Below are positions 1-64,000 of a DNA stretch of 64,000 nucleotides, piece by piece. Under the pieces are notes generated by a model, which had not been told where the DNA came from, did no database searches, and saw nothing but the letters and a program-made list of their open reading frames with translations. The number at the start of each line of letters is the position of its first letter. Positions within the stretch are counted from its first letter, which is position 1. The stretch is from contig MEUE01000001.1 in the NCBI GenBank assembly GCA_001771585.1, positions 602,744 to 666,743 on the forward strand. The letters run 5' to 3'. This stretch comes from a candidate division WOR-1 bacterium RIFOXYB2_FULL_46_45 (GTDB taxonomy: Bacteria > Margulisbacteria > WOR-1 > XYC2-FULL-46-14). A program made the position numbers and the translations under genes.

Positions 1-570
1 GGTTAGTTCCCCTTCAACAAAAACAACATATCCAAAAGCATTTGAAGTAAAACACGGCCCTTTAAATGAAGGGTTGTCCTTGCACTGGTCTGATGAAAAC
101 CGAAAACTTTTTGAATAAATGCCGACAAAATTGTTTAACCGCGCTTCAGGTATTCCGCATTGCTTGGGAAGGTTGAAATTAAATTCGCTTTTATTATAAA
201 GCGCATAGCCAATTTCGTGGGCTTTGGTATAATAGATTTTGGCGGCAGGATCTTTTTTTCTGCTCAACATTTGCGCTTTCTTTAGATAAACCTGCATCAG
301 GCGGACAAGAACGCCTTGAGGCAAAGTATTGTAATTACGCTCTTGAATTTTTTGTTGCCCAATCTTTTCCAATGCCAACAATATTGAAACAAGCTCAGTC
401 TCATACACATCAATATTGCCTAAATTGGTTGAATCCAAAAATATATTAGAGCTTATCTCTTGGAGTTTTCTGGACATTTCTTTTAACGCTGTATAAACGG
501 ATGCGTCATCTAATGCCGTTGGGGCATAATTGCTTACCCTGGAGCAAATTTTTGGAATTTCTCCTCCCAT
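1..570 (-). CDS. Hypothetical protein, 3' end beyond window
   Basis: The frame is open from an ATG at 570 down to base 1, giving 190 codons without a stop, so the gene runs off the left edge. An AAAGGAG ribosome site sits about 8 bases before the ATG. The protein starts MGGEIPKICSRV, has no signal peptide, and looks mostly helical. Four cysteines occur in the visible part, two of them close together near residues 167 and 176. I recognise no family. It lies one base after the stop of the GH8 gene and is probably the last visible gene of the operon that starts at the sigma-28-like promoter near 10.0 kb, so a role with the glycan enzymes is inferred from position only. Confidence 0.75.
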   Translation of the reverse strand, partial: MGGEIPKICSRVSNYAPTALDDASVYTALKEMSRKLQEISSNIFLDSTNLGNIDVYETELVSILLALEKIGQQKIQERNYNTLPQGVLVRLMQVYLKKAQMLSRKKDPAAKIYYTKAHEIGYALYNKSEFNFNLPKQCGIPEARLNNFVGIYSKSFRFSSDQCKDNPSFKGPCFTSNAFGYVVFVEGELT

Positions 571-571
571 G

Positions 572-3500
572 TTATTTCACTCCTTTCAAGCCGAGCGCTC
601 CTTCCATAACTATCTGCTCATTGCCACTGTAAGACCCGATGATCCTGGCTATAATTTCTTGATTGTTGGGATTGGTCAAAAGCCCTTTATACTCGGCTAT
701 TTCTTTGTCCAGTCCGGAAGAATCTTCCGAAAGGTTAAGCGCCCTCCGCAAATATCTGCGACCTTCGACTCCACGGTTAGCCGCTATGTACATTTTGGCC
801 AGCTCCTTTAATAATCCGCTCCGTTGGTAGGGATCGCCGTTCACCAGCAAACGGATAAAACCGTTGCTTTCAATATCGCCGATCAATTCAACCATCTTTT
901 CTTCCAAACTCCCCGCACTGAACCCGATTGCCGCGTCTTCATCCAAAATCCGGTGCATCATGCCAATGGCATTCTTCTTCCCTTCTTCCGAACGGTTAAA
1001 TACCAGCCAGGCAACCGATTGGTAGGCCCCGATAATCCTCTTAAACCAATCGGTCGTATAGGGAGTGTCTCCATAAAATTTCCGATAGGCCTCCGCCAAA
1101 AGCTTTTCTGCCGCGCCAAGGGCTTCGGTGGTGTTGCTTCCCAAAACCTTTTTTACTTGTTCAACTTCCGCGAGCAATTCCAGCTCTTCCATAACTTTTG
1201 CCCTCTCCCCTTTTCCCATCCTTTCTTCATACGAGCGCAAGCTCTGAGAAAAATCCAAAAGCCGCTCCATAGAATCGGAAAAAGCTTCATAATCGTCATC
1301 CTCAAGCGCTTTTTCCGCGCTGCTTAAAAACGCCCTTTCAAATTCGGTCAACCCTGTTTTTAGTTCGGCTATGACCGCTTTAACCTTCTTTATAATGAGC
1401 ACCCTTCCCTTAATCCTTTCTTCGAGATAAGTAGAGGTAATTCTTGCATCAAAATCAAACTGCTTCTCCTCAAAAATGGTCACTTCTTTACCAAGCCTGG
1501 CAAGGTGCTCTTCCATTTTTCTCTTGTTGATCTGCCTGGTGTAGTCCGGACCGTATACCAGCGCCTGAATGGTGCGCCCAATAAAACCAAGCGTCCTTAC
1601 CCGGCTTAAAACCGCTGGAGAAGAAACCCTGGTTGCGCCCGCGCGCACACTCTTTATCATCCGTAAAATGCCGACACAATCTTCTTCCGCCCGTTTTGAT
1701 TCTTCCCTTTCCAGAAAATAGACCACCCGTTCCAAAAAGGCCCTAACGCGAACCATGGGAGACAACTCTCTTACTCGTTCAAAATCGGACGCCACCTGCC
1801 TGGTTGCCGCTTCGGCTTCCGATTCCGTCTCGCTGACAAACTCAATCTTGGCCGCTGCCAAAGCAAGTTTCGCATAACGAACATAATCGGCTATTTTTGC
1901 TTTGTTTTTGGTATCCCAATCGGCCACAGCTCCTTCAACCCCGGAAACTTCTAACTTCCCCTCCAGTATGGTTTTGGCCACTCTTGCAATCCCCTCCCGT
2001 AATCCCTTATCTGACAAAGCAGTTGGCATCTGTTTTCCGTCCAATAATGCGGAAAGACTGTCAATAATATCAATCACTTCTTTTATTCGCGGATCGCCCT
2101 GCATCCTGGCCTTACGCTGAAACACCGACAGGTCTCCGGTTACTTCCGCTCCGATGCCAACGGCCGATTTTTCAGCATTAAAAATCCCCAGTAATGCGCT
2201 TAACGCGATTTCCGGAGTTAATTCCTCCCATAAAACCTCTTTGTATAATTTAACCGCCGTTTTATAGTCGGCCAATCTCTCTTTGTCACCTCTTGCCACT
2301 TTTTTTCTTGACAACAATTCTCCCCTAGCCCTGTACATCTCCGCTTTCTGCAGGCGCAATACTGCCATCAAAACCTTAAATCCTCTCTTGTCCTCTTCTT
2401 TGTGCCCGGTCGGGTCAACCCATTTATCAAAAAGGTCGTCCCGCATCTCTTTAATCTGCCGGCTTACCCTTTCGGTTGCCCGATCCAGATTCTTTATTAT
2501 TCCCTTCTTTTCTTCCCACGGTTCCGAAAGCCGCTTTGCCCCTTCGGCATAAAGAATCGCGGCTCTGGCAAAAATCTCCGGAGTTTTTGAGGCCAGATGT
2601 TCCTCACAGATTAGCATTCCGCGTTTGACCATCTCCTCTTCATAGGTATCGATCAAGCTCTGGGCAACTCCAAGTTCCGAAAACGGGCTTCTTTGTTTTT
2701 CGGAAACAGCGCTATAGCGCCGAAATACTTCAAAGGGCAAAAAGCCCCCTTCTCTTATGGTCCCCTCCAACCCCTGTGCCGCCCTCAACGTTTCATAGGG
2801 ATGGGACTGAATTGTCGGATCGGACAAAACCCGGGAATATATTTCAGCCGCTCCATCCATCATCCAGAGAGCTTTCATCTGGTCAGCGGCATTAAGATTG
2901 GCCCTACCTCCCACAATTGGAATAAGAAAATCTTGCTTTTCTGCCGCAACCACAGCCGGAACCAAATCCAATTCCGCCCGTTCTCCCGGCGTGCGTCCCC
3001 AATAAGAATTAAATCCGGGATAAAACGGCAAAAATTTGGCGTGTGACCATGGATAAGGATGTCTTTGCAGGATATTCTGGATATCTTTACTTTTATCCAT
3101 TTCATAGCGTGCCAACGGCTCCCAAATAAACGCGCGGTCAAGCATCAAGGTTGACCATAAGAAAAGACTGCTTTCATAATAACGTCCGGTTAATCCGGAA
3201 TTCTGTTTAGACATCTTCTCCCGCAATTGATTGCACATTCTTCTGTAAACCAAACCGGCACGATCTTGTCCCGCCGCGTAAGCCAGGGCGGCGTATCCGG
3301 CATAAAGCATATCCTGTCTCGCGAATCTCTCTTCCATCTCTCCGGCCGCGATCTCTTGCCCACCGTAATCATGAATTCTCATTGCATCAACCGCTTCCAC
3401 AATTTTTAAAGACCTGGTCATCTCATCCAAAATTAAACGGGCCAACCGCACGTTCCTTTCCGCAACGGAAGGATCTTTGCAATAAAGGGCGTCCTGGGCA

Positions 3501-4471
3501 ATCATCCAGAGCGTTCTTACCGCATCGTATCCAAATCGAAAACTGCGGCCGGCAGGACTATAAACTTCAAATTCGTTTTCAAGTTTACCCATATTCAGGC
3601 GCGTCTTCACCGCAAGGATAATCCAATCCGGAATATTTTTACCAAATCCCTCAATCACCACCTCGCGGCTGATCTGCTCATCTTCAATAATTTTTTCCCA
3701 TTTATGTCCCGGGTTAGAGTCAAAATCACGGAAAACCTCAAGAATCGCGATGGAAACGTAGCTTAAGTTCTTAAGATGGCCGTGAACTCCTCCCCGATCG
3801 TAGGGGGTGGGAGCCAGACTGGCAAAAGCGCCGTCGTTGTCAACATATTTTTCATAAATCAGGTTAAGAAGACGCTGTGCCATTTCGGTATAATCAAATC
3901 CGTCAATCTCCTGCCAGTTCCCTGCTTTGACCTTCTGCGCCGCCTGGATAAGCTCATTGGCAATCTGTATGTCGGCATCAAGGGCCGAAGTGCGATTGGT
4001 AACAACAAACTTTCCGGTTTTTTTATCTACATAACCCTGCCAGGCGGGAAGCCCTCTCTCCATCATAAGTTTGACCCCTCTTAAAACTTGGTTGAATTTT
4101 TCCTGGCTATCCATCTGCCTGGCGGCACTCAAGCCCCAGGGTGCCCCCTCCGATACCCACAGGAGTTTGTCTTTCTCTTCTTCCTGTTTCACAAAAACCG
4201 CATCGGCTACTCCGGGAATCGGAGCGGTAAAAGTTTCCCACCACCCGGCGAGCAATTCTCCACGCTTTATGGAGGATGAAGTCCTTTCTATCGCGGGAGG
4301 GGAAATTACTTGAAGAACGTGTTGAGTCGCGGTAGCGCCGGCAATTAACCCGGTAAGACCAGCTCCCACAACCAATGCTTCCCTTCTGGTCATTCCCAAC
4401 CTTCCGGGAGAAAACTCCAGTGGCGGCTTCCCTTTTAAATATCTAATAACATTTCTAATTGGCAAAAGCAT
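572..4471 (-). CDS. GH8-family glycosidase with Tat-like signal and long helical C-terminal region
   Basis: Predicted 1299 aa. Residues about 75-420 match glycoside hydrolase family 8 (endo-beta-glucanase, BcsZ class). SEG near residue 108 is the expected general acid, an LDADIQIAN segment near 165-167 matches the TDADxxIA motif, and YDAVR near 316 supplies the other catalytic aspartate. Ahead of it, residues 28-50 (TRREAL then a hydrophobic stretch) resemble a twin-arginine signal or anchor. After about residue 600 the protein is charged and helical with TPR-like repeats, so it is over three times normal GH8 length. I chose the ATG at 4471 because AAGG lies 8 bases upstream; the GTG at 4480 is the alternative. 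It overlaps the end of the upstream glycosyltransferase gene by 17 bases, which implies translational coupling. Likely role: trimming the glycan made by that enzyme. Confidence 0.8.
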   Translation of the reverse strand: MLLPIRNVIRYLKGKPPLEFSPGRLGMTRREALVVGAGLTGLIAGATATQHVLQVISPPAIERTSSSIKRGELLAGWWETFTAPIPGVADAVFVKQEEEKDKLLWVSEGAPWGLSAARQMDSQEKFNQVLRGVKLMMERGLPAWQGYVDKKTGKFVVTNRTSALDADIQIANELIQAAQKVKAGNWQEIDGFDYTEMAQRLLNLIYEKYVDNDGAFASLAPTPYDRGGVHGHLKNLSYVSIAILEVFRDFDSNPGHKWEKIIEDEQISREVVIEGFGKNIPDWIILAVKTRLNMGKLENEFEVYSPAGRSFRFGYDAVRTLWMIAQDALYCKDPSVAERNVRLARLILDEMTRSLKIVEAVDAMRIHDYGGQEIAAGEMEERFARQDMLYAGYAALAYAAGQDRAGLVYRRMCNQLREKMSKQNSGLTGRYYESSLFLWSTLMLDRAFIWEPLARYEMDKSKDIQNILQRHPYPWSHAKFLPFYPGFNSYWGRTPGERAELDLVPAVVAAEKQDFLIPIVGGRANLNAADQMKALWMMDGAAEIYSRVLSDPTIQSHPYETLRAAQGLEGTIREGGFLPFEVFRRYSAVSEKQRSPFSELGVAQSLIDTYEEEMVKRGMLICEEHLASKTPEIFARAAILYAEGAKRLSEPWEEKKGIIKNLDRATERVSRQIKEMRDDLFDKWVDPTGHKEEDKRGFKVLMAVLRLQKAEMYRARGELLSRKKVARGDKERLADYKTAVKLYKEVLWEELTPEIALSALLGIFNAEKSAVGIGAEVTGDLSVFQRKARMQGDPRIKEVIDIIDSLSALLDGKQMPTALSDKGLREGIARVAKTILEGKLEVSGVEGAVADWDTKNKAKIADYVRYAKLALAAAKIEFVSETESEAEAATRQVASDFERVRELSPMVRVRAFLERVVYFLEREESKRAEEDCVGILRMIKSVRAGATRVSSPAVLSRVRTLGFIGRTIQALVYGPDYTRQINKRKMEEHLARLGKEVTIFEEKQFDFDARITSTYLEERIKGRVLIIKKVKAVIAELKTGLTEFERAFLSSAEKALEDDDYEAFSDSMERLLDFSQSLRSYEERMGKGERAKVMEELELLAEVEQVKKVLGSNTTEALGAAEKLLAEAYRKFYGDTPYTTDWFKRIIGAYQSVAWLVFNRSEEGKKNAIGMMHRILDEDAAIGFSAGSLEEKMVELIGDIESNGFIRLLVNGDPYQRSGLLKELAKMYIAANRGVEGRRYLRRALNLSEDSSGLDKEIAEYKGLLTNPNNQEIIARIIGSYSGNEQIVMEGALGLKGVK

Positions 4472-7400
4472 TTCTAACACCTTCTTTTATCTCAAGAGAT
4501 TTACTCCCCTCTTCATCCAAACGGCTCGGATCGTCATCCACTCGGCCGCGATAAATTCCCCTGTTAAATGCCAAAAGTGTTCCTGCTCCCACCCCGGCAT
4601 GCAATAATGTCCAGAAAGCGGCGGCAAACATCCCCGCCTGCCCCTGCTGGCTTAAGACATAATCGTGAGCATAGGCCAAGGCCAGTAAATTTGAACCGGC
4701 CAATGACATTTCAAACCAGAGGGTGCTCCAAGGAACCCTCTCTCTGGCAATACTTTCTTTGGGAGAAGGGACAAAAGGCGGACGCTCTCCCCAAACCGTT
4801 CCTTCGTAAAAAGATTGGAGCATCCTTCCCAACCCGCCAAACTCGATATAAAGACATCCCAGTGTCTCTTTTAAATATCCTTTTTCCAAAAAGCCCCTGC
4901 TTCTCATAACCCCCAGGAAACTGGACATGTTGATCCCGAAAGTAGCGCCAACCATCGCCAGGAAAACCGCGGCCTGTTCCGGGGTCTTGCCCATTATCAC
5001 GGAAGAGAGTCCGCCAAACATAAAAAAGAGCGGCATGGCAATCAGCGCCGGACGGAAAAACCCGGTCAACCAGAAAAGCGACAAGGAAGCAAAATGGATT
5101 TTTCTTCTCCAACCCATTTCGCTGAAAAGGATATCCCATAAGATTGGCTGGTTGCCGCGCGCCCAGCGGGCATAAAAAGTAGTATTGGCTCCCGCCAAAC
5201 TGTCCGAGTGTGCCCCCAGCGGACCGGTCCCTTCAAGGAACAGGCCGTTCCATAAATGATTGACCCCGTTGCCATCCATACTGAGTATCCCCCGTAAAAA
5301 TCTTATGCAGGAAGCTATATCTTCCGATTCGGTGGTGGTATCCTGCACCGCCCAGATTTCATGGACATCCCCGGCGATAATTTTTTTCTCATCTACCGGC
5401 ATTTCTAATCTCCGGGCCAAAAACTCCGGCATTCTTCCGGTGCGGGATAGAAAATGGCCGGCATCGGCAAACTGCAAGGCAGAAAACGCGTAAGCCAAAT
5501 CAACGGCGCTTAATCCAAGTTTAAGCAATTTAGCCGGGTAACTTTCAGATTTCACCAGTTTGGTAAGTTTAAACTTACCTTCATATCTTTCTCCTCCGTT
5601 CGAAAGCCTGCTGACGTAGGGAATTTGGGTAATCCACCACGAGCTTTCATCATAAGCCCGGGTGGAATAGGCGGTGCAGGAACCCCAGGAAGCAACTGCC
5701 CCATTGTTGGGATCAGATCCTTCAATATTCGGGAAGTTCCAATAAGCGTTACCGCCGCTCTGGAAAGAATCGGCAATCGGTTTTCCTTTCTCCCTTCCAA
5801 ACTGCCGCATACCGGTCATATAAATACTTTTTCGCTCCTGCAAATACGGGATCTGCCACAAGGCCGCGTCTTCCGGGGAGCGGTAATCAGCGTCATCCAG
5901 CTGTATTCCCGTGTATTTAAGGACCGATATCTGCGGGGTCTTTTCTTTCAAATAATCGGTAATCCCGTTTGCCTCCGCCACACCTTCCATTTCGGAAGCG
6001 ACTTTGCCGATCGCTTCAAACCCAAGCTTCCTGATCCTGTCGTCCAGCCGCACATCCCGGTCCGCTTCGGAAAGCCCTTCCCTTATCTTTTCAAAAGCCG
6101 TTTCAAGGCGGGGAGCAAGCTCACGGATTGCCGCCGCAAAGCGCGGGCGACACATTTCATCCCCTATCTTTTCTTTCCTAACCTGCATTTCGGGAAGCCG
6201 GTTGGTGACAATCAGCTCTTCCGCCGCCTGTTCCGCGCTCTGGCCATTCGGGCTTATGATATAGTGGTAATATTGTTCAAGCTTGCGCTTGGCCGCCTCA
6301 TGACCCTTTACTCCCAACATTTCACCCCTCCACACCACCAGCCGCCCTCCCGGACCGGGAACAAGAGTAATCGCTCCCAAATCCCTTTTCACGGTCATCT
6401 CTTCAAGTGTTCCTCTGATCGGAAGCGCCGCCTGCCTCAAAGCGGCCGCCTCTTCCTGTGAGTAAGTATCGGGAGATAAAGCGATAAAGGATTCCACAAT
6501 ATTGTAACCGGAACCCAACCGGGTGCCGATATCCGCCAAATTGTCCGAAGCGTGTGAAAAAAACCGGGAGAGCCAGCTTCTGCTTCGAAGCTCTTTGATA
6601 ATTGCAACCAGCTCTTTCTCTTCTATCTTTGACATATTGGGCCAGGTCCTCAACGCGGCAACAATTTGCGCGACATTCCTTCCCCTGGCGGTCTCCCCCA
6701 GAACCAGAGCAACAAACCGTTCTACGTTGTTTTCTCTCCCGCCGACTTTCAGTATAATTTCATTATTGATCCGCCTTCTAAGCTCTTCCGGAACCTCTTC
6801 TGAATATTCGTCGATAAATTTTTGATAATGCCTGGCAAGCGGCTCTTCGATCCTCCGGTCAAAACGGGCCCGCGGAGCGAGCCGCAGGTAATAATGTTCG
6901 GCGGTGCCGGCTATTTCAAAAACTCCGGCCCTAACCTCCCCTCTGATCGCTTCAGCGTGTTTCCGCACTATCGCCGGAAGAGATGAGATATCGTAATCAA
7001 GGTTGACTCCAAATTCATTTATGACTCTGCCGAGACAAATCCGCCTTTCAATCATTTCAGCCGCTCTAACTAATTTGGAAAGCAGTTTCGGCGGAATCGT
7101 TCCGGTTATACCCCATTCCGCCAGCAAAATAGCGGCGGCAGATTCAAAGGTCTTGCCGGACAATATCTCTTCAACCAGCCTGGTCGCGATATAATCGGCA
7201 TCGCACAGTCCGCTGTCGACCGTCCGGGGAATTAATCCCCTGGCGCCGGATATCTCCGCATCGATGAAGCGGATCACTTCTTGCGGAACGTGCCTGCGCC
7301 CAAAAATCCTCTCTTCAACCATCCGCATGACGATCTTCCGTTCCGCTTCGCCGATATAAACCGGAATGCTCCATCCCTTGATCAAGCCGTCGGCGACTCC

Positions 7401-9959
7401 GGCTTTTGCTCCTCCACGATAGGGATTGCGAACCAATTGCACCCGCTCGTCCACCTCTTCTTTGATCGCTTTTAAGTCGATATCAACGCCGGGGATCCCT
7501 TCAAATTCCACTTTTGGAATTGCCCGGCGCAAGGCCAATGCTTCGGCGGATTTAACCAACTCTTTTATTTTCCCCACCTGCCGGTTAAACATTTCTATGT
7601 AAGCGGTAACTATTTGTTCCGCTAATGGTTTTGGAAGACCCAATTCTCTTTCAAGTTTTTCAATCAAAGCATCCTTAGTATCCTTGTTTTTTGCCGGATC
7701 GGCAGTGCTTTCAAGTATCTTATCCAGCTCCTCCCTTTGCTTGGCCGAAAAGCGTTTACTTATTCCTAAGTCCTGTAGGACCAAAGAAATCGCGATGGAA
7801 AGTTTTTGTTTCTTGTCTCCGGAATTTCCAAGATTAAATGCTTTTAGTACCTCTTCCAATAGCTTCTCTTCCAAAACCGCCGGATCTTTCCCTAAAACAT
7901 CTTCAACCTTGGCGACCACCGCTCCCAAAAATTCAACCGCCGCAAAATGCTTGTACTCATAAGATTCCTCGATGACTTCAAAAAGTTTGTCCGCCATTTC
8001 CTCAACCTGTCCCGCATCCAGCCCTTCCGCCGTCCCAACTCTCTGTACAACAGCGGCTATTTCGCTTTTTCTTTCCTGCATCGCTTTTTGGACAGCTTGC
8101 TCAAAAGGAAGACCTTCTCTGGCAATAAACCCCTCCACCTTATCCCCAAATTTATATAAGCCGTTTATTCCGAGCGCGATGGCATTGGAGATCTTCTTCG
8201 ATTTGCCAAATTTACAGTGGAGGACACTCTGCACGACATGATTGCATTTTTCCCTCAAAGACCCGGCAATCAGCGAGATCCTTTTGTTATTCTCGGCAAA
8301 TTGCGACATAATCTCATGGGCCAGATAAAAAAGTTTCCTCTGTTCCACGCTGCCGCGATTGGCCGAAAAATCGTACCGCCCCACAACCTTGTCCGCGGCA
8401 CGGTTGATCTGTTCGTAGTTTGAATCGATTTGAGCAACTATCCTTTTGGCCTGTTCTTCGCTTAAATCAAATTCTTCCTGGAGGTGGCTATAAAAAAGAC
8501 TTAGGCTCTCCTCTGACAAAGCCTGTCCCTGAAAAATAGCATAGGCAAGCTTGGCAATATTGGCCTGCCGGACCAGTGAATCCAGTTTCTGCCGCATCAA
8601 ATGAGCCAGGGTCTCCACTTTGAGCGGGTCAACTCCCAGTTCAATAAGCTGTTCCCTTATCGCCTCCTGGGTAATGGTTGTTCTGAGCAGATCGTTTACT
8701 CCTCCGAAATTAAAGCTTTCAAAACAAGTCGCCATGGTCCTTCCAAGTTTCCTGATACTGCGCTGGCTGATCGAATACGGCTGGGCAAGCTCCGCCACTC
8801 TCGCCACCGAGTGAAAACGGCAATCGGGATCGTCAATCTCTGTCCCCTCAAAAGCGAGGACGCTTGAAATCTCGTCGGCCTTGATCCTTTCCACTCCCAG
8901 GGCGCTAATCATCTTTTCTATAACCAGTTTGCGGGCGACCATCTCTTTCCCTTTGTTCGCGGAGGCGTTGGCCGACATCTTGTTAAAGAGAAAAGAAGAC
9001 ATATCGGCCACAAAGGTATGGCATTTCTTGCCGTAACGCAAAGCGGTGCGGACATGGCTGATTACATTCGGCCGGATTGCCGAAGCGGGCTCGTCCACCA
9101 TTGTTAACAGGTAGGCATAAAAGGGCCGCTTTTCCGGATCGGGAACCAAACTTTCCCTGATCTCCGGATACCATCCCTCCCCAATCGCTTTTCTGGCATT
9201 TTTCACAACCGACCAAAAATACTTGACCGCCAAACCGTTAAAGAATAACTCGGCTACAAATAAAAGTCCGGCCGCGGTAATAAGCAGCGGTCCGGAAACC
9301 ATCCCCGCGGCAATAACCGCCCCAAGTGTATACAGACGATAGGAAGAATAAAGAACCGAGACAGTTATGGCAAGGGCGGAGAGTATCCTAAGTCCCCACG
9401 CCTTGGTAATATCTTTGGCAGATAGCTTGGAAGAGAGATCGGCGGCTCTAAGCGTCGCTTCCTGAACTGAAGCGGCGCTGTTGGTGGTCAAGACCGTTCC
9501 CAGTGACTTGAATAATCCTTCAAACTTTTTTTCCAAACGGCGGCTTCTCCACGATGATTGCGATTTGATTATCTCTTTTAACCCTGTTATTTGGGCAGTG
9601 ATTTCCGAAGCGTCTATCTCTTCATTGTTTTGCATTCTCCGGCAAAGCCCCGCCAGTCCAGCATAAAAACTTGTTTCAGCTAAGCTTGCTTCTCCCAATT
9701 TTTCATTCTGCCGCGAGATTTCTGAAATCGCTTCCATCCCTTGCGACATCTCAATAAAAATTTGGTCTTTGCGGGAAAGAAAACCATCCATGGCCATCCG
9801 CGCATCTTTGACAACCGCGGCGGTCCCGTTGCCATACCAATCGGTTCTAACTCCGTTGGAGATATTTCTTATATTTCCATTGTGCCCAAGCGTGAGATGA
9901 TGGATCATCCTCACCGCTTGAGTGGTGCGCCAGGCGAATCCGACATAATTACCGGCCAT
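4455..9959 (-). CDS. Giant family-2 glycosyltransferase (cellulose-synthase-like) with about 1000-residue insertion
   Basis: Predicted 1834 aa. Two or three membrane helices at about 190-246 are followed by the start of a GT2 fold: TMVDEP at 286-291 and an aspartate at 319 where cellulose synthases have DDG. The rest of the GT2 signature appears only about 1035 residues later: DDAD at 1355-1358, GSC near 1427, ESED at 1544-1547 (the TED base) and YARWARG near 1596-1602 (the QxxRW motif), then several C-terminal membrane helices. In BcsA-type enzymes the first two aspartate motifs are under 100 residues apart. The insertion is helical and charged, and I recognise no domain in it. The ATG at 9959 follows GGAG by 5 bases; a GTG at 9965 is possible. 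It is first in its operon behind a sigma-28-like promoter. Catalytic motifs look intact, so I expect an active membrane synthase; donor and product are unknown. Confidence 0.8.
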   Translation of the reverse strand: MAGNYVGFAWRTTQAVRMIHHLTLGHNGNIRNISNGVRTDWYGNGTAAVVKDARMAMDGFLSRKDQIFIEMSQGMEAISEISRQNEKLGEASLAETSFYAGLAGLCRRMQNNEEIDASEITAQITGLKEIIKSQSSWRSRRLEKKFEGLFKSLGTVLTTNSAASVQEATLRAADLSSKLSAKDITKAWGLRILSALAITVSVLYSSYRLYTLGAVIAAGMVSGPLLITAAGLLFVAELFFNGLAVKYFWSVVKNARKAIGEGWYPEIRESLVPDPEKRPFYAYLLTMVDEPASAIRPNVISHVRTALRYGKKCHTFVADMSSFLFNKMSANASANKGKEMVARKLVIEKMISALGVERIKADEISSVLAFEGTEIDDPDCRFHSVARVAELAQPYSISQRSIRKLGRTMATCFESFNFGGVNDLLRTTITQEAIREQLIELGVDPLKVETLAHLMRQKLDSLVRQANIAKLAYAIFQGQALSEESLSLFYSHLQEEFDLSEEQAKRIVAQIDSNYEQINRAADKVVGRYDFSANRGSVEQRKLFYLAHEIMSQFAENNKRISLIAGSLREKCNHVVQSVLHCKFGKSKKISNAIALGINGLYKFGDKVEGFIAREGLPFEQAVQKAMQERKSEIAAVVQRVGTAEGLDAGQVEEMADKLFEVIEESYEYKHFAAVEFLGAVVAKVEDVLGKDPAVLEEKLLEEVLKAFNLGNSGDKKQKLSIAISLVLQDLGISKRFSAKQREELDKILESTADPAKNKDTKDALIEKLERELGLPKPLAEQIVTAYIEMFNRQVGKIKELVKSAEALALRRAIPKVEFEGIPGVDIDLKAIKEEVDERVQLVRNPYRGGAKAGVADGLIKGWSIPVYIGEAERKIVMRMVEERIFGRRHVPQEVIRFIDAEISGARGLIPRTVDSGLCDADYIATRLVEEILSGKTFESAAAILLAEWGITGTIPPKLLSKLVRAAEMIERRICLGRVINEFGVNLDYDISSLPAIVRKHAEAIRGEVRAGVFEIAGTAEHYYLRLAPRARFDRRIEEPLARHYQKFIDEYSEEVPEELRRRINNEIILKVGGRENNVERFVALVLGETARGRNVAQIVAALRTWPNMSKIEEKELVAIIKELRSRSWLSRFFSHASDNLADIGTRLGSGYNIVESFIALSPDTYSQEEAAALRQAALPIRGTLEEMTVKRDLGAITLVPGPGGRLVVWRGEMLGVKGHEAAKRKLEQYYHYIISPNGQSAEQAAEELIVTNRLPEMQVRKEKIGDEMCRPRFAAAIRELAPRLETAFEKIREGLSEADRDVRLDDRIRKLGFEAIGKVASEMEGVAEANGITDYLKEKTPQISVLKYTGIQLDDADYRSPEDAALWQIPYLQERKSIYMTGMRQFGREKGKPIADSFQSGGNAYWNFPNIEGSDPNNGAVASWGSCTAYSTRAYDESSWWITQIPYVSRLSNGGERYEGKFKLTKLVKSESYPAKLLKLGLSAVDLAYAFSALQFADAGHFLSRTGRMPEFLARRLEMPVDEKKIIAGDVHEIWAVQDTTTESEDIASCIRFLRGILSMDGNGVNHLWNGLFLEGTGPLGAHSDSLAGANTTFYARWARGNQPILWDILFSEMGWRRKIHFASLSLFWLTGFFRPALIAMPLFFMFGGLSSVIMGKTPEQAAVFLAMVGATFGINMSSFLGVMRSRGFLEKGYLKETLGCLYIEFGGLGRMLQSFYEGTVWGERPPFVPSPKESIARERVPWSTLWFEMSLAGSNLLALAYAHDYVLSQQGQAGMFAAAFWTLLHAGVGAGTLLAFNRGIYRGRVDDDPSRLDEEGSKSLEIKEGVRNAFAN

Positions 9960-9991
9960 GTTCACTCCGCCTCCTTTTATCTCCTATATAT

Positions 9992-10019
9992 ATATCGTTA
10001 AAATGAAACATAAATTTCA
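9992..10019 (-). promoter_or_regulatory. Sigma-28-like promoter for the giant glycosyltransferase operon
   Basis: Read on the minus strand: TGAAATTT, 14 bases ending TTTTAA, then CGATAT followed by an ATATATAGG run. The spacing from GAAA to CGATAT is 17 bases, the same as in the SigD/FliA consensus TAAA-N15-GCCGATAT. It lies 33 bases before the ATG at 9959, with the ribosome site between. The same arrangement recurs at six other places in the window. Confidence 0.8.
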
Positions 10020-10044
10020 CGCTAAATCTATCCCGCCCAAATTA

Positions 10045-10072
10045 ACTTCGTTGGGCTCATAAAAAAATTTCA
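10045..10072 (-). promoter_or_regulatory. Possible distal, weaker copy of the sigma-28-like box
   Basis: TGAAATTT, 14 bases, then CGAAGT on the minus strand, 53 bases upstream of the stronger box for the same operon. The -10 is a poor match. Similar CGAA-type matches also occur by chance inside genes, so this is tentative. Confidence 0.3.
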
Positions 10073-10073
10073 C

Positions 10074-10101
10074 TGAAATTTGGCCACCATTTTAACGATA
10101 T
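10074..10101 (+). promoter_or_regulatory. Sigma-28-like promoter for the PurA-like gene
   Basis: TGAAATTT, 14 bases ending TTTTAA, then CGATAT and an ATATATAGAAAG run, followed by the ribosome site and the ATG at 10125. It stands divergently, about 55 bases from the matching box on the minus strand. The downstream 12 bases equal those of the promoter at 19407-19434. Confidence 0.8.
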
Positions 10102-10124
10102 ATATATAGAAAGAGGTGTTTAAA

Positions 10125-11606
10125 ATGTCCTATTTCGGATTTAAGAGCATAAGGGTGGGAGGGATAAAGCTTCCTACAATCGTAAGCGGATCACAGCCGT
10201 TCCGCAGCGGCTTTTTCTCTCGTAAATCACTCCCTTTCAAAAGCGCCCACGCAATTGTCGGTTTGGGGTGGGGAGACGAAAGAAAAGGGGCCAACACCGA
10301 TTTTGTCGTTTCACGCATCAGAGAAATTGCCCCGGACCGCTGGATAATTGTCGCGCGCTTCAGCGGAGGCCCCAACGCCGGACACAAAGTGGTCCATCCT
10401 TCCGGAAAATTCCGTGTCTTTAACCAGGTCCCATCCGGAATCCTGGTTGAAGGCAATACGATCGGGATCCTTTCAAAATTAGTCGACCTTGATCTCTTAT
10501 TCGAGGAAATGAGAATATTGGAAGATCGTTTTGGGAAAGCCCTGTTTAAACCGGATAAAATCAGGATTTTTGAAGATTCCACCATTATTCTCCCCTATCA
10601 TCCGGCGCTGGGCAGAATGGAAGAAGCGGCAAGGGGAGACGGTGAACACGGCAGTATCGGCAGAGGGGTTGGAGAAGCGGAAAACGATAAAGAAGAGAAA
10701 ATAAAACTCAAAGAACTAATTGACGCGTTGGGGGACTCGGAAAAAAGAAGCGCATTGGAAAGGAAGCTGACCGATATTTGCAGAGAAAAACACAAACGGG
10801 CAATGCAAATAAAAACCCGTTCGAGCAGGGCAAGCGAGCATTATAATCCGAACGACTTTAATCCAAAAATTATTTTGGAAAAATATTTATCTTACGCACG
10901 ATTTCTCCAGGAGAAAAACTTAATTATCGCTCCTGATTTTATAGAGAAAAAATTCGCAGAAGGAAACATCTCCATTGTTTTTGAGGGGTCGCAAGGAGCG
11001 TTGCTCCATCCAAAATACGGACCGGAACCGTATGTAACCAAAACCAACATATTGGCGGAAGCCATACAAGATTATGCCGGAACCACTATCACTTTGGATC
11101 AAGTTGAGATAATCGGTTCAATCCGGGCCTACCACACCCGCCACGCGGTCGGTCCGTTCCCGACCGAAATACCTCCAGCTATCTGTCCGGATGTACTGCT
11201 CGATTCCACCCGCGGCAACCCCTGGCGGGGATCTTTCAGGGCCGGGTGGCTGGACATGGTTCTTTTACGATACGGGATCGGGCTAAATGCCAGGATCGAT
11301 TCTCTGGCGGTAAGCTGCCTTGACCGGCTTGACACTTTGGGGACTATCCGTTTTTGCCCCGCTTATACATCGGGTCCGGATTTTCCGCCAGGATTGAAAA
11401 AAGGAGCGGTCACTGAATTTTTAATGCGGACCGTGCCAATTTATGAAGAATATCCCGGATGGCTTAGGCCAACCGTAGGGATTACAAGATATAACGACCT
11501 TCCGCAAGGAGCAGCCAGACATTTAAAAATAATTGGAGAACACACCAACCATGAAGTCTCCGCTTTTTCAATCGGGGCGGGAAGGAATCAATTAATTCTT
11601 CTTTAG
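10125..11606 (+). CDS. Divergent adenylosuccinate synthetase-like protein (PurA paralogue)
   Basis: Predicted 493 aa; canonical PurA, which joins IMP and aspartate using GTP, is about 430. Family landmarks are in order: GWGDERKG near residue 49 (GxQWGDEGKG, catalytic Asp kept but the loop altered), FSGGPNAGH (the catalytic His region), PSGIL, FEGSQGALL, AYHTRHAVGPFPTE, a GWLDMVLLRYG segment and a C-terminal GWLRPTVGI. Where PurA has IGTTGRGIGP there is GSIGRGVGEAENDKEEK, then a charged insertion of about 60 residues. An N-terminal extension of about 40 residues is also present. The ATG at 10125 follows GAGG by 8 bases. Its last 15 bases overlap the convergent gene downstream. The changes and its regulon membership make a specialised paralogue more likely than the housekeeping enzyme; its substrate is unknown. 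Confidence 0.75.
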   Translation: MSYFGFKSIRVGGIKLPTIVSGSQPFRSGFFSRKSLPFKSAHAIVGLGWGDERKGANTDFVVSRIREIAPDRWIIVARFSGGPNAGHKVVHPSGKFRVFNQVPSGILVEGNTIGILSKLVDLDLLFEEMRILEDRFGKALFKPDKIRIFEDSTIILPYHPALGRMEEAARGDGEHGSIGRGVGEAENDKEEKIKLKELIDALGDSEKRSALERKLTDICREKHKRAMQIKTRSSRASEHYNPNDFNPKIILEKYLSYARFLQEKNLIIAPDFIEKKFAEGNISIVFEGSQGALLHPKYGPEPYVTKTNILAEAIQDYAGTTITLDQVEIIGSIRAYHTRHAVGPFPTEIPPAICPDVLLDSTRGNPWRGSFRAGWLDMVLLRYGIGLNARIDSLAVSCLDRLDTLGTIRFCPAYTSGPDFPPGLKKGAVTEFLMRTVPIYEEYPGWLRPTVGITRYNDLPQGAARHLKIIGEHTNHEVSAFSIGAGRNQLILL

Positions 11607-14480
11607 TTTTTTCTCTGCGATTTCGCTTGCCTTGAGTGCGGCAACGTCAATCTCTTTGAGCATAATAACCACGGCAGGATTATCTGTGTCCCGATCTTCA
11701 ATCGTAACGTCCAACGGAAGACCGTCTTTCAATTTGCCTTTTAATGCTTCCAATGCTTTTTCATTGGCAAAGCCAAAGATCAAAACCCCATTTTTATCAA
11801 CCAGTTTAACGCTAAGCTTCTTAACTGGTGTTCTTCTGCCGCGATCAAGCTTTTGAAGTTCGGCGACCAAAAACCCAAGATACGTAAAAAGAAGCGGATT
11901 CGCTGTTATCTGGCCGCGCCGCACATTCTCCTCGGTATTGCTGCTTTCATCCTTCGCCAAATCGCACAGCGGAAACGCGTACAAAAACTCGATTCGGTGG
12001 AAATGGCTCATAATTTCCGAACTGATGTTGCTTGCCGCAAGATGCTTGTCCCAATAATCTTTAAGACCAGCCAGCCCCTCCGGACGGTAATCCATAAAAT
12101 ATTCCTTCCCCTCTTTGCCATGATCAATCTGATCAAGGACCGAAACCGCCGCTCCAAGCCGATAGGGGGTTGTTCTTCCCGAAATTGTCCGTATTTCTGC
12201 AATCGCCGCTCCAGGATTGTTTTTATGTTTTTCCATAATATTATTTATTATTTCTCTTAATTCAAAATAGGTCTCAACCCTCAAATTGGAAAGGTTGCCG
12301 TGTGAGCCGATATCGGCAATGGTGATAAACAAAATCCGGTCAAGCAGGGCTTTTGCCCTGAAGATATCAATCTTCCCATTTACAAGGAGGAATTTTTTCA
12401 CATCTTCATCCTCCAGCATTTCGGCAAATACTTCAAGAGAAGAATGCCCCACATAGAAACCGCCAAAAGCATGATGGTGTTTTATCGCCAGTTCCAGGCA
12501 CCTGCGGCTTAATTCATTCTCCGCCTTTTTTAACTCTTCAACTTTTTTTAGCTCTTCTTTTTTCTTGTTGCCATCAAGGATCTTCTTTATTTTTCCCTCC
12601 GCCTCTTTTACTTTTTTGGCATCAAGAGGCAAGAATGGAAACCCCTGAAAAAGCCGGCAATCCACTATCAACTCGTATCCATTTTTATCGTGGTAGGCCA
12701 AATCGTTAACATCTCCCGGTTTACCCAAATCGTGGGCTGCCACCAGGAGAATCCGCTCTTTTTCCGGAATGGCCGCGGCAAGCTCCCTGATCCGCGCGAG
12801 ATTTTTCTTCTCTCTTTCGCGGTTACCCAAAAGTGAAAGGACTCCCAATCCGGGACTCCTCACCGCGAAAGTTTCGGGAGTATGGCCAGCCTGGATCGCC
12901 ACCGCGATTGTATCCAAAACATGCTTAGGCGTAAAATCCAAAAAAGCATCCGCTTCCAATTGCGTGAGAGGATTGCGGCCGGCTTCTTGAAGTCTTGAAG
13001 AATCTCTCATAAGAATAGTTAACAGGTTCAAAATAGCCCTCTCCCCTTTTTGCCCGTATAAAGCCCCGCGGATAGTTCCCAGCGTCCTTGCGTCAATTGC
13101 CGGATCCTGGGCCGCCGTTACCGCCATACTTAACAATTTGCGCGCCCTTAAAGCACGGGGAGAATCGTAAGAATAAGTCATTGGCTTCAAACCGGTGCTG
13201 GCCGCTATAAAATCAAGAATAGCATCAAGATCAAGTTCATCAAGTTCTCCCGAATTTTCAAATTCAACATCAAACTGCCCTTTTAATTTTTCCAATGCTT
13301 CCCTGACTGCCAGGGTTGTCTTTTCCCTCTCCTCCGCCGGACGGTCGCTCTCCTCTTCTCTCTCCCTAAGCCGCTCTTTTAACTTCTCTTCGCTTACCCT
13401 AAGATACAAAGTATGGACATCGATTTCTTTTTCTTTAAGAGCGGCGGCGATGGCCGGTCCGCAGGCAAGCATTTGAACTCCACCCCTGTAACGGGCCAAA
13501 CGCAGCGAGGTTTTTAATACCCCGTACCTGGCGCCATAGGCCTCTTCAACCGCCGCGAATAATCCCTGGTCCAGAAAAGCGTCAAATTCTTCCGGGCTTG
13601 CATATTCTTCTCCGATTCCGCCGGCTCCGATCCTGTCGGTAAAGACCGGAATAACACCCGCTTTTTTACTTTCGTCAAGCCTTTCTAAAATAGTGCTTTT
13701 CCCCGAACCGGAAGCTCCGGTGATAGTAACCAGTTTGAAATCGGTCCCGTCGGGAGAGCTGTTCCAATCCCTCAACAAAAGTTCGATATCATCGGACCTA
13801 AAGTGGCGCGGATTATATTCCCACCCAAAATAAGAAGCTATTCTTTGCGCTTCTTTAGCATAATCCGTTACTCCTAAAACAGGAAACCAGTTCATCGCCA
13901 TTTTATATGCTAAATCGATTTCCCGATCCGCGTCTTTGGGGGTGGCAGTACAATGTATCGCGTTAAACCTCGGATCAATTTCGTAGGGAGGAGAAAAGCT
14001 CCCCTCTTCTTCAAGTTTAAGCTGGTATCTTACTGACGCTTTAACCTGATCAGCCGTAATCACTTTGTCTTCATGGGTTAAGCCTTCATGAACAGCTTTC
14101 TCCGGCCAGGTCGGACCGACTACCGACGGATCCCTTAAAAAATCATAGAGGGTCTTTTTCCCCGCCGGCACTTCCGCTTCAACAACAAACGCCAAAATAG
14201 GGGCTTGCAAAACTCCGGGATTAGAGCTGGCGGAGATAAAACGAAGCGCCAATTCCCTTCTTAATCCTTCATCCAGCGTTCTCCACGCTTCGGAATAAAA
14301 CCGGTCTACAAATTCCGGGGTCGGCATAAATAAAATCGGAGCATTAACACTAGCATTAATGTTGTGCGCTTCATGTAACCTCTGCACCAATTTATTTGCC
14401 GCCTTCACGCTTAAACCGGGAACCATCGCATCCGGTTTCACCATTATCAGTGCCCGTTGGACTGCAGAAGCGCTTGCCAT
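11592..14480 (-). CDS. Trifunctional fusion: nucleoside diphosphate kinase, guanylate-kinase-like and HD domains
   Basis: Predicted 962 aa. Residues 7-200 resemble nucleoside diphosphate kinase: ALIMVKPDA at the start, GPTWPEKA, and NAIHCTAT near 173-180 with the phospho-accepting His. Residues 248-425 resemble guanylate kinase: Walker A GASGSGKST at 255-263, a TDRIGAGGIGEEY segment in the GMP-loop position, and RYGVLKTSL. Residues about 515-730 carry an HD phosphohydrolase signature: His 520, AHDLGK at 582-587, HHH at 668-670 and Asp 723. A charged coiled stretch lies near 620-660. The ATG at 14480 follows GGGGAGG by 9 bases and starts 2 bases after the upstream stop. The first two activities would turn GMP into GDP and GTP; the HD part could hydrolyse a nucleotide. 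It is third in the 19.4-11.6 kb operon. The domain calls are by motif; activity is inferred. Confidence 0.75.
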   Translation of the reverse strand: MASASAVQRALIMVKPDAMVPGLSVKAANKLVQRLHEAHNINASVNAPILFMPTPEFVDRFYSEAWRTLDEGLRRELALRFISASSNPGVLQAPILAFVVEAEVPAGKKTLYDFLRDPSVVGPTWPEKAVHEGLTHEDKVITADQVKASVRYQLKLEEEGSFSPPYEIDPRFNAIHCTATPKDADREIDLAYKMAMNWFPVLGVTDYAKEAQRIASYFGWEYNPRHFRSDDIELLLRDWNSSPDGTDFKLVTITGASGSGKSTILERLDESKKAGVIPVFTDRIGAGGIGEEYASPEEFDAFLDQGLFAAVEEAYGARYGVLKTSLRLARYRGGVQMLACGPAIAAALKEKEIDVHTLYLRVSEEKLKERLREREEESDRPAEEREKTTLAVREALEKLKGQFDVEFENSGELDELDLDAILDFIAASTGLKPMTYSYDSPRALRARKLLSMAVTAAQDPAIDARTLGTIRGALYGQKGERAILNLLTILMRDSSRLQEAGRNPLTQLEADAFLDFTPKHVLDTIAVAIQAGHTPETFAVRSPGLGVLSLLGNREREKKNLARIRELAAAIPEKERILLVAAHDLGKPGDVNDLAYHDKNGYELIVDCRLFQGFPFLPLDAKKVKEAEGKIKKILDGNKKKEELKKVEELKKAENELSRRCLELAIKHHHAFGGFYVGHSSLEVFAEMLEDEDVKKFLLVNGKIDIFRAKALLDRILFITIADIGSHGNLSNLRVETYFELREIINNIMEKHKNNPGAAIAEIRTISGRTTPYRLGAAVSVLDQIDHGKEGKEYFMDYRPEGLAGLKDYWDKHLAASNISSEIMSHFHRIEFLYAFPLCDLAKDESSNTEENVRRGQITANPLLFTYLGFLVAELQKLDRGRRTPVKKLSVKLVDKNGVLIFGFANEKALEALKGKLKDGLPLDVTIEDRDTDNPAVVIMLKEIDVAALKASEIAEKKLKKN

Positions 14481-14482
14481 GG

Positions 14483-17400
14483 CTATTTACCTCCCCTTAT
14501 GGCGCGAGGAGTGCGCCGGACCCTTTTTTGAACCAAGTTGCACAACACTTTAAACGGCATTCCTGTCCCGAAAACAATTTCATGGTCGGCCACTTTGCCG
14601 TCCTCTTTCTTTCCGCCCCAAATCCTGGTGTATCCGGTCTCAAGCACCCCGTCATAAAGTTCAACCGTTGCCATGGCGATGTTGGGCGGAACGACCAGCA
14701 CTTTTTCTTCGTCCGTATGAATCACATCGTAAAGCATCCGCATGGCGGCAACCGGAATCACACTCGGCTTGGGATAACCTTTGCTCAAATCAAAGGTCAT
14801 TTCCGGAAATTCAATTTTACCGGTAATCCTGGCGCCGTTTATAACGGTATAGGGAGTAATTTTTACCGGCTGCGCTATCTCCGCGTCCAGCAGGATTGTG
14901 TACGGTTTAATCTCCGTGCCGGCGGCCAGCTTGGTCCCCCGTCCGATATAAACTTTGGAGATATCTTCTATAACAACCTCGCCTATTTTGATTCCTTTCT
15001 TTCCATACAATTCATAATTCTCTTCCCCTGTAAACTCAATCTCCCCCAAACACGCCCCCTCTTCAATATTCTTCCTCATTATGGTTCCAATATCCGCTCC
15101 ATCCGGAGCCGGCTCGTTCAATCCTTCTATGTCCCGATACATCAGGCGCATAAAGTAGTCCTGGTGGAAAATTTCCATATACTTCCTAAAAATCTCCTCA
15201 ACCGTCCCGGTATCCGAAAAATGGTCCAAAACCGCGACCCCCACTCCTTTCGATTTATCTTCCACCATTCTGGCAATCCGCCAAAGTTCGATCCAATCTT
15301 GCATATGCACCAGTTCCGGCGTCCATCCCTCTTTTTCTTCTTTTCTTGCCAGCCAGGCCTGCAGACAAATCAGGTTTTTCAGTGGAGTCCATCTTGGATC
15401 GTTTCTTGGAACACTTCGCAATGCCCTGATGTTTCTCTCCGTCAAATTGAATCCAATCTCTATCCGCTTGGCAAAACCATGGCTTTTTACTTTTTTCTGG
15501 ATATCTTCAAGATTATCAATGTCTTGAACAATCGCATCAATGGATTTATGCTCGGCATCAACTTTTCCGATCATCATCGGTTCCATCAGCAGCTGCGCCC
15601 AGTCCACATAAGGATCTTTCTTGAAAAGCAAATTAAGCGGCAAAGCCGGGTTTTCCTTCCCGGTTTTAGGATCATGGCTCGGTCTACTAAACGCCCGTTC
15701 CAATTGATCCGCCAATTCTTCCGTAATCGACATAACAAAAGTATTCAAATAAGTATAGAAAAGGGCATTGGCCAACTGCCTTGCTTCTTCCCACTGGTGA
15801 TCACTTACTCCTCCATGCGGTACTTTTGCCCATTCTTCTTTGGTCGCCTGGGCCGCCCGCGCCAGAAATTCTTCCCAATTTCCGGCAATTGCCGTAAGAC
15901 CAGAAGAAACACATTGTAGGCAAACCTCTTTAAACAAATCCGCCGCTTTCATTTCGCCCAGTTTGGTAATTTTGCGCAAGTTATCTGTCCAATAATCTTT
16001 TCCTCCCAATTTACCGCTTAAAACCTGCCTCCTGATCCCCTCTCTTAAAACTGCCAGAGGGGGCTTTTCGATAAATTGGATTAATTTCCCTTCTCCATCA
16101 AAAACCGCCTGTCCCAACCCCTTAAGATAGCCTAATTGTCCGTCTGGAACCCCTTCCACCTGTGCTTTAACCGTCATAATATGCAATCCGTAATCGGTAT
16201 CTCTTAAAAACTTTTCCCCTACCCTTATCCCTTGATAGTCATCCTTAAAAAGAGCATAGCTTTTAAGAAGCTGGTCGCAACCAAGCAAAACCACTCTTCC
16301 TTTTCCATGATTTGGGAGCTGAAAAGAGATCTCTGCCGCTCCCATCAGCGACATAATTGAGAAAGGAACATATCCTAACCTTATTCCTCCTTTACTGACA
16401 TCCTCCGCCACCCCCAGCATCAGAGATCTGGTCCCTGCCCCTCCTTCCGTCTCAAAAAGAAGGACCGCGTCGCGGCCAAATTGTCCTTTTTTGATCGCCC
16501 TCGCAATCAAGACCAAAAAGGCCGAAAGGTTCCCGATCATGACCTCTTCGTCTTCCCTTCGATCGGTCTTTGCGGCCGAAACCGCCCCGACAACTTCCAT
16601 ATTCCCTCTTATGCGATCAAGCATCTGTTCGTAAAACCTGGCCGATTCGATAAGCTGGACAGTTGCATTTTTCCTGACCCGCTCGGAGGCATCTCCAAAA
16701 TATTCCATTACCAATGATTTAATAAAATTAACTTTGTGGTTCGCCAGAACATAACCGGTATTTCTAACCGGAGTATCGTCTTTGGGTAAAATCTGCGGTT
16801 CTTCAACTTTAGGAGCGGGACACGTTAATGTTGGGGCATCGGGGTCAACCGCGTTGACTCTTTTGGTAAACTCAAAATGCCTGATTGTATTCCTAACTTC
16901 CTCCCCCAGCCCCAAAGTTGTGCCTCTTGTATTAAAAGCCCAAACTTTCCGTTCTAATTTTAGTTTTTTGTCCGAGGTGCTTAAGGTCGGATAAATTGCT
17001 CGAGCCACCTCCAATCCCAGTGCCGCCGCCTTAAAATCCCCTCCAATCAAAACCGCTTCGATGTAACTTAAAACTTCTTCCTCCCTGCCGGCAAAAAAGC
17101 TGGCCAAAACCGCTTCCGCCGCTCGTTTTGAAATTGAAGCGGCCTTCTCGTCGGTAAAAATTTCAATCAACATATTGAGATTGGGTGCAGAGATCGCTTT
17201 GGTTGTGGCTCCGGTCGCGACTACCCCGTTTTCCGGATGCAGCATCGGATCAACCACCAGTTTCGAAAAATTACCGGCGGCCGCTTTGGGATCTGCCGTT
17301 TGTCTTTTCTTGTCGTCAACCACCAGGCTCTTTTTGGCCATCTGGATAGCGTCCTGCACCGCTTTTGGAATACTGACTTTATCTTTGGAATCGCCTGCCT

Positions 17401-18235
17401 CCAAATAGGCCTGTTGGGCGACCAGATGGATTAACCCCTGCTGGACTTCCCTTCTTCCACCTTCCATAAACATCAGGGCAATTTCCGGAACTTCGGCATT
17501 CATCTGGTTTTGAATCTCTTTTAGTTCTTCGGCTATGCAATCGATATCGGTCTCAACGGTCCGGCTCCCCTCGATTGCCTTAAGGGCTTCACCCGCCAGG
17601 CGTTTATATGTCCCAATTCTCTGCGCTTTTCGTAAAACTCTTCTTGTTTCAACAATATCTTTGGGAGGAGAAAACTCGGCGGAATCCTTTATCAAGCGTA
17701 AAATCCTCTCCACTTCAAGGGGAGGAGTTTTTTTGTCGATAATTTTAGCCAGAAGATTTTTTTCTTCTTCCAGCCGGTGTAATAACAAGGGGCCTCCCCC
17801 TTTAGTTCCACCGCCCGCGGCAGGAACACCGGTTGGTTGCGCGGTCACCGCCTCCGCATCTTCCCCTTTTAACATTATATGCAACCGGTCAAGCAAGCTT
17901 GTTTTTCCAACCGTGGGGAAACCGCTTTCCCCCGCCAAAGCAAAAGCAAATTGTTCGGTAAATGAGAACCCAAAACCTCTAAATAATTTCTCTCCCGCCA
18001 ATCTCCTCTCTTTCAACTCCAGCGTCAATCCGCTCCCCAAAAGCCCGTATTTTCGAGCCGCCATTTCAATATCCAGCCGGCCGGTGAAGGCGGTAACAAC
18101 CGCCGAATCGGAGGCGATCTGCCGCCCCAACTGTTCGGACCCAAAATGCCGGCCCAATACTTTCGCCAATTCCGGATTGTATCCGGTGCTGGTTTTTAAA
18201 CCGATCCAACTTATTTTTTGTGTTAAACTTATCAT
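14483..18235 (-). CDS. Large sugar-nucleotidyltransferase-like protein with left-handed beta-helix
   Basis: Predicted 1250 aa. The centre resembles a sugar-1-phosphate nucleotidyltransferase: EGGAGTRS near 597-604 in place of the GxGTR loop, VVLLGCDQ near 648-655 where the metal-binding aspartate is expected, and FIEKPP near 721-726, a hallmark of the family. Near 1090-1160 a hexapeptide-type stretch (VYIGRGTKLAAGTEIKPYT) suggests a left-handed beta-helix, as in GlmU and GlgC relatives. The first 580 residues are mostly helical; a GFPTVGKT sequence near 105-112 fits a Walker A motif but may be chance. The start overlaps the upstream stop as ATGA, and GGAGG lies upstream. Together with the kinase fusion next door it could activate a sugar for the glycosyltransferases. 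The exact substrate is not readable, and the family match is distant. Confidence 0.65.
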   Translation of the reverse strand: MISLTQKISWIGLKTSTGYNPELAKVLGRHFGSEQLGRQIASDSAVVTAFTGRLDIEMAARKYGLLGSGLTLELKERRLAGEKLFRGFGFSFTEQFAFALAGESGFPTVGKTSLLDRLHIMLKGEDAEAVTAQPTGVPAAGGGTKGGGPLLLHRLEEEKNLLAKIIDKKTPPLEVERILRLIKDSAEFSPPKDIVETRRVLRKAQRIGTYKRLAGEALKAIEGSRTVETDIDCIAEELKEIQNQMNAEVPEIALMFMEGGRREVQQGLIHLVAQQAYLEAGDSKDKVSIPKAVQDAIQMAKKSLVVDDKKRQTADPKAAAGNFSKLVVDPMLHPENGVVATGATTKAISAPNLNMLIEIFTDEKAASISKRAAEAVLASFFAGREEEVLSYIEAVLIGGDFKAAALGLEVARAIYPTLSTSDKKLKLERKVWAFNTRGTTLGLGEEVRNTIRHFEFTKRVNAVDPDAPTLTCPAPKVEEPQILPKDDTPVRNTGYVLANHKVNFIKSLVMEYFGDASERVRKNATVQLIESARFYEQMLDRIRGNMEVVGAVSAAKTDRREDEEVMIGNLSAFLVLIARAIKKGQFGRDAVLLFETEGGAGTRSLMLGVAEDVSKGGIRLGYVPFSIMSLMGAAEISFQLPNHGKGRVVLLGCDQLLKSYALFKDDYQGIRVGEKFLRDTDYGLHIMTVKAQVEGVPDGQLGYLKGLGQAVFDGEGKLIQFIEKPPLAVLREGIRRQVLSGKLGGKDYWTDNLRKITKLGEMKAADLFKEVCLQCVSSGLTAIAGNWEEFLARAAQATKEEWAKVPHGGVSDHQWEEARQLANALFYTYLNTFVMSITEELADQLERAFSRPSHDPKTGKENPALPLNLLFKKDPYVDWAQLLMEPMMIGKVDAEHKSIDAIVQDIDNLEDIQKKVKSHGFAKRIEIGFNLTERNIRALRSVPRNDPRWTPLKNLICLQAWLARKEEKEGWTPELVHMQDWIELWRIARMVEDKSKGVGVAVLDHFSDTGTVEEIFRKYMEIFHQDYFMRLMYRDIEGLNEPAPDGADIGTIMRKNIEEGACLGEIEFTGEENYELYGKKGIKIGEVVIEDISKVYIGRGTKLAAGTEIKPYTILLDAEIAQPVKITPYTVINGARITGKIEFPEMTFDLSKGYPKPSVIPVAAMRMLYDVIHTDEEKVLVVPPNIAMATVELYDGVLETGYTRIWGGKKEDGKVADHEIVFGTGMPFKVLCNLVQKRVRRTPRAIRGGK

Positions 18236-19377
18236 TTTCCGCCACCTCCGGAATCCGCCGCGGCCTGTGCCTGACCCGATCCTCCGGAAGCTCCCGCTCC
18301 GTCTCCTCCCGATGCTTTTTCCGCCCGATCCGATTCCGCCTGCTTTAACGCGTCAAGAGCCATTTTAACAAGTGCCAGTTCATCCGCTTGAAGTCCCGTC
18401 CCTTTTTCAAGCTTGTTGGTCAATACTTTCTTTAAATCTTCCAAATCTTTCGCCTCTATCTTTATCCCTTTCCCTTTTGCCGCCATTTTTCTCGCGAAAA
18501 AACGAATTTTCTCCGCGATAAGTTTTCGATCGTTTTCCGCGGTTGTCGAGTTAATTTTTTCTATATCTTCAATAAGCTTTTTTGTTTTTTGATCCAATTC
18601 TATTTTTGCCCCCCCCCTTTCTCCCCCTTTGTTTTTTTGTTCTTCCACCTGTTTTGCCAGAGCAATATCCCTGATCCGATCAGCCAAAGCCTTGATTTCA
18701 ACGGACAAAAACATCGGCTTAACTAAGCCGGCCGCGCCCGCCAACAGCCATTCACAGTCGCCAACCGCTCCTCCTCTGATGATCGAAAGATACGCGGAAA
18801 AGCGCTGGGGTTTTTTTCCGGTCCTTATTATTGAAAGGAGATCTCCTCCGCTAAATTGCGGCGCCGCTGGAACCATTGCCAATGGGGCTGTTTTTGGTGC
18901 GGAGACGATTGTCTGAGCGGCAAATCTCCTGGAGATTTCGTCCATGACTTTGCCGGCAAAAGGATCATCGGTTAAATCGGCAATCCTGCCACCGCAACCG
19001 ACAATATGTTGCAAAAGAGGTGCTTTGTCCGCGGGATTAGAGAGTGAAGAGATATACTTTTCGTCAACCCGCATCGCTCTCATTACCATGGGCCTATACC
19101 ATAAGCGGCTAATTCCAAATCTTCCCAACCAGGTTAAAGAAAGGCTGGCAAGTGTGGTTTCTCCCAAAACCAGCATAAAAGCAGAAAAACTAGAGAAATC
19201 GATAAAGGCCGCTTCATAGGCGCTTCCAAATAATTTATATCCGGCCACAGTGGTTATGCATACCGAAGCCCCAAAAGACAAGGCCCTGACCACTTTACCG
19301 GAAAATCTCTTAAAATTAGAGACCGCTGTAGGCAAACGGAGATCTGTACCGCCAGGGATTCGAACCGGTGTTATCAT
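18232..19377 (-). CDS. Two-helix membrane protein, family unknown
   Basis: Predicted 381 aa from the ATG at 19377, which has AAGGAG 10 bases upstream; a GTG at 19386 is the alternative. Two hydrophobic segments lie at about 32-52 and 65-85. The remainder is cytosolic-looking: a helical, lysine-rich middle and a C-terminal tail of Gly, Ala, Ser and Gln ending in GGGGK. The coding strand has a run of eight G near 18609-18616 inside codons for KGGERGG; the frame stays open across it. I recognise no family. It is first in the operon behind the sigma-28-like promoter and overlaps the nucleotidyltransferase gene by four bases, so it may anchor or organise the other products at the membrane. That role is inferred from position. 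Confidence 0.75.
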   Translation of the reverse strand: MITPVRIPGGTDLRLPTAVSNFKRFSGKVVRALSFGASVCITTVAGYKLFGSAYEAAFIDFSSFSAFMLVLGETTLASLSLTWLGRFGISRLWYRPMVMRAMRVDEKYISSLSNPADKAPLLQHIVGCGGRIADLTDDPFAGKVMDEISRRFAAQTIVSAPKTAPLAMVPAAPQFSGGDLLSIIRTGKKPQRFSAYLSIIRGGAVGDCEWLLAGAAGLVKPMFLSVEIKALADRIRDIALAKQVEEQKNKGGERGGAKIELDQKTKKLIEDIEKINSTTAENDRKLIAEKIRFFARKMAAKGKGIKIEAKDLEDLKKVLTNKLEKGTGLQADELALVKMALDALKQAESDRAEKASGGDGAGASGGSGQAQAAADSGGGGK

Positions 19378-19406
19378 CTCTCTCACTCTCCTTTCTTTCT
19401 ATATAT

Positions 19407-19434
19407 ATATCGTCAAAATGAAAGCGAAATTTCA
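19407..19434 (-). promoter_or_regulatory. Sigma-28-like promoter for the nucleotidyltransferase operon
   Basis: On the minus strand: TGAAATTT, 14 bases ending TTTTGA, then CGATAT and ATATATAGAAAG, with AAGGAG downstream and the ATG at 19377. Spacing equals that of the boxes at 9992 and 10074. Confidence 0.8.
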
Positions 19435-19451
19435 CATTATCTTATGTTTTT

Positions 19452-19479
19452 ATTTCGTGGGGCAATTTCGGAAATTTCA
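19452..19479 (-). promoter_or_regulatory. Possible distal copy of the sigma-28-like box
   Basis: TGAAATTT, 14 bases, CGAAAT on the minus strand, 45 bases upstream of the main box. It parallels the second box at 10045. Weak -10, so tentative. Confidence 0.35.
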
Positions 19480-19594
19480 CATTATTTTACAATGGAGCGA
19501 TAAAATTCCTGGGGTATACTATGAGAGCTACTTTAGGATCCGGCAAGGAAAAAAGGTTAAAACCCTACTGCTCCGGGGTTAAGGGGGAATTATC

Positions 19595-20902
19595 ATGTCA
19601 ACAAAGGTAAAAGAGTTTATCGGAAGAACAGGGGAAACAGCTTATCAATTTAACATTGTCTTGGATCCGGTTCTTTATGTGGCGATTGATGTCGCGAAAT
19701 ACTTCCACAAGGCCATGATTTTTGATCTTGACAAGAATGTGCTGGAAAAGCCGTTCACTTTTGATATCTCCAGGCAAGGATTTAATCTCCTGCTGGAAAA
19801 AATCAAGCAGCAGGCCTCAAAGCTGAAGACCGAGTCGATTGTAATCGGCATGGAAGCTACCGGTCATTATCACGAAACCCTAGTCGAACATCTGCGTTCC
19901 AATGGCTTTAAGGTGCTGCTCTTCAATCCTTATGCCACTTTCAAAACCAGAGTGCTGAATATCGATTATGTCAAAACCGACGAGATTGACTTAAAAGCCA
20001 TAAGTGAAGCCATGCTCTTGGGTAAGGGGAGAGAATTCCGGCCGGATGGAGACATCTACACGGAATTAAAATTGCTGACCAGATTCCGCCGCGCAAAATG
20101 CAAGGACAAGGTGATCCTGAAGAATCAAATGCTGCGCGACCTGGACCGCGTCTGGCCGGGACTGCTCAAAGAATGCCGCAGCAAATTCGGTCTTTTTACC
20201 AAGCTCTGGGAGAGCAAGATTGCCCGCGCCCTCCTCAAATTAAACCTTCTTCCGCAACAGGTGGCCGCCCTTTCTCCCCATGAAATGCTGGACTTGCTGA
20301 AAACTCAAACAAAAGGGGTCGGCCTGTGTTGGGCAAACAAAATCATCAAGCACGCAGCAAATATCTTGCCTTGCAATGATAAGGAGGCGGCCATACATCT
20401 CCATGTCTTAAAAAGCAATCTTGCTCTCCTTGAATCGCTTGATAATTTGATTGACGAATTGGAGCGCCGAACCGCCATCTTGTTGGCGGAAACGCCCGGC
20501 GTCTATCTGCTTTCGGTTCAAGGACTCAGCTCTATCAGAGTTGCCGAATTCATTGCCGAGATCGGCAATCCCTACAAATACAACAATGCTCAAGAGTGGG
20601 TTAAACTGGCCGGCATTAATCCATCCCGCTACCAGTCCGGAACAATGGATCGGAAGACCAATCGCATCACCAAAGTCGGCAATACTTACTTAAGGCATAC
20701 GCTCTTTAGCCTCGCTAGGGATATTTGCCGCTGGGAACCTTTGTTTGTCGAATACAAGAACAAGCTTTGTGATAAGGGCAAGCATATTCAGGTTGCCTAC
20801 GGCGCGGCAGCCAATAAGTTCCTAAGAGTAGCTTTTTCTATGATGATCAGGAAGAGCAATTTTATTATTGATTACGAAACGAAAAAGGAGAAAAATGCCT
20901 AA
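19595..20902 (+). CDS. IS110-family transposase (DEDD / Transposase_20 recombinase)
   Basis: Predicted 435 aa. The N-terminal RuvC-like domain shows AIDVAK at 30-35, IGMEATGHYHE near 85-95 and VKTDEIDLKAI near 125-135, which supply the acidic DEDD residues. The C-terminal Transposase_20 domain shows VQGLSSIRVAEFIAEIGNP near 310-330, including the serine region used for strand exchange, then GINPSRYQSG and KVGNTYLRHTLF. Length and both domains look complete, so the element may be active. The ATG follows AGGGGGA by about 7 bases. IS110 enzymes are known to use an RNA from the element's own non-coding end to choose target and donor DNA; here the long non-coding stretch is on the 3' side, which suggests the IS1111-like arrangement. 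Confidence 0.92.
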   Translation: MSTKVKEFIGRTGETAYQFNIVLDPVLYVAIDVAKYFHKAMIFDLDKNVLEKPFTFDISRQGFNLLLEKIKQQASKLKTESIVIGMEATGHYHETLVEHLRSNGFKVLLFNPYATFKTRVLNIDYVKTDEIDLKAISEAMLLGKGREFRPDGDIYTELKLLTRFRRAKCKDKVILKNQMLRDLDRVWPGLLKECRSKFGLFTKLWESKIARALLKLNLLPQQVAALSPHEMLDLLKTQTKGVGLCWANKIIKHAANILPCNDKEAAIHLHVLKSNLALLESLDNLIDELERRTAILLAETPGVYLLSVQGLSSIRVAEFIAEIGNPYKYNNAQEWVKLAGINPSRYQSGTMDRKTNRITKVGNTYLRHTLFSLARDICRWEPLFVEYKNKLCDKGKHIQVAYGAAANKFLRVAFSMMIRKSNFIIDYETKKEKNA

Positions 20903-20918
20903 CCTAAAATATCATAAC

Positions 20919-20963
20919 GAGGTTTCCGACTAAATCGGATCCTCAAATCCCGAATAAAGGGAT
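20919..20963 (+). other. Two hairpins just after the transposase gene
   Basis: GAGG, CCGA pair with TCGG, CCTC across 20919-20944, leaving a small loop and an internal bulge. ATCCC pairs with GGGAT at 20947-20963. They may begin the element's guide RNA or end the transposase transcript. Confidence 0.4.
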
Positions 20964-21036
20964 AAGGACAGGTTTTGGCACTCTTCTCCGATTGATATTG
21001 TACTCTCTTTTGCCTGGAAAGTGCAACAAAAAAATG

Positions 21037-21213
21037 GCTTAAGGCAAGGCGGGCCTCAGGAAATTTCAGGAGGCGCTGATTTTATCAGCGACCTCGATTT
21101 AGTGCCAGAGGTCGCCTTGCCCAAACCAATGGTAGCACGGAAAGTTTGTGGAGCAATTAAGGCTCGATATTATACGTGAAAGTGCAGTTTGCGGCAGGGT
21201 AAAAGCCTTAAGC
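21037..21213 (+). ncRNA. Candidate guide (bridge/seek) RNA of the IS110 element
   Basis: GCTTAAGGC at 21037-21045 can pair with GCCTTAAGC at 21205-21213. Nested within, GGCAAGGCG at 21043-21051 pairs perfectly with CGCCTTGCC at 21113-21121 and encloses three hairpins: GCCTC/GAGGC (21053-21074), CGCTGAT/ATCAGCG (21074-21090) and GACCTC/GAGGTC (21090-21113). The two outer pairings overlap by three bases, so they may be alternatives. Such a multi-branched fold in the non-coding end of an IS110 element is what a target-choosing guide RNA would look like. Strand, ends and guide loops are not established. Confidence 0.5.
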
Positions 21214-21345
21214 ATCGAAAGAAGGGAGGTGATCGAAACTTGGCGAAAACAGGATTTAAAAACTTAGAAAATCCTGAAGGGGGAAACTATGCGCTTCAGC
21301 AAAAATCAATTATTGACAAAGTTTGCAGGTTATTTTGGTCCCCAC
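21214..21345. other. Remainder of IS non-coding end
   Basis: No gene. One hairpin is visible, CAGGATTT at 21250-21257 pairing with AAATCCTG at 21269-21276. The right end of the element is probably in this stretch. Confidence 0.4.
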
Positions 21346-21383
21346 AAAAAAAGGGACAAGAATGTTAATTCTTGTCCCTTTTT
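21346..21383 (-). terminator. Rho-independent terminator, copy 1 of a duplicated hairpin
   Basis: AAAAAGGGACAAGAA pairs with TTCTTGTCCCTTTTT around a six-base loop and has A and T runs on both sides, so it can work in both directions. It lies 90 bases past the stop of the DUF4143 gene. A copy with one changed loop base is at 22893-22933, on the other side of that gene. Confidence 0.75.
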
Positions 21384-21473
21384 AACCGGGGATTTAGGCA
21401 AAAAAACGGGAGGCCGAAACAATATAAAAACCTTTCTTTGACTTTTTTACATGTGCATATAAAAAAGTCAAGA

Positions 21474-22790
21474 CTAATTTACACTGCAGAAAAACCACCA
21501 GGGAACCGCAAAAAGATTGTCGGCAAATTTTTCCGCATGGGACTGACGGCTTAAAACAAATCCTCTTTTTAGCCGCCCTTTTGATAATTCCATCAGTGAT
21601 CTTATTCCCGAAAAATCGGAGTTTGTGACTTTTTCGGAATATTTGAATTCATAGGCAAAAAGATCCAATCCTTGTTCGACCACCAGGTCAACTTCCGCGC
21701 CGGCCGCGGTCCTAAAAAAATACGGCTCTCCGCCAAACAGGTAAGAACGCTCCTGCTTAAAAAACTCAGAAACCATCAGAGATTCAAAGGTCCTGCCCAC
21801 CAACTGGGAAGAAATCAAATTCGCCTTGCCGTATAAATTAAGGCAATGGTTAAAAAAACCGATGTCAACCGAAAAAAGCTTCGGAGATTTCACCAGCCGG
21901 CTTCTTATGTCTTTGCAGAAAGAAGGGAGCAAGCAGACGTTAAACGAAGCGATCAGGACGGAAATATACTTCTTGACGGTGTTAAAGGCCAATCCGGTTT
22001 CCCTGGATATGTTCGTATAATTTAAAATTTGCCCGCAGGTGCGGTGGGCAATTTTCCAAACCAGATCAAAATCCAGCACATTGCCAACCTCTCTTAAGTC
22101 CCGAACGTCCTTTTCGATATAAGTTTGATGGTAGTTTTGATGCAGCAATTTCACCTCGTCAATGTTGTCCTGAAGGTACGCCTCCGGAAACAAACCGTAA
22201 GACAGCGCTTTATCCAAGACGTTTTCCGCTCTTTCGTTGGCATCCGAAAACCCCAAGGCTTCGGACCTTATTGTTTCAAAATCCATCCGGCTTTTTTCCA
22301 TCCATAAAGGACGGGGAGCGCCGCTTAATATCTCTGTGAAGGAAAGCGGATACATATTCACAATTTCAACCCGCCCTCCCAGCGATTCGCTGGTCCTATG
22401 CAGCAGGGAAAGAGAACTTGAACCGGAAATCGCGATTTTTATTTTTTCCTTAAACTCATCATGAAGAATCTTAAGGTTATTAAACGCTTCCGGAATCTTT
22501 TGTACTTCGTCAAAAATCAACAATACCGGCAAATCAATTTTTTCCAAAGGACAACCGATAGCAACTTCCAATTTATTTTTAAGATCGGAAAATTTCCCCT
22601 TCCACAGCAAAGCATCTTCCAGTCGGTCTCCCAGATATTTTATAACCTTTCCTTTCCAATCCAATGAAAAATCAATTAAAAGAGTAGTTTTACCAACCTG
22701 CCTCGAACCTAAAATGGCTACTATTTTTGCATCTTCTTTAAAATTAAGCTTATTTAGTGCAATTTTGGCCAATCTTTGATATTTTTGCAT
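21474..22790 (-). CDS. ATP-binding protein, AAA_14/DUF4143 family (copy 1)
   Basis: Predicted 438 aa. Walker A GSRQVGKTTLL is near residues 26-36 and Walker B LLIFDEVQKI near 90. The C-terminal DUF4143 part has the nuclease-like pattern AEVDLVVEQG then YEFKYS, as usual in this family. I start it at the ATG at 22790, not at 22874, because a good promoter (TTGACA, 17 bases, TACACT) lies at 22806-22834, between the two. There is no clear ribosome site. These ATPases are common in many copies in candidate phyla and archaea and their role is unsettled. The gene is bracketed by near-identical terminator hairpins, which suggests that it was inserted as a unit downstream of the carbohydrate-binding-protein operon. 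A second family member is at 34367. Confidence 0.88.
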   Translation of the reverse strand: MQKYQRLAKIALNKLNFKEDAKIVAILGSRQVGKTTLLIDFSLDWKGKVIKYLGDRLEDALLWKGKFSDLKNKLEVAIGCPLEKIDLPVLLIFDEVQKIPEAFNNLKILHDEFKEKIKIAISGSSSLSLLHRTSESLGGRVEIVNMYPLSFTEILSGAPRPLWMEKSRMDFETIRSEALGFSDANERAENVLDKALSYGLFPEAYLQDNIDEVKLLHQNYHQTYIEKDVRDLREVGNVLDFDLVWKIAHRTCGQILNYTNISRETGLAFNTVKKYISVLIASFNVCLLPSFCKDIRSRLVKSPKLFSVDIGFFNHCLNLYGKANLISSQLVGRTFESLMVSEFFKQERSYLFGGEPYFFRTAAGAEVDLVVEQGLDLFAYEFKYSEKVTNSDFSGIRSLMELSKGRLKRGFVLSRQSHAEKFADNLFAVPWWFFCSVN

Positions 22791-22805
22791 GGCAATATTA
22801 TCAAT

Positions 22806-22834
22806 AGTGTAACGGAATTGCTTAAATTTGTCAA
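22806..22834 (-). promoter_or_regulatory. Housekeeping-type promoter of DUF4143 copy 1
   Basis: TTGACA, 17 bases, TACACT on the minus strand; the ATG at 22790 is 15 bases past the -10. Confidence 0.6.
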
Positions 22835-22892
22835 GGCCGTTTTCCAGGGCCATGTAAACTGGCCTAAAATGCAATATGGCAGGATGATTAAC

Positions 22893-22933
22893 AAAAAAAG
22901 GGACAAGAATGTTACTTCTTGTCCCTTTAAAAA
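22893..22933 (-). terminator. Terminator, copy 2 of the duplicated hairpin
   Basis: AAAGGGACAAGAA pairs with TTCTTGTCCCTTT around loop TGTTAC. It begins 14 bases past the stop of the carbohydrate-binding protein and presumably ends that transcript. It is nearly identical to 21346-21383. Confidence 0.75.
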
Positions 22934-22947
22934 CCGTTAAAGAATCT

Positions 22948-23625
22948 TTATTTCAAACCGAATTCCAGGTTGTCGATATTGTAGTTAATCTCTCCGGTCT
23001 CGGTCACGGCAACACAGATCAACTGGATCTTGACCAGTCCGCCCGAACCGTTCGCTAGATTGGGGTTCCACTTGAAATCCCCGCGCCCGTCGTTTTTGAA
23101 CTTGGACATAGGGATTGAAACATGCTTCCACCCTTTCCAGTTCACGTCAATTTCGGACGACCAGACATCGTCATAGATCGCTTTCCAGCTCTTGTCGACT
23201 TCAACATCGGTGTTGCCGTTGTCGTCGTCGTAAAGCTCGATCTTGAGCTTGCCGCTCCCTTCTCCCATACCATAGATATCTATTTCAAAACTGGTGTAAG
23301 GAGTGGCGTCAACGCCCAGCATGGAGCCCATACCGCCAACATACCAGCTCTTCGCCATCCCCTTCATGTTCAGCGAATAGATACCAAGGTTGGGAATAAC
23401 CGACGGTTCTCCGTCCTGCAGCTTGGCGTTCTTCACAATGGTCGGAATAAGGTTGTCAAAAACAAACCACTCCGGATCCTTGGTGTAGGTCCCGTCCTCA
23501 AAATTATCGATTAAATAAGGATAGGCTTTGCCGGCGCTTTTGCCGCCGGTAGTTGGAGCCGCCGCAAAACCGCAAAGCATCGGAACAATAAAAATCAGAG
23601 CGAATATTAATGCTAGCTTCTTCAT
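22948..23625 (-). CDS. Secreted carbohydrate-binding protein (CBM11/CIA30-like)
   Basis: Predicted 225 aa. A Sec signal peptide occupies about residues 1-22 (MKKLALIFALIFIVPMLCGF, then AAAP). The mature part is a single beta-rich domain beginning YLIDNFEDGTYTKDPEW, a start typical of CBM11/CIA30-like jelly rolls, and it has several acidic clusters (YDDDNGNTDVEVD) that could bind calcium. There is no catalytic module. It starts at an ATG with a perfect AAGGAGG eight bases upstream. A variant sigma-28-like box lies 20 bases further up. The permease genes for sugar uptake end 55 bases upstream on the same strand, so it may also be read through from them. A role in binding glycan outside the cell is likely; the ligand is unknown. 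Confidence 0.75.
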   Translation of the reverse strand: MKKLALIFALIFIVPMLCGFAAAPTTGGKSAGKAYPYLIDNFEDGTYTKDPEWFVFDNLIPTIVKNAKLQDGEPSVIPNLGIYSLNMKGMAKSWYVGGMGSMLGVDATPYTSFEIDIYGMGEGSGKLKIELYDDDNGNTDVEVDKSWKAIYDDVWSSEIDVNWKGWKHVSIPMSKFKNDGRGDFKWNPNLANGSGGLVKIQLICVAVTETGEINYNIDNLEFGLK

Positions 23626-23645
23626 AATTTCACCTCCTTAAATAT

Positions 23646-23673
23646 ATTTCGGAATGTTTTTTAAAAAATTTCA
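23646..23673 (-). promoter_or_regulatory. Variant sigma-28-like promoter for the carbohydrate-binding protein
   Basis: TGAAATTT, 14 bases, then CGAAAT followed by ATATTTAAGGAGG on the minus strand. The intergenic place and exact spacing support it; the -10 differs by one base from the CGATAT form, so confidence is moderate. Confidence 0.5.
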
Positions 23674-23680
23674 GGTTATT

Positions 23681-25477
23681 TTAGCCCTTGACCGCCCCTG
23701 CCGTTAATCCCTTAACTATATATTTCTGCAATAGAAAAAAGATGATCATGACCGGAACCGTCGCCACCACCGCCGCCGCCATCATCAGATCAAAACGGTT
23801 TTGGTAATTCCCCACAAAGTTGCGGATCCCAACCGGGATCGTCATCGTCTCCGCCGAGGTCAAAACCCAGGCAAAGATCAGCTCGTCCCAGGTCGATAAA
23901 AAGGTCCAGATCCCGGTGGCAATAATTCCCGGAACCGCCAGAGGCAAAACAATGTACCAAAAGACCTGGATCGGAGAACAGCCGTCGATTGTCGCCGCTT
24001 CTTCAAGCTCGCGTGGAATAGCGGCAAAGAACCCGCGCAAAATCCAGATTGAAAACGGAATAAAAAAGGCGGAATAGACAAAGATGATCCCGTAATAGGT
24101 CCCTTTGAAAGGGATCCCGGTAGTTTCGGTAAATTTTACGAACATCGAATAGATCGGAATCAAAAACATAATCCCCGGGACCATCTGCGTCGCCAAAATC
24201 GTGACCGAAAAAAGCTTGGAGCCGGGAAAATCAAAACGCGCCAGGGCGTACGCCGCCAGGGTCGCAAAGATCATCGAAAAGACCATCGCCGCCCCGCAGA
24301 TCAAAAATGAATTCTTGAGATAGAGCCCAAAATCGATGTTTCTCCACATGTCCAGATAATTCACAAAAGAGACCACCAGCCGCCCCTTGGCCGCTCCGGA
24401 AGTGGCGATAACCTCATCTTTTTCTATGCTGTATTTACTGATCCGGCCGTAGGACGATCCGGCATAAACATATTTGCCATTTTGGACGACCGCCGAAACT
24501 TCCGCCGGAACCAGCTCCCCGTCTTCGATTATCTCCGCGTGGGAAGACATCGGACGAAAAAGATCCTCATGCCTTTTGAACGTCCCGCCGTCGGGAAAAT
24601 ATTCGACAAAACCGGTATTGTTCCCCAGCGCGATCCGCCCGGCCGCGACGTCAACGCTGTCAACCTGCCCGCTTATAATTTTTTGTTCGAACCGCTCTTT
24701 TTGCGGAGAAAAGACAAACGCTCCAACCTTGCCGGCCAAAATCAGCCGGTCGTCAAATTTTTTAAGCGTCTCCACCCCCAACGGCAGGTGGCCGATGATT
24801 GAATAAATATTCTGGATCCGGTCTTTTACCAAATTATATTTAATAAGCGTCTTGTCGGTCCCCACCCACAACAACTCCCCGTCGTAAAGGATCGACTGGA
24901 TCTGCTGGGGAGAATAAAGATCGTTTTTTAAATTGAAGACCCGGTGGATCTTTTCGGTCTCGGTGTTGAATTCGATCACCTTTTCAAAGCCCTTGTACTG
25001 CATTGAAAACCAGACAAACTGCCGGTTGCGCGCCAACGCGGTCCCCACCACCTTCGCCCGGTCGTAATTGCCAAGCTTCAGGTCAAAATCTTTTTTCTCT
25101 TTCAGGTTGTCCTTAAAGACCCGGCTTAGGCCGCGGTTGGCGGAGCCGATCCAGACCTCTTTTCCGTCAAAATTGAAAGAAGTGGAAGCGGTTTCGATGC
25201 AGACATTCTGTTCTTTTTTAAAGGATTGCTTATTGAAGCGATTGATCCCCCCATCCGCCGTTCCGATCCAAAGGGTCTCCCCTTCCAACTGCATGATCTT
25301 GATATCGTTCTTGGCGTGGCTTAGGGGAATTTTTCCGACCAGAATATCGGTATTCTCTTTTAGGGAAGAGTAGATCATCCAAACGATCGGAAAAAGGGTA
25401 AAGACCAGAATGATCAGCATGATAGTCGAGATGACAACGTCGTTGATCCTCTTCCTTTTATAGTATGAAAGACTCAT
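23681..25477 (-). CDS. MalG-type ABC sugar permease with inserted periplasmic beta-propeller
   Basis: Predicted 598 aa; normal MalG proteins are near 280. The first membrane helix is at about 15-36. About 310 residues follow before the other helices (from about 385). This insert repeats WIGTADGGI, VWIGSANRGL and LWVGTDKTL, the pattern of Reg_prop/Kelch-like propeller blades, and would sit in the first outside loop. The permease part keeps the EAA loop (EEAATIDGCSPIQVFWYIVLPLAVPG split here as EEAATIDGCS and VLPLAVPG, near 495-520), which contacts the ATPase. It overlaps the MalF gene by four bases (ATGA). No ATP-binding subunit gene is in the window. The propeller may sense or bind glycan or the binding protein; that is inference. 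Confidence 0.88.
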   Translation of the reverse strand: MSLSYYKRKRINDVVISTIMLIILVFTLFPIVWMIYSSLKENTDILVGKIPLSHAKNDIKIMQLEGETLWIGTADGGINRFNKQSFKKEQNVCIETASTSFNFDGKEVWIGSANRGLSRVFKDNLKEKKDFDLKLGNYDRAKVVGTALARNRQFVWFSMQYKGFEKVIEFNTETEKIHRVFNLKNDLYSPQQIQSILYDGELLWVGTDKTLIKYNLVKDRIQNIYSIIGHLPLGVETLKKFDDRLILAGKVGAFVFSPQKERFEQKIISGQVDSVDVAAGRIALGNNTGFVEYFPDGGTFKRHEDLFRPMSSHAEIIEDGELVPAEVSAVVQNGKYVYAGSSYGRISKYSIEKDEVIATSGAAKGRLVVSFVNYLDMWRNIDFGLYLKNSFLICGAAMVFSMIFATLAAYALARFDFPGSKLFSVTILATQMVPGIMFLIPIYSMFVKFTETTGIPFKGTYYGIIFVYSAFFIPFSIWILRGFFAAIPRELEEAATIDGCSPIQVFWYIVLPLAVPGIIATGIWTFLSTWDELIFAWVLTSAETMTIPVGIRNFVGNYQNRFDLMMAAAVVATVPVMIIFFLLQKYIVKGLTAGAVKG

Positions 25478-26409
25478 AGCCTTTTTTCCGCCCGGCGGTA
25501 GAAATAGAACCAGATATTAACCATAAAAATCATGCAGAGCATCAGGACCACCGAAGCGGCCGCTCCGGCCCCAAAGTTCCACTGCATAAAAGAGTTGCGA
25601 AAAATATTCGTCATCAGAAGGTCGCCCCACTCCCCGGGGAACCCCGCTCCAAAACCGAACATCATGATGACGATATTAAAACTGTAGACGTTGTAAATCA
25701 TCCCGAAAAGGATCAAAACCGCCCAGACCGGAGTCAAAAGCGGAAAGGTGATGCTCCAGAACTTTCTCCACGGGCTGGCGCCGTCGATATCGGCCGCCTC
25801 GTAGAGCTCTTCGGGGATCGACTGCATCCCAGCTAAAAGGAGGAGCATGGAAAACGGCCAGTAACGCCAGATGGTCGGAATAATGATCGCCCAGAGGGTG
25901 TTGGGACCGATCAGCCAAAAGGGCTTGTCGGGCATAAGATGAAGGATATCAACCAGAATGATATTGATGATCCCCACCCCTCTCTGCCACATGAAGCCCC
26001 AGAGAATTCCGGTGACATAGGTTGGAACAACCCACGGAAAGAGGAAGAGGGTGCGGATCAGGCGCTTGCCAAAAAACTGGCGGTTGACCATGAGAGCGAC
26101 GATCATCCCCAGGCTTAAAGTACCAAGGGTAACTATGATCGCGTATATAATAGTATTGCGGGTCGCTTCGAAGACCCCGATCCGAACCGGACTGTCCGGA
26201 TTTAAAAGGACGTTGTAAAAATTTTCAAAGCCGATAAAGGGGGCGGAGAGGTATTGGTTGATGGTGAACTGGTTCAAATCAAGAAAAGCCATCCAGATTC
26301 CCTGCGCGATCGGCCCGACGTGCATTGTCAGCATCCCTAAAACTGTCGGTAGCAGAAAGAGGTAGGCTATTTTGTATTTTCTAAATTCTCGAATTATCCT
26401 CTGTATCAT
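25474..26409 (-). CDS. MalF-type ABC sugar permease
   Basis: Predicted 311 aa with six likely membrane helices and the CUT1-family EAA loop near residues 205-225 (YEAADIDGASPWRKFW). It would form the membrane pore with the propeller-bearing MalG encoded next, with which it overlaps by four bases. No good ribosome site precedes the ATG. The matching solute-binding lipoprotein is probably the one at 41372, and the ATPase must be elsewhere, as is common when one MsmK-like ATPase serves many importers. Likely substrate: oligosaccharides released by the nearby hydrolases. Confidence 0.92.
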   Translation of the reverse strand: MIQRIIREFRKYKIAYLFLLPTVLGMLTMHVGPIAQGIWMAFLDLNQFTINQYLSAPFIGFENFYNVLLNPDSPVRIGVFEATRNTIIYAIIVTLGTLSLGMIVALMVNRQFFGKRLIRTLFLFPWVVPTYVTGILWGFMWQRGVGIINIILVDILHLMPDKPFWLIGPNTLWAIIIPTIWRYWPFSMLLLLAGMQSIPEELYEAADIDGASPWRKFWSITFPLLTPVWAVLILFGMIYNVYSFNIVIMMFGFGAGFPGEWGDLLMTNIFRNSFMQWNFGAGAAASVVLMLCMIFMVNIWFYFYRRAEKRL

Positions 26410-26463
26410 AAAACAACTGGTTTATTGATAATACTATAAAAACGACCCCGTGTCTATACTATT

Positions 26464-26554
26464 ACTCACCCTAAATCCCTCTCTTTTCAAGAGAGGGACT
26501 TTCCTTTTTGTATCATCTCCCCCTCTCTAGAATAGAGAGGGGGCCGGGGGGTGA
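26464..26554. repeat. REP-like palindromic intergenic element
   Basis: CCCTCTC pairs with GAGAGGG at 26477-26497, and CCCCCTCTCT pairs with AGAGAGGGGG at 26519-26543. Outer CTCACCC and GGGGTGAG can close the whole. This is the build of REP/BIME elements seen in many bacteria. It lies between the GH8 gene stop and the MalF start and may also act as a terminator. Confidence 0.6.
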
Positions 26555-26555
26555 G

Positions 26556-27704
26556 TCAGTAAATCCTGAAGTTTCCCGAGGCCATCAACAGTCCAAAGTT
26601 CAACCAGCAGATTTCGTAGTAGCGGTATTGGCCGGTGGGGAGCGGCTGTGCCATCAAGTGGTTGAAAAAATTAACCTTGTCGGTATTGGACGATCCCCCC
26701 ATTGCGGAGCCGGCAAAAGAACCGATCCATGAAACCACATGGTCGTCCCTGGTTTTGGTCCCGCCCAAAGAGTACCTGTTGCCAAAAGTATCGTATTGAG
26801 GACCAAAGAATCCGATAATTTTATCAAGATAAGTTTTCGCCCTCGGTTCGGTCGCCCCGAACCAGACGGCGTCAAGTGCAACCTGAAAGGGGACCCGCAT
26901 CGCGTCGTAATAAAAATCCCGCCCGGTGCTCTGTAACGAGCCGTCTTTATTTGACCAGTCGGGAACCAAGCCGGTCGCAGCGTTTTTGGAACGATCGATC
27001 AGATCGTAGCCGTTTTTGGCAACCGTGTTCCAGATGTTGTCGGAAGTATAGATGGCAAATAAGCGGTAAAAGGCCGGCATATAATAGGAAAGGTTAAAAA
27101 TGTTTTTATCGGAAACATTGAAGGTTAAATAGTAGTCGGAGGTCATTTCGTATTTGAGGATATTATCAAGGATCTTTTTTGCCTGGACCGAATAGTCGTA
27201 CGGCGCCGCCTTATTTCCCCAGCGATGGGAAGCAAAATATAGCGCCATCGCGATCATCTCTTCTCCGTCCGGCGCCGGTTCATAGCTTAAGACTTCACCG
27301 CTTGAATCGGTTTGCCAGGAGAAGAGCCCATAGGGGTTGGTATCCTGCATATGGGTTTTGGTCCAGAGCCAGATCTTATCGAAAGCGGCCTGATCGTTAT
27401 TTTGGACCGCCAGCATCATCCCGTAGGACTGCCCTTCGGAGACGACCGTATTATCGTCGGTCCGTGAAACCGCGCCGCTTGGTTGCAGAAGTTCTTGTTT
27501 AAAGTAAGCCCAGGCCTCGGCGCATTTTTTGTCGGCCACTGCTTGCGTATAGCTTGAACCGGAAAGCGCCGCTGCGGAAGGATAAGTCCCGCTCGCGTAA
27601 CTCCCTTCTTTGGGAATATTTACCTGGTTTTGAGAATTATAATTGCTATTTTGCACGCTGCACCCGGACAGGAATAATACCAATATTAGAACAAGTATCC
27701 TCAT
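26556..27704 (-). CDS. GH8-family glycosidase lipoprotein
   Basis: Predicted 382 aa. The lipobox LSGC at 13-16 marks a lipoprotein; residues up to about 45 are a linker. The GH8 domain shows VSEGQSYGMM near 88-97 with the catalytic Glu, PDGEEMIAMAL where cellulases have TDADxxIA, and YYDAMRVPF near 265-273 with the catalytic Asp. The PDGEE form is typical of the branch that includes reducing-end xylose-releasing exo-oligoxylanases, so oligosaccharide trimming is more likely than endoglucanase action. It starts at an ATG only six bases past a sigma-28-like -10, so the mRNA is probably leaderless. It is single-gene and co-regulated with the glycosyltransferase operons. Confidence 0.88.
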   Translation of the reverse strand: MRILVLILVLFLSGCSVQNSNYNSQNQVNIPKEGSYASGTYPSAAALSGSSYTQAVADKKCAEAWAYFKQELLQPSGAVSRTDDNTVVSEGQSYGMMLAVQNNDQAAFDKIWLWTKTHMQDTNPYGLFSWQTDSSGEVLSYEPAPDGEEMIAMALYFASHRWGNKAAPYDYSVQAKKILDNILKYEMTSDYYLTFNVSDKNIFNLSYYMPAFYRLFAIYTSDNIWNTVAKNGYDLIDRSKNAATGLVPDWSNKDGSLQSTGRDFYYDAMRVPFQVALDAVWFGATEPRAKTYLDKIIGFFGPQYDTFGNRYSLGGTKTRDDHVVSWIGSFAGSAMGGSSNTDKVNFFNHLMAQPLPTGQYRYYEICWLNFGLLMASGNFRIY

Positions 27705-27710
27705 AATACA

Positions 27711-27738
27711 ATATCGTTAATTTAACCAAAAAATTTCA
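27711..27738 (-). promoter_or_regulatory. Sigma-28-like promoter for the GH8 lipoprotein
   Basis: TGAAATTT, 14 bases ending AAATTAA, CGATAT on the minus strand, then TGTATT and the ATG at 27704. The six-base leader implies translation from a leaderless mRNA. Confidence 0.7.
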
Positions 27739-27942
27739 ATTCGAATTTTTCTCGCAAATCAATTATCACAAATAAACGCAAATCCTCCAACTCGAATACA
27801 CTTCTCTAATATAATCGAATATGCCCGCAAATTCCCCTCCCCGAGAGGGGAAGGGCCTTTCGAGAATCTATTCGAGCATTTGGGACTATAAATTCGAGAC
27901 CAGGGGATTTGAGATATTTGAGATTCACAAATTCGTGATAAA
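27739..27942. repeat. Degenerate ATTCGAG-rich intergenic repeat, copy 1
   Basis: Many imperfect copies of ATTCGAG and ATTCGTG words. The start matches 48832 onwards over about 24 bases with two differences, and TCGAGAATC with ATTCG words recurs in the same order. A TTCCCCTC/GAGGGGAA hairpin is at 27832-27852. No gene is seen; it separates two hydrolase genes. Confidence 0.5.
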
Positions 27943-30900
27943 TTAGAAAATAACTTCATAAGCGAAGGATTGGTCGGAAGGATTAATTTTGAAAGAAGTT
28001 CCCGAAAAAGAGACCGCCGCTTTACGTCCGCCGTTCACATCAAGCGCGTAAACCGCCCTCGGCGTGCGGTCCAAAGTTACTTTGGCGTCAACTCCCTCAA
28101 CCAAAAGCGGCGCCTCCCCCACTTCCTTAAGCTGGGCGCGTGACTCGGAGAATTTCTGCCCCTTATTTTCGATCCTGGCGCCGGCGGTCAAAATCAGCCG
28201 CCGGGAAGAACTAATCGGAGCGTTGTCCAAACTGCTCAAAGAGAGGGAAACAAAATTGGTCTCCGAAGAAAAAGAGACATCGGACAGCTTAACGCTCTCT
28301 CCTTTAAAAAATCCGACCGCCGCCTGGGTGCGGTTGGTGTTGATCGTAAAAATCCCCCTGCCGTAATCTATCTTCAGTTCTCCGGTATCGGATTTTATGG
28401 TCTTCTTCTCCGTGGAAGCAAACTGATTAACATACCCCTCGGTGGCGGAGACGTTCCCCTCTTTGGCAAAATCGATCTGGGTCTTTGAAATCAGCGGGAG
28501 GAGCGGCTCCTCCGCGATCGGGCTGTCTTCGTAAATCTTGCCAAAGAGCTCTTTGTCTCCCAGAGTTTGCTTGAAATCATACTTTGCCTTCTTCACATCT
28601 CCGCGATGGAAAAGCAGGGCGGCCGATTGCCAGGGAGCCAAAACATTCGGCCACTGGCTCAAGTCAAAATTGTCCTGCATCGGCGCGGTCCAGCCGGCAT
28701 GATTAAAACTGAAGATCAAAACTCCGTCCCAATCCTGATGGTTGGCATAAGCGGCCATCAGAAGCGGTCCTTCCGCCCGGTATTCGTTGGGGAAACAGCT
28801 GTTCCATTCCGAAACGACAAAGGGTTTCCCGGCAACGCGGTAAAAAGCAAAATTATTGGGAAGGGCGTCTTTGGGCTGTTTGACCATTGCCTGGTTTTCG
28901 AAGACCACTCTGGTGCCGTAACCGAATTGCGGATGATCCCAATAGCGATGGCGGTCGATATAGTCCATTACGGCGTTCGCTTTGACATCCGCCGCCACAT
29001 TGACCCAGTGGTTTGAACCGGAGATGGGGACGCGGCAACCTAAAAGTTTCAAATAACTTCCCATATCTTTAAAATACTTGACCTGAAGGTCGTAATAAAA
29101 CTTCATGGTATCCTGTTCCCGAAGCGGTTCGACTTTTTCGGAACCGCCGCGCTGATATTGGAGCGGCGTATCGGCGCGGCGGACATTATTCTTTGAAGGG
29201 TTTTCTTCGGCCGAAAGGTCGCATCTGCCGTAGCGGTCGGTCCAGGCTTTTTCAAGCCCGGCGCGGCTCCCGTATTTATTCAAGAGCCACTTGTTCCAGA
29301 TTGAATCGAGTTCCGCCAGATAAGTCTTCGAAAGCCCAAACTGCGTCCCGATATAATAGAGCATCGCCTCGTTAATCAATTTATAAGAGACAATCGCCGG
29401 ATCGTCCACATAGCGCAAGCCGGTATAAGGGTTCTTGTGGGTTAAAATCTGCTCGGCGTATTTTTTCTGCAAATCGATTATCCGCTTGTTATAAAAGCCG
29501 GCAAACTTGGCTCCACGCTCCACGTTCTGCCAGTCGGCCACCCCGTCCCCTTCTTTGAACTTGCGGTCAACCAGAAGGTCGACAAAGATATAAATACCGT
29601 TTTTCTTAAGCTGATAGAGGAGATAATCCAGCTTGTCGAGTGTCTCTTTGTTTATATGCTGGGTATCGTTATAGTTTTGGTCAAAGATATTCGGGTTGGC
29701 CCAAAAAGCGTCGAGATGGTGGATGCGAACCAGGTTACAGCCCGATTTTGCCAGCCGTTTGGCCAGGTATTCGGCGTCTTGTTTTGAAGGGAAGGTCATC
29801 GGAGGATAAAGATTGGTCCCCCAAAAGCGGGCGCGGGAGCCGTCTTCAAAATAGAAGTGATCCCCTTTCACCTTTAGGAATCCTTTTTTTCCGGCGGGCG
29901 CGTCCAAAAGATAGCTCAAGTCAAAAGTGGAATCGGCAAAAGTGTCGGGAACAGGGTTAAATTGGTACCATTTGTCCTTCGCGGTAACGGAAACTCCCCC
30001 TTTTTTAATTCTTTCTCCCGAAGCGGTGATCGCTTCGACCTTAATCGAATCAAACCAGACCTCGCCGACGCATTCAAGCAGTCCGGCAAAAACATCAACC
30101 CTGACCGTTTCCTCCGGTACCGGAAAAGTACCGGAAAATTTCTGCCAGTTCGGAATTGTCCCGGTAAACTCGCCGACAATCGGCCAGCCGCCGATCCTTT
30201 TTCCTTTGCTGTCTTTAAATTCAAGATTGATCCGCGCTTTCTGCCACGGCTTCACCCCCTGCACCACATTTTTTGCCTTGGCATATGCCTCGACGTTAAT
30301 TTTTTTGATCCTGCTCCCGTCTATCGGCACGGATTGCGAGGCAAAAGACCAGACCGGTGTTTTGTTATTAATGTATAAAGCCCCGACCCCTTCCTGCGCC
30401 GGATAAACAATCGCCCACTCCTCGCTCCCGCCGTAGGCCCAGTCCTCCCAAATCTCAAACCCGCCGTTTTCCAGCAAATTATATTCGTCAACCGCAAAGG
30501 TCCCCGTCTCAAGCCGGACGCTGTCAAAATAGGCCGCTCCGGTGGTGTTGTAAATGCCAAAAACCACTTTGGCCGTAACCGCCCCTTTGGGGACCCAAAA
30601 CTGCCGCCCGACAAAGCGCCAGCCAAAAGAGCCGGTCCACGGGCCCAGCTCCGGCCAGCCCCCGACCTGTTTTTCGTCCTTGTCAAAAAAGAGGAGCTGG
30701 ATATTCATCTTGTTCCAGTTCTCTTTCCCTTCAATTATATTTTCGGCTTTGATGTAGGCGGAGATCTGCATTTTTTTCATCTCCGGAGTGATCTTGATGC
30801 TCTGTGCCGCCAAACTCATCGCGGGAGCTTTGTTTTCAATTTTGATCGCTTTTCCGGAATAGCCGGGGACGATACTACAGTTATAATATTCGGTCCCCCA

Positions 30901-31029
30901 ATGCAGGGGAATGTTGTTCTTTGCTCCGTCCTCAAAGCCGCTGTTCTTTAAAAGATCGACGCTCGCATCAATTGGCAAAATAAAAAATGCCAATGCTAAA
31001 AAGCTAGCCCAAAACAACTTCAACTGCAT
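27943..31029 (-). CDS. Secreted multidomain glycoside hydrolase (clan A, GH5-like) with two CBM4/9-type modules
   Basis: Predicted 1028 aa. A signal peptide spans residues 1-21 (MQLKLFWASFLALAFFILPI). Two beta-sandwich modules follow, starting LLKNSGFEDG near 26 and LLENGGFEIWED near 185, as in CBM_4_9. A TIM-barrel catalytic domain runs from about 385 to 800: FWGTNLYPP, NLVRIHH, then INEAML with the acid/base Glu and VVSEWNS with the nucleophile Glu. The C-terminal 200 residues look beta-rich. I chose the ATG at 31029 (GGAAGGAG one base upstream in a purine-rich tract) over an ATG-like start at 31086 because only this start places the signal peptide first. It overlaps the GH94 gene upstream by 26 bases and should be coupled to it. 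It probably releases oligosaccharides outside the cell. Confidence 0.85.
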   Translation of the reverse strand: MQLKLFWASFLALAFFILPIDASVDLLKNSGFEDGAKNNIPLHWGTEYYNCSIVPGYSGKAIKIENKAPAMSLAAQSIKITPEMKKMQISAYIKAENIIEGKENWNKMNIQLLFFDKDEKQVGGWPELGPWTGSFGWRFVGRQFWVPKGAVTAKVVFGIYNTTGAAYFDSVRLETGTFAVDEYNLLENGGFEIWEDWAYGGSEEWAIVYPAQEGVGALYINNKTPVWSFASQSVPIDGSRIKKINVEAYAKAKNVVQGVKPWQKARINLEFKDSKGKRIGGWPIVGEFTGTIPNWQKFSGTFPVPEETVRVDVFAGLLECVGEVWFDSIKVEAITASGERIKKGGVSVTAKDKWYQFNPVPDTFADSTFDLSYLLDAPAGKKGFLKVKGDHFYFEDGSRARFWGTNLYPPMTFPSKQDAEYLAKRLAKSGCNLVRIHHLDAFWANPNIFDQNYNDTQHINKETLDKLDYLLYQLKKNGIYIFVDLLVDRKFKEGDGVADWQNVERGAKFAGFYNKRIIDLQKKYAEQILTHKNPYTGLRYVDDPAIVSYKLINEAMLYYIGTQFGLSKTYLAELDSIWNKWLLNKYGSRAGLEKAWTDRYGRCDLSAEENPSKNNVRRADTPLQYQRGGSEKVEPLREQDTMKFYYDLQVKYFKDMGSYLKLLGCRVPISGSNHWVNVAADVKANAVMDYIDRHRYWDHPQFGYGTRVVFENQAMVKQPKDALPNNFAFYRVAGKPFVVSEWNSCFPNEYRAEGPLLMAAYANHQDWDGVLIFSFNHAGWTAPMQDNFDLSQWPNVLAPWQSAALLFHRGDVKKAKYDFKQTLGDKELFGKIYEDSPIAEEPLLPLISKTQIDFAKEGNVSATEGYVNQFASTEKKTIKSDTGELKIDYGRGIFTINTNRTQAAVGFFKGESVKLSDVSFSSETNFVSLSLSSLDNAPISSSRRLILTAGARIENKGQKFSESRAQLKEVGEAPLLVEGVDAKVTLDRTPRAVYALDVNGGRKAAVSFSGTSFKINPSDQSFAYEVIF

Positions 31030-33433
31030 GCTCCTTCCCTTTTTTGTAATATGGAATAACATTTCCTGTAATCTCTTCGCCGTCAATTTTTAAAAATTTC
31101 ACTCTTTTTTGTCTTCCATCCGGGTTCTTTATTTTTATATTATAAACCGAACCTCTCACCACCCGCCGGACTTCAAGTTCCTTCCACTCCGACGGGATGC
31201 ATGGATCAATTATTATACCATCATAGGATGGCCTGATACCCAGAATATATTGCGAAGCGGCATAAAGGTTCCAGGCGGCGGAACCGGTCAGCCACGAATT
31301 TTTCCCCTCCCCAAAGTCGGGGTGGTCGGGCCCGGCCACCATCTGGCAGTAGACGTACGGTTCGATTTTTCTGGTTTCGGCAATTTCATTCTGCGCCGCC
31401 GGCAGGATCGCTTTGTAATATTCGAAAGCGCGGTCGCCCCGCCCCAAGATACATTCGGCCACCATCGCCCACGGGTTGGGGTGGCAAAAAATGGAAGCGT
31501 TTTCTTTCAGTCCCGGAGGATAGGTCGAGATTTCGCCGTGTTCCGGATAGTATTTTGTCAGCGCCGGCTGCTGCAATATAATTCCATGTTTACTAAAAAG
31601 CTTTTCATAAACCGAGTCCATGCATTCCATTGCGCGCTTCCCCTCCGCTGCTCCGCTCATCACTCCCCACGGTTGTGTTTCCAAATAAATTTTGCCCTCT
31701 TTATTTTTGTTTGATCCGACCGGTTTTCCTGCGTCATCATACGCCCTCCGGTACCATGCCCCATCCCACCCATGCTTGTTCAATATCACCGTCATCTGTA
31801 TTGCTATCTTTCCGAAAACCTTCTCCTCCGCCTTACCTACGCCTGCGCCTATGCCTACGCCTTTTGCCCCAAGCATCTCTATCATCAAATTACAAGAATG
31901 AACCAGCATCTCCCCAACCAGCACCGATTCCGCCTTCCCGTTCGGTCCGGTCATATTGAGGCAGTCGTTCCAATCGGAGAATTTGGATAATGGAAGCCCA
32001 TGTGGCCCCCTATTTTTCCACGAAAACTCGATTCCTCTTTTTAAATGTTCATATAATGTCCCTACCTTAATTTTGCGCTTTGCATTTTGCACTTTGCGCT
32101 TATAAACATTGTCATGATGCCCCACCTGCGCAGGAACCATCGGCTCATAGGGAGCGAACGGCACTTTCTCTTTCAGGATCGAAAAGTCTCCGGTTTCTTT
32201 GATGTAATTCGCGACGGCAATAATCAGCCAGTGCGGATCATCCGAATAACCAAGCAACGCTCCTTTTTTGGTAAGAGGCGAATACTGGTGGTAAGTTGAG
32301 CCGTCTTCAAACTGGATGGCGGCCAGATCCAAAATTCTCCGGCGGACCTGGTCGGGGATGATATGGCAGAAGCCCAAAGTATCCTGGCAGGAATCGCGGA
32401 ATCCCATCCCCCGCCCGATCCCCGATTCGTAATATGAGGCGTAACGGGACCAGTTGAAGGTCTGCAAGCACTGATACTGGTTCCAGATGTTGATTGTCGT
32501 GTTCATGTCGGAATCCGGAGTTTCTATCTGTAATTTTGAGAGGTTTTCTTCCCAGTATTTCTTTATTTTTTCTAATTCTTCGTCGGCTTCCTGAATGCTA
32601 AAGGTTTTAATCTTCTTGCTTTTAGAAACGCCGAGAGTAAAAAGGATCGTTTTGCTTTCGCCCGGATTTAATTTGATCTTTACGCAGTGCGCTCCGATCG
32701 GCGACCAGCCAATGGCGGTTGAATTCGAACATTCGTCGCGGACAACCGCTTCCGGCCTTGAGAGCGGATTGTAGCCGTTATTGCCGAGAAACGCCTTGCG
32801 CTGGCAGTCAAAAGAATGGATCGGCTCGGAGCAGGAAAAGTAGGCAAAGATATCCACCCAGCTGCCATATTGGGTATCGTGGATGATCGTATTCCCTTCG
32901 CAGTGCGCCTTGCCGATTGACCAGGTCCGCTGGAAGTTGTTGGCGTCTCCGACCGCGTCCCAGAGGCAAAACTCGACAAAGGAGAATAAGCTTAGATCTC
33001 GTATCTCGTTGCTCGTATTTCGTATCTCGAGTTTCCAAACCTCCAAATTTTCATTCAGAGGCACAAAGTAGGTAATGGTGCTTTGCACTTTGAACTTTGA
33101 GCTTTGCACTTTAGTGTAGCCGAGTCCATGCTTACACTCATATGTATCTAAACTGGTTTGGCACGGTTCCCAAGTCGGCGAAAAGAACTCTCCGCTCTCG
33201 TTGTCTTTAATGTATATATAGCGGCCGTTGGAATCAAAGGGGATATTGTCGTAGCGGTAGCGGGTAATCCTTCTTTCACGGGGATCTTTGTAGAAGCTGT
33301 ATCCTCCGGCGGTATTGGAAATCAAGGCGCAGTAGTCCGATTCTCCAAGATAGTTGATCCAGGGGAGCGGCGTGTTGGGGGTTTCAATCACGTATTCTTT
33401 ATTTATATTATCAAAGTAGCCCTGGCGCACCAT
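31004..33433 (-). CDS. GH94 glycoside phosphorylase (cellobiose/cellodextrin phosphorylase family), copy 1
   Basis: Predicted 809 aa, normal for the family. The N-terminal beta-sandwich (FDNINKEYVIETPNTPLPW, GGYSF) is followed by the (alpha/alpha)6 domain with GMGFRDSCQDT and SDWNDCLN, whose first Asp is the catalytic acid; QPWGVMSG and NSWLTGSAAWN follow. The enzyme splits beta-glucosides with phosphate, saving ATP after uptake, and has no signal peptide. Two in-frame short repeats interrupt it: KVQSSKFKVQS near residue 108 and KRKVQNAKRKIKV near 450. The ATG lies seven bases past a TATAAT, so the message is nearly leaderless. It is followed by the secreted GH5-like gene. Its relative at 46412 carries the first repeat at the same place. 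Confidence 0.92.
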   Translation of the reverse strand: MVRQGYFDNINKEYVIETPNTPLPWINYLGESDYCALISNTAGGYSFYKDPRERRITRYRYDNIPFDSNGRYIYIKDNESGEFFSPTWEPCQTSLDTYECKHGLGYTKVQSSKFKVQSTITYFVPLNENLEVWKLEIRNTSNEIRDLSLFSFVEFCLWDAVGDANNFQRTWSIGKAHCEGNTIIHDTQYGSWVDIFAYFSCSEPIHSFDCQRKAFLGNNGYNPLSRPEAVVRDECSNSTAIGWSPIGAHCVKIKLNPGESKTILFTLGVSKSKKIKTFSIQEADEELEKIKKYWEENLSKLQIETPDSDMNTTINIWNQYQCLQTFNWSRYASYYESGIGRGMGFRDSCQDTLGFCHIIPDQVRRRILDLAAIQFEDGSTYHQYSPLTKKGALLGYSDDPHWLIIAVANYIKETGDFSILKEKVPFAPYEPMVPAQVGHHDNVYKRKVQNAKRKIKVGTLYEHLKRGIEFSWKNRGPHGLPLSKFSDWNDCLNMTGPNGKAESVLVGEMLVHSCNLMIEMLGAKGVGIGAGVGKAEEKVFGKIAIQMTVILNKHGWDGAWYRRAYDDAGKPVGSNKNKEGKIYLETQPWGVMSGAAEGKRAMECMDSVYEKLFSKHGIILQQPALTKYYPEHGEISTYPPGLKENASIFCHPNPWAMVAECILGRGDRAFEYYKAILPAAQNEIAETRKIEPYVYCQMVAGPDHPDFGEGKNSWLTGSAAWNLYAASQYILGIRPSYDGIIIDPCIPSEWKELEVRRVVRGSVYNIKIKNPDGRQKRVKFLKIDGEEITGNVIPYYKKGKEHAVEVVLG
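32071..32101. repeat. TTTGCACTTTGCG-type short repeat inside GH94 copy 1
   Basis: About 31 bases of TTTGC(A/G)CTTTGCA-like units, in frame, coding for KRKVQNAKRKIK on the minus strand. It looks inserted in a surface loop of the enzyme. Confidence 0.6.
33081..33116. repeat. CTTTGCACTTTGAAC-type short repeat inside GH94 copy 1
   Basis: About 36 bases of the same word family, coding for KVQSSKFKVQS. The homologous gene at 46412 has an equivalent segment at the same position. Confidence 0.65.
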
Positions 33434-33440
33434 GGTGTGT

Positions 33441-33446
33441 ATTATA
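33441..33446 (-). promoter_or_regulatory. -10 element for GH94 copy 1
   Basis: TATAAT on the minus strand, seven bases before the ATG at 33433. No clear -35 is seen 17 bases upstream. Confidence 0.4.
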
Positions 33447-33451
33447 GCATA

Positions 33452-33497
33452 TCGGGATATCCAGGGGATCAGGGACCGGATATCAGGAGATCAGAAA
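33452..33497. repeat. ATCAGGGGATC-type short repeat
   Basis: GGATATCCAGGGGATCAGGG and GATATCAGGAGATCAG units between the GH94 promoter and the stop of the PIN gene. The same word family is at 35590-35620 and in frame at 45733-45767. Confidence 0.5.
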
Positions 33498-33916
33498 TCG
33501 CGATCCAAACTTAATACTTTAATTTCTGTGATCTTTTTGAGTTTTTTGTCGTTGGTTATAAATAGGTCGGCATTGGAAACCAATCCTCCGGCAATCTGCA
33601 GGGCGTCCGGCAATTTAATTTTATATTTTGCTCTTACCCCTGCCGCTAAAGTTGCCAAGTATTGATTGATTTCCAATACAGTGAGATTTGGAAAGCTATT
33701 TAAAATGTTTTTATATTCATCGGCCAAAGGAAGATTCTTATGCTCCAAAGGTTTGGCCAAAATTTCGCTCAAAGTAATGACTGTGGTAACCGCTTTAGCT
33801 TCTCCCGATTCAACCTTTTTAAGTATCTTTTCGATTTTTTCAGAAAAAGCAGACCCTTCAAAATAATAAATAAAGAACATGGTATCAATAGCGACGGTTT
33901 TGTTTTTTAGTTCCAT
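33491..33916 (-). CDS. PIN-domain ribonuclease toxin (VapC-like)
   Basis: Predicted 141 aa, the usual PIN size. The four acidic positions are visible: AIDTMFFIYYF near residues 9-19, TLSEILAKP near 48, LPDALQIAG near 110 and FITNDKKL near 125. It would cleave RNA when its antitoxin is lost. It overlaps the AbrB-like antitoxin gene by ten bases, the normal toxin-antitoxin layout with the antitoxin first. Repeat sequence overlaps its stop codon. The pair sits between the GH94 operon and a DUF4143 gene, next to a damaged promoter copy, so this looks like an accessory insertion zone. Confidence 0.88.
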   Translation of the reverse strand: MELKNKTVAIDTMFFIYYFEGSAFSEKIEKILKKVESGEAKAVTTVITLSEILAKPLEHKNLPLADEYKNILNSFPNLTVLEINQYLATLAAGVRAKYKIKLPDALQIAGGLVSNADLFITNDKKLKKITEIKVLSLDRDF

Positions 33917-34155
33917 TCTTTTCTTAGTGTTTTTACGTATTGGTTAATATTAATTCCCCGCCACAATTCTTTCCCCAATCCTTTCATGTGCGCAGTATAG
34001 TTTTTCGGTTTTTTCCATAAAAGTATTTGCCCGCCAGCGCTTATGGTGAGCAACAACTTATCCCCCGCTTCAAGATGGGTCATCTCACGAGCCTCTTTGG
34101 GTATAACTACCTGATATTTTGAACTTAAAGTAACCTCTTTTTCTATTTCATTCAT
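33907..34155 (-). CDS. AbrB/MazE-type antitoxin
   Basis: Predicted 82 aa. Residues 6-50 form a SpoVT-AbrB swapped-hairpin DNA-binding domain (VTLSSKYQVVIPKEARE, then LEAGDKLLL). The C-terminal tail ending in KTLRKEWN would hold the toxin. The ATG follows AGGAGG by eight bases, and a promoter lies at 34177-34204. Antitoxins of this type usually repress their own operon; a partial dyad TTTAC-N6-GTAAA overlaps the promoter spacer. Confidence 0.85.
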   Translation of the reverse strand: MNEIEKEVTLSSKYQVVIPKEAREMTHLEAGDKLLLTISAGGQILLWKKPKNYTAHMKGLGKELWRGININQYVKTLRKEWN

Positions 34156-34176
34156 GAATATGTCCTCCTGATTTAC

Positions 34177-34204
34177 ATTTTACAACAAAGTAAAGCGTTG
34201 TCAA
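34177..34204 (-). promoter_or_regulatory. Promoter of the toxin-antitoxin pair
   Basis: TTGACA, 16 bases, TAAAAT on the minus strand, 21 bases before the antitoxin ATG. Confidence 0.6.
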
Positions 34205-34224
34205 GTCCCGGTTAAATTCTCGCA

Positions 34225-34266
34225 CAAAAATAATCCGCCTCAAAGTGAAATTTCCGCCGGGCTTTG
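34225..34266. repeat. Direct repeat left of DUF4143 copy 2 (broken promoter copy)
   Basis: These 42 bases match 35525-35566 with one difference (37 identical in a row). They contain TGAAATTT, but the CGATAT that should follow after 14 bases is missing (GCAAAT instead), so this copy should not work as the sigma-28-like promoter. Confidence 0.8.
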
Positions 34267-34331
34267 TGCAAATTAAGCATTGACACTTCCATAATACCAG
34301 CTAAAATTGCAGGATAATTGCAAGATACCAC

Positions 34332-34366
34332 TTGACAACTTCTATTTTACGGCGTAAAATAGAAGT
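34332..34366 (+). promoter_or_regulatory. Promoter with perfect 13-bp dyad, DUF4143 copy 2
   Basis: TTGACA at 34332, 17 bases, TAAAAT at 34355. The ATG is six bases past the -10, so the mRNA should be leaderless. ACTTCTATTTTAC and its exact complement GTAAAATAGAAGT, separated by GGC, cover 34338-34366, that is the spacer, the -10 and the start point. This is the expected place for a repressor site. Confidence 0.7.
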
Positions 34367-35533
34367 ATGCTAAAGAGATTCCTTAACTTGCCTTTAGATG
34401 CTCATTTTTTTCTTTTTGGCGCCAGGCAAACTGGAAAAAGCACTCTGCTTCATTCCTTTTTTCAAAAAGAAACAATTTATTATTATGACCTTTTAAAAAC
34501 CGAAGAATTTACAAGATTGGCCGCGCATCCCGAATTATTAAGAGAAGAAGTTCTTTCCCGTCCCGCTCACATAACCCATATAGTAATTGACGAGGTTCAG
34601 AGGATTCCGGAACTTTTAAATGAAATTCATCTTTTGATAGAATCTGCAAATGCCCCCTATTTCGCGCTTTCTGGATCAAGCGCCAGAAAACTAAAACGCT
34701 CAAAAGCCAATTTGCTGGCGGGAAGAGCTTTGTCTTATCACCTTTATCCTCTTACAATAGAAGAATTGGGACAAAACTTTTCTCTAACCAAAGCCCTGCA
34801 ATATGGGACTCTGCCAAGTGTTTATCTTGAGGAATCCGTTCAAAATGCGCAGGACCGGCTTCGCGCTTACGTGGAAGTTTACTTAAAAGAAGAGATTGAA
34901 TTGGAAGCCCAATCCCGCCGCATCGGTCTATTTATCCATTTTTTGACGATCGCCGCCGGAGAAAACGGCAACGCCCTTAATTTCTCGAATATTGCCAGGG
35001 AAACAGGAACTTCCTACCAAACCGTGAAATCTTATTTCCAAATCCTGGAAGACACCCTGATCGGTAAATTCCTGTTTCCTTACCAGAAAGCCGCCAGAAA
35101 ACGATTATCCAAACATCCTAAATTTTATTTTTTTGACACGGGGATCGTCAGGGCATTGACAAAAAAGATTACAGTTCCTCTTGAACCAAAAACAATCGAA
35201 TTCGGACGGGCGTTTGAGCATTTTATCTTATTAGATATCATGCGCCAGGCGGAATATCGGAAGCTGGATTATAATTTTTCATATTACCGGACCGAGGGCG
35301 GCTCTGAAGTCGATCTGATCATTGAAACGCCTAAGGGAGAAACTTTTGCCGTTGAAATAAAATCAACTGATACAATCGATTCAACCCACCTGCGCGGGCT
35401 TAAATCATTCAAGGAAATATGCCCGAGCGCGAAACTATGTTGTGTTTCAACTTCTCCGCGCGTGATTAATATCGGAGAAATTACAATCCTCCCGTGGCAA
35501 GAGATGAACAATAGCTTTTTGCTCCAAAAATAA
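34367..35533 (+). CDS. ATP-binding protein, AAA_14/DUF4143 family (copy 2)
   Basis: Predicted 388 aa. Walker A GARQTGKSTLL is near residues 18-28 and Walker B HIVIDEVQRIPELL near 70. The C-terminal DUF4143 region ends with the nuclease-like pattern SEVDLIIETPKG then AVEIKST. Its function is unknown, as for the family. The stop codon lies inside the right copy of a 42-base direct repeat, and the left copy lies 100 bases before the start, so the gene seems to have been placed between promoter and target gene of the 35640 operon. It has its own leaderless promoter with a perfect dyad. It shares family but little sequence with copy 1 at 21474. Confidence 0.9.
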   Translation: MLKRFLNLPLDAHFFLFGARQTGKSTLLHSFFQKETIYYYDLLKTEEFTRLAAHPELLREEVLSRPAHITHIVIDEVQRIPELLNEIHLLIESANAPYFALSGSSARKLKRSKANLLAGRALSYHLYPLTIEELGQNFSLTKALQYGTLPSVYLEESVQNAQDRLRAYVEVYLKEEIELEAQSRRIGLFIHFLTIAAGENGNALNFSNIARETGTSYQTVKSYFQILEDTLIGKFLFPYQKAARKRLSKHPKFYFFDTGIVRALTKKITVPLEPKTIEFGRAFEHFILLDIMRQAEYRKLDYNFSYYRTEGGSEVDLIIETPKGETFAVEIKSTDTIDSTHLRGLKSFKEICPSAKLCCVSTSPRVINIGEITILPWQEMNNSFLLQK

Positions 35534-35566
35534 TCCGCCTCAAAGTGAAATTTCCGCCGGGTTTTG
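35525..35566. repeat. Direct repeat right of DUF4143 copy 2 (intact promoter copy)
   Basis: It matches 34225-34266 with one difference and contains the ATPase stop codon at its left end. This copy continues into CGATAT and is the working promoter of the next operon. Confidence 0.8.
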
Positions 35567-35573
35567 ACGATAT
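35546..35573 (+). promoter_or_regulatory. Sigma-28-like promoter for the 35640-38782 operon
   Basis: TGAAATTT, 14 bases ending TTTTGA, CGATAT, then ATACATAGAAAG. An ATCAGG-type repeat (35590-35620) and GGAGG precede the ATG at 35640. Confidence 0.8.
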
Positions 35574-35589
35574 ATACATAGAAAGTCAA

Positions 35590-35620
35590 GGACATCAGGA
35601 GATCAGGCAATCAGAAAACC
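35590..35620. repeat. ATCAGGAGATCAGG-type short repeat in 5' leader
   Basis: GACATCAGGAGATCAGGCAA and TCAGAAAACCAG units lie in the leader of the 35640 gene. Same family as 33452-33497. Confidence 0.45.
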
Positions 35621-35639
35621 AGAAAAAGGAGGAATAAAT

Positions 35640-36638
35640 ATGTCAGGAGAATATTTGGAAAGAAGTTATGCATGTATCAGAAACGAACAAGAATATATTA
35701 AAGGATTAAAAAGCTGGAAGGAATCATTAAAAAAATCTTGTGTAAAAGCGGAAGCAGGACCAGAAGATAAAAACTGCCAAACACTCAAACAATTAACAGA
35801 TGATGCGATTAAATTTTTGTCTTCCGATAATAGGAAAAAGGCACTGTCGAAATGGCTTGAAATTCAAAAGCAATGCCAGAACAAAAAAACGCAAGCAGAT
35901 CCTTTCTTGTTTGCAGCCCAAATGTCCCAACTTGCTATAAAAACGATTAGAACATGCAACGGTTACCCTCTGGACCAAGAAGCTCTTAAAAAAGCTCACA
36001 AAGATTTTTATCTAACGAAATCTGAAAATAATCCACTAAAACCGGAAGATCCTCGAAAATCACTCGAAAAAATTGTTCCAAAAACAGCTCCCCACAAAGA
36101 AAAAGAAATATCATTAGGATCCGGAAATCTTTATGTTAACTCAAAAACCGGCGTTATGGCCATAGCCGAAGGAAATAATCTTGAAGTTGCAAGCAAAGAA
36201 CACTTAAAAGAATGGTGGATGACTATGCCTCTGAGGGAAAGGGAATCTGTCGAAAATACCCTGATTGATCAAGAAAAACAATCAGGTATTACGATAGAAT
36301 TTTTACATAATAACACCGAGTCGCTGAAACGTTATCTGCAAAACAAAAAAATAGGCTTATGCCCCAACAACGTCTTTGGAATAAAAGACGAAGATGTTTT
36401 AACATGGCTATCCAACAGGGCAAGCGGATATCCGGATTTGGCCGAAAAATTAATTTACCTATTTGAAAACAAAATGATACCGTCTCCACCAGATGCTGAG
36501 AATATAAGCTTAAGCAGAATTAACGGAGCATATCAAAGAGCTCTTGAGAGAGGGTATGAAACCCCAACCGTTAAGCATTCTTTGTTCTTATTAAAAATGA
36601 TTTATGAGCAGCTTTATAATCATTACTATGAAAAATGA
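35640..36638 (+). CDS. Hypothetical protein, partner of the following glycosyltransferase
   Basis: Predicted 332 aa, no signal peptide or membrane helix. It is hydrophilic, lysine-rich and mostly helical, with several cysteines in the first 110 residues (positions about 11, 34, 46, 80 and 103). No family recognised. The ATG follows GGAGG by seven bases. The stop lies 11 bases before the start of the GT2 gene and overlaps its ribosome site, so they are coupled. Base composition is clearly AT-richer than in the 1-19 kb genes. A regulatory or scaffolding role for the synthase is possible but only by position. Confidence 0.75.
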   Translation: MSGEYLERSYACIRNEQEYIKGLKSWKESLKKSCVKAEAGPEDKNCQTLKQLTDDAIKFLSSDNRKKALSKWLEIQKQCQNKKTQADPFLFAAQMSQLAIKTIRTCNGYPLDQEALKKAHKDFYLTKSENNPLKPEDPRKSLEKIVPKTAPHKEKEISLGSGNLYVNSKTGVMAIAEGNNLEVASKEHLKEWWMTMPLRERESVENTLIDQEKQSGITIEFLHNNTESLKRYLQNKKIGLCPNNVFGIKDEDVLTWLSNRASGYPDLAEKLIYLFENKMIPSPPDAENISLSRINGAYQRALERGYETPTVKHSLFLLKMIYEQLYNHYYEK

Positions 36639-36649
36639 GGAGGTTTTCG

Positions 36650-38782
36650 ATGGCCTTAACAAGAGCCGCAAGAATAGCAAGTTACTTAAGTAGCAACAAT
36701 GCGATAAACAGGTCCCTAAATGCCTTCGGTTATTTTGCAAGGGCAACCTACAGCGGTTATGTTCCCGGAAGAACCAGGGATCTCGCAAGTATTGCTCAAC
36801 ATCTTGATGGGTCCAAAGAACTTGAGATAACTCCTGAAGGGATTTTTATCGATCATTCCCAGCAGGTTTCAACCAACCCATTTTTAATTGAAGCCTTTTT
36901 AGAACATCAAATAACAAAAATAGAAACTTCGGGAATAGACTATAAAGATCTGGTTAAACTATCAAAGGGGGAAATGCCAGAAGGATTAGAATCGCAAATT
37001 ACAAGAGATGAAGCATCAGCTCAACAAAGTTTAGAAAAAGTAATGGATAAAAATAACCAGAAAGTTATGAGATTAAATGCATTGGCAGCCTTATATGGAG
37101 GGATATTATATGCCTCCTATAAAGTATTAATGCTTGCGGTTCAAATAGCACCATTAAGCGCCATAGATCTATTCTGCAACATTATACTAGTCACATGCAC
37201 TATATCATATGCCGCAATAAATATAATTAAACAAAAATTTGTAGCGGACTCAACACAGTATATTCCACCAAAAGCAACTGAAGAAGAAAAAGAATTTGCT
37301 AAAGGTAAAGATGGACCGAAAATAACACTATTGATTCCCGCAAGAAATGAGCCAACAAAGGTACTTAGAAGGACTCTTCAAGCAGCAGAACACCTTGATT
37401 ATAAAAATTATGAGGTTGTGTTGCTCTTAGACTCTTATCCAAACTCTGAAAATTTTAAAGATGTCATGCAAATGTACGAACAAGAATTTAGAACCAATCC
37501 AAAAATAAAAGTATTTGCAAGAAAAAGACATCAGACAGTCAGAAATCAAAAATTAAATAAAGCTGATTGCGTTAATGCTTTTTTAAATGATGCGCATGGA
37601 AGACAATTTGAAGAGACCTTTTTTATTGCTTCCGAATTCATTGCAATAACTGATGCAGATTATCGCCTCTATCCAGAATTTTTAGCCGAAACTGTTCCGC
37701 ATTTATTAAGAGATAAAGACAATGCATATGTTATGACACCTCAAAATTTTCCTCAAGAACGGGGAAATCCTGTAGAACAATCCACTGCAGCATTAATAAA
37801 CTCTTCTTGGCAAATAGTTAACAGAGGAGCAGCACATTCTACCAGGGTCCTTTTTGGCGGATGCAACGCAGTAATAAGGATGTCGGCACTTGAATCGGTT
37901 GCTGTTTATAGAGAAACCGGGGAGAAGGATTATTTACCAACGGATACGATAACAGAAGATTTGGCATTAACCCTAAGATTTTTTGAAAAAAAGTATAAGA
38001 GTGTTTATTTGCCCCAACCATTAGCAGTTGGAGATCCGATTTCCAGCCTTGGAGATATTTTTGCCACCTATTGGAGATATGGAGAAGGATCGACAGAAAA
38101 CACACTAAAGCACACAATTCCTTTTATGAGAAGGGGAATAATTAATCTAAATAGCTGGGAAGGCGCCGACTATTTGGCTAAAGCAATTAATCCTTTTATG
38201 GTAGCATTAGTTGGAGGCATTTCACAATTTCACTTACTATCTCTGTTTGGAGTTCAATTAATCGGCACATCTGCGCTAGCCCCTATCTTATATTATTTTT
38301 TACTTTCAAATTCTGCAAAAGCTGCTCTTAAAAAACAGGGGATAAAAGATCCACTTGCTGTCGCAAAGATAACAACATTAACCTTCATTCAATTTCCTGT
38401 TTTTGTCGATTCAACCTATACTGCCATAAAAAACTATCTACTGGGAAAAGAAGCCTCCTATAGGGTAACAAAAAAAGACGGGAGTAGGACCAGAGTGCCA
38501 CTAAAATATCTGCTGCCATTATTAGGCACATTCTCTTCAAGTATATATTCATTTGCGGGGCATTTGTCAGAGTTTTCTGCCTCCCATGATCTATGGAGGA
38601 TAGAGGCTGCAAGCTGGGCCACACTACCAATATTATCTATCGGTTACGGACTTACTCATTTTAATGGAATCAAAAACACTTTAAGTGATTTATATTATGG
38701 ATTCAAAGAATTTGGAAGAGATGTTAAAGACAGCACAACAAGTACTGCTTTGGCTTTAGGCAGATTAAATTTTCCGGTTTAA
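36650..38782 (+). CDS. Family-2 glycosyltransferase, cellulose-synthase-like membrane enzyme
   Basis: Predicted 710 aa. An N-terminal region of about 140 residues without known domain is followed by two membrane helices (about 145-195), then a GT2 domain: LIPARNEP near 228-235, Asp 261, ITDADYR at 333-339 with the DxD metal site, GGCNAVIR near 403, TITED at 433-437 with the catalytic base, and YWRYGEG at 474-480 in the QxxRW place. At least three more helices follow. All motifs are compact, unlike the giant homologue at 4455. I chose the ATG at 36650 since GGAGG lies exactly six bases upstream; an ATG at 36635 has no such site. It should polymerise a sugar from a nucleotide donor and move the chain through the membrane. 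Product unknown. Confidence 0.88.
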   Translation: MALTRAARIASYLSSNNAINRSLNAFGYFARATYSGYVPGRTRDLASIAQHLDGSKELEITPEGIFIDHSQQVSTNPFLIEAFLEHQITKIETSGIDYKDLVKLSKGEMPEGLESQITRDEASAQQSLEKVMDKNNQKVMRLNALAALYGGILYASYKVLMLAVQIAPLSAIDLFCNIILVTCTISYAAINIIKQKFVADSTQYIPPKATEEEKEFAKGKDGPKITLLIPARNEPTKVLRRTLQAAEHLDYKNYEVVLLLDSYPNSENFKDVMQMYEQEFRTNPKIKVFARKRHQTVRNQKLNKADCVNAFLNDAHGRQFEETFFIASEFIAITDADYRLYPEFLAETVPHLLRDKDNAYVMTPQNFPQERGNPVEQSTAALINSSWQIVNRGAAHSTRVLFGGCNAVIRMSALESVAVYRETGEKDYLPTDTITEDLALTLRFFEKKYKSVYLPQPLAVGDPISSLGDIFATYWRYGEGSTENTLKHTIPFMRRGIINLNSWEGADYLAKAINPFMVALVGGISQFHLLSLFGVQLIGTSALAPILYYFLLSNSAKAALKKQGIKDPLAVAKITTLTFIQFPVFVDSTYTAIKNYLLGKEASYRVTKKDGSRTRVPLKYLLPLLGTFSSSIYSFAGHLSEFSASHDLWRIEAASWATLPILSIGYGLTHFNGIKNTLSDLYYGFKEFGRDVKDSTTSTALALGRLNFPV

Positions 38783-38792
38783 TAAAATAGTG

Positions 38793-38820
38793 TGAAATTT
38801 TTCAGATTTGTGTTCGATAA
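38793..38820 (+). promoter_or_regulatory. Sigma-28-like promoter for the 38894-41305 operon
   Basis: TGAAATTT, 14 bases, CGATAA, then ATATATAGGCAG. The spacing is identical to the others. CGATAA is the classical FliA -10. A GGAGATCC-rich stretch of about 45 bases and GGGAGG precede the ATG at 38894. Confidence 0.75.
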
Positions 38821-38893
38821 ATATATAGGCAGGTAAAACAGAAATAGGAGATCCGAAGATTGGAGAATTCGGTGATCCGGGAGGAATAGTAAA

Positions 38894-39535
38894 ATGGGAA
38901 ATGTGATTGATGTAACGGGATCGGGGACTCCGAAAGCGATAAGGTCATATCTGGCAAAGGGAGACAAGGATTACAGCGGCAAACTGGAAACCCAGGAAGA
39001 AGTTAACTTGGCCGTGGCGTCTGCTTGTTCGGGAAAGGGAGAAGCTTGTGCTTCCGTAAAAAAATATGTCGAAAGCATGGGCTGGCAGGTAAAAGTTGAA
39101 AAAGTATCCGAAGCCAAATCAGAAAAATTAAATGAAACCCCTATTAAAGGATATTTCTATACCACTAATGGTGTGAAATTCCGGGCAAAAGGGGAAGGAA
39201 AATGGAGGATCTTTGGGGAAAGCAAGTGGGGTGGTTTTGGCGTAGACAATGGAGATTCCGAAGGAAAAACCCAGTGGCATATTCCGTCAAAAACCATGAA
39301 ATATGTAGCATTTGAAATAAAAAACCCCAGCGAAGGGAAATTTGCCCTGCCAAGGTTTAAAGTGGAAATTAACGGAAATGAAGCGGAATGGATTGATGCA
39401 GACACAAAAGGAACAGTAAAGGTTGCAGTTGACTCCGAAATGTTCCCAAAAGGAAAACTGCTAAAATTCCAGTTGATCTTTGCAGAAGGAACACTCAATA
39501 TACAGCTTGAAAATCCTCGAGCGCTAAGCAAATAG
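38894..39535 (+). CDS. EF-hand protein with beta-rich C-terminal domain
   Basis: Predicted 213 aa, no signal peptide. Residues 23-35 (DKDYSGKLETQEE) are a good EF-hand calcium loop: D, D, S, G, L and E in the right places. The C-terminal 130 residues from TPIKGYFYTTNG look like a beta-sandwich rich in Trp and Gly (GKWRIFGESKWGGFG), possibly glycan-binding. Two cysteines are at about 50 and 57. I recognise no family. GAGG lies nine bases before the ATG. The next gene, 18 bases on, begins with two EF-like loops, so both may depend on calcium. It is the first gene behind a sigma-28-like promoter. Confidence 0.75.
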   Translation: MGNVIDVTGSGTPKAIRSYLAKGDKDYSGKLETQEEVNLAVASACSGKGEACASVKKYVESMGWQVKVEKVSEAKSEKLNETPIKGYFYTTNGVKFRAKGEGKWRIFGESKWGGFGVDNGDSEGKTQWHIPSKTMKYVAFEIKNPSEGKFALPRFKVEINGNEAEWIDADTKGTVKVAVDSEMFPKGKLLKFQLIFAEGTLNIQLENPRALSK

Positions 39536-39553
39536 TAAGCCAGGAGGCAAATA

Positions 39554-41305
39554 ATGTCTTTTAAAATATCTTCCTTGCCGGAAGAGTACCAAGTTTATCT
39601 TAGAAAGGCCGAATACGAGTCAGGAGACAATATTAATGGCTCGATAGATACCGGCAAGGAATTAAAAAAGGCGTTGGAATCCCTACCGGACGACCTGGCA
39701 AAACAATTAGTTGAAGCTATAAAGGTTGAGATAAAAAATGCCGCAGGGGTTGACAAAAAAATCCTGACAAAAGCCGATTATTATGATGGCAAAAAAGGTT
39801 ACAACGGCTCAATCGACACAATTTCAGAGTTTGTTGAGGTTCTAACAAGCCTATCTCCGGAACAAGCTACAAAATTTGTCGGTTTATTAAACTATAAAAA
39901 GGCAACCTTTGTTTCCGCTCTTCCAAAATCCAGTACAACCGGAGGAAAAGCTGATTACAAAAAGGCATCAGAAACCTTGGTGGCTTTTCTAACAAAAAAC
40001 TCCGGAGACCCGCCAAATGCCGGAAAATCTTTTAGTGTAAACGGCAAAAAAGCCCGCGGTTACTACCATGCTTATGAAGATAATGAGACACACATAAAAA
40101 ATGGTGGGGCAACAGTTTCCGAAACTCAGGTTCTCTGTTTCAACTTCTTCGAACTATACGGGAAGAATACCGGAAACACTACCCCCGCTCAAGAAAACTA
40201 TAACTATCAGAGGTTTTTTATGATGCCGCATGACGGCTGGGACTCTCCGCAATTACCGGACAGCAAATTAACAAATCCAAATTATAATCCGAGTGGACTG
40301 CTACACTGGCTTATTCAGATTTCAAGCAAATCGAGAACCGGAAGCAGAGTATTTAAACAGGGAGATAATATAAATTATAAAATCTATGATCCAGGATTTG
40401 AAAGCAACAAGACCCCGTCAATTCCATTAAAAAAAGACGGAACCCCCGACTTAACCAAATTTTGGCCGCATGACAATAATACCTACAAGTTTGGATCGGC
40501 TCTGGATGCCGACCAGTGGAGAGTATATGGTTTGTCAATAGGTAACTACACCGACGACCTAAGAAAGGCTAAGGCATCACTGGAAGATGTACTGATGAAA
40601 AAGGGTTCATACGAAGGAGTCATGATGTTTGGACGAGCTTGGGGGGCAAGCCTTAAAAAAGGAGAAGTTTTCGGCTGGAAAGCCGACAGTCAAGACCTTT
40701 ATCCCGGCTATCAGGATCCTGCTGTTTGGCACATATTAAAGCGTCCCGATATAAGCAAAAAAATCGTTGCTTTTTTAGAAGATGCGCAAAATGCTTTCCC
40801 GGGAAAACCGGGATTATTTATGCCGGTTTGGAAAGAAGGTAGCTTCGGCTGGTCTGGTGCCGACCCAAATACCGACTGGATGGGATTTCAATACAGAACC
40901 TTTGCCCACTTGGCACATTATTATTATCTGACCGGAGACAAAAAAGCAAAAGTAATTCTTGACAAATTTTACGGTTTCATAAAGAAAAAATGGACAAAAG
41001 GCTCCAACGGAGAAGTCGGAATTCCTTTAATGATCACCAAAGGAACAGCAAGAACAACCAATACCTTTAGTCCCGATTCCCACGGACTAATGGCCCAGGG
41101 ATTGCTCTATCTGGCAAAAAGAAGTGGGGATTTAAAATATAAGACAGACGCCGAATCATTACTGGACGACCTGACTAAAAACCGCCAAGAAAAATCAGGA
41201 AAGATGAAAGGATCGTTTATTTCTCCCAAAGATAATTTAACTTTTGGCTTTCATCAATGCGAGGTTGGCATTGCTCTCTCTCTGCATGACTTATTGATCA
41301 ACTAG
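39554..41305 (+). CDS. Probable (alpha/alpha)6 glycan-active protein with EF-hand-like N-terminus
   Basis: Predicted 583 aa. Two imperfect EF-like repeats open the protein (DNINGSIDT near residue 25 and GYNGSIDT near 85). The rest, from about 135, is rich in Trp and Tyr with helix-barrel features: SALDADQWR, then GFQYRTFAHLAHYYYLTGD and DSHGLMAQGLLYLAKRSGD, which resemble repeating hairpins of glycosidases such as GH8, GH9 or GH48. No single family could be fixed and no catalytic pair assigned. No signal peptide is visible, so how it would meet a glycan is open. AGGAGG lies six bases before the ATG. Position beside a glycan synthase and the shared promoter suggest a BcsZ-like trimming role. 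Confidence 0.7.
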   Translation: MSFKISSLPEEYQVYLRKAEYESGDNINGSIDTGKELKKALESLPDDLAKQLVEAIKVEIKNAAGVDKKILTKADYYDGKKGYNGSIDTISEFVEVLTSLSPEQATKFVGLLNYKKATFVSALPKSSTTGGKADYKKASETLVAFLTKNSGDPPNAGKSFSVNGKKARGYYHAYEDNETHIKNGGATVSETQVLCFNFFELYGKNTGNTTPAQENYNYQRFFMMPHDGWDSPQLPDSKLTNPNYNPSGLLHWLIQISSKSRTGSRVFKQGDNINYKIYDPGFESNKTPSIPLKKDGTPDLTKFWPHDNNTYKFGSALDADQWRVYGLSIGNYTDDLRKAKASLEDVLMKKGSYEGVMMFGRAWGASLKKGEVFGWKADSQDLYPGYQDPAVWHILKRPDISKKIVAFLEDAQNAFPGKPGLFMPVWKEGSFGWSGADPNTDWMGFQYRTFAHLAHYYYLTGDKKAKVILDKFYGFIKKKWTKGSNGEVGIPLMITKGTARTTNTFSPDSHGLMAQGLLYLAKRSGDLKYKTDAESLLDDLTKNRQEKSGKMKGSFISPKDNLTFGFHQCEVGIALSLHDLLIN

Positions 41306-41315
41306 AACTCCCCCC

Positions 41316-41344
41316 TTCATGCTATTAACTCCCCATGGTATAAT
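41316..41344 (+). promoter_or_regulatory. Promoter of the solute-binding protein gene
   Basis: TATAAT at 41339-41344 with a weak -35 (TTCATG) 17 bases upstream. AAAGGAG and the ATG at 41372 follow. Confidence 0.4.
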
Positions 41345-41371
41345 TAATATAGTAAAGAAAGGAGTTTTATA

Positions 41372-42715
41372 ATGCTAAAAAAGGGATTGTTGTTTCTTTG
41401 TTTGTTGACCCTGGTTCTGTCGACTCTCTCCTGCGCCCCGGCCGAAAAAGACGACACGGTGACCCTAAAGATGTGGATCATGCCCAATTCTTTAGAGCCG
41501 CAAATTGATATCGACGACGTGTTGAAGAAATTCGAAGAAAAAAATCCCAAGATAAAAGTCAAAGCGACCGTGATCGACTGGGGAGCGGCCTGGACCAAGA
41601 TAACCACCGCCGCGACCAGCAACGATGTCCCCGATATCGTCCAGCTCGGTTCAACCTGGGTCGGCGCTATCTCCGGAATGGACGCTTTGCTTGACGTGGC
41701 CGACCGGGTAGAAGAAATTGGAGGGGCGGGCGCCTTTGTCCCCGCTTCTTGGAAGACCGCCGGGATCGCCGGTAGCGGAAAAATCACCGCCATCCCCTGG
41801 ATCGTTGACTGCCGCGCCCTTTTTTACCGGAGCGATGTGTTTAAAAAAGCGGGAGTGAACCCTGCCGAACTCGATACGTGGGAAGGATTTAAAAACGCCC
41901 TTGATAAAGTAAAAAAAGCCAATATTACAATCGAAGGACTGCAGATCTATCCTCTTGGGATGCCCGGGAAAAACGACTGGAACGTAGTACACAACCTGGC
42001 CCCATGGATCTGGGCCGCCGGAGGAAATTTTCTGGCAGAAGACAACCGGACCCCAATTGTAAACAGCAAAGAAGCGTTGAAAGGCATCATGTTTTATATC
42101 GGGCTGGCCAAAGCCGACTATGTCCCCGCCGAATATCTTGAACTGAACACCGCGCAGGTCAGCTCAAATTTCAACAACGGCTCGGTCGGAATGTATTTTG
42201 ACGGCCCGTATGAAGTCAAGACCCTAACCACCCCGCCGGCACAAGGGGGAGCCTCGGAAGGGATCACCGCCGGTAATTTTGGGGTCACGCAATATCCCAA
42301 GGGACCGACCGGAAGATATACTTTCATCGGCGGATCAAACCTTGGAATTTTCAAGGCGTCCAAGCACAAAGAAGAGGCCTGGCAGGTGGTCAAATACTTG
42401 ACTTCCGACCCGACCGCCCAGCTTGACTACACCAAAGCGTGCGGCTTTTTACCGGCGCGGATGAGCGTCTTCAACCACCCCTATTTCTCGGCCCACCCGG
42501 GGAGAAAAATTTTCAAAGACGCGGTAAAGTACGGCCGCGCCTACCCGGCGATTTCCGGCTGGGGGCTTTTGGAACCGATCTTGACCAGGAGATTCGGCAT
42601 CATGTGGGACTATGTTACCGGATCGAAAGACCCGATCAAAGAAGAAGATATTCAGAAACAGCTCGACCTCGCCAAAAAAGAAATCGAGGCGGTGCTGTCT
42701 CAAGGAAAAAAATAA
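41372..42715 (+). CDS. Sugar ABC transporter solute-binding lipoprotein (family 1)
   Basis: Predicted 447 aa. Signal peptide with lipobox LSTLSC ends at Cys 21. The mature protein has the family-1 fold signatures: VTLKMWIMPN at the start, DVLKKFEEKNPKIKVKA, then DIVQLGSTW and a GAMYFDG-like segment (VGMYFDGPYE). It should capture oligosaccharides and pass them to the MalF/MalG permeases at 25474-23681; that pairing is inferred, as no other permease is in the window. AAAGGAG lies seven bases before the ATG. The stop is four bases before glmS, so uptake and amino-sugar synthesis are probably in one transcript. Confidence 0.93.
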   Translation: MLKKGLLFLCLLTLVLSTLSCAPAEKDDTVTLKMWIMPNSLEPQIDIDDVLKKFEEKNPKIKVKATVIDWGAAWTKITTAATSNDVPDIVQLGSTWVGAISGMDALLDVADRVEEIGGAGAFVPASWKTAGIAGSGKITAIPWIVDCRALFYRSDVFKKAGVNPAELDTWEGFKNALDKVKKANITIEGLQIYPLGMPGKNDWNVVHNLAPWIWAAGGNFLAEDNRTPIVNSKEALKGIMFYIGLAKADYVPAEYLELNTAQVSSNFNNGSVGMYFDGPYEVKTLTTPPAQGGASEGITAGNFGVTQYPKGPTGRYTFIGGSNLGIFKASKHKEEAWQVVKYLTSDPTAQLDYTKACGFLPARMSVFNHPYFSAHPGRKIFKDAVKYGRAYPAISGWGLLEPILTRRFGIMWDYVTGSKDPIKEEDIQKQLDLAKKEIEAVLSQGKK

Positions 42716-42719
42716 ATAA

Positions 42720-44555
42720 GTGTGCGGAATTTTCGGATACATCGGAAAGCGCGAAGCTCTCCCCTTCATACTTGAAGGGCTAAAGAAGCTTGAGTACCGC
42801 GGGTACGATTCCGCCGGGGTCTCCACTATTCAACACGGAAAGATATTCCTGAACAAATCTTGCGGAAAAATTGCCCGCCTGGAAGAAGTCCTTGAGGCCA
42901 GACCGATCGGCGGTTCAATTGGGATCGGACACACCCGCTGGGCAACCCACGGAAAGCCCTCCGACGAAAACTCGCATCCCCACAGCGACTGCTCCGACCA
43001 AATCACCGTGGTCCACAACGGGATAATCGAAAATTACCTCGAGTTGAGAAGGCAATTGGCGGAAGAGGGGCATAAGTTTACCTCTGCCACCGACACCGAA
43101 GTGATCGCGCACCTTATTGAAAAATATTTCAAAGAGACCGGGAGCCTTGAAACGGCCGTCCGGAAAACCTTAAACGCCATTGATGGCTCCTACGCCCTGG
43201 GAGTTATCTCCGAACACGAACCGGACAAACTGATCGCCGCCCGAAAAGGAAGCCCGCTTTTGATCGGGATAGAAGAGGACGAAACTTTTATCGCCTCGGA
43301 TATTTCGGCGCTGATAAAATACACCTCCCGCGTGATTTATTTGAACGATTACGAGCTGGCGGTCATCACCGAAAACGACATCGTTATAAAAGACCGGGAC
43401 GGAAAAACTTTAAAGAAGAATATCTCTTTTATCTCCTGGGACCCGGAGTCGGCAGAAAAATGCGGCTATACCCATTTCATGTTGAAAGAGATCCACGAAC
43501 AACCGAACGCGATCAGGAAGACGATCGAAGGGCGCATCTCGGCCGAATCGGCCAACATCCATTTTGACGAGCTGAACTTAACCGAAAAAGAGATCAAAAA
43601 TATCAACCGGGTAGTTTTTACCGCCTGCGGGACCTCCTGGCATGCCGCTCTGGTCGGAGAATATCTGATCGAACAGATGGTCAAACTGCCGGCCGAAGTC
43701 GAGTACGCCGCCGAGTTCCGCTACCGCCATCCGGTGATCGACGACAAAACTTTGGTGATCGCCATCTCCCAATCGGGGGAGACCGCCGATACTTTGGCTG
43801 CCGCCTGGGAAGCAAAGTCGCTGGGAGCAAAAGTTATTTCAATCTGCAATGTGGTCGGATCAACTCTCGCCCGCGATTCGCACGGGGTAATTTATACCCA
43901 GGCCGGGCCTGAAATCGGGGTCGCTTCCACCAAGGCCTTTACCACCCAATTGAGCGTGATCTATCTTTTAACCCTCCTTTTGGCAAGGACCAAAGGGACT
44001 TTAACCGGAGCGGAAATTAAAAATTATATCCATGACCTGATCGAATTGCCCGGCAAGATCGAACAGGTTTTGGCGCGTGAACATGAGATAGAAAAAATCG
44101 CCCAAAAATACTACTTGAGCAACAATGCCCTCTTCCTCGGCAGAGGGAAAGGCTTCCCGATCGCGCTTGAAGGGGCGTTGAAACTCAAAGAAATCTCCTA
44201 TATCCACGCGGAGGGCTATCCGGCGGCGGAGATGAAACACGGGCCGATCGCTTTAATCGACCAGAACATGCCGGTGGTTGTTTTGGCAATGACGGGAAAA
44301 CGTTACGAAAAGATTTTGGGAAATATTGAAGAGGTCAAAGCGCGCGGCGGACAGGTTATCGCCATCGCGAATGAAGGCGATAATTATATCCAGGAAAAAG
44401 CGGACGAGGTCTTCTATCTTCCCAAAAGCCCCATCGCGGTCTCACCGATCCTGGCGGTCATCCCGCTCCAGCTTCTGGCCTACTACATCGCCGTCAAACG
44501 CGGCTGCCATATTGATCAGCCCCGCAACCTCGCCAAATCGGTCACGGTTGAATAA
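42720..44555 (+). CDS. glmS: Glutamine--fructose-6-phosphate aminotransferase (isomerizing)
   Basis: Predicted 611 aa, full length. It starts with GTG, so after Met removal Cys 1 of CGIFGYIG is the glutaminase nucleophile. The N-terminal amidotransferase domain has HTRWATHG and HNGIIENY. Two SIS domains follow, with ACGTSWHA near 300 and SQSGETADT near 348. C-terminal LAKSVTVE is typical. It makes glucosamine-6-phosphate for cell-wall and amino-sugar precursors. Only four bases separate it from the binding-protein gene, so there is no room for a glmS ribozyme. Confidence 0.97.
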   Translation: MCGIFGYIGKREALPFILEGLKKLEYRGYDSAGVSTIQHGKIFLNKSCGKIARLEEVLEARPIGGSIGIGHTRWATHGKPSDENSHPHSDCSDQITVVHNGIIENYLELRRQLAEEGHKFTSATDTEVIAHLIEKYFKETGSLETAVRKTLNAIDGSYALGVISEHEPDKLIAARKGSPLLIGIEEDETFIASDISALIKYTSRVIYLNDYELAVITENDIVIKDRDGKTLKKNISFISWDPESAEKCGYTHFMLKEIHEQPNAIRKTIEGRISAESANIHFDELNLTEKEIKNINRVVFTACGTSWHAALVGEYLIEQMVKLPAEVEYAAEFRYRHPVIDDKTLVIAISQSGETADTLAAAWEAKSLGAKVISICNVVGSTLARDSHGVIYTQAGPEIGVASTKAFTTQLSVIYLLTLLLARTKGTLTGAEIKNYIHDLIELPGKIEQVLAREHEIEKIAQKYYLSNNALFLGRGKGFPIALEGALKLKEISYIHAEGYPAAEMKHGPIALIDQNMPVVVLAMTGKRYEKILGNIEEVKARGGQVIAIANEGDNYIQEKADEVFYLPKSPIAVSPILAVIPLQLLAYYIAVKRGCHIDQPRNLAKSVTVE

Positions 44556-44576
44556 GCTTACAATATAATATATAAT
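44548..44576 (+). promoter_or_regulatory. Promoter of the GH42 gene
   Basis: TTGAAT, 17 bases, TATAAT; the ATG at 44585 is eight bases past the -10, so the leader is almost absent. Confidence 0.6.
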
Positions 44577-44584
44577 CACAAGTT

Positions 44585-46399
44585 ATGCGCTTTGGAATAA
44601 CCTTCTATCCCGACCAGTGGTCGGAGAGCTATTGGAACGAGGCCTTCGCGAAGATAAAAGAGATCGGCTTTGATTTGGTGCGCTTCAACGAAATGGGCTG
44701 GGCGCAGACGGAGCCGCAAGAAGGGAAATTCGATTTTTCACTGCTCGACAAAGCGCTGAACCTCTGCAAAAAACATAAATTAAAAGTAATCCTGGGGACC
44801 GGAGCGGCCCAGGCCCCCCAATGGCTGATCAAAAAATATCCGGAAATTCTGCCGGTTGCCAACGACGGGCAGATTCATCCTGAATATGGACCAAGACCGA
44901 ACTTCTGCCGCGATAATAAAATTTACCAAAAGTACGCCCTGCGACTGACCGAAAAAATTGCCGCCCGCTACGCCAAACATCCGGCAATTGATATGTGGCA
45001 GATTGACAATGAGCCGGCCTACCCGCCGCTTGACCTCTCCGACAATAAGGATTGGTGCCATTGCGAAGCGACTAAAAAAGCCTTTGTCGCCTGGGCAAAA
45101 AATAAGTACAAAAACATTAAGGCATTAAACGAAGCTTGGGGGACCGAGTTCTGGAGCGGAAATTTTAATAATTTTGAAGAGATCTCAACGCCCAAAGTCG
45201 GCATGTGGAACGGCGGCAACCCGCATATTTATTTAGATTGGTACCGTTTTAAATCCGAACAACTGTCCGGCTGGCTGAAATTGTTAAAGAAAACCATCCG
45301 CAAATACGACAACAAACACAAGGTCGGCACCAACAGCTTCACCAACATTCCCAACCGGATCCCCGACCATGAGATCCTTTCGGAAGAGATGGACTGGTTC
45401 GGCTGGGATATCTATCCGACCGCGACACAAAACACCGACGAATCACTGGCGCAAATCGCCGACTACTGGAGATCGATCTGTGAAAGAAACGGCTGTGAAT
45501 TTATCGTCGGAGAATTACAAGCCGGACCGACCGTGCGCTGGGGCGATCCGGCCCTGGTAAACCCGGAAGATATAAAAAAGTGGGTTAAGATCATCGGGGA
45601 ACGCGGCGCGACCACCATTATTTTCCATAACTTGCGTCCGCCGCTTTACGGCTGTGAGACCGGAGGATATGGATTGCTTGATAATGATGGGAAAGAGACG
45701 GAGAGATCGAGGGCGGTTAGGGAAATAATTAAGGAGATCGGGAAATCAGGGGATCAGCAGATCGGTGAAAGGATGGGGATATTTTATTCCAAGTCATCCG
45801 AGATCGAAACTTTTCAGGAAGAGGGATGGCAAAGAGGAGCGCCAAACGGATGGTATTCCGGACGAGGAGAGCTGGGTCTGCTTTTTGGATTGAATTCCTT
45901 AGCCGGTGCCTATAAGCTGGTCTATCCAAACCGGGCCGACTTTATCTTTGAAAAACAACTGGAAGAAGAAGTGCCAAACTGCAAAGTTCTTCTTTTGGCC
46001 AATCCTTATCTTCTCTCCGAAAAGCAATTTGAAAACATCAAAAAATTTGTCAATCAGGGAGGGATTCTTGTTTCCGACTCTCGGCTTAGATTAAAGGATG
46101 AAAGAGGCCATCTCCTGCCTTATCCGGGAGCCAAAGATTGGGTGAAATTTTTATATATTGCTACCGAAATAATTACAGCCAAGGTTGGCCTTGCAAAGCT
46201 GAGAGCCAAGCCGGAAGGATTTAGAGATCTGGTTGACACGGACGCGGGAATTCTGGCAAAATATAATGACGGTTTCCCGGCGATAATTGAAAAAAATATC
46301 GGCAAAGGAAAGGTTATTTACTCCACCTTTAGCCTCTTTTCAAGCCTGCGCAACTGGGAAAACAAGAATTTACTAGAGTTTGTAAAAAGCAGAATCTAG
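44585..46399 (+). CDS. GH42 beta-galactosidase-family glycosidase
   Basis: Predicted 604 aa. The TIM barrel begins FGITFYPDQWSESYW, typical of GH42; IDNEP near residue 140 holds the acid/base Glu and VGELQAGP near 316 the nucleophile Glu. The C-terminal part is a shorter version of the trimerisation domain. No signal peptide, so it acts on imported oligosaccharides. An in-frame ATCAGG-type repeat codes for IGKSGDQQIG near residue 390, between domains. The start has no ribosome site but a promoter ends eight bases upstream. The GH94 gene follows 12 bases after the stop, so the two form an operon. Confidence 0.92.
   Translation: MRFGITFYPDQWSESYWNEAFAKIKEIGFDLVRFNEMGWAQTEPQEGKFDFSLLDKALNLCKKHKLKVILGTGAAQAPQWLIKKYPEILPVANDGQIHPEYGPRPNFCRDNKIYQKYALRLTEKIAARYAKHPAIDMWQIDNEPAYPPLDLSDNKDWCHCEATKKAFVAWAKNKYKNIKALNEAWGTEFWSGNFNNFEEISTPKVGMWNGGNPHIYLDWYRFKSEQLSGWLKLLKKTIRKYDNKHKVGTNSFTNIPNRIPDHEILSEEMDWFGWDIYPTATQNTDESLAQIADYWRSICERNGCEFIVGELQAGPTVRWGDPALVNPEDIKKWVKIIGERGATTIIFHNLRPPLYGCETGGYGLLDNDGKETERSRAVREIIKEIGKSGDQQIGERMGIFYSKSSEIETFQEEGWQRGAPNGWYSGRGELGLLFGLNSLAGAYKLVYPNRADFIFEKQLEEEVPNCKVLLLANPYLLSEKQFENIKKFVNQGGILVSDSRLRLKDERGHLLPYPGAKDWVKFLYIATEIITAKVGLAKLRAKPEGFRDLVDTDAGILAKYNDGFPAIIEKNIGKGKVIYSTFSLFSSLRNWENKNLLEFVKSRI
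45733..45767. repeat. ATCAGGGGATC-type repeat inside the GH42 gene
   Basis: GAGATCGGGAAATCAGGGG then ATCAGCAGATCGG, in frame. Same word family as 33452 and 35590. Confidence 0.5.
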
Positions 46400-46411
46400 A
46401 AAGGAAGAAAA

Positions 46412-48772
46412 ATGAAATTCGGATACTTTGACAATAAGGAATATGTTATCACCCGTCCCGATACCCCGGTCCCTTGGATCAACTACATCGGAGGAGGCGA
46501 GTACGGAGGAATAGTTTCAAACACCGGCGGTGGCTACAGCTTTGATTCCGATCCGAAAAACAAAAGGATCCTGCGCTACCGCTACAATGCCATCCCGATG
46601 GACCAGCCCGGACGCTATATTTATATCCGCGACGAAAAATCCAAAAAGTTCTGGTCGGCTACCTGGCAGCCGATCTGCGAAAAACTCGATTCTTATGAGT
46701 GCCGCAACGGAATGGGATATACAAAAGTTAAAAGCTCAAAGTTTAAAGTTCAAAGTGAAATCACCTACTTTGTTCCGGGGGCGGAACATCTGGAAATCTG
46801 GATGGTTAAAGTAAAAAACAACGACAAGAAAAGCCGGACCTTGAAACTTTTCACCTATGCCGAGTTTTCATTCTATGACGCGATAAAAGACCAGACCAAC
46901 CTTGACTGGACCCAGCAAATCCAGCAGGGAACCTTTGAAAAAAACACGATACTCTGGACCTCTTTCATGAAGACCCAGGGCTACACCTTTTTCTCGTCGT
47001 CGGAAAAGTTTGACAGCTTCGATACCCGCCGGGGCGCCTTTGTCGGCCGCTACCGGGGGCTGGAAAAACCCTTGGCGGTTGAAAAAGGAAAATGCTCCAA
47101 TTCGATTGCCCTGCGCGGCAACGGCTGTGCCGGCACCTGCAAAAAAATTACCCTCAAGCCAAAAGAAGAAAAAATTATAGTTTATGTCCTGGGAACGGCA
47201 AAAGAACCGCGGGAAGCGTTTCCATTAATTGAAAAATACACCCGGATTGAGACTGTCGAATCGGCCTTTGAGGCCCTGAATAATTACTGGGATAATTATG
47301 TCAGCCACTTTCAGATCAAAACTCCGGACAAAGAGATGGATGAGATGGTGAATCTCTGGAACCAGTACCAGTGCAAAAGCACCTTCAACTGGTCCCGTTT
47401 TGTCTCTATGTACCAGCTGGGGGTCAACCGGGGGATGGGCTTCCGCGATTCGGCGCAGGATACGATGGGGGTCATGCACACGATCCCTTATGAAGCAAAA
47501 GCTCTGATTAAAAAACTGTTTAAAATCCAATTTAAAGACGGGATGGCCTATCATCAATTCTATCCCTTGACCGGAGAGGGGAGCTGCGGCGACGCGGAAG
47601 AAGGGGCCAAGGTCTGCGCCAAATGGTATTCCGACGACCATCTTTGGGCAATACTTTCTTCCTGTTCTTTTATTAAAGAGACCGGAGAGACAATCTTCTT
47701 AAGAGAAGAGGTCCCCTTTGTAGACCAGGAGAAGGCGACCGTTTTTGATCATCTTAAAGCCACCATCGATTTTTCGGTAAAGCATACCGGGGAGCACGGG
47801 CTCTGCCTGGCCGGCTGGGCCGATTGGAACGACACCATCAATCTTGATACCGGCAAAGGGCGCTCCGAATCGGTTTTCACCACCATGCTGCTGGGATACG
47901 CTTTAAACGAAATGATCGACCTTTGCAAATTTATCGGAGAGCACGAGCTGGTCCAGAAATACAAACAGCATTACGAACATTTCAAGAAAATCGTGAACAG
48001 CGCCGCCTGGGACGGCGGCTGGTACCTGCGCGCTTATGACGACGAGATGCAGAAGCTCGGATCAAAAGAATGTGAAAAAGGACAGATTTTTCTTGAGCCC
48101 CAGCCGTGGGCGGTGATGGCCGGGTTTGCCGACGGGGAGAGGGCAAAGGAAACCCTTCAAAATGTTTATGACCTTATGAACACCAAATACGGAATTGTCC
48201 TGATGTATCCTTCCTACGACGGGTTCGACTGGAGGAAGGGAGGGGTTACCACCTATCCTCCCGGCGCGAAAGAGAACGGCGGTATTTTTGTCCATGCCAA
48301 CCCGTGGGTGATCGTGGCGGAAGCGAAGATGAAAAACTGCCAGCGGGCCTTCCAATATTACAAGCAGATCCTCCCTTCAACCAGAAACGAGATTGCCGAC
48401 TTATATGAAGTTGAACCCTATGTCTACTGCCAGAATATTTTGGGGAAAGAGCATCCGCAGTTCGGTTTGGGGCGCAATTCCTGGCTGACCGGAGCGGCCG
48501 CCTGGAACTTTGTCGCCGCCAGCCAATGGATTTTGGGGATCCGTCCGGATTATCACGGGCTGATAATTGATCCGGCCATCCCCGCAACTTGGAAGCAATT
48601 CAAAGTAAAGCGCGTTTTCCGCGGGTCGGTCTATGAGATCACCGTCAAAAACCCGAAGAAAAAATCATGCGGCGTGAAACACCTCGTCGTCGACGGCAAA
48701 AAATTAAACGGCAATATCGCTCCCATTTTTGACGACAAGGCGACCCATAAGATAGAAGCAATACTGGGCTAA
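46412..48772 (+). CDS. GH94 glycoside phosphorylase, copy 2
   Basis: Predicted 786 aa. Same layout as the copy at 31004: beta-sandwich starting FDNKEYVITRPDTPVPW, then GMGFRDSAQDT and ADWNDTIN with the catalytic Asp, QPWAVMAG and NSWLTGAAAWN. The two copies are clearly homologous but differ throughout, so they may act on different chain lengths or linkages. The in-frame repeat KVKSSKFKVQS (46721-46757) is at the same place as in copy 1. AAAGGAAG precedes the ATG. Its stop codon lies within a 19-base sequence that is repeated at the end of dapB. Confidence 0.92.
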   Translation: MKFGYFDNKEYVITRPDTPVPWINYIGGGEYGGIVSNTGGGYSFDSDPKNKRILRYRYNAIPMDQPGRYIYIRDEKSKKFWSATWQPICEKLDSYECRNGMGYTKVKSSKFKVQSEITYFVPGAEHLEIWMVKVKNNDKKSRTLKLFTYAEFSFYDAIKDQTNLDWTQQIQQGTFEKNTILWTSFMKTQGYTFFSSSEKFDSFDTRRGAFVGRYRGLEKPLAVEKGKCSNSIALRGNGCAGTCKKITLKPKEEKIIVYVLGTAKEPREAFPLIEKYTRIETVESAFEALNNYWDNYVSHFQIKTPDKEMDEMVNLWNQYQCKSTFNWSRFVSMYQLGVNRGMGFRDSAQDTMGVMHTIPYEAKALIKKLFKIQFKDGMAYHQFYPLTGEGSCGDAEEGAKVCAKWYSDDHLWAILSSCSFIKETGETIFLREEVPFVDQEKATVFDHLKATIDFSVKHTGEHGLCLAGWADWNDTINLDTGKGRSESVFTTMLLGYALNEMIDLCKFIGEHELVQKYKQHYEHFKKIVNSAAWDGGWYLRAYDDEMQKLGSKECEKGQIFLEPQPWAVMAGFADGERAKETLQNVYDLMNTKYGIVLMYPSYDGFDWRKGGVTTYPPGAKENGGIFVHANPWVIVAEAKMKNCQRAFQYYKQILPSTRNEIADLYEVEPYVYCQNILGKEHPQFGLGRNSWLTGAAAWNFVAASQWILGIRPDYHGLIIDPAIPATWKQFKVKRVFRGSVYEITVKNPKKKSCGVKHLVVDGKKLNGNIAPIFDDKATHKIEAILG
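46721..46757. repeat. CAAAGTTTAAAGTTC-type short repeat inside GH94 copy 2
   Basis: Reverse-complement family of 33081-33116, at the homologous position, so it was present before the two genes diverged or was moved by conversion. Confidence 0.6.
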
Positions 48773-49048
48773 AGTATCTTCTCCAACTCCGCGCGTGGGT
48801 GGGGAGGGAGTTTTAAGTCAAAGTCCCAAATTTTTATCGCAAATCAATAATCCCGAATGAATTCGAATGAAAGGGTCTCAAATAAAAGTCCCGAATCCCC
48901 GAATTTAATCCCGAAACTTGAAAAGGGTTCGAGAATCAATTCGGGCATTCGAGTTCTTAATTCGGGACCTGTCCTATTCGCATTGATTCGAGAGATTGAT
49001 TCGTGATAGAAATTCGAGTTGTTTATTCCCTAAAGTATCTTCTCCAAC
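48769..49048. repeat. ATTCGAG-rich element, copy 2, flanked by 19-base direct repeats
   Basis: CTAAAGTATCTTCTCCAAC occurs at 48769-48787 (with the GH94 stop) and at 49030-49048 (the end of dapB). The 242 bases between hold no gene but many ATTCGAG/ATTCGGG words, and parts match 27739-27942. The flanking copies look like an insertion footprint or a small duplication. Confidence 0.6.
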
Positions 49049-49692
49049 CCGTAGACCAGGCCTTTAAGCGTTTTGATCTTGCGGATCGCCAAAATTACCC
49101 CCGGCATAAAAGACTCGCGGTTGATTGAATCGTGGCGGATGGTGAGCGTCTGCCCCACCCCGCCAAAAATAACTTCCTGGTGTGCGACCAGCCCCGGCAA
49201 ACGGACCGAATGGATCGGAACGTCTTTTTCCATAAGATGCGCCGTCTTGATCGCGGTACCGGAGGGCTTGTCCAGCTTTTTTTCGTGATGGAACTCGATG
49301 ATCTCCGCATGCGGAAGATATTTGACCGCTTCGGCGGCAAATTTCATCATCAAAACCGCCCCAACCGCGAAATTGGGAGCAACCAGGCAATTAACTTTAT
49401 GTTTGGCGCAAAGGGAGCCGAGTTCTTTTAGGTTTTCGTTGCTCAAACCGGTCGTCCCGATCACAGCAGACGCCTCCGCCGAAATTATTTTCTTCGCGTT
49501 CCCCAAAGCCGCCTGCGGCACGGTGAAATCAACCACCACTTCCGCCTTGTTGTTGATTATTTTTTCCGAAAGATCGTCTCCCACGTCGGTTGAGGCAACC
49601 AGTTCCATATCATCCTCCGCCATAATTGCCTTCACCGTCTCAATCCCCATTTTCCCCTTTGCCCCGTTTACTATCACCCTTATTTTTGCCAT
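49030..49692 (-). CDS. dapB: 4-hydroxy-tetrahydrodipicolinate reductase
   Basis: Predicted 220 aa, somewhat shorter than the usual 240-270. The nucleotide loop IVNGAKGKMG is at 6-15, TTGLS near 77, and EFHHEKKLDKPSGTA near 130-145 holds the catalytic His and Lys. It makes tetrahydrodipicolinate for lysine and peptidoglycan diaminopimelate. I chose the ATG at 49692 because GGAG lies ten bases upstream; the GTG at 49701 is too close to it. It is last in the coaE-to-dapB operon, and its 3' end is duplicated on the far side of an intergenic repeat. Confidence 0.93.
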   Translation of the reverse strand: MAKIRVIVNGAKGKMGIETVKAIMAEDDMELVASTDVGDDLSEKIINNKAEVVVDFTVPQAALGNAKKIISAEASAVIGTTGLSNENLKELGSLCAKHKVNCLVAPNFAVGAVLMMKFAAEAVKYLPHAEIIEFHHEKKLDKPSGTAIKTAHLMEKDVPIHSVRLPGLVAHQEVIFGGVGQTLTIRHDSINRESFMPGVILAIRKIKTLKGLVYGLEKIL

Positions 49693-49697
49693 ATTTT

Positions 49698-50141
49698 TCA
49701 CACTCCTGTATGACCGAATCCGCCGGAAGAACGCTCCGTTTCCGGAAGTTCGGAAACTTCAACAAGTTCCGGCTGTTCGATCTTGTTCACGATCAATTGC
49801 GCGATCCGGTCGCCCCGTTTCACGATAAAAGCTTCCTTCCCGTGGTTCATCAAGATGATCCCAACCTCACCCCGGTAATCGGCATCAATTGTCCCGGGGG
49901 TATTTAATACCGAAATCCCTTTTTTGAGCGCCAGCCCGGACCTGGGCCTGACCTGCCCTTCAAAACCGTCCGGAAGAGCAATTGAAATTCCGGTCGGAAC
50001 CAGCCGCCATTCTACCGCCGGGATAATCAACTCACCGGCCACCGCCGCGTAAAGGTCCATCCCCGCCGCGTGGGTGCTCATGTATTTTGGAAGGGGCAAA
50101 TCTTCATTATGCGGCAGGCGCTTGATAAATAATTTGATCAT
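49698..50141 (-). CDS. dut: dUTP diphosphatase
   Basis: Predicted 147 aa. The five trimeric dUTPase motifs are present: [40 protein letters not shown] and SSGGFGHTG at the C-terminus. It removes dUTP and supplies dUMP. The ATG at 50141 has GGAG eight bases upstream and overlaps the stop of the peptidase gene (ATGA); longer reading frames upstream only extend into that gene. Confidence 0.95.
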
Positions 50142-51403
50142 AATGCGAGCTCCAGTTTCGGAAGGCGCGGCATATCTCCGATCATAGTCAGCGTCAGGCA
50201 TTTGTCCGAAAAATAGCGCTCCGCCAGCCGTAAAATATCGTCCTGGGTAACCTCGTCAATTTTTTTGAAGATTTCGTCGATTGTAATCGTCTTCCCGTAA
50301 AAATGCTCCGAGCGGGCGATAAAGCTCATGCGGGCGGAGGTCGATTCAAGCCCCAAAACCAAAGTCCCTTTCAAATGTTCCTTTGCCCGCTTCAACTCCT
50401 CCGCGGTCACCCCGATCTTTTTGATACTCGAAAGCTCGATCATAATAAGATCAAGGACTTTTCGATAGTTGGCCTTGCTGGCTCCGGCATAAATATAGTA
50501 AATCCCAAAGTCGCGGAAGGGCATCACCGACGAGAAGATCGAATAGGCCAAGCCCCGTTTTTCTCTGACCTCTTGAAAAAGCCGCGAGCTCATTGAGCCC
50601 CCCAAAATATTGTCAAGGACCGTAAAGGCGTAGCGGTCCGGATCCATCTGGGAGACTGCACGGCCGCCCAGGCAGAGGTGGACCTGGTCGATCTTTTTGC
50701 GCTTGAGCTTTAATTGCGATTCCATTTTCGGATGAAGATGGGTCAAGTGGTGTTTTTTCCCTTTCAGCCCGCCCAAATATTTTTTTACCAGAGAGACCGC
50801 CGTATAATGCCAAATATTCCCCGCGAAAGAGACGATAATATTGTCCGGAACATAATGCGCCGCCTTGTATTCCAAAAGATCGATCCGTTTAAGATTTTTA
50901 ACCGTCTGCGGAGTGCCGAGCGTCGGCCAGGCGGAGGGATGCCCCTTTAAGATCGTCTCGGCAAAAAAGTCGTGGATCAGCTCGTCGGGAGTATCCTCGT
51001 ACATATTGATCTCTTCCAAAATAACTCCCCGCTCCATCTCCATCTCTTTAAAATCGAACTTTGAACTTAAAAATAAATCAGACAGGACATCAACCGCGAT
51101 ATTCAAGTGTCGATCCAGCACCACCGCGAAGAACATCGTCATATCTTTGCTGGTAAAGGCGTTGATCCTCCCTCCGATCTCGTCAAGCTCCTTTGCGATT
51201 TGGAAGGCGGAGCGTTTTTCGGTCCCCTTGAAGCACATATGCTCGATAAAATGGGTGATCCCGAGATTCTTCTCTTCTTCGGAAGAAGAGCCGGTGCCGA
51301 CAGTTATCCCCATCGCCACCGAGCGGACCTTGGGGAGGAATTCGCTGACAACCGTAAGCCCGTTTTCAAGTATCGTCTTTTTTACGCTCGGTATTTTTGC
51401 CAT
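50138..51403 (-). CDS. M16-family zinc peptidase (processing-peptidase-like)
   Basis: Predicted 421 aa. The inverted zinc motif HFIEH is near residues 51-55, with the third ligand in [15 protein letters not shown] near 125-140. A C-terminal inactive-half domain follows ([22 protein letters not shown]). No signal peptide, as for the PqqL/YmxG-type bacterial enzymes encoded near dut and dapB in many genomes. Its substrate is unknown. It begins one base after the nadD stop. Confidence 0.93.
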
Positions 51404-51404
51404 T

Positions 51405-52010
51405 TTATTTGTAAAGCCCTTCCTTTTCTATGTATTTTGCCACCTGTCTGCCGACCATCTTCTCAATTGATTTGCCGTTTTTGATCCGTTCCCTGATCTC
51501 GGTCGCCGAGATGTTGACGTTAACTTCAATCAAATGGATCTTGTCGACTTCCCTCTGCAGCGGCGGGAATTTTACCAGACGCTTGAAGGTGCGGATGCGG
51601 TTCCCCGGCCGCGTTGCCACCACAAATTCGCAGAACTTGAAAAGTTCGAGCGGCTTTTTCCAGTTCAAAATATCATTAATCGAATCAAGCCCCATGATGT
51701 AGAAAATTTTCGCCTGTTTTCCGAATTCCTTGTAGAATTCGCGGAAGGTGTCGACCGCGTAAGAATAGCCGGGGCGGTCCATTTCTATTCTGGAAGCATA
51801 AAAATTTTTGCGGCCGGCAATCGCCATTTTCACCATCTGGTAGCGGTCTTCTTTGTCCGCAATTTCTGCTTTAGTTTTGTGCGGAGGGAGCCCGGCCGGA
51901 ACAAAAACGACCCGGTCCAGGATAAAGTGATCCATTGCTTCTTTGGCAATAGCAATATGTCCGTTATGGACCGGATTAAAAGTCCCCCCCATTATTCCAA
52001 TGCGTTTCAT
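51405..52010 (-). CDS. nadD: Nicotinate-nucleotide adenylyltransferase
   Basis: Predicted 201 aa. GGTFNPVHNGH at 8-18 is the adenylyltransferase signature with the catalytic His pair; PAGLPPHK near 38, and ISATEIRERI near 178 is the ATP-binding ISxTxxR motif. It makes nicotinate adenine dinucleotide for NAD. It overlaps proA by four bases (ATGA). Confidence 0.95.
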   Translation of the reverse strand: MKRIGIMGGTFNPVHNGHIAIAKEAMDHFILDRVVFVPAGLPPHKTKAEIADKEDRYQMVKMAIAGRKNFYASRIEMDRPGYSYAVDTFREFYKEFGKQAKIFYIMGLDSINDILNWKKPLELFKFCEFVVATRPGNRIRTFKRLVKFPPLQREVDKIHLIEVNVNISATEIRERIKNGKSIEKMVGRQVAKYIEKEGLYK

Positions 52011-53215
52011 CGAACCTGCCCGCTCCCTTCAATAATATATTTGTAGGAGGTTAATTCGGCCAGACCCATCGGGCCGCGGGCGTGGAGCTTTTGGGTGGAA
52101 ATCCCGATCTCCGCTCCGAAACCGAATTCGCCGCCGTCGGTAAAACGGGTGGAAGCGTTGACGTAAACCGCCGCCGAATCGATTGAAGCAGTAAATTTCT
52201 TCGCCGCCAGTTTGTCTTTTGTAATAATTGTCTCCGAATGTTTGGTCGAATATTTGTTGATATGCAGAATCGCCTCGTCAATTCCCGAAACCACTTTGAC
52301 CGCCAGGATCAAATCCAAAAATTCGGTCCTCAAATCCTCTTCCGAATCACCCCGTATTTCAACTCCGGCCTCTTTCAATCTCTTAGAGATTACCGGCAGA
52401 AACTTATCGGCAATCGCCTTGTCGACCAACAGGGTTTCAATCGCGTTGCAGACCGAAGGGCGGGAAACTTTGGCGTTAAAAACAATATTTTCCGCCATCT
52501 TTAAATCGGCCGATTTTTCGACGTAAGCGTGGCAGTTCCCCTCCCCCGTCTCAATCGTCGGGACTTTCGATTGGGCAACCACCGTTTGGATCAACCCCTT
52601 TCCGCCCCTGGGGATCAAAACATCCAAATAGTCTCTTGCCTGCATCAGCTCCTCCGCGGAAGAGCGGCTGGTATCTTCGATAAACTGGATTGAACCGTTC
52701 GGGATGGCGGACAAATAAGCCGCTTCCGAAATGACTTTTGCCAATATTTTATTTGATTGAATCGCGTCGGAGCCGCCGCGCAAAACCACCGCGTTGCCGG
52801 CCTTTAAACAGAGCGCCGCGGAATCAACCGTCACATTGGGGCGCGCCTCATAAATAATGCCGATGACACCCAACGGAACGCGGACTTTTTTAATTTTTAA
52901 GCCATTGGGACGTTTCCATTCAAAAATTACCGAACCGACCGGATCGGGGAGCCCTTTGACAATCTCCAATCCTTGAGCCATCCCCCGAATTCTTTTGTCG
53001 TCTAAAGCCAGGCGGTCGATAAGAGTCGCCGATAATCCTTTTTTCTCCGCCGCTTCAAGGTCAACCGCGTTGGCGGCCAGGATTTCTTTTTCGTTTTTAA
53101 GAAGGGCCTCCGCCATAGCCGCGAGAGCACGATTTTTGGTTTCGGAAGCGGTCAAACCCAGTTGTCCCGAAACCTCTTTGGCCTCTTTACACTTTAATTC
53201 TACTTCGGAGTTCAT
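52007..53215 (-). CDS. proA: Glutamate-5-semialdehyde dehydrogenase (gamma-glutamyl phosphate reductase)
   Basis: Predicted 402 aa. Typical ProA features: VPLGVIGIIYEARPNVT near 115, GNAVVLRGG near 140, a Cys nucleophile in SRPSVCNAIET near 252, and FGFGAEIGISTQKLHARGP near the end (FGAEIGISTQK, HARGPMGL). It gives the second step of proline synthesis; proB is not in the window. AGGGA lies six bases before the ATG, within the end of coaE, which it overlaps by 29 bases. Confidence 0.95.
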   Translation of the reverse strand: MNSEVELKCKEAKEVSGQLGLTASETKNRALAAMAEALLKNEKEILAANAVDLEAAEKKGLSATLIDRLALDDKRIRGMAQGLEIVKGLPDPVGSVIFEWKRPNGLKIKKVRVPLGVIGIIYEARPNVTVDSAALCLKAGNAVVLRGGSDAIQSNKILAKVISEAAYLSAIPNGSIQFIEDTSRSSAEELMQARDYLDVLIPRGGKGLIQTVVAQSKVPTIETGEGNCHAYVEKSADLKMAENIVFNAKVSRPSVCNAIETLLVDKAIADKFLPVISKRLKEAGVEIRGDSEEDLRTEFLDLILAVKVVSGIDEAILHINKYSTKHSETIITKDKLAAKKFTASIDSAAVYVNASTRFTDGGEFGFGAEIGISTQKLHARGPMGLAELTSYKYIIEGSGQVR

Positions 53216-53672
53216 CTAAGTTCCCTTTGTTCCAGATAGTCTTATCCGCAATTTGTAAATATCCCCTCTCCCCCATCTGGTTTTTCATGATAGCATTTAT
53301 TTTCTTCCTGTCATAGCGTCCGAGCAGGCGCCGGATCCGCTCCCGGCGGGGAGCCATCACCACCCACACTTCGTCGCATAATTTAATTAGGCCGATCTCT
53401 TTCAATAAAGCGGCGTTGATCGCTGCTAATGATAATGTTTTTATTTTTTTTGATATCTCTTGTTTGATTTTGGGATGAATAATTCTATTTAGTGCTCGCA
53501 ATTTCTTCTTGTCGGCGAAAACTTCGTCTCCCAGTTTTTTTCGGTTGATCCCTTTGCCTAAGATTTGATGGCCGATCTTATCCGCGTCAATGATATGAAA
53601 ACCGCGTTTTTTTAGGACCTGGCAGACCTCGTCTTTTCCTGAACCGATTGGGCCGGTAACACCTATGATCAT
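53187..53672 (-). CDS. coaE: Dephospho-CoA kinase
   Basis: Predicted 161 aa, about 40 shorter than usual. P-loop GVTGPIGSGKDEV at 3-15, DADKIGHQ near 30-37, and LNRIIHPKI near 60. The LID-region arginine segment RERIRRLLGRYD is kept; the central part appears shortened. It performs the last step of coenzyme A synthesis. I chose the ATG at 53672: a TATAAT ends eight bases upstream, so the message is leaderless, and longer starts would lie on or before that -10. Confidence 0.88.
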   Translation of the reverse strand: MIIGVTGPIGSGKDEVCQVLKKRGFHIIDADKIGHQILGKGINRKKLGDEVFADKKKLRALNRIIHPKIKQEISKKIKTLSLAAINAALLKEIGLIKLCDEVWVVMAPRRERIRRLLGRYDRKKINAIMKNQMGERGYLQIADKTIWNKGNLDELRSRIKV

Positions 53673-53679
53673 GTGTAAC

Positions 53680-53685
53680 ATTATA
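53680..53685 (-). promoter_or_regulatory. -10 element of the coaE operon
   Basis: TATAAT on the minus strand, seven bases before the ATG. The -35 position (AATGAC) is weak. It is divergent from the promoter at 53690. Confidence 0.5.
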
Positions 53686-53689
53686 ACAT

Positions 53690-53718
53690 TTGACAAGCCT
53701 GGGTCATTAAATTAAAAT
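53690..53718 (+). promoter_or_regulatory. Promoter of the surface-protein operon
   Basis: TTGACA, 17 bases, TAAAAT; the GTG start at 53725 is six bases past the -10, so it should be leaderless. Confidence 0.65.
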
Positions 53719-53724
53719 TGGGGC

Positions 53725-55608
53725 GTGAAGAAAATTGTTCTCACGCTATTAATCTTTGCCGCAATGGTTCTCCCCTCTTTTGCAAAAGTCGATTTTCCTT
53801 ACGGAGAAATTAATATTAAGATGCCGCCGCTTACGGAACCCTACCCGGGAATCGGTAGCCATTTTTCAAGTGTTTCAAAAGGAATCGGGACGGTAATGTG
53901 GAACCCCGCTTCCCTGGTAAATATCGGAACGACCGAAGCGCTGTTAAGCTACGCGGGAATGTCCGGAACTACCCGCTTTGACAAGACCTTTAGAGTTGAA
54001 GACCTCACCTTTGAAGCGGACGTTTCCGGAAAAGCCGGCGCTTTTACCGGTGCCTTTTATTTTGACACTCTTGCGAATTCCACCTCGGTTACAACCAGGG
54101 ACGTGGCGGGGCATTACAACTATTTGACCGAAAGTTCGGGGATCACCTACCAGCAGGCGCTGAGGATCAACGACTGGCTGGCGGCCGGCGTTATCTACCG
54201 CGGTCCGGTTGAAGTAAACGCCAACCTGGCCGGGGACTTCCCGACCACCGCAAAATATAATTTAAATCTTTCGGGAGCGACGCTTGAAGGAGCTCCGATG
54301 TGGTTTGGCGACGACAATAAAGTTAATTACTCCTATACCATTCCAGGAACCACAACAACCGTAACTTCCCAATCGGCCGGTCCCGTCTGGAACAGTTTTA
54401 TAACCCAGGAAGCGGTTTTACCTCTGACTTCTTTTTCCGAGTTCAGGAACAATGTTTCGGTCAAGTCGGACTTGACAGCTTCACTGGCCGGAAAGGTCAA
54501 GGGGATTTCGTTCGGTGTCAATTTTACCCCGATGGCGGCGGAAATGAACATTGACAACGCTCTGCGCACCGTGGTTAACAGCGGCACTTCGGACCTGACG
54601 GTTTACGCCCCTAATTTCGATATCAATTCGGCCGAATCGATCGCCACCTGGTTTGCCGACCCGACTAAATACGGCGCCGCAGCCGGTTACACCGCCAAAA
54701 TCGAACAGGTCCCGGCCGGACAGGCGGTGGCGGACGGAAAATACCGCGGTTTTTACACCGCTTCGACGATGCGGATGGATTTCGGAATGATGTACGACGT
54801 CTCGGATAATTTTAGGCTCGGAGTAGCCTACGAAAACTTAAACGCCGCCGGTTTAAATTTTTCGGGAAACGGCCGGTCAACCTACGCCCAAACCAGATTC
54901 GGAACGGTCGAATTTTCCGACATCCTGGATCCGGCGCAGAATAAAGGGCCGGACTTTTTTAAAGATACTTTTTCTCCGGTAGCGGGGACCGAGAATTATT
55001 ATCTTTACCCGCAAATGAATTTCGCTTTGCCGCAAAGATTACGTTTCGGCGGCGCTTTTATCAAACCGGTCTTGCTCGCGCTTGATTACGAGACCCAGCT
55101 TAATCCGATTGTCTTCCGCGCGCAGAACTCCAGCGGCGTCTATACGGACATGAAGATCAGCAACTTAAACACCATAAAAATCGGAATGGATTTCAACTGG
55201 TTAAAATTCGGCACCACCCTGCTCATGAAGCCGTCGGTCTCCGGAATCGACGCCAACACCCAATCCAATATCAACAAGGCCTTCAAGTATTTTGTTTTGC
55301 CGATCCGGCTTGACCTGGGAACAAGCTTTAATTTGTGGGGATTAAAAACCAATCTTTCCGGAGGTTTCAACGGAACCTCAATCCTTGACGCCCTGCAATT
55401 CAACACGATAAACGGGGACTTGAGTAAAATTCTTTTTTACAACCTGTCGCTTAATAAAGATTATTGGACCGTTTCGTACCTGGCAACAATTGATCCCGGA
55501 TCGACTGTCGCCGGCTATTACGCCGCAAAAGACACTAATCCAAGCAAAACTTTTGGATGGGGAGACGTAAGATGGATATCAACGTATCAAATAAGCTACA
55601 AGTTTTAG
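53725..55608 (+). CDS. Outer-membrane beta-barrel protein (FadL/PorV-like)
   Basis: Predicted 627 aa with a signal peptide (MKKIVLTLLIFAAMVLPSFA). The mature start, GIGSHFSSVSKGIGTVMWNPASLVNIG, has the NPA turn typical of FadL/OMPP1 and PorV-type barrels. The rest alternates polar and hydrophobic residues as in beta strands and ends in ISYKF, an aromatic C-terminus fit for BAM insertion. Role: pore or surface anchor, not fixed. It starts with GTG on a leaderless message. Two more exported proteins follow with overlaps. Confidence 0.8.
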   Translation: MKKIVLTLLIFAAMVLPSFAKVDFPYGEINIKMPPLTEPYPGIGSHFSSVSKGIGTVMWNPASLVNIGTTEALLSYAGMSGTTRFDKTFRVEDLTFEADVSGKAGAFTGAFYFDTLANSTSVTTRDVAGHYNYLTESSGITYQQALRINDWLAAGVIYRGPVEVNANLAGDFPTTAKYNLNLSGATLEGAPMWFGDDNKVNYSYTIPGTTTTVTSQSAGPVWNSFITQEAVLPLTSFSEFRNNVSVKSDLTASLAGKVKGISFGVNFTPMAAEMNIDNALRTVVNSGTSDLTVYAPNFDINSAESIATWFADPTKYGAAAGYTAKIEQVPAGQAVADGKYRGFYTASTMRMDFGMMYDVSDNFRLGVAYENLNAAGLNFSGNGRSTYAQTRFGTVEFSDILDPAQNKGPDFFKDTFSPVAGTENYYLYPQMNFALPQRLRFGGAFIKPVLLALDYETQLNPIVFRAQNSSGVYTDMKISNLNTIKIGMDFNWLKFGTTLLMKPSVSGIDANTQSNINKAFKYFVLPIRLDLGTSFNLWGLKTNLSGGFNGTSILDALQFNTINGDLSKILFYNLSLNKDYWTVSYLATIDPGSTVAGYYAAKDTNPSKTFGWGDVRWISTYQISYKF

Positions 55609-56279
55609 TTAAAGGGTTCTTGATCCTGTTTCTGTTGGCCTGTCCGGCAGCCGCAACCGTCACAATCGAGGCAATGACTGCCGACGGGGTCAGGCTCTAT
55701 AGCGGTGACTCTATAAATACCAATACCCTGCTTGGAATCCAGTTTACCAGCGATTCAAATTTGGCCGCCGACGACAGCGCGTTAACCCTGCGGATCGATT
55801 CGGCCGATCACGCGGTTACCCCGTCGCAGAGAACCCCCGGAACCATCACCGGTTCTTACAACGCCTCTTCTCTTGCGGACGGGGATCATATCCTGAGGAT
55901 AACGGTAAAAGAGTTGTCCGGCAATACCACCACCTGGGAAGCGACCCATATCTCGGTCAATTCCGCCGATCGGGTGGATGTTTTGGCGCAACCTCTCAAC
56001 TTTCCCAATCCCTGCGGACCGGCGGACACCAAAACCTATATCGGCTACAATCTTTCCAAGGATGCCAATATAACCTTAAGCATCCATGACATGATGGGAA
56101 ACCTGATCAGCCGGCAAAGTTTTTCTGCCGGAACCAACGGCGGGCGCGCCACCTACAACGAAGTTGAATGGAATTTGAAGACCGACGGAGGAAGCGCGGT
56201 CGGCAACGGAATTTATGTCTATTTAATTATCGGCGACGGCAGGATTTTATCTAAGGGCAGGATCGCGATAGTCAAATGA
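55572..56279 (+). CDS. Exported protein with FlgD-like Ig domain
   Basis: Predicted 235 aa. A hydrophobic signal is at about 15-35 (GFLILFLLACPAAA). A middle Ig-like domain is followed by a C-terminal FlgD_ig-type domain: FPNPCGPADTKTYIGYNL near 140, LSIHDMMGNLI, EVEWNLKTDGGSAVGNGIYVYLI. Such domains often end exported proteins in candidate phyla and resemble type IX sorting domains. I chose the ATG at 55572 (GGAG seven bases upstream) over 55557. It overlaps the barrel gene by 37 bases and the next gene by four. Confidence 0.8.
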   Translation: MDINVSNKLQVLVKGFLILFLLACPAAATVTIEAMTADGVRLYSGDSINTNTLLGIQFTSDSNLAADDSALTLRIDSADHAVTPSQRTPGTITGSYNASSLADGDHILRITVKELSGNTTTWEATHISVNSADRVDVLAQPLNFPNPCGPADTKTYIGYNLSKDANITLSIHDMMGNLISRQSFSAGTNGGRATYNEVEWNLKTDGGSAVGNGIYVYLIIGDGRILSKGRIAIVK

Positions 56280-58234
56280 AGAAATATATTTGGATTTTGA
56301 TATTTGGATTTTGGATTTCCGCCCAAGCGGCGTGGGCCGACGGCCTCGCGGTCGACCCTTCCCAATCAATCCTGGGAGCGCGGCAGATTGGAATCGGAAG
56401 GGCGGGAACGGCGCTCAATGGAGATCCGTGGTCTCTCTTTATGAACCCGGCCGGTCTGGCGGATATTACCTATCCAAAAATCTCGGCTACTTCGCGCAAG
56501 ATCTTTTTTGACGAAACACAATACCTCTGCCTCGGCGGCGCCGTCCCAACCCAGTGGGGGACCTGGGGCTTTGGCATCATTGGAACCGGGATCGCCAACT
56601 CCTACCAAACCCGACGCGATGCCGAAACCGATCGAATCGTCCTTAACCCGTCAAAAGAGGCAATAAGTTCGGCTAACAATGTGTATTTATTAAGTTATTC
56701 AAAACCGGTGCATAAAAACCTGGCGCTGGGAGCCAATTTAAAATTTTATGACCAGGGCTTTAACGGCGGATCGTCGGCACACGCCACCGGCTACGGGCTT
56801 GATCTTGGAGCGATGTACAATCTTTTCCCATACCTGAATCTGGGGATTGACTGGCAGAATTTTCTCTCTTCCGGATTAAAATGGACCGGAGGTGCCGGAG
56901 CAACCGATACCCTGGGCGGCTTTATTAAACTTGGCGGCGACTTAAGTATTTTGGGAAAAGAAGGAACTTCGCTTAAAAAACACGACCAGAAACTCAACGG
57001 ATTTTTGGATATCGACCTTCCCCGCTCGGTCCTTTCACAAAACGGAAACCCGGTTTATCATCTTGGGTTTGAATGGTCCCCTCTTACAATCCTCGACTTG
57101 AGGGCCGGCTACGATTCGAACCTGAACTTAAGCTACGGGGTCGGTTTTACAAACTGGGGTTTCCGCTTTGATTACGCCTACGCCCTCTCCCCCTATGGGG
57201 CGGGAGACAATCCGCATTATTTCACCCTGAGCTATATCGGAGATCTAATGAAGGTGTTTACAAAAAAACTTATCGACGAAAAAATCGCCTTAAAATTTTA
57301 CAGCATAAAAGACCGGCAGATCACAACCCAAGAAAGCCTTTCCATTTTCGGCCTGGCGGTTTACGACAAGACCTTTGACGAGATCACCAGCTGGGTGATC
57401 CCTTCGATCTCGCAAAAAGACGACCACCGGATTGTGACCGAAGAGGCCAACTTGGTCAATTTTAAGATCAATGAGCGTTTAGTCGATGTAAAAGGATCCT
57501 TTGAGGTGGAAGAAAAATTGTATGCCGGAAGAAATGTTTTTTACATGCAGGGAGCTATCCCGGGAAAAGGGACCACCTATGAATCGGTGCGTATTTTAAG
57601 AATACATCCTTTTAAAGATGTGAATGAACTCCATTGGGCTTTTGAACCGATTTCTATGACCTCCACCCTAAAGGTGATCGAGGGGTATCCCGATCACCAC
57701 TTTAAACCGGGAAAAGGGATCACCCGGGCAGAGCTGGTCGCCTTGCTGCTGCGCTCCAAAGGAATTTCTCTAGAAGCCGGCGGACACACGGTCTTTACCG
57801 ACCTGAAAGAAGATTCCTGGTCTACCCCGTACATTGTAAAAGGAGTTAAAATTGATATTGTAACCGGATATCCGGATCAAACCTTCAAACCGAACAAAGT
57901 GCTAAGCCGGGCGGAAGGAGTTGCCATTATTTCCCGTTTTGCCGGACTTGTTTCATCGATTGAAGCCAATCCGGCTTTTCCCGACCTGAAGGCGGGCTTC
58001 TGGGCCAACAAATTTATTGAGCCGGCCCATAAGGCGGGCTTGCTTAATTACTTGTCCGGAAAACATTTTGAACCAAACAAAGAGTTGAGCCGGGCGGAGG
58101 CCGCGGAGATACTTTATCAGACAAAATCGATAAAAGAGAGGGTTAATCTTTTCTGGGAAACCGGAAAGCTCAGCGAAGAAGTTGCTGTACCGCCGCAGAG
58201 TAGTCCTTTGCCCCAAAAAAATAAGAAGCCGTAA
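56276..58234 (+). CDS. Outer-membrane barrel protein with three SLH domains
   Basis: Predicted 652 aa. Signal peptide 1-21 (ending AAWA). A PorV-like barrel region (IGRAGTALNGDPWSLFMNPAGLADI) spans about 30-340, a beta-rich linker follows, and the last 220 residues hold three S-layer homology repeats: VIEGYPDHHFKPGKGITRAEL, VTGYPDQTFKPNKVLSRAE and LSGKHFEPNKELSRAE (given here in short form). SLH domains bind pyruvylated wall polymers, so in a diderm this would tie the outer membrane to peptidoglycan, as in OmpM proteins; here SLH is C-terminal, not N-terminal. The 3' end overlaps rpe on the other strand by 65 bases. Confidence 0.85.
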   Translation: MKKYIWILIFGFWISAQAAWADGLAVDPSQSILGARQIGIGRAGTALNGDPWSLFMNPAGLADITYPKISATSRKIFFDETQYLCLGGAVPTQWGTWGFGIIGTGIANSYQTRRDAETDRIVLNPSKEAISSANNVYLLSYSKPVHKNLALGANLKFYDQGFNGGSSAHATGYGLDLGAMYNLFPYLNLGIDWQNFLSSGLKWTGGAGATDTLGGFIKLGGDLSILGKEGTSLKKHDQKLNGFLDIDLPRSVLSQNGNPVYHLGFEWSPLTILDLRAGYDSNLNLSYGVGFTNWGFRFDYAYALSPYGAGDNPHYFTLSYIGDLMKVFTKKLIDEKIALKFYSIKDRQITTQESLSIFGLAVYDKTFDEITSWVIPSISQKDDHRIVTEEANLVNFKINERLVDVKGSFEVEEKLYAGRNVFYMQGAIPGKGTTYESVRILRIHPFKDVNELHWAFEPISMTSTLKVIEGYPDHHFKPGKGITRAELVALLLRSKGISLEAGGHTVFTDLKEDSWSTPYIVKGVKIDIVTGYPDQTFKPNKVLSRAEGVAIISRFAGLVSSIEANPAFPDLKAGFWANKFIEPAHKAGLLNYLSGKHFEPNKELSRAEAAEILYQTKSIKERVNLFWETGKLSEEVAVPPQSSPLPQKNKKP

Positions 58235-58811
58235 CCAGTATATTTGCTCCGGCCTCAATTACCTGTTTCACGGTTTTGTCGTTGATCCCGCCGTCGACGC
58301 GGATATCCCCTTTATAGATTTTTCTAATCGCCGTGATTTTGGGGAGGACTTCCGGCATAAAACTTTGGCCGGAAAAGCCGGGATTGACCGACATGAAAAG
58401 GACTTCGTCCGCCTCCGCCAAAAACGGTTCCAGTTTCTTCTCTGAAGTTCCCGGATTGATGCAGATCCCGGTTTTTTTGTTGAGCGATTTGATGCGTTTT
58501 AGCGCGGAAGAAAGTTTGTCGCCGCTATGGTATGACTCAAGATGCAAAGTAATAAGATCGGCTCCGGCTTTGGCAAAAGAATCTATGTAAAGATCGGGGT
58601 TATCAATCATCAAATGTGCGTCTAACGGCAACTTGGTCAATTTACGCACCGTCTGGCAGACCATCGGCCCCATGGTGAGGTTGGGAACAAAATGCCCGTC
58701 CATTATATCGAGGTGGAATCCGTCAACGCCGGCCGCCTCTGCCCTTTTGATCTCGTCGGCCAGGTGCCCAAAATCGGCGGATAGGATGCTGGGTGCGATT
58801 TGGATTTTCAT
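58170..58811 (-). CDS. rpe: Ribulose-phosphate 3-epimerase
   Basis: Predicted 213 aa. Typical motifs: APSILSADFGHLADEI near the start, HLDIMDGHFVPNLTMGP near 34, DAHLMID near 64, MSVNPGFSGQSF near 137 and RVDGGIN near 170. It interconverts ribulose-5-P and xylulose-5-P. The ATG overlaps the comEC stop (ATGA). A TATAAT six bases upstream, inside comEC, could give an extra leaderless message. Confidence 0.96.
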   Translation of the reverse strand: MKIQIAPSILSADFGHLADEIKRAEAAGVDGFHLDIMDGHFVPNLTMGPMVCQTVRKLTKLPLDAHLMIDNPDLYIDSFAKAGADLITLHLESYHSGDKLSSALKRIKSLNKKTGICINPGTSEKKLEPFLAEADEVLFMSVNPGFSGQSFMPEVLPKITAIRKIYKGDIRVDGGINDKTVKQVIEAGANILVTASYFFGAKDYSAAVQQLLR

Positions 58812-60631
58812 GGATTGATTATAACATATTTGCCGTCGGTCTTAACCGTGATCGTCCCCTTTTGGTCGGTGCGCAGGCACTTGATTCCCAACGACTCCAG
58901 CCGCTCTAAGACCTCCACGTGGGGATGTTTAAACTGATTTTCTTTGCCGCAGGAAATTACGGCGATTTTGGGGTTGACCGCCTCCAAAAAGGGCAAAGAT
59001 GAAGCGGTGCGGCTGCCGTGATGGCCGATTTTTATAAGATCCGCCTGCAAATTTCCTTCCTGAAACATCCGCTCTTCCGCCTCGGACTCCGCGTCTCCCA
59101 TCAAAAGGAAACTGACCTGCCCATAAGTTAATTTAATGACGACCGAATTGTTGTTCAGCGCCGATTCATCGATCAACGGCTCCGATGGATTTAAGACCCG
59201 CATCCACACCCCCTTTCCCACTTCCATCGTTTGGCCTGCCCGCGCCAAAACATATTTGATCTTCTTGCGGTCGATCGCCTTTAGAAATTTTTGGTAGCTC
59301 TGCGACGTATGGATTTGGCCGGAATCTAATACCGCGTCAACCGCGAAATCGTTTAAGACCGAAACCAATCCCCGCAAGTGGTCGTCGTGCGGATGAGTCA
59401 AAACTACCAGATCCAACTTGTTGATCCCTTTCTGGCGCAAGAAAGGCAAAACGACTCTTTTGCCCATATTTTGCTTGTTAAACATTCCGCCCCCGTCGAT
59501 TAGAATCTTTTTACTGTCGGGAGTTTCGATAAAAATCGAGTCCCCCTGCCCCACATCCAAAAAAACCGCCGTCAAACCGGTTTCGGCCGGCGATAAAGCG
59601 GCCGACCAGACCCAAAAAACGGCCAGCAGTAAAGCTATCGCCGCCGTTTTCTTAAAACTTATTTTAATCATATTATTAAAAAACATTATCACCACAATAT
59701 AATAAAAAACCACAAAGATAAAGTGCGGCGCGGGGAGATAAACGGAAGAAAAAGGGAGCCCGGCCATAAAAGAGACCAATATATTAAGCAGTTTCAAAAT
59801 CACCATCAGCCCTAAACCAAAAATCTGCGCCAGCGGCATTGCCATAAAACCCAAAACCGCCGCCAGGAAACCGAAGATGACCAGATAATTTATCCAGGGG
59901 AGCAGAATGATGTTGGCAAAAAGAGCGATCGGAGAGAACTGGTTGAAATTATAGAGGATAATCGGAGCGCTTAAAATTATCGGGGCGGTTGAAACAACGA
60001 CAATTTCCGGCCATTTGACTTTCTCCTGCATCTTCGGAACCAGCCAGATCAAGGCAGCGGTGGCGGCAAAAGAGAGCTGGAAACCAAGATTAAAGAGGAC
60101 CAGCGGATCAAAGATCAGCATCGGGAGGGCCGAGGCGGCAACCAGAGTCAAACCGTCGCTTTCACGGTTGAAAAGTTTGCCGATCAAGGCGACCTCCGCC
60201 ATAATTCCGGCACGGACAACCGAAGCGTCGGTCCCGACCGCCAGGATAAAAAATAAACTGAAAAACGATGAAGCAAAAAAACCGATCCAGCGGTTGAATT
60301 TTTTGAAAAAGAGCTGGCAGATCCCGATAAGCAGCGATACCTGCATGCCGGAGACGACCAAAAGATGGACCGTTCCGGTCTTTTTAAAATCTTCTTTGGT
60401 CTCTTCCGATATTTTGGAGGCGGCTTTTCCCAACAGCAGGCCGTTTAGAAGCCCGGAGCAATCTTCCGGCATAATCGCAGTAATTTTTCCGGTAAAACTA
60501 TCCCGTATCGCTTCCAGCCAGCCGATCTTAAGCTTTAATTCGTCGGCAGGGGCAAGAAACGGACGGAAAAGAATAATTATCAACATGACAAGGAGCGTGA
60601 TAATCAGCAGGGGGCGGTTAAATGACAACAT
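58808..60631 (-). CDS. comEC: ComEC/Rec2-type DNA uptake channel with metallo-beta-lactamase domain
   Basis: Predicted 607 aa. The competence domain starts near 60 (GLLLGKAASKI, then HLLVVSGMQVSLL) with about eight helices. The C-terminal metallo-beta-lactamase domain has DVGQGDSIFIE, THPHDDHLRGL and GHHGSRTASS. The N-terminal OB-like domain (DUF4131) of full ComEC is missing: one helix leads straight to the competence domain. It would pass single-stranded DNA through the inner membrane. It overlaps comEA by 14 bases and rpe by four. Confidence 0.9.
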   Translation of the reverse strand: MLSFNRPLLIITLLVMLIIILFRPFLAPADELKLKIGWLEAIRDSFTGKITAIMPEDCSGLLNGLLLGKAASKISEETKEDFKKTGTVHLLVVSGMQVSLLIGICQLFFKKFNRWIGFFASSFFSLFFILAVGTDASVVRAGIMAEVALIGKLFNRESDGLTLVAASALPMLIFDPLVLFNLGFQLSFAATAALIWLVPKMQEKVKWPEIVVVSTAPIILSAPIILYNFNQFSPIALFANIILLPWINYLVIFGFLAAVLGFMAMPLAQIFGLGLMVILKLLNILVSFMAGLPFSSVYLPAPHFIFVVFYYIVVIMFFNNMIKISFKKTAAIALLLAVFWVWSAALSPAETGLTAVFLDVGQGDSIFIETPDSKKILIDGGGMFNKQNMGKRVVLPFLRQKGINKLDLVVLTHPHDDHLRGLVSVLNDFAVDAVLDSGQIHTSQSYQKFLKAIDRKKIKYVLARAGQTMEVGKGVWMRVLNPSEPLIDESALNNNSVVIKLTYGQVSFLLMGDAESEAEERMFQEGNLQADLIKIGHHGSRTASSLPFLEAVNPKIAVISCGKENQFKHPHVEVLERLESLGIKCLRTDQKGTITVKTDGKYVIINP

Positions 60632-61148
60632 AATCCTTCAGCTTTTCAAAGCTCTTCTTGCCGATCCGGTCAACTTTGAGAAGATCTTCCGGTTTGGCAA
60701 AGGGACGCTTTTCAATTATTCTTTTGGCGGTGGCGGGACCGATTCCCGGCAATGTTTCTAAATCTTTTTGCGATGCCAAATTGATATTTATTTTTTTTGT
60801 CCCGCTTTTTGTTGTTTGAGCGGCAACCGGATCGGGATTTTTGGACGGGATGACGATTTTCTGGCCGTCTTTGACCCGTTCGGCCAGATTGACCGCCGAC
60901 AAATCGGCGGACGGATAGTTCCCTCCCGCGATTTTTACCGCATTAAGGACCCTTTCTCCTTCTTTGAGCTTATAAACCCCCGGGTTCCTGACCGATCCGC
61001 TGATATGGATCACCGCAAAGCGCGGTTTTTCTTCGGCAATCGGCACAATTGGCTCAGTCGTTTTGGTGTGGCGGAAAAGATAAACTGCGCATCCCAGGGC
61101 AAAAACTATGATTAACCCGATGATTATCGTTTTGGGATTGTTCTCCAT
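60618..61148 (-). CDS. comEA: ComEA-type DNA-binding competence protein
   Basis: Predicted 176 aa. One membrane helix at 8-25, an SLBB-like domain near 45-100 (VIHISGSVRNPGVYKL), and a C-terminal helix-hairpin-helix domain (INLASQKDLETLPGIGPATAKRI). It should bind incoming double-stranded DNA at the membrane and pass it to ComEC, encoded next with a 14-base overlap. Confidence 0.93.
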   Translation of the reverse strand: MENNPKTIIIGLIIVFALGCAVYLFRHTKTTEPIVPIAEEKPRFAVIHISGSVRNPGVYKLKEGERVLNAVKIAGGNYPSADLSAVNLAERVKDGQKIVIPSKNPDPVAAQTTKSGTKKININLASQKDLETLPGIGPATAKRIIEKRPFAKPEDLLKVDRIGKKSFEKLKDYVVI

Positions 61149-61178
61149 GTTATGGAGACCAGCAATTTTGCCGCCAAT

Positions 61179-61814
61179 TTAGATTTTATTATATATCTTC
61201 AGTATATCTTCCACGTACGGCTTGCTGGTCGGTTTGTAACCGCTGTTGCGCTCGATGTTCCCCGGTCCTTCCAGGTAGCCGGCAATGGCAAAAGGGACTT
61301 GAGGCGAGGTCTTGGAAAAACGGTCGAGACAGTGGCGCAGATAGCGGGCGGTCCCTTTCACATTCTGGTCAATATCAAAAGGATCGGAAATTTTGACCGT
61401 GGCACAAGTCGATTGAAGCAGCTGCCCCAACCCCATCGCCCCGGAAGAGGAGATGGCATATTTGTTGAAGCGCGATTCGCGCGCGATCAGCGAAGTCAAA
61501 AGGAGCGGATTGACATTGTATTGTTCGGAATATTTTACGATTGAATCGGTGATTGAGGAAGTATCCGGACGGTTTTCAACCCTGGCATACCCCATTATAA
61601 AACGGTTGATCCGATCCGAAAGATCGGGAATTACCCCGTCGGCATAATTTGGTCCGGGAATAACCGAAGCATCGGGGGCCTTGATATATTCGGTATAGGA
61701 CGTTGCCGGGACCGGATTGGAAGCGGCGCGTTTTGCCGCGTCTTTCTGATTGGTGACACCGCTTATGATCGAAAAGGTAAAGACCAGGATTACAATTACA
61801 GTTGTAGCGTCCAT
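61179..61814 (-). CDS. Lytic transglycosylase (SLT domain)
   Basis: Predicted 211 aa. An N-terminal hydrophobic segment (5-22) is an anchor or signal. The SLT domain, about 90-205, has LIARESRFNKYAISSSGAMGLGQLL, split here as LIARESRFN with the catalytic Glu and GAMGLGQL, then ARYLRHCLDRF. It cleaves peptidoglycan strands. It overlaps purL by 19 bases and precedes comEA by 30. Confidence 0.92.
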   Translation of the reverse strand: MDATTVIVILVFTFSIISGVTNQKDAAKRAASNPVPATSYTEYIKAPDASVIPGPNYADGVIPDLSDRINRFIMGYARVENRPDTSSITDSIVKYSEQYNVNPLLLTSLIARESRFNKYAISSSGAMGLGQLLQSTCATVKISDPFDIDQNVKGTARYLRHCLDRFSKTSPQVPFAIAGYLEGPGNIERNSGYKPTSKPYVEDILKIYNKI

Positions 61815-63967
61815 TTTTCCCGTAGTTTGGTAAGCGAAAGATCAATAATCTTCTTTTCCCCGTAATGGATCGTCACTTTTTTCCCTTTGACCTTCCCGAT
61901 AATCTGAAAGGGGGTCCGGTTTATCATCAAAATATCTTGCAGAGAAAAAATACTTTCGGGAGCAATGGTAATTATAATGCGCGATTGGCTCTCCCCAAAA
62001 AGAAGAGCATCCAAACGGATCCGGTCGGTCAAAGAGACCATGACCCCTTTTCCGCCAAAAAGGGACGATTCGGCCAATGCCACCGCCAATCCTCCCTCCG
62101 CCAAATCGTGAGCCGATTTTATGACCCCGACTTCAATCCCCTCCAGGCAGGCCTTCTGGACCCTTCTTTCGATACGCAAATCCAGTTCCGGAGGAGGACC
62201 TTCCTCCTTGCCATGGACAACTTTAAGGTATTCGCTCCCGCCCAATTCTTCTTTGTTTTCACCAAGCAAGACCACCAGATCGCCATCGTCTTTAAAATCG
62301 GCGGTGCATCTTTTTTCAACATCTTTTATGATCCCGATCATCCCAATCCCGGGGGTCGGATAAATCGCCCCTTTGGGACTTTCGTTGTAGAAAGAAACGT
62401 TGCCGGAGACGACCGGAAGTTCCCAGGCGCGGCAGATGTCTGCGATCCCTTCAACCGATCTTTTGAAATAATAGTAGCGGTCCGGCTTTTCGGGGTTGCC
62501 AAAATTCAGGCAGTCGGTGACCGCCGCCGGATCGGCCCCGGTCACAACCAGGTTGCGGCACGCCTCGGCAACAGCGATTTGAGCCCCTTTATACGGATTT
62601 AAAAAACAGTAGCGGCTGTTGCAGTCGGTCGTCGCCGCAATCCCCCATTTTTTATCTTTTACGCGGATGACCGCCGCATCCCCTCCCGGCAAAACCACCG
62701 TGTTCAACTGCACCATATGATCGTATTGTTCAAAAACCGCTTTTTTGGAAGCGATGTTTGGCGAAGATAATAACTGAATTAAGGTCTTATTGAAATCTTT
62801 GGGTTGTTTTATGCTTTGCACTTTGATATTTGCACTTTGCACTTTAAGGTACGGCATGTCGTAAACCGGAGCTTCGGCCATGGCGAAAGTTGGGACCTGG
62901 CAAACTTTTTTTCCTTTGTAATTTATTTTTAGTGTTTTTTCTTTGACCACCACCCCCATCTTGACCGCCTCCAACCCCCACTTTTTATAAATCTTTTGGA
63001 TAATCTTTTCTTTCCCTTTTTTTACGCACAGGAGCATCCGCTCCTGTGATTCGGACATCATAATCTCGTACGGCTCCATCCCCTCCTCGCGCAGAGGAAC
63101 CTCATCCAGATCAACATGCATCCCCACCTCTCCCGCCGCCGCCATCTCCGCGGTTGAGCAGGTCAGTCCGGCCGCCCCCATATCTTTTATCCCGAGGACA
63201 ACGCCGGTATCAAGCGCTTCGAGAGTTGCCTCAATCAGGCATTTTTCCAAAAAGGGGTCGCCGACTTGGACGGTGGGGCGTTTCTCTTCTTCCCCTTCTT
63301 TGAATTCGGAAGAGGCCAGAACCGAACAGCCGCCGATCCCGTCGCGTCCGGTCTTTGCCCCGGCGTATAAAATAGTATTTCCGATCCCGACCGCTTTACC
63401 GCGGGCCAGTTTTTCTCTGGGGGCGATCCCGATGCACATGGCGTTGACCAGGCAGTTGCCGGAATAGCAGTCGTTAAAGTAAATCTCTCCGCCGATCGTC
63501 GGAACGCCGATGCAGTTGCCGTAAAAGCTGATGCCGGAGACGACCCCGTTTAGTAAAAATTTGTTGTAGGGGTCGCTCAATTCTCCAAAGCGGAGGGAAT
63601 CGAGGCAGGCAATCGGCCTGGTCCCGGCGGTAAAGATATCGCGGACGATCCCGCCGATTCCGGTCGCCGCCCCTTGTCTCGGTTCAACTTGTGAAGGATG
63701 ATTATGGCTCTCCATCTTAAAAACGATCGCCATCCCGTCGTAAATGATCCCGCCGGAATCCTCCCCGACCAGAGTTTCGTACTTTCCGGTTTGAGGGAAA
63801 AGTTTCAGGTATTTTCTTGAACGGGGATAGCCGCAATGTTCCGACCATTCGACCGAAAACATCGCCAGTTCGGTCGGAGTCGGGTTTCTTTTGAGGATTT
63901 TAAGGATATTTTTGTACTCTTGATCCGTCAATCCCAGTTCGCGATACGCGTCTTTCGTGAGTACCAT
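61796..63967 (-). CDS. purL: Phosphoribosylformylglycinamidine synthase, large subunit
   Basis: Predicted 723 aa, the small (PurL of PurQLS) type. MFSVEWSEHCGY near 38 is the signature; ESHNHPSQVEP, GGIVRDIFTAGTRP and IKDMGAAGLTCSTAEMA follow (short forms). Glutamine is supplied by PurQ, not seen here. A repeat-coded peptide LKVQSANIKVQS (62813-62846) lies near residue 378, between the two halves. The ATG is nine bases past a TATAAT. Confidence 0.96.
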   Translation of the reverse strand: MVLTKDAYRELGLTDQEYKNILKILKRNPTPTELAMFSVEWSEHCGYPRSRKYLKLFPQTGKYETLVGEDSGGIIYDGMAIVFKMESHNHPSQVEPRQGAATGIGGIVRDIFTAGTRPIACLDSLRFGELSDPYNKFLLNGVVSGISFYGNCIGVPTIGGEIYFNDCYSGNCLVNAMCIGIAPREKLARGKAVGIGNTILYAGAKTGRDGIGGCSVLASSEFKEGEEEKRPTVQVGDPFLEKCLIEATLEALDTGVVLGIKDMGAAGLTCSTAEMAAAGEVGMHVDLDEVPLREEGMEPYEIMMSESQERMLLCVKKGKEKIIQKIYKKWGLEAVKMGVVVKEKTLKINYKGKKVCQVPTFAMAEAPVYDMPYLKVQSANIKVQSIKQPKDFNKTLIQLLSSPNIASKKAVFEQYDHMVQLNTVVLPGGDAAVIRVKDKKWGIAATTDCNSRYCFLNPYKGAQIAVAEACRNLVVTGADPAAVTDCLNFGNPEKPDRYYYFKRSVEGIADICRAWELPVVSGNVSFYNESPKGAIYPTPGIGMIGIIKDVEKRCTADFKDDGDLVVLLGENKEELGGSEYLKVVHGKEEGPPPELDLRIERRVQKACLEGIEVGVIKSAHDLAEGGLAVALAESSLFGGKGVMVSLTDRIRLDALLFGESQSRIIITIAPESIFSLQDILMINRTPFQIIGKVKGKKVTIHYGEKKIIDLSLTKLREKWTLQL
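62813..62846. repeat. CTTTGCACTTTGATA-type short repeat inside purL
   Basis: Same word family as in the GH94 genes, in frame, coding for LKVQSANIKVQS on the minus strand. Confidence 0.6.
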
Positions 63968-63976
63968 GATAATAAT

Positions 63977-63982
63977 ATTATA
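63977..63982 (-). promoter_or_regulatory. -10 element of the purL operon
   Basis: TATAAT on the minus strand, nine bases before the purL ATG. The -35 would lie past the window edge. Bases 63983-64000 show nothing else. Confidence 0.5.
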
Positions 63983-64000
63983 ACATGAGGGGCAAATTGA

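Follow-up and report, generated by a model that had tools for sequence, protein, structure and literature searches.

Can a processive glycosyltransferase keep a single catalytic domain when about 1,000 residues separate the first aspartate motif from the second? The question is raised by a giant open reading frame (ORF) from a candidate division WOR-1 bacterium (assembly of 1.70 Mb in 4 contigs, G000 in our genome set), which lies in the window, i.e., the whole 64,000-nucleotide stretch of DNA analysed here. We estimate at roughly two chances in three that the gene encodes a membrane-embedded BcsA-type GT2 beta-glucan synthase, whose GT-A domain would be built from distant sequence pieces around a large helical assembly body. 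The support for this explanation comes from the order and spacing of the motifs, from profile homology, conservation and synteny, and from the existence of split genes.

Motif order and spacing in the synthase ORF

The gene was originally placed at 4455-9959. The position was correct, but the plus strand of this interval contains many stops; the coding strand is minus, and the ORF extends to 9965. The features of the GT part are as follows.

4455..9965, minus: giant BcsA-like GT2 synthase ORF of 1,836 aa, with a GTG start and without an internal stop
9216..9401, minus: TM hairpin ahead of the GT domain, residues 189-250 (by hydropathy; aligned to the BcsA 206-250 region)
8994..9146, minus: beta1, DEP (NE in BcsA), helix, beta2 and D1, residues 274-324, with D321 aligned to D312 of E. 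coli BcsA
5634..5987, minus: KAG-like segment (EANGITDYL) and DxD block, residues 1327-1444, aligned to BcsA 336-449
5886..5894, minus: DxD motif, D1358-A-D1360 (DDADY), by profile alignment and spacing measurement
5346..5618, minus: second expansion, from DxD to SED, residues 1450-1540, by spacing; the G032 gene is split in the same gap
5319..5327, minus: S1547-E-D1549, equivalent of TED at the catalytic base position, by profile alignment
5163..5168, minus: R1600-W1601 of QxxRW, with Q replaced by F
4758..4775, minus: F1731-VPSPK, aligned at the position of the FxVTxK gating-loop motif; the other subclade (see below) has FNVTD there

Along the protein the motifs follow in the order D321 (context VADMSS), DxD, SED, RW and FxxSPK, and the chain ends about 40 residues past the last TM segment. 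In the published assignment of motif roles, the aspartates act on the nucleotide sugar, ED is the base, RW is placed at the acceptor and FxVTxK belongs to the gating loop (PMC6821405). All the GT2 motifs had been described as present and in order; the order held, but the glutamine of QxxRW is absent (FYARW). The gap between the first two aspartate motifs, given earlier as about 1,035 residues, was measured at 1,037 (D321 to D1358), versus 48 in E. coli BcsA. This distance was 48-75 residues in 18 of 19 references (10 BcsA-type and eight phylum GT2 proteins) and 200 in the nineteenth, from G070; BcsA alone gave 48-67, in agreement with the earlier statement that cellulose synthases have fewer than 100. 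The stretch from DxD to SED was also extended, to 191 residues versus approximately 97 in BcsA. This second expansion did not figure in the original description, nor did the spread of the enzyme over a family, its GH8 neighbour and the split genes. An insert of intermediate size (D1-DxD of 200), at the same site and in the same order, was seen in a GT2 protein of G070 (L070:6382-8766, minus). The window also contains, at 36635-38782, 39554-41305 and 46412-48772, a GT2 of the conventional kind whose motif spacing is ordinary, as well as a GH48-like match and a GH94 (phosphorylase-type) gene.

Two collinear blocks match BcsA

The protein was compared by profile-profile alignment (hhalign) with 10 BcsA-type and 9 phylum GT2 proteins, using shuffled controls. 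Two collinear blocks were recovered in BcsA order, namely residues 199-324 on BcsA 206-315, covering the TM hairpin, beta1 and the DDG strand, and residues 1327-1798 on BcsA 336-687, running from KAG to the gating loop. The C-terminal block (1327-1798) scored about 100, far above its shuffled controls, and E-values of 4e-11 to 1e-11 were obtained for residues 1249-1798 (1327-1798 when cut out). For N-terminal residues 200-385, the E-value was 0.0018, or 0.0003 when cut out. The block 180-345 scored 32.7 against BcsA 206-315, and the best of 100+100 column shuffles reached 25.0.

The weak point of the alignment is the beta1-D1 segment. Without the TM hairpin it kept the right register, but its score of 16.9 did not exceed the highest shuffled-query value of 19.3, and in a five-member profile it scored 15.5. 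On its own, it was not found by profile match in the second subclade of relatives described below, and its homology between the subclades was borderline (20.8 versus a null top of 20.8). D1 is moreover replaced by alanine in two of nine aligned members, G071 and G067. The weak statistics of beta1-D1 and the missing D1 would be expected if the C-terminal part were a BcsA-like GT that had lost or replaced beta1-beta2, the N-terminal TM segments and 'first Asp' an unrelated membrane domain, and the insert a long linker or N-terminal extension. We regard this as unlikely, given that the TM hairpin, beta1 and D1 together beat all 200 shuffles in the correct register and order, that the NEP/DEP-to-D1 spacing departs from that of BcsA by no more than a one-residue gap, and that the C-terminal block resumes only about 20 BcsA residues past the end of the N-terminal one (336 versus 315). 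A second beta1-beta2 was not found in the C-terminal block or in region 1250-1350 compared alone, and no separate complete GT2 domain is present elsewhere in the protein. Residues 321-1240 had no match to BcsA or GT2 profiles. An assignment of residues 1250-1275 to beta3/KAGN was rejected, since this region alone fails against BcsA and KAGN aligns at approximately 1330. That the N-terminal motif belongs with the distant C-terminal motifs is supported by the collinearity of the profiles, but not by beta1-D1 alone or by D1 in G071 and G067; from the alignments, we infer that the two pieces share one GT-A fold.

TIGR03030 (NCBIfam CelA) matched at the RW region of the window protein and, independently, of its G071 relative. 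The scores of 16-18 bits were below the curated cut-off of 699 bits, and the window protein is therefore not filed as BcsA itself. A Pfam search of the synthase returned no GT2 match and no insert domain, and PDB sequence searches gave nothing credible, whether run with the whole chain, with either GT part or with the insert. PilZ had no match in Pfam or NCBIfam for the window protein, which suggests that regulation differs from that of BcsA; no BcsB counterpart was identified. AlphaFold2 runs on residues 1190-1836 and 265-1464 gave pLDDT values of 33 and 40 and unusable models, because the two-row alignments were too shallow.

Relatives across Margulisbacteria

The family was present at 10 loci in 74 genomes of Margulisbacteria, the phylum covered by the late-profile searches. 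Direct search found G046 (one ORF of 2,293 aa) and G071. The insert alone matched no known family in the profile search called for by the original prediction, but its profile identified G073 and G069, and the profile of these two identified G068, G066, G044, G067 and G032, the last being outside the class of the window genome. Nine members (the window protein and all of the above except G032) were aligned, and the divided G032 locus is the tenth. Scans of further genome and viral contigs gave no match beyond the known Saganbacteria contig. A profile match in G047 was rejected as a synthase. That genome has two adjoining giant ORFs (L087:1097-13045) of 1,955 and 2,024 aa, which show no profile relationship to the synthase; a GH8-like stretch lies in the first.

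A tree of the C-terminal region gave two supported subclades, the window protein with G071 and G046 versus the other six. The D1-DxD spacing was 1,037-1,540 residues in the nine aligned members and 1,182-1,540 in the six profile-detected relatives of the second subclade. The DxD-to-ED stretch was 191-298 residues across the relatives, with hydrophobic segments in several of them. The insert shares 25-30% identity with that of the window protein in G046 and G071, and the inserts of the two subclades match at E ~1e-7. The earlier argument against decay, from the open frame and the intact motifs, is reinforced by these two genomes of the class, by profile relatives in six more and by G032. An ordinary GT2 joined with its neighbour by an assembly error, or by recent insertion of a foreign element, would explain the odd architecture and nothing else; it is refuted by the conservation of the insert at the same site, without stops, in independent genomes, and we assign it a negligible probability.

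Catalytic residues and the GH8 partner

DxD, (S/V)ED and RW were retained in all nine aligned members. Most members of the second subclade have NND, (N)ADTDN, PSEDLAT, QKLRW and FNVTD, the last motif (FNVTD/FLVTKN) aligning with FVPSPK of the window protein, and the TED-to-gating region of this subclade matches BcsA with an E-value of 3e-6. The glutamine of QxxRW was lost in the window subclade; QKLRW or QKIRW is found in five second-subclade members, and a complete set of D1, DxD, ED and QxxRW in five members of that subclade.

The synthase is followed by a gene for a putative glycan-processing partner:

572..4480, minus: downstream gene with a GH8 (BcsZ-like) domain, a Tat-like N-terminus and a long C-terminal extension, overlapping the synthase stop by 26 nt

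Such a GH8/BcsZ-like gene follows the synthase in nine of the 10 loci (eight and, by profile, G032), and the G066 contig stretch has only a partial GH8-like ORF. As in BcsZ, the acid (SEG/SES) and base (D before xIR) residues are kept, in eight loci. The partners differ from BcsZ in a Tat-like twin-arginine start, present on several of them, and in the C-terminal extensions (window 572-4480 and relatives), which comprise several hundred residues and are TPR-like in part. In two genomes, G069 and G044, a UDPGP-like gene lies upstream of the synthase.

The loss of D1 in G071 and G067 and of the glutamine in the window subclade, together with the very weak family scores and the lack of a Pfam GT2 match, could also be read as signs of a catalytically dead scaffold, i.e., a former synthase in which the giant helical body took over and the GT part became only a membrane anchor. 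This reading is quite improbable in view of DxD, (S/V)ED and RW in every aligned member, the canonical QKLRW/QKIRW in the other subclade and the catalytic residues kept in the GH8 partner.

The insert between D1 and DxD

In BcsA coordinates the insert falls between 315 and 336, beginning past the DDG strand and ending ahead of KAG. It was divided as follows.

7536..8933, minus: insert module A, residues 345-810, predicted helical, no known family
7476..7562, minus: predicted coil linker, residues 802-830; the G071 and G066 gene splits map to 826 and 802
5988..7475, minus: insert module B, residues 831-1326, predicted helical, with an internal repeat
7083..7292, minus: internal repeat copy 1, residues 892-961 (self-comparison score of 34.8 with copy 2)
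6612..6797, minus: internal repeat copy 2, residues 1057-1118 (same score with copy 1)

The original prediction of a helical body agrees with the AlphaFold2 model of the insert, which is of low confidence (pLDDT 40, two-row alignment) and helical almost throughout, apart from a coil placed at about 813-830. By hydropathy, no part of the window protein's insert is clearly a TM segment. Insert-profile matches in ORFs of 528-592 aa (E 0.03-0.08) were judged to be chance, and the one from the same genome resembles a solute-binding protein. Owing to its site, helical nature and conservation and to the split genes, the insert is most likely an assembly body that would hold synthases, or two synthase halves, together, by analogy with plant enzymes. 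The position over the donor site and the regulatory or chain-handling role proposed earlier could still apply.

Split synthase genes

In three genomes (G071, G066 and G032), the synthase is encoded by two ORFs, the stop codon of the first overlapping the start codon of the second, and the split sites are confined to the two expanded gaps, two inside the insert and one between DxD and TED. In G071 (L010:5071-5090), the TAA stop and the next start lie within TAATG, with GAGGAGG upstream; in G066 (L083:4805-4828), ATGGTTAA is preceded by GGGGGTGAG; and in G032 (L086:4420-4500, minus), ATGA is preceded by GGGGGG. Purine-rich stretches are thus found upstream of all three overlapping starts. The G071 and G066 cuts are at or near the predicted coil. 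The first G032 ORF carries a D1-like NSDSSN, the insert and the DxD motif YDLDG, the second RIVEDFATS and QRARW, and the GH8-like ORF comes next. At these loci, a start with such a signal accompanies a random stop in approximately 3% of cases, which makes a pair of sequencing frameshifts an improbable cause of the G071 and G066 splits. The nested position of G071 in the tree suggests that the splits arose as separate fissions. We tentatively propose, with somewhat less than even confidence, that the active site of a processive GT is completed in trans from separately encoded polypeptides (D1 and DxD-ED-RW, or D1-DxD and ED-RW), with the insert and the DxD-ED expansion as assembly bodies joining the pieces and the gene cut there in at least three lineages. 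These naturally split synthases make the question of whether the insert holds the synthase together directly testable.

Proposed architecture and comparison with known systems

In the proposed architecture, the TM hairpin would lead into beta1-beta2 bearing the first aspartate. About 1,000 helical residues would then leave the GT-A domain at the D1-KAG loop and re-enter it before DxD, as two modules with a linker near residue 810 and a repeat in module B. The smaller second expansion would exit between DxD and the catalytic-base motif, after which RW, the TM helices and the gating-loop motif would follow. A UDP-sugar, most likely UDP-glucose, would be polymerised and exported, as the motifs suggest for the catalytic steps, and the GH8/BcsZ-like partner would handle the polymer. 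As for the insert, its role is most likely that of an assembly body, as with the plant conserved region found at this site. A single GT-A fold, a cytosolic placement, a glucan product and this assembly role are what we infer for the family.

The family is similar to BcsA in the order of TM hairpin, beta1-D1, KAG-like segment, DxD, ED, RW, TM and gating-loop-like motif and in the neighbouring GH8/BcsZ gene. It differs in the D1-DxD (1,037-1,540 versus 48-67) and DxD-ED (191-298 versus about 97) distances, in that neither PilZ nor BcsB was found, and in the sub-threshold TIGR03030 scores. In plants, the P-CR sits between the first two aspartates (PMC8306620) and is a trimerisation domain, and the CSR is needed for isoform contacts (PMC12077881). 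The Margulisbacteria proteins resemble plant CesA in having insertions at two apparently shared sites, one separating the first two aspartates and one separating DxD from TED, of which the large one is predicted helical; they differ in being bacterial and in that no RING domain was seen, and the likeness drawn here is one of site. The P-CR is about 125 residues long, and the insert is about eight times that length. The site of the second expansion is presumably the plant CSR position. Another kind of large membrane-bound glucan synthase is about the same size as the window protein; unlike it, the present family has GT2 motifs (DxD, ED, RW and FxVT-like), a distinction made by motifs.

If this architecture is true, a cellulose-synthase-like enzyme can accommodate in its GT-A catalytic core an insertion several-fold larger than the domain, and the core can even be divided between two polypeptides, at positions apparently equivalent to those of the plant P-CR and CSR assembly domains. 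Cyanobacteria, close neighbours of the Margulisbacteria (PMC6349859), are said to be the source of a P-CR-bearing CesA in plants (PMC8306620), and the family therefore bears on the origin of cellulose-synthase assembly domains.

Other genes near the synthase

In the window subclade (G000, G046 and G071), a divergent PurA paralogue lies upstream of the synthase in the opposite orientation. G000 has three PurA homologues (window 10116-11606; C3:37402-38547; C3:489067-490323), one canonical and two divergent, and the other divergent copy adjoins pyruvate-kinase-like and ClpB-like (1,841 aa) genes. A 962-aa protein (window 11592-14480, minus) has weakly NDK-like and guanylate-kinase/PhnN-like P-loop parts and what appears to be an HD part; in G046, the corresponding position is occupied by an HD-type relative (L009:77-1366). 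A 1,250-aa protein (window 14483-18235, minus), without a Pfam or NCBIfam match, resembles by eye a sugar-nucleotide pyrophosphorylase that has become larger and carries repeats in its C-terminal part. An IS110-family transposase is located at window 19595-20902.

What the first reader, a model, noticed from the sequence alone, without database searches (positions are those of the whole stretch)
9992..38820. A seven-site sigma-28-like regulon links the unusual glycan genes
TGAAATTT-N14-CGATAT occurs at 9992(-), 10074(+), 19407(-), 27711(-) and 35546(+), with CGATAA at 38793(+) and CGAAAT at 23646(-). Spacing is identical in all seven, each lies just upstream of a gene start, and four share TTTT(A/G)A before the -10 and ATA(T/C)ATAG after it. 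The GAAA-to-CGATAT distance equals SigD/FliA promoters. No motility gene is present; the targets are glycosyltransferases, GH8 enzymes, a nucleotidyltransferase operon, a PurA-like gene, an EF-hand operon and a carbohydrate-binding protein. A flagellar-type sigma factor driving a dispersed glycan system would be new to me.
Basis: partly seen in the sequence, partly recalled or inferred. Interest (0 to 1): 0.9.

Follow-up and report, generated by a model that had tools for sequence, protein, structure and literature searches.

The report
Flagellar sigma regulon without a flagellum
A whole class of unnamed bacteria that appears to have lost the flagellar filament and motor keeps the flagellum's export machine and its switch protein FliA, and that switch now seems to turn on about a hundred mostly uncharacterised genes, possibly proteins sent out through the old flagellar pore.

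Summary
The motif is real and far above chance. The window holds five exact copies and four with one mismatch; shuffles give 0.06. The genome holds 159 at up to two mismatches, against 13 for the reversed pattern. Of 87 sites read, 68 lie just upstream of a gene start, against 3.6% of random positions. In 22, an ATG begins exactly 6 nt after the -10 element, implying leaderless mRNAs. 'Sigma-28-like' is well supported: flagellin-bearing relatives carry TAAA-N17-CGATAA before flagellin and flgM. 'Links the glycan genes' is too narrow: targets are about 100 diverse genes.

FliA lies in a basal-body operon. The export gate FlhA is present; flagellin and MotA are not. Across the class: FliA in 30 of 31 genomes, flagellin and FlgM in none, MotA/ExbB in one, 21-262 motif sites per genome. 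Targets share R/S/T-rich, acid-poor N-termini and few Sec signals. My reading: a flagellum turned into a secretion device, with FliA driving its substrates. The FliA regulon is likely; the export step is inferred and unproven.

The parts
9992..10019 (-). FliA-type promoter TGAAATTT-N14-CGATAT, divergent pair with 10074(+)
   Evidence: same divergent arrangement kept in a relative (L211)
10045..10072 (-). weak tandem copy (CGAAGT) 53 nt upstream of 9992(-)
   Evidence: doubtful
10074..10101 (+). FliA-type promoter of the PurA-like gene
   Evidence: conserved in relative L211
19407..19434 (-). FliA-type promoter of the 18232-19386 gene
19452..19479 (-). tandem copy (CGAAAT), 45 nt upstream of 19407(-)
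23646..23673 (-). FliA-type promoter (CGAAAT) of the 225-aa protein with an N-terminal hydrophobic stretch
27711..27738 (-). FliA-type promoter; ATG exactly 6 nt after CGATAT (leaderless mRNA predicted)
35546..35573 (+). FliA-type promoter of the 332-aa gene and the GT2 gene behind it
38793..38820 (+). FliA-type promoter (CGATAA) of the EF-hand-like gene 38894-39535
46143..46170 (+). match (CGAAAT) inside ORF 44585-46399; probably not a promoter of a canonical mRNA
34246..34273 (+). -35-like copy without a -10 (GTGCAAAT); shares upstream sequence with 35546(+)
4455..9965 (-). target of 9992(-): 1836-aa protein with hydrophobic segments, no Pfam family; 29% identical homologue behind the same promoter pair in a relative
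572..4480 (-). overlapping next gene (operon inferred): 1302-aa protein with a weak GH8 domain
10125..11606 (+). target of 10074(+): divergent adenylosuccinate-synthetase-like protein with a ~40-aa N-terminal extension
   Evidence: relative 39% identical
18232..19386 (-). target of 19407(-): 384-aa protein, no Pfam family; heads an apparent operon with 14483-18235 and 11592-14480 (AAA_18-like)
26556..27704 (-). target of 27711(-): GH8 glycoside hydrolase with a lipoprotein-like N-terminus, leaderless start
35640..36638 (+). target of 35546(+): 332-aa protein, no Pfam family
36635..38782 (+). second gene of the 35546 operon: GT2 glycosyltransferase, 715 aa
38894..39535 (+). target of 38793(+): 213-aa protein with an EF-hand-like DKDYSGKLETQEE segment, no Pfam family

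Best explanation
The sites are promoters read by RNA polymerase carrying this organism's FliA (sigma-28) factor. The consensus is (T)GAAATTT-N14-CGATAW, with the transcript starting at the purine 7 nt after the -10 element. About a quarter of the mRNAs begin directly at the ATG. FliA itself sits in an operon of a flagellum that kept the membrane rings, rod, C-ring, ATPase and export gate but lost filament and motor. FliA, whose ancestral job is to switch on the late export substrates (flagellin, FlgM), now switches on about 100 non-flagellar genes. Many of their products carry an R/S/T-rich, acid-poor N-terminus and are best read as substrates of the remodelled flagellar export machine. Shown: motif, positions, gene content and class-wide co-occurrence. 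Inferred: that FliA is the factor that reads the sites. Inferred and weaker: that the products are exported. Without FlgM, how FliA is controlled is unknown.
For: Enrichment over chance. 68 of 87 sites precede a gene start versus 3.6% at random, and flanks outside the search pattern are conserved, including a purine at the inferred +1 (85% A, 12% G). 22 of 87 sites have ATG at exactly +6; relatives place it mostly at 6-10. Flagellated relatives of the phylum have TAAA-N17-CGATAA before flagellin (G034, G037, G047) and before FlgM-like genes (G032, G034, G037, G039, G045). fliA lies in flgI-flgJ-fliA-flgB-flgC-fliE-fliF, a synteny recognisable around FliA in the class loci examined. FlhA present, with FliP/Q/R and FlhB read from sequence and FliK, FliM, FliN, FliF and a short FliG by Pfam. 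Absent: flagellin, MotA, FlgM. N-termini: Arg 2.80 versus 1.44 in 30 residues, p = 3e-9, Asp/Glu down, few Sec-like signals. Footprint: a relative keeps both divergent promoters between 39%- and 29%-identical homologues.
Against: No transcript or protein data. The FliA HMM score is below the family cut-off (137 versus 189.6 bits) and the -35 is GAAA, not TAAA. Several targets are clearly not export substrates of a flagellar machine: a lipoprotein GH8, a protein with a Sec-like N-terminus, membrane proteins, response regulators, and a phosphoglucomutase that aligns from residue 1 with known enzymes. In the relatives' targets the N-terminal bias is weaker (Arg p = 0.03, acid depletion p = 0.001). 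Hook, cap and secretin genes were not searched, and FlhA was tested in this genome only.
Confidence: 0.72

Rival explanations
1. FliA regulon yes, secretion no: FliA became a general developmental or stress sigma factor, as in non-flagellated Legionella oakridgensis or Chlamydia, and the basal body is a relic or has another role. The shared N-terminal bias has another cause.
For: Targets include response regulators, metabolic enzymes and membrane glycosyltransferases. L. oakridgensis keeps FliA and FlgM without any flagellum (PMC5655016).
Against: Basal-body synteny is kept across the class and the export gate is intact, which is unlikely for a relic. N-terminal composition is strongly biased and Sec-like signals are depleted.
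Confidence: 0.4
2. The motif is read by another sigma factor (the 203-aa sigma at C3:140217 or the ECF-like factor at C3:172296), or is a variant of the primary sigma promoter.
For: Four Sigma70_r2 proteins exist. The -35 TTGAAA-like reading with 17-nt spacing superficially suits a housekeeping sigma.
Against: The -10 CGATAW and its spacing match FliA promoters of relatives. Class relatives with the motif mostly show just two matches to the FliA query, the FliA orthologue and an RpoD-like factor. In about 69 kb of flagellar and housekeeping stretches only two sites were found, both before uncharacterised genes.
Confidence: 0.12
3. The motif is a dispersed repeat or a transcription-factor operator rather than a promoter.
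For: Some sites are tandem (45 and 53 nt apart), and 34246(+) looks like a partial copy of 35546(+).
Against: N14 and flanks diverge while the two boxes stay fixed; the orientation towards genes and the exact ATG offset need a promoter reading; the sites persist in distant relatives.
Confidence: 0.04

Closest known systems
FliA/SigD (sigma-28) late flagellar regulon of Escherichia coli and Bacillus subtilis
   Same: -10 CGATAA/T, 17 nt from the AAA-bearing -35 to the -10, fliA tied to flagellar genes, basal-body operons not under the motif
   Different: -35 GAAAT instead of TAAAG; no flagellin, motor or FlgM; about 100 non-flagellar targets; many leaderless mRNAs. In E. coli 30 of 52 FliA binding sites lie inside genes (PMC4183435), whereas here most sites precede genes
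FliA/FlgM of non-flagellated Legionella oakridgensis
   Same: FliA kept without a filament and linked to non-flagellar functions (PMC5655016)
   Different: Legionella oakridgensis lost the whole flagellar regulon but kept FlgM; here the basal body and export gate are kept and FlgM was not found
Flagellar basal bodies of Buchnera, proposed as protein exporters
   Same: basal body and export apparatus without filament (PMC3459982)
   Different: here the condition spans a class and comes with a large dedicated sigma-28 regulon
Non-flagellar type III secretion system (injectisome) and its Myxococcus ancestral form
   Same: exaptation of a flagellum after loss of motility genes (PMC3459982)
   Different: FliI scores over the flagellar clade-2 cut-off and below the SctN cut-offs; P- and L-ring proteins FlgI and FlgH are kept; sigma-28 is kept

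Membership tests
FliA/SigD promoter | -10 element CGATAA or CGATAT | tested here: met
   same -10 before flagellin and flgM of relatives
FliA/SigD promoter | 17 nt between the -35 AAA tetramer and CGATAW | tested here: met
   GAAA-N17-CGATAW here; TAAA-N17-CGATAA in flagellated relatives
FliA/SigD promoter | -35 TAAA | tested here: not met
   GAAAT throughout; the region 4.2 helix of the class also differs (SRPKVCRLL-type versus SKSKVSRLH-type), a suggestive covariation only
FliA/SigD promoter | transcription depends on FliA | not testable with these tools
   needs in vitro transcription or a mutant
FliA sigma factor | FliA/WhiG family as best profile match | tested here: met
   TIGR02479 is the best family, 137 bits (below its 189.6 cut-off); nearest solved structures include FliA of E. 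coli and Aquifex
FliA sigma factor | gene lies among flagellar genes | tested here: met
FliA regulon under FlgM control | FlgM anti-sigma factor | tested here: not met
   PF04316 in none of 31 class genomes; found in 7 of 8 flagellin-bearing relatives of the phylum
Motile flagellum | flagellin | tested here: not met
   PF00669 in none of 31 class genomes
Motile flagellum | MotA stator | tested here: not met
   absent from 30 of 31 class genomes; G001 has one MotA/ExbB match in a 131-aa frame
Flagellar type III export apparatus | FlhA gate, FliI ATPase, FliF ring, FliM/FliN | tested here: met
   (this genome); FlhB and FliP/Q/R read from sequence
Non-flagellar type III secretion system | SctN-type ATPase, secretin, needle | tested here: inconclusive
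   ATPase is flagellar type; secretin and needle not searched

The most novel reading that the evidence does not exclude
A whole bacterial class has converted its flagellum, independently of the known injectisomes, into a filament-less and motor-less secretion system. It has recruited sigma-28 to control tens to hundreds of mostly unknown exported proteins carrying an arginine-rich N-terminal signal, many made from leaderless mRNAs.
Probability: 0.4. Interest if true: 0.93.

Novelty: new variant of a known kind. Interest (0 to 1): 0.78.

Why it matters
Injectisomes are thought to have arisen once from a flagellum that first lost motility and then specialised in secretion (PMC3459982). A class with rings, gate and FliA but no filament, motor or FlgM would be a living, independent example of that step. 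The promoter gives a simple genome-reading key to a large set of candidate exported proteins in uncultured bacteria.

Tried and rejected
Naming the organism through genome contigs failed: the scan listed only distant FliA/RpoD relatives. Margulisbacteria/WOR-1 is a guess from memory and was not tested. The idea that all targets are enzymes with an added N-terminal signal was dropped: the phosphoglucomutase has no extension, while the PurA-like protein has one. A clean residue-for-residue explanation of the TAAA to GAAA change in FliA region 4.2 was not found: some flagellin-less relatives keep the histidine yet use the TGAAATTT motif. No structure predictions were made because the unknown targets lacked alignments.
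Full report
OBSERVATION. At up to one mismatch the window holds nine matches; 100 dinucleotide-preserving shuffles gave a mean of 0.06. Two extra near-perfect sites (19452 -, 46143 +) and one weak one (10045 -) were missed. The 46143 site lies inside a gene and is doubtful. Two sites have a second copy 45-53 nt upstream on the same strand.

GENOME SCALE. The window is G000:C1:602744-666743 of a 1.70 Mb genome. At up to two mismatches the genome has 66+93 matches against 5+8 for the reversed pattern. With CGATAW and one mismatch the counts are 112 against 0. I read 87 distinct sites. 68 have a gene start within 80 nt, with an in-frame stop between the site region and the start; random positions in the window meet this test 3.6% of the time. 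Positions that the search did not impose are conserved as well: an A/T-rich stretch just upstream of the -35, ATATA after the -10, and a purine 6 nt after CGATAW (85% A, 12% G). The core letters themselves are imposed by the search and prove nothing.

TRANSCRIPTION START. In 22 of 87 sites an ATG begins exactly 6 nt after the -10 element. These genes generally lack a ribosome-binding sequence; most of the others have one and a leader of about 14-75 nt. The simplest reading is a fixed start point at that A, with leaderless mRNAs where the gene starts there. The GH8 gene behind 27711(-) is one of them. In relatives the same class of starts is seen, mostly at 6-10 nt; those loci were fetched by a pattern that required a nearby ATG, so only the exact offsets are informative.

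WHICH SIGMA. The genome has four Sigma70_r2 proteins: RpoD-like, FliA, a 203-aa factor and an ECF-like factor. FliA is the gene at C3:15602-16270 (the frame is open further upstream without a common start codon). It lies between flgI/flgJ-like and flgB-flgC-fliE-fliF-fliG-fliH-fliI-fliJ genes. The same flgI-fliA-flgB neighbourhood is recognisable around FliA in the 19 class loci read. As a within-phylum control I read the upstream regions of flagellin and flgM in flagellated relatives: flagellin of G034, G037 and G047, and FlgM-like genes of G032, G034, G037, G039 and G045, have TAAA-N17-CGATAA. Our motif is GAAA-N17-CGATAW. Spacing and -10 are thus those of FliA promoters, while the -35 has shifted. 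The recognition helix of FliA region 4.2 also differs between the groups, but the correspondence is not clean.

A FLAGELLUM WITHOUT FILAMENT OR MOTOR. FlhA is full length (809 bits). FliP, FliQ, FliR and FlhB genes follow each other before it by sequence reading. FliI, FliF, FlgG, FlgA and FlgH were identified by NCBIfam, and FliK, FliM, FliN and a short FliG of 172 aa that lacks the C-terminal part by Pfam. Flagellin is absent and so is MotA. Across 31 genomes of the class, flagellin is absent from all, MotA/ExbB from 30 and FlgM from all, while a FliA orthologue at 63-79% identity is present in every relative but one incomplete one. The motif counts are 21-262 per genome against 0-7 for the control. 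Flagellin-bearing families of the same phylum have MotA and nearly all have FlgM, so the searches work at this distance. Three absences by profile search in 31 mostly draft genomes are strong but not absolute evidence. FlhA was not searched in the relatives.

WHAT IS REGULATED. In the window: a PurA-like protein with a ~40-aa extension, a 1836-aa protein of no family, GH8, GT2, an EF-hand-like protein and others. Elsewhere about two thirds of 70 targets have no Pfam family. The rest include two Ser/Thr kinases, PP2C, ADP-ribosylglycohydrolase, GNAT, N-terminal asparagine amidohydrolase, nucleoside hydrolase, GH77, phosphoglucomutase, FkbM methyltransferase, radical SAM proteins, AAA, acyl transferase, histidine-kinase ATPase, M23, LysM, and two NtrC-type regulators. 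None is a recognised flagellar gene, and the stretches just upstream of the flagellar operons examined lack the motif. This fits the normal hierarchy, in which FliA drives late genes.

A SHARED N-TERMINUS. In 76 targets the first 30 residues contain 2.80 Arg against 1.44 in 106 other proteins of the genome (p = 3e-9), more Ser/Thr (4.22 versus 3.29) and fewer acidic residues (2.12 versus 3.00); the bias fades after about 30 residues. It holds separately in the leaderless set, where the start is well fixed, and in the set with ribosome-binding sites. Sec-like hydrophobic cores are rarer than in controls (4% versus 14%). In 24 targets of relatives, acid depletion (p = 0.001) and Arg enrichment (p = 0.03) recur, more weakly. 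Start codons were chosen mechanically and the control set may hold unrecognised targets.

FOOTPRINT. In one class relative (L211) the same divergent promoter pair lies between a PurA-like gene (39% identity) and a homologue (29%) of the 1836-aa protein, while the 14-nt spacers have changed. This is direct evidence that the two window promoters 9992(-) and 10074(+) are under selection.

MECHANISM. FliA normally switches on the late substrates of the flagellar export machine. Here the machine is kept, its usual late substrates are gone, and FliA drives about 100 other genes whose products share an unusual N-terminus. The economical model is a flagellum turned exporter with FliA still matched to its substrates. 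Steps shown: promoters, gene content, co-occurrence, N-terminal bias. Steps inferred: FliA reads the sites; products are exported; the receiver (environment, prey or host cell) is unknown. Against a pure secretion reading, some targets are membrane proteins, a lipoprotein, regulators or plain enzymes. I therefore rate the regulon at about 0.85 and export of a substantial part of it at about 0.4.

KNOWN THINGS. FliA kept by non-flagellated bacteria is known from Legionella oakridgensis (PMC5655016), and a sigma-28 factor exists in Chlamydia (PMC10597470). Basal bodies as exporters have been proposed for Buchnera, and injectisomes arose from flagella (PMC3459982). A class-wide combination of a retained export machine, lost filament, motor and FlgM, and a large sigma-28 regulon with leaderless mRNAs was not found in the papers searched. 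I call it a new variant of a known kind.

Noticed in passing
G000:C3:1177-2199 (L040:1177-2199:-): HgcA-type corrinoid protein (mercury methylation equivalog, 424 bits).
   Followed up: no
L041:16198-16959, L041:7622-8311, L061:1381-2028, L066:408-1124, L217: A paralogous family with N-termini of the type M-x-x-K-[LI]-I-[SA]-F-[DN]; some members lie behind FliA-type promoters and one occurs in a relative.
   Followed up: no
L006, L049, L085 (G000): Two NtrC-type sigma-54 activators and an orphan response regulator behind leaderless FliA-type promoters, a possible sigma-28 to sigma-54 cascade.
   Followed up: partly
genomes G043, G054, G052, G070 (other families of the phylum): No flagellin, yet many TGAAATTT-N14-CGATAW sites (97, 45, 20, 21 at up to one mismatch); the regulon may be older than the class.
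   Followed up: partly
window 34246-35573: The regions before two genes share 'aataatccgcctcaaagTGAAATTTCCGCCGGG', but only the second copy has a -10; the gene between is an AAA_14/DUF4143 protein.
   Followed up: no
window 19595-20902: IS110-type transposase next to the tandem promoters 19407/19452.
   Followed up: no
G000:C3:15602-16348: The fliA frame extends upstream to residues conserved in relatives without ATG, GTG or TTG; an unusual start codon is likely.
   Followed up: partly
window 31004-33433, 39554-41305, 46412-48772: Two GH94 proteins and a GH48-like protein: the window is rich in glycan-active genes that are not directly behind confirmed FliA-type sites.
   Followed up: no

Follow-up and report, generated by a model that had tools for sequence, protein, structure and literature searches.

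A 962-aa protein encoded in the window, that is, in the whole 64,000-nucleotide stretch of DNA analysed here, carries an NDK-like domain, a guanylate-kinase-fold domain of PhnN type and an HD hydrolase-like domain on a single chain. Known domain families are assembled here into a new architecture, which is genuine, rare and associated with carbohydrate genes. The parts of the open-licence literature that we searched yielded no description of this domain order. Judged from sequence and gene context, the fusion may well serve an exopolysaccharide (cellulose-like) operon as its dedicated phosphotransfer module and would then make or recycle phosphorylated precursors for the synthesis of sugar nucleotides and polymer. 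The gene and its domains are located as follows:

11592..14480, minus strand: ORF with ATG start, encoding the NDK-like / PhnN-type guanylate-kinase-fold / HD protein of 962 aa; homologues in genomes G006, G009, G002 and G016
13896..14480, minus strand: NDK-like domain, residues 1-195 (hhalign, PDB profile search, aligned active-site residues)
13953..13955, minus strand: His176, which corresponds to the phospho-accepting His of NDK (alignment; kept in G006, NGWHCSD in G009)
13185..13748, minus strand: guanylate-kinase-fold domain, residues 245-432, with PhnN-type specificity positions
13695..13718, minus strand: Walker A motif GASGSGKS, residues 255-262, kept in 5/5 homologues
12300..12932, minus strand: core of the HD domain, residues 517-727, with ligands H520, H583/D584, H597, H669 and D723

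The first-pass annotation had proposed these three domains in this order, and profile comparison, a fold match and a conserved ligand set bear this out. The individual features it had pointed to hold as well: H176 aligns to the column of the phospho-accepting NDK His, the Walker A of the guanylate-kinase-like domain lies at residues 255-262, and the HD metal ligands are kept in 6/6 homologues (H520 in 5/5). The homologues, drawn from genomes of the same class, retain the motifs at 21-36% identity, which rules out a chance reading frame. The G006 homologue is a single ORF of 1217 aa, that of G009 is interrupted by an N-run and the end of a contig, and those of G002 (729 aa) and G016 (710 aa) have no NDK part. 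A phage or plasmid gene was likewise ruled out by the lack of any phage or plasmid match.

The first domain is predicted to be a divergent NDK, weak in Pfam and clear by profile comparison. The Pfam NDK model scored 13.6 bits (E 0.064) with the whole 962-aa protein and 18.5 bits (E 0.002) with the domain cut out alone, both short of the gathering cut-off of 27 bits. Using hhalign, a two-sequence profile of the domain matched canonical NDKs with probability 93.8, E 1.7e-7 and score 51.3; these were 22 sequences out of 30 loci from related genomes, the other loci having failed a length or motif filter. None of 100 column shuffles scored above 19.7, and Gmk, used as a negative control, gave 16.1. 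In a PDB search with a three-sequence profile, all 43 matches at E <= 1 were NDKs or NDK-containing proteins (best 7e-5), counting Thioredoxin domain-containing protein 6, which we take to contain an NDK domain.

The NDK active-site columns align with K15, Y62, R116, T124, N173, H176, T178 and E187, and we take the columns matched to be K12, Y52, R88, T94, N115 and H118 in NDK numbering. The window protein and its G006 homologue both have the catalytic His of the N..H.S motif (H176) and the Lys of KPD (K15); in G006, R116 is replaced by K and T178 by S. The Phe position of NDK is occupied by L or I. Placement of the Arg of TIRGD (R105) is ambiguous, since hhalign pairs it with R151 and MAFFT leaves it unpaired. 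In G009, the motif NGWHCSD is encoded by a second, overlapping frame next to the N run; we read this split as an assembly gap, the alternative being a real split. The domain resembles NDK (PF00334) in its active-site residues and the 'N..H.(S/T)' motif, but insertions expand it to about 195 aa and it is fused N-terminally to a kinase-HD core. In the full-length AlphaFold model, the NDK region is of low confidence (pLDDT about 35).

The guanylate-kinase-like fold that had been assigned to the middle domain was confirmed by structure prediction. In the full-length AlphaFold model, this domain mostly reaches 75-85 pLDDT, and it matched solved guanylate kinases with a Foldseek E of 1e-7 and 9lo3 with a VIA Z of 21.3 (rmsd 2.5, 184 aligned). 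Consistently, hhalign aligned it to guanylate kinase with probability 99.55. The Pfam Guanylate_kin model (cut-off 25.2 bits) gave 21.4 bits for the window protein in the protein scan and 25.6 in the genome search, and the G002 and G016 homologues exceed the cut-off. Like guanylate kinases (PF00625), the domain has the Walker A, and the first phosphate Arg (Gmk Arg42) and the Tyr of the YG motif (Tyr82) are kept in 5/5 homologues. Unlike in these enzymes, the residues that we take to recognise guanine, Glu73, Thr84 and Asp104 in E. coli Gmk numbering, are missing in 5/5. Given in the order G000 (the window's genome), G006, G009, G002 and G016, position 73 is A, V, A, G, G and position 84 is V, V, I, V, V, with G at position 104 throughout. 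The second phosphate Arg (Arg45) is A in 4/5 homologues and persists as R in G002 only.

E. coli PhnN, also a guanylate-kinase relative, has lost the same guanine positions (L, V and S at 73, 84 and 104) and has S in place of Arg45. In a FastTree phylogeny, PhnN and the five homologues formed a group apart from every Gmk included (support 0.997); this tree is small, with 6/25 canonical Gmks, E. coli Gmk and one PhnN, and long branches could add to the grouping. The best NCBIfam model was PhnN for the window protein and G006 and guanylate kinase for G002, G016 and G009. With the window protein, the PhnN model TIGR02322 scored 42.3 bits, below its equivalog cut-off of 156. We describe the kinase domain as related to guanylate kinase, with an acceptor site that has been re-tooled along PhnN-like lines, PhnN-like denoting the kind of site rather than a PhnN identity. 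The locus also differs from PhnN in its setting: E. coli PhnN is a stand-alone gene, and here we found no C-P lyase context, no phn genes being seen in the neighbourhood of the kinase-HD locus.

Pfam made no HD call on the window protein, and the best Pfam HD score was that of G009 (8.4e-4, 20.0 bits, under the cut-off of 22). Alignment of the homologues showed that H583-D584, K587, H597, H669 and D723 are conserved in all six, each with the H..HD..D metal motif in order; the homologue in which H520 could not be scored is truncated. When compared by hhalign with 25 HD proteins (out of 30 loci), which we assume from length and motif to be RNase-Y-like, the domain reached probability 44 and a score of 36.2 over just 29 columns, the best of 60 shuffles scoring 27.8. 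A model of residues 436-830 (pLDDT 77, pTM 0.82) gave no Foldseek match at E <= 0.001. Its best VIA match was the tRNA-processing enzyme 3wfo (Z 9.9, rmsd 4.5, 191 aligned); class I cyclic-nucleotide PDEs occupied rows 5-50 of the list at a modest Z of 7.5-6.3, a range that helical models can reach through a common arrangement. Among the best 50 VIA matches there were no HD families other than 3wfo-3wfr and the PDE chains. A PDB profile search with the HD alignment returned one match, an exopolyphosphatase, at E 0.81. Compared with the HD superfamily (PF01966; RNase-Y-like, HD-GYP), the domain shares the order H..HD..K..H..H..D but has long inserts between the motifs and stays under the Pfam cut-offs.

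HD-Pnk RNA-repair enzymes likewise carry an HD phosphohydrolase and a P-loop kinase on one chain. In the protein described here, by contrast, the kinase has a guanylate-kinase fold and precedes the HD domain, an NDK stands in front of it, and polysaccharide genes surround the gene. For the HD-GYP protein PmGH, the published description lists the ligands H189, H221, D222, K225 (stabilising), H250, H276/H277 and D305 (PMC4159591), and the ligand order H, HD..K, H, H, D of our domain is the same. That paper associates mononuclear HD centres with phosphomonoesterase reactions and binuclear centres with phosphodiesterase reactions (PMC4159591). Because the full polynuclear ligand set is present, this comparison points to a putative di- or trinuclear phosphodiesterase-type HD domain rather than a drain. 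Visual inspection of the HD alignment revealed no GYP motif.

The fusion gene lies within an operon whose products are large and diverged. Its other members in the window, together with the gene antisense to it, are:

18232..19386, minus strand: first operon gene, ORF of 384 aa
14483..18235, minus strand: nucleotidyltransferase-like protein, 1250 aa (GxGTR ... K ... D ... EKP; GlmU-like C-terminus)
10116..11606, plus strand: divergent adenylosuccinate-synthetase (PurA) paralogue (Pfam 2.3e-69), convergent with the fusion gene with a 15-base overlap
4455..9965, minus strand: putative GT2 / cellulose-synthase-like membrane protein, 1836 aa (CelA E 0.0023; shared motifs)
572..4480, minus strand: GH8 / BcsZ-like endoglucanase giant, 1302 aa (Pfam GH8 2.2e-9)

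The fusion gene looks translationally coupled to the upstream gene for the 1250-aa protein because its ATG lies 2 nt past the stop of that gene, behind the ribosome-binding-like stretch GGGGAGG. The 1250-aa protein has weak GlmU matches in NCBIfam, and GxGTR, K615, D654 and EKP are common to 3/3 nucleotidyltransferase homologues, which range from 1250 to 1595 aa across G000, G006 and G009. A neighbouring nucleotidyltransferase had been noticed in the first pass, and it adjoins the fusion gene in 3/3 NDK-fused loci. The GT2-like giants of the three genomes share DAD-like, SEDIA (TED-like) and RW motifs, which we read as GT2 signature motifs. The CelA NCBIfam model reached 16 bits against a cut-off of 699, so that the tentative GT2 assignment is based on these motifs plus one weak CelA match. 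The GH8 giant exceeds its Pfam cut-off (37.3 vs 24). The BcsZ NCBIfam model matched it at 3.8e-11 (42.4 bits, below the cut-off of 299) and both homologues at about 1e-12, making the protein BcsZ-like in 3/3.

Gene order is common to G000, G006 and G009: first gene, nucleotidyltransferase, fusion, antisense PurA paralogue, GT2-like giant and GH8 giant. For G006 and G009 the order is pieced together from two contigs whose ends fall within or next to the fusion gene, and we infer adjacency across the break. The PurA paralogue has the same antisense position in these two genomes, the GT2-like giant consists of two ORFs in G006, and the position of the 384-aa gene is held by genes of 526 and 537 aa without detectable BLAST similarity. 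Beyond the GH8 giant, to the left of the window and on the same strand, the window's genome encodes a 1086-aa TPR + BamA-like outer-membrane-barrel protein (L140:4419-7679) and a 1867-aa TPR-like protein (L140:7711-13314); the two are possibly an exporter. As in a bcs operon, a GT2-like synthase, a BcsZ-like GH8 and TPR + an outer-membrane barrel are found on one strand; unlike in bcs operons, the proteins are giant and highly diverged, the locus has its own nucleotidyltransferase and kinase-HD fusion, and a PurA paralogue lies antisense. The operon looks as if it makes and exports a cellulose-like sugar polymer.

Two further features of the window lie outside this operon. An IS110/IS116-type transposase is encoded directly upstream of it (19595-20902, plus strand), and a second carbohydrate locus (31004-33433, 26556-27704 and 23681-26409, all minus strand) comprises a GH94 phosphorylase, a stand-alone GH8 and two ABC permeases.

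A search for the same architecture in related genomes, which the first-pass annotation had suggested, found the NDK-fused form in 3/74 genomes of the phylum (G000, G006 and G009, one copy split by the assembly gap). The kinase-HD core profile detected five of the 74 genomes (G000, G002, G006, G009 and G016); its remaining matches were canonical Gmk-sized proteins and were excluded from the family count. All five, together with the HD-only G013, fall within one class of 31 genomes; G013 has no kinase and was left out of the kinase-HD profile. The GT2 giant is present in 3/74 genomes, exactly those with the NDK-fused form. Nucleotidyltransferase matches at E <= 1e-5 occur in 4/74 (G000, G006, G009 and G016), and G002 has a weaker one beside the kinase-HD gene (BLAST 2.7e-4); the matching stretch of G016 is likewise close to its kinase-HD gene. 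The kinase-HD gene of G002 has GT4-like and PfkB neighbours, and that of G016 adjoins a gene in which PfkB and an ARMT1-like phosphatase are joined.

The window's genome has separate housekeeping copies of ndk, gmk and purA, which rules out that the fusion replaces missing housekeeping enzymes there. Class-wide, NDK matches were found in 29/31 genomes, Guanylate_kin in 29/31 and PurA in 28/31. In G016 (91% complete), the lone Guanylate_kin match is the kinase-HD protein itself (L022:8125-10257), which could take over the role of gmk there, provided that the missing part holds no gmk.

A phosphotransfer module that supplies or recycles precursors for making NDP-sugars and polymer suits the operon best. 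The kinase domain would add a phosphate to an already phosphorylated acceptor without guanine; a sugar phosphate or an NMP other than GMP is the likeliest. The NDK domain would convert a diphosphate to the triphosphate, e.g., NDP released by the glycosyltransferase to NTP for the nucleotidyltransferase. The HD domain would hydrolyse a phosphate ester, as a phosphodiesterase or a brake, and precursor supply would thus be coupled to polymer synthesis. The acceptor may be either a nucleotide (e.g., in a series UMP, UDP, UTP) or, as with PhnN, a sugar phosphate; the genes for a sugar kinase and a sugar phosphatase beside the kinase-HD core in G002 and G016 make us lean towards the sugar phosphate. 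For such a module speaks that the NDK-fused form occurs only alongside the nucleotidyltransferase, the GT2-like glycosyltransferase and the GH8 endoglucanase, a co-occurrence that rests on three genomes, and that the kinase-HD core has sugar-metabolism neighbours where it occurs without NDK. Against it, the guanylate-kinase model outscores PhnN in G002, G016 and G009, and G016, at 91% completeness, has no other Guanylate_kin match; the low pLDDT of the NDK model, the tentative GT2 assignment and the lack of a clear fold match for the HD domain also count against it. If true, this would be a natural multi-enzyme fusion, from an uncultured lineage, that links polysaccharide synthesis directly with the chemistry of nucleotides or sugar phosphates, and a further case, beside PhnN, of a guanylate-kinase fold re-tooled away from GMP. 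The synthase, hydrolase, nucleotidyltransferase and kinase of this compact operon have all diverged too far for standard annotation to pick up most of them.

The same domains allow other readings. The local GMP-GDP-GTP cycle that the first-pass annotation had envisaged, in which the middle domain phosphorylates GMP, NDK makes GTP and the HD domain drains it, would fit the guanylate-kinase fold and homology (hhalign probability 99.55), the top rank of guanyl_kin in NCBIfam for G002, G016 and G009, and the lone Guanylate_kin match of G016. This cycle was not borne out, since none of the 5 homologues keeps the Glu, Thr or Asp of the guanine site and the window's genome has canonical gmk and ndk; the second phosphate Arg is also lost in 4/5, and we regard the cycle as decidedly improbable. 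The PhnN-like specificity positions instead leave some room for a sugar-phosphate route resembling that of PhnP and PhnN, which we put forward tentatively: the HD domain would open a phosphodiester or cyclic phosphate, the PhnN-type kinase would add a beta-phosphate to the sugar-1-phosphate, and NDK may add another to give an activated sugar. The full polynuclear HD ligand set, tied to phosphodiester cleavage in PMC4159591, agrees with this, as do the sugar kinases and sugar phosphatase encoded next to the kinase-HD core in G002 and G016; the score far from the PhnN NCBIfam cut-off (42 vs 156 bits) and the absence of phn genes in the neighbourhood argue against it. The E. coli phosphodiesterase PhnP opens a cyclic phosphate in the step directly before that of PhnN (PMC10574752), which makes a fused phosphodiesterase and PhnN-type kinase plausible as a speculation. 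That a single chain cleaves the diester, forms a sugar-1-diphosphate and passes a phosphate on by NDK, yielding an unusual activated precursor for the giant cellulose-like synthase, is rather unlikely; such a three-step path is not known in one protein.

A regulatory role seems doubtful. Here the HD domain would degrade a signalling nucleotide, controlling the GT2 synthase in a c-di-GMP-like manner, and nucleotide sensing would fall to the kinase folds. The HD ligand order is as in HD-GYP (PMC4159591), the operon includes a cellulose-synthase-like GT2, and class I cyclic-nucleotide PDEs appear in the VIA list, but a Z of 6.3-7.5 for a helical model may reflect the common arrangement, the alignment shows no GYP motif by eye, and the intact Walker A and main NDK catalytic residues would argue for active kinases. 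We consider it extremely improbable that the locus is an anti-phage or conflict system acting by nucleotide depletion. An HD domain, a kinase and a PurA paralogue do lie side by side, but the operon is carbohydrate-related, phage or plasmid matches are absent, and PADLOC yielded weak P-loop matches (best 8.1e-5, VakA), on which anti-phage defence was rejected as the main reading.

Several loci of the related genomes showed additional fusions and paralogues. Beside the kinase-HD gene of G002 (L021:4770-8416) lie a SLOG cluster4 (LDcluster4) protein (6198-7547) and the PfkB kinase; the ORF at 4770-6095 has the same size as the adjoining SLOG cluster4 protein and a similar N-terminus. The PfkB + ARMT1-like phosphatase fusion of G016 is found at L022:4632-8138. 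In G013 (L023:7509-9878), the HD domain is fused to an MbnB/TglH/ChrH (MNIO)-like TIM barrel beside three NTP_transferase genes. Strongly diverged PurA paralogues besides canonical purA are encoded at 10116-11606 (plus strand) of the window and at L139:9064-10560, L136:2148-3734, L137:8583-10184, L138:145-1785 and L025:1548-3116. Some of them lie antisense in the polysaccharide operon, and others are found in small clusters with a Mur-ligase-like or pyruvate-kinase-like neighbour.
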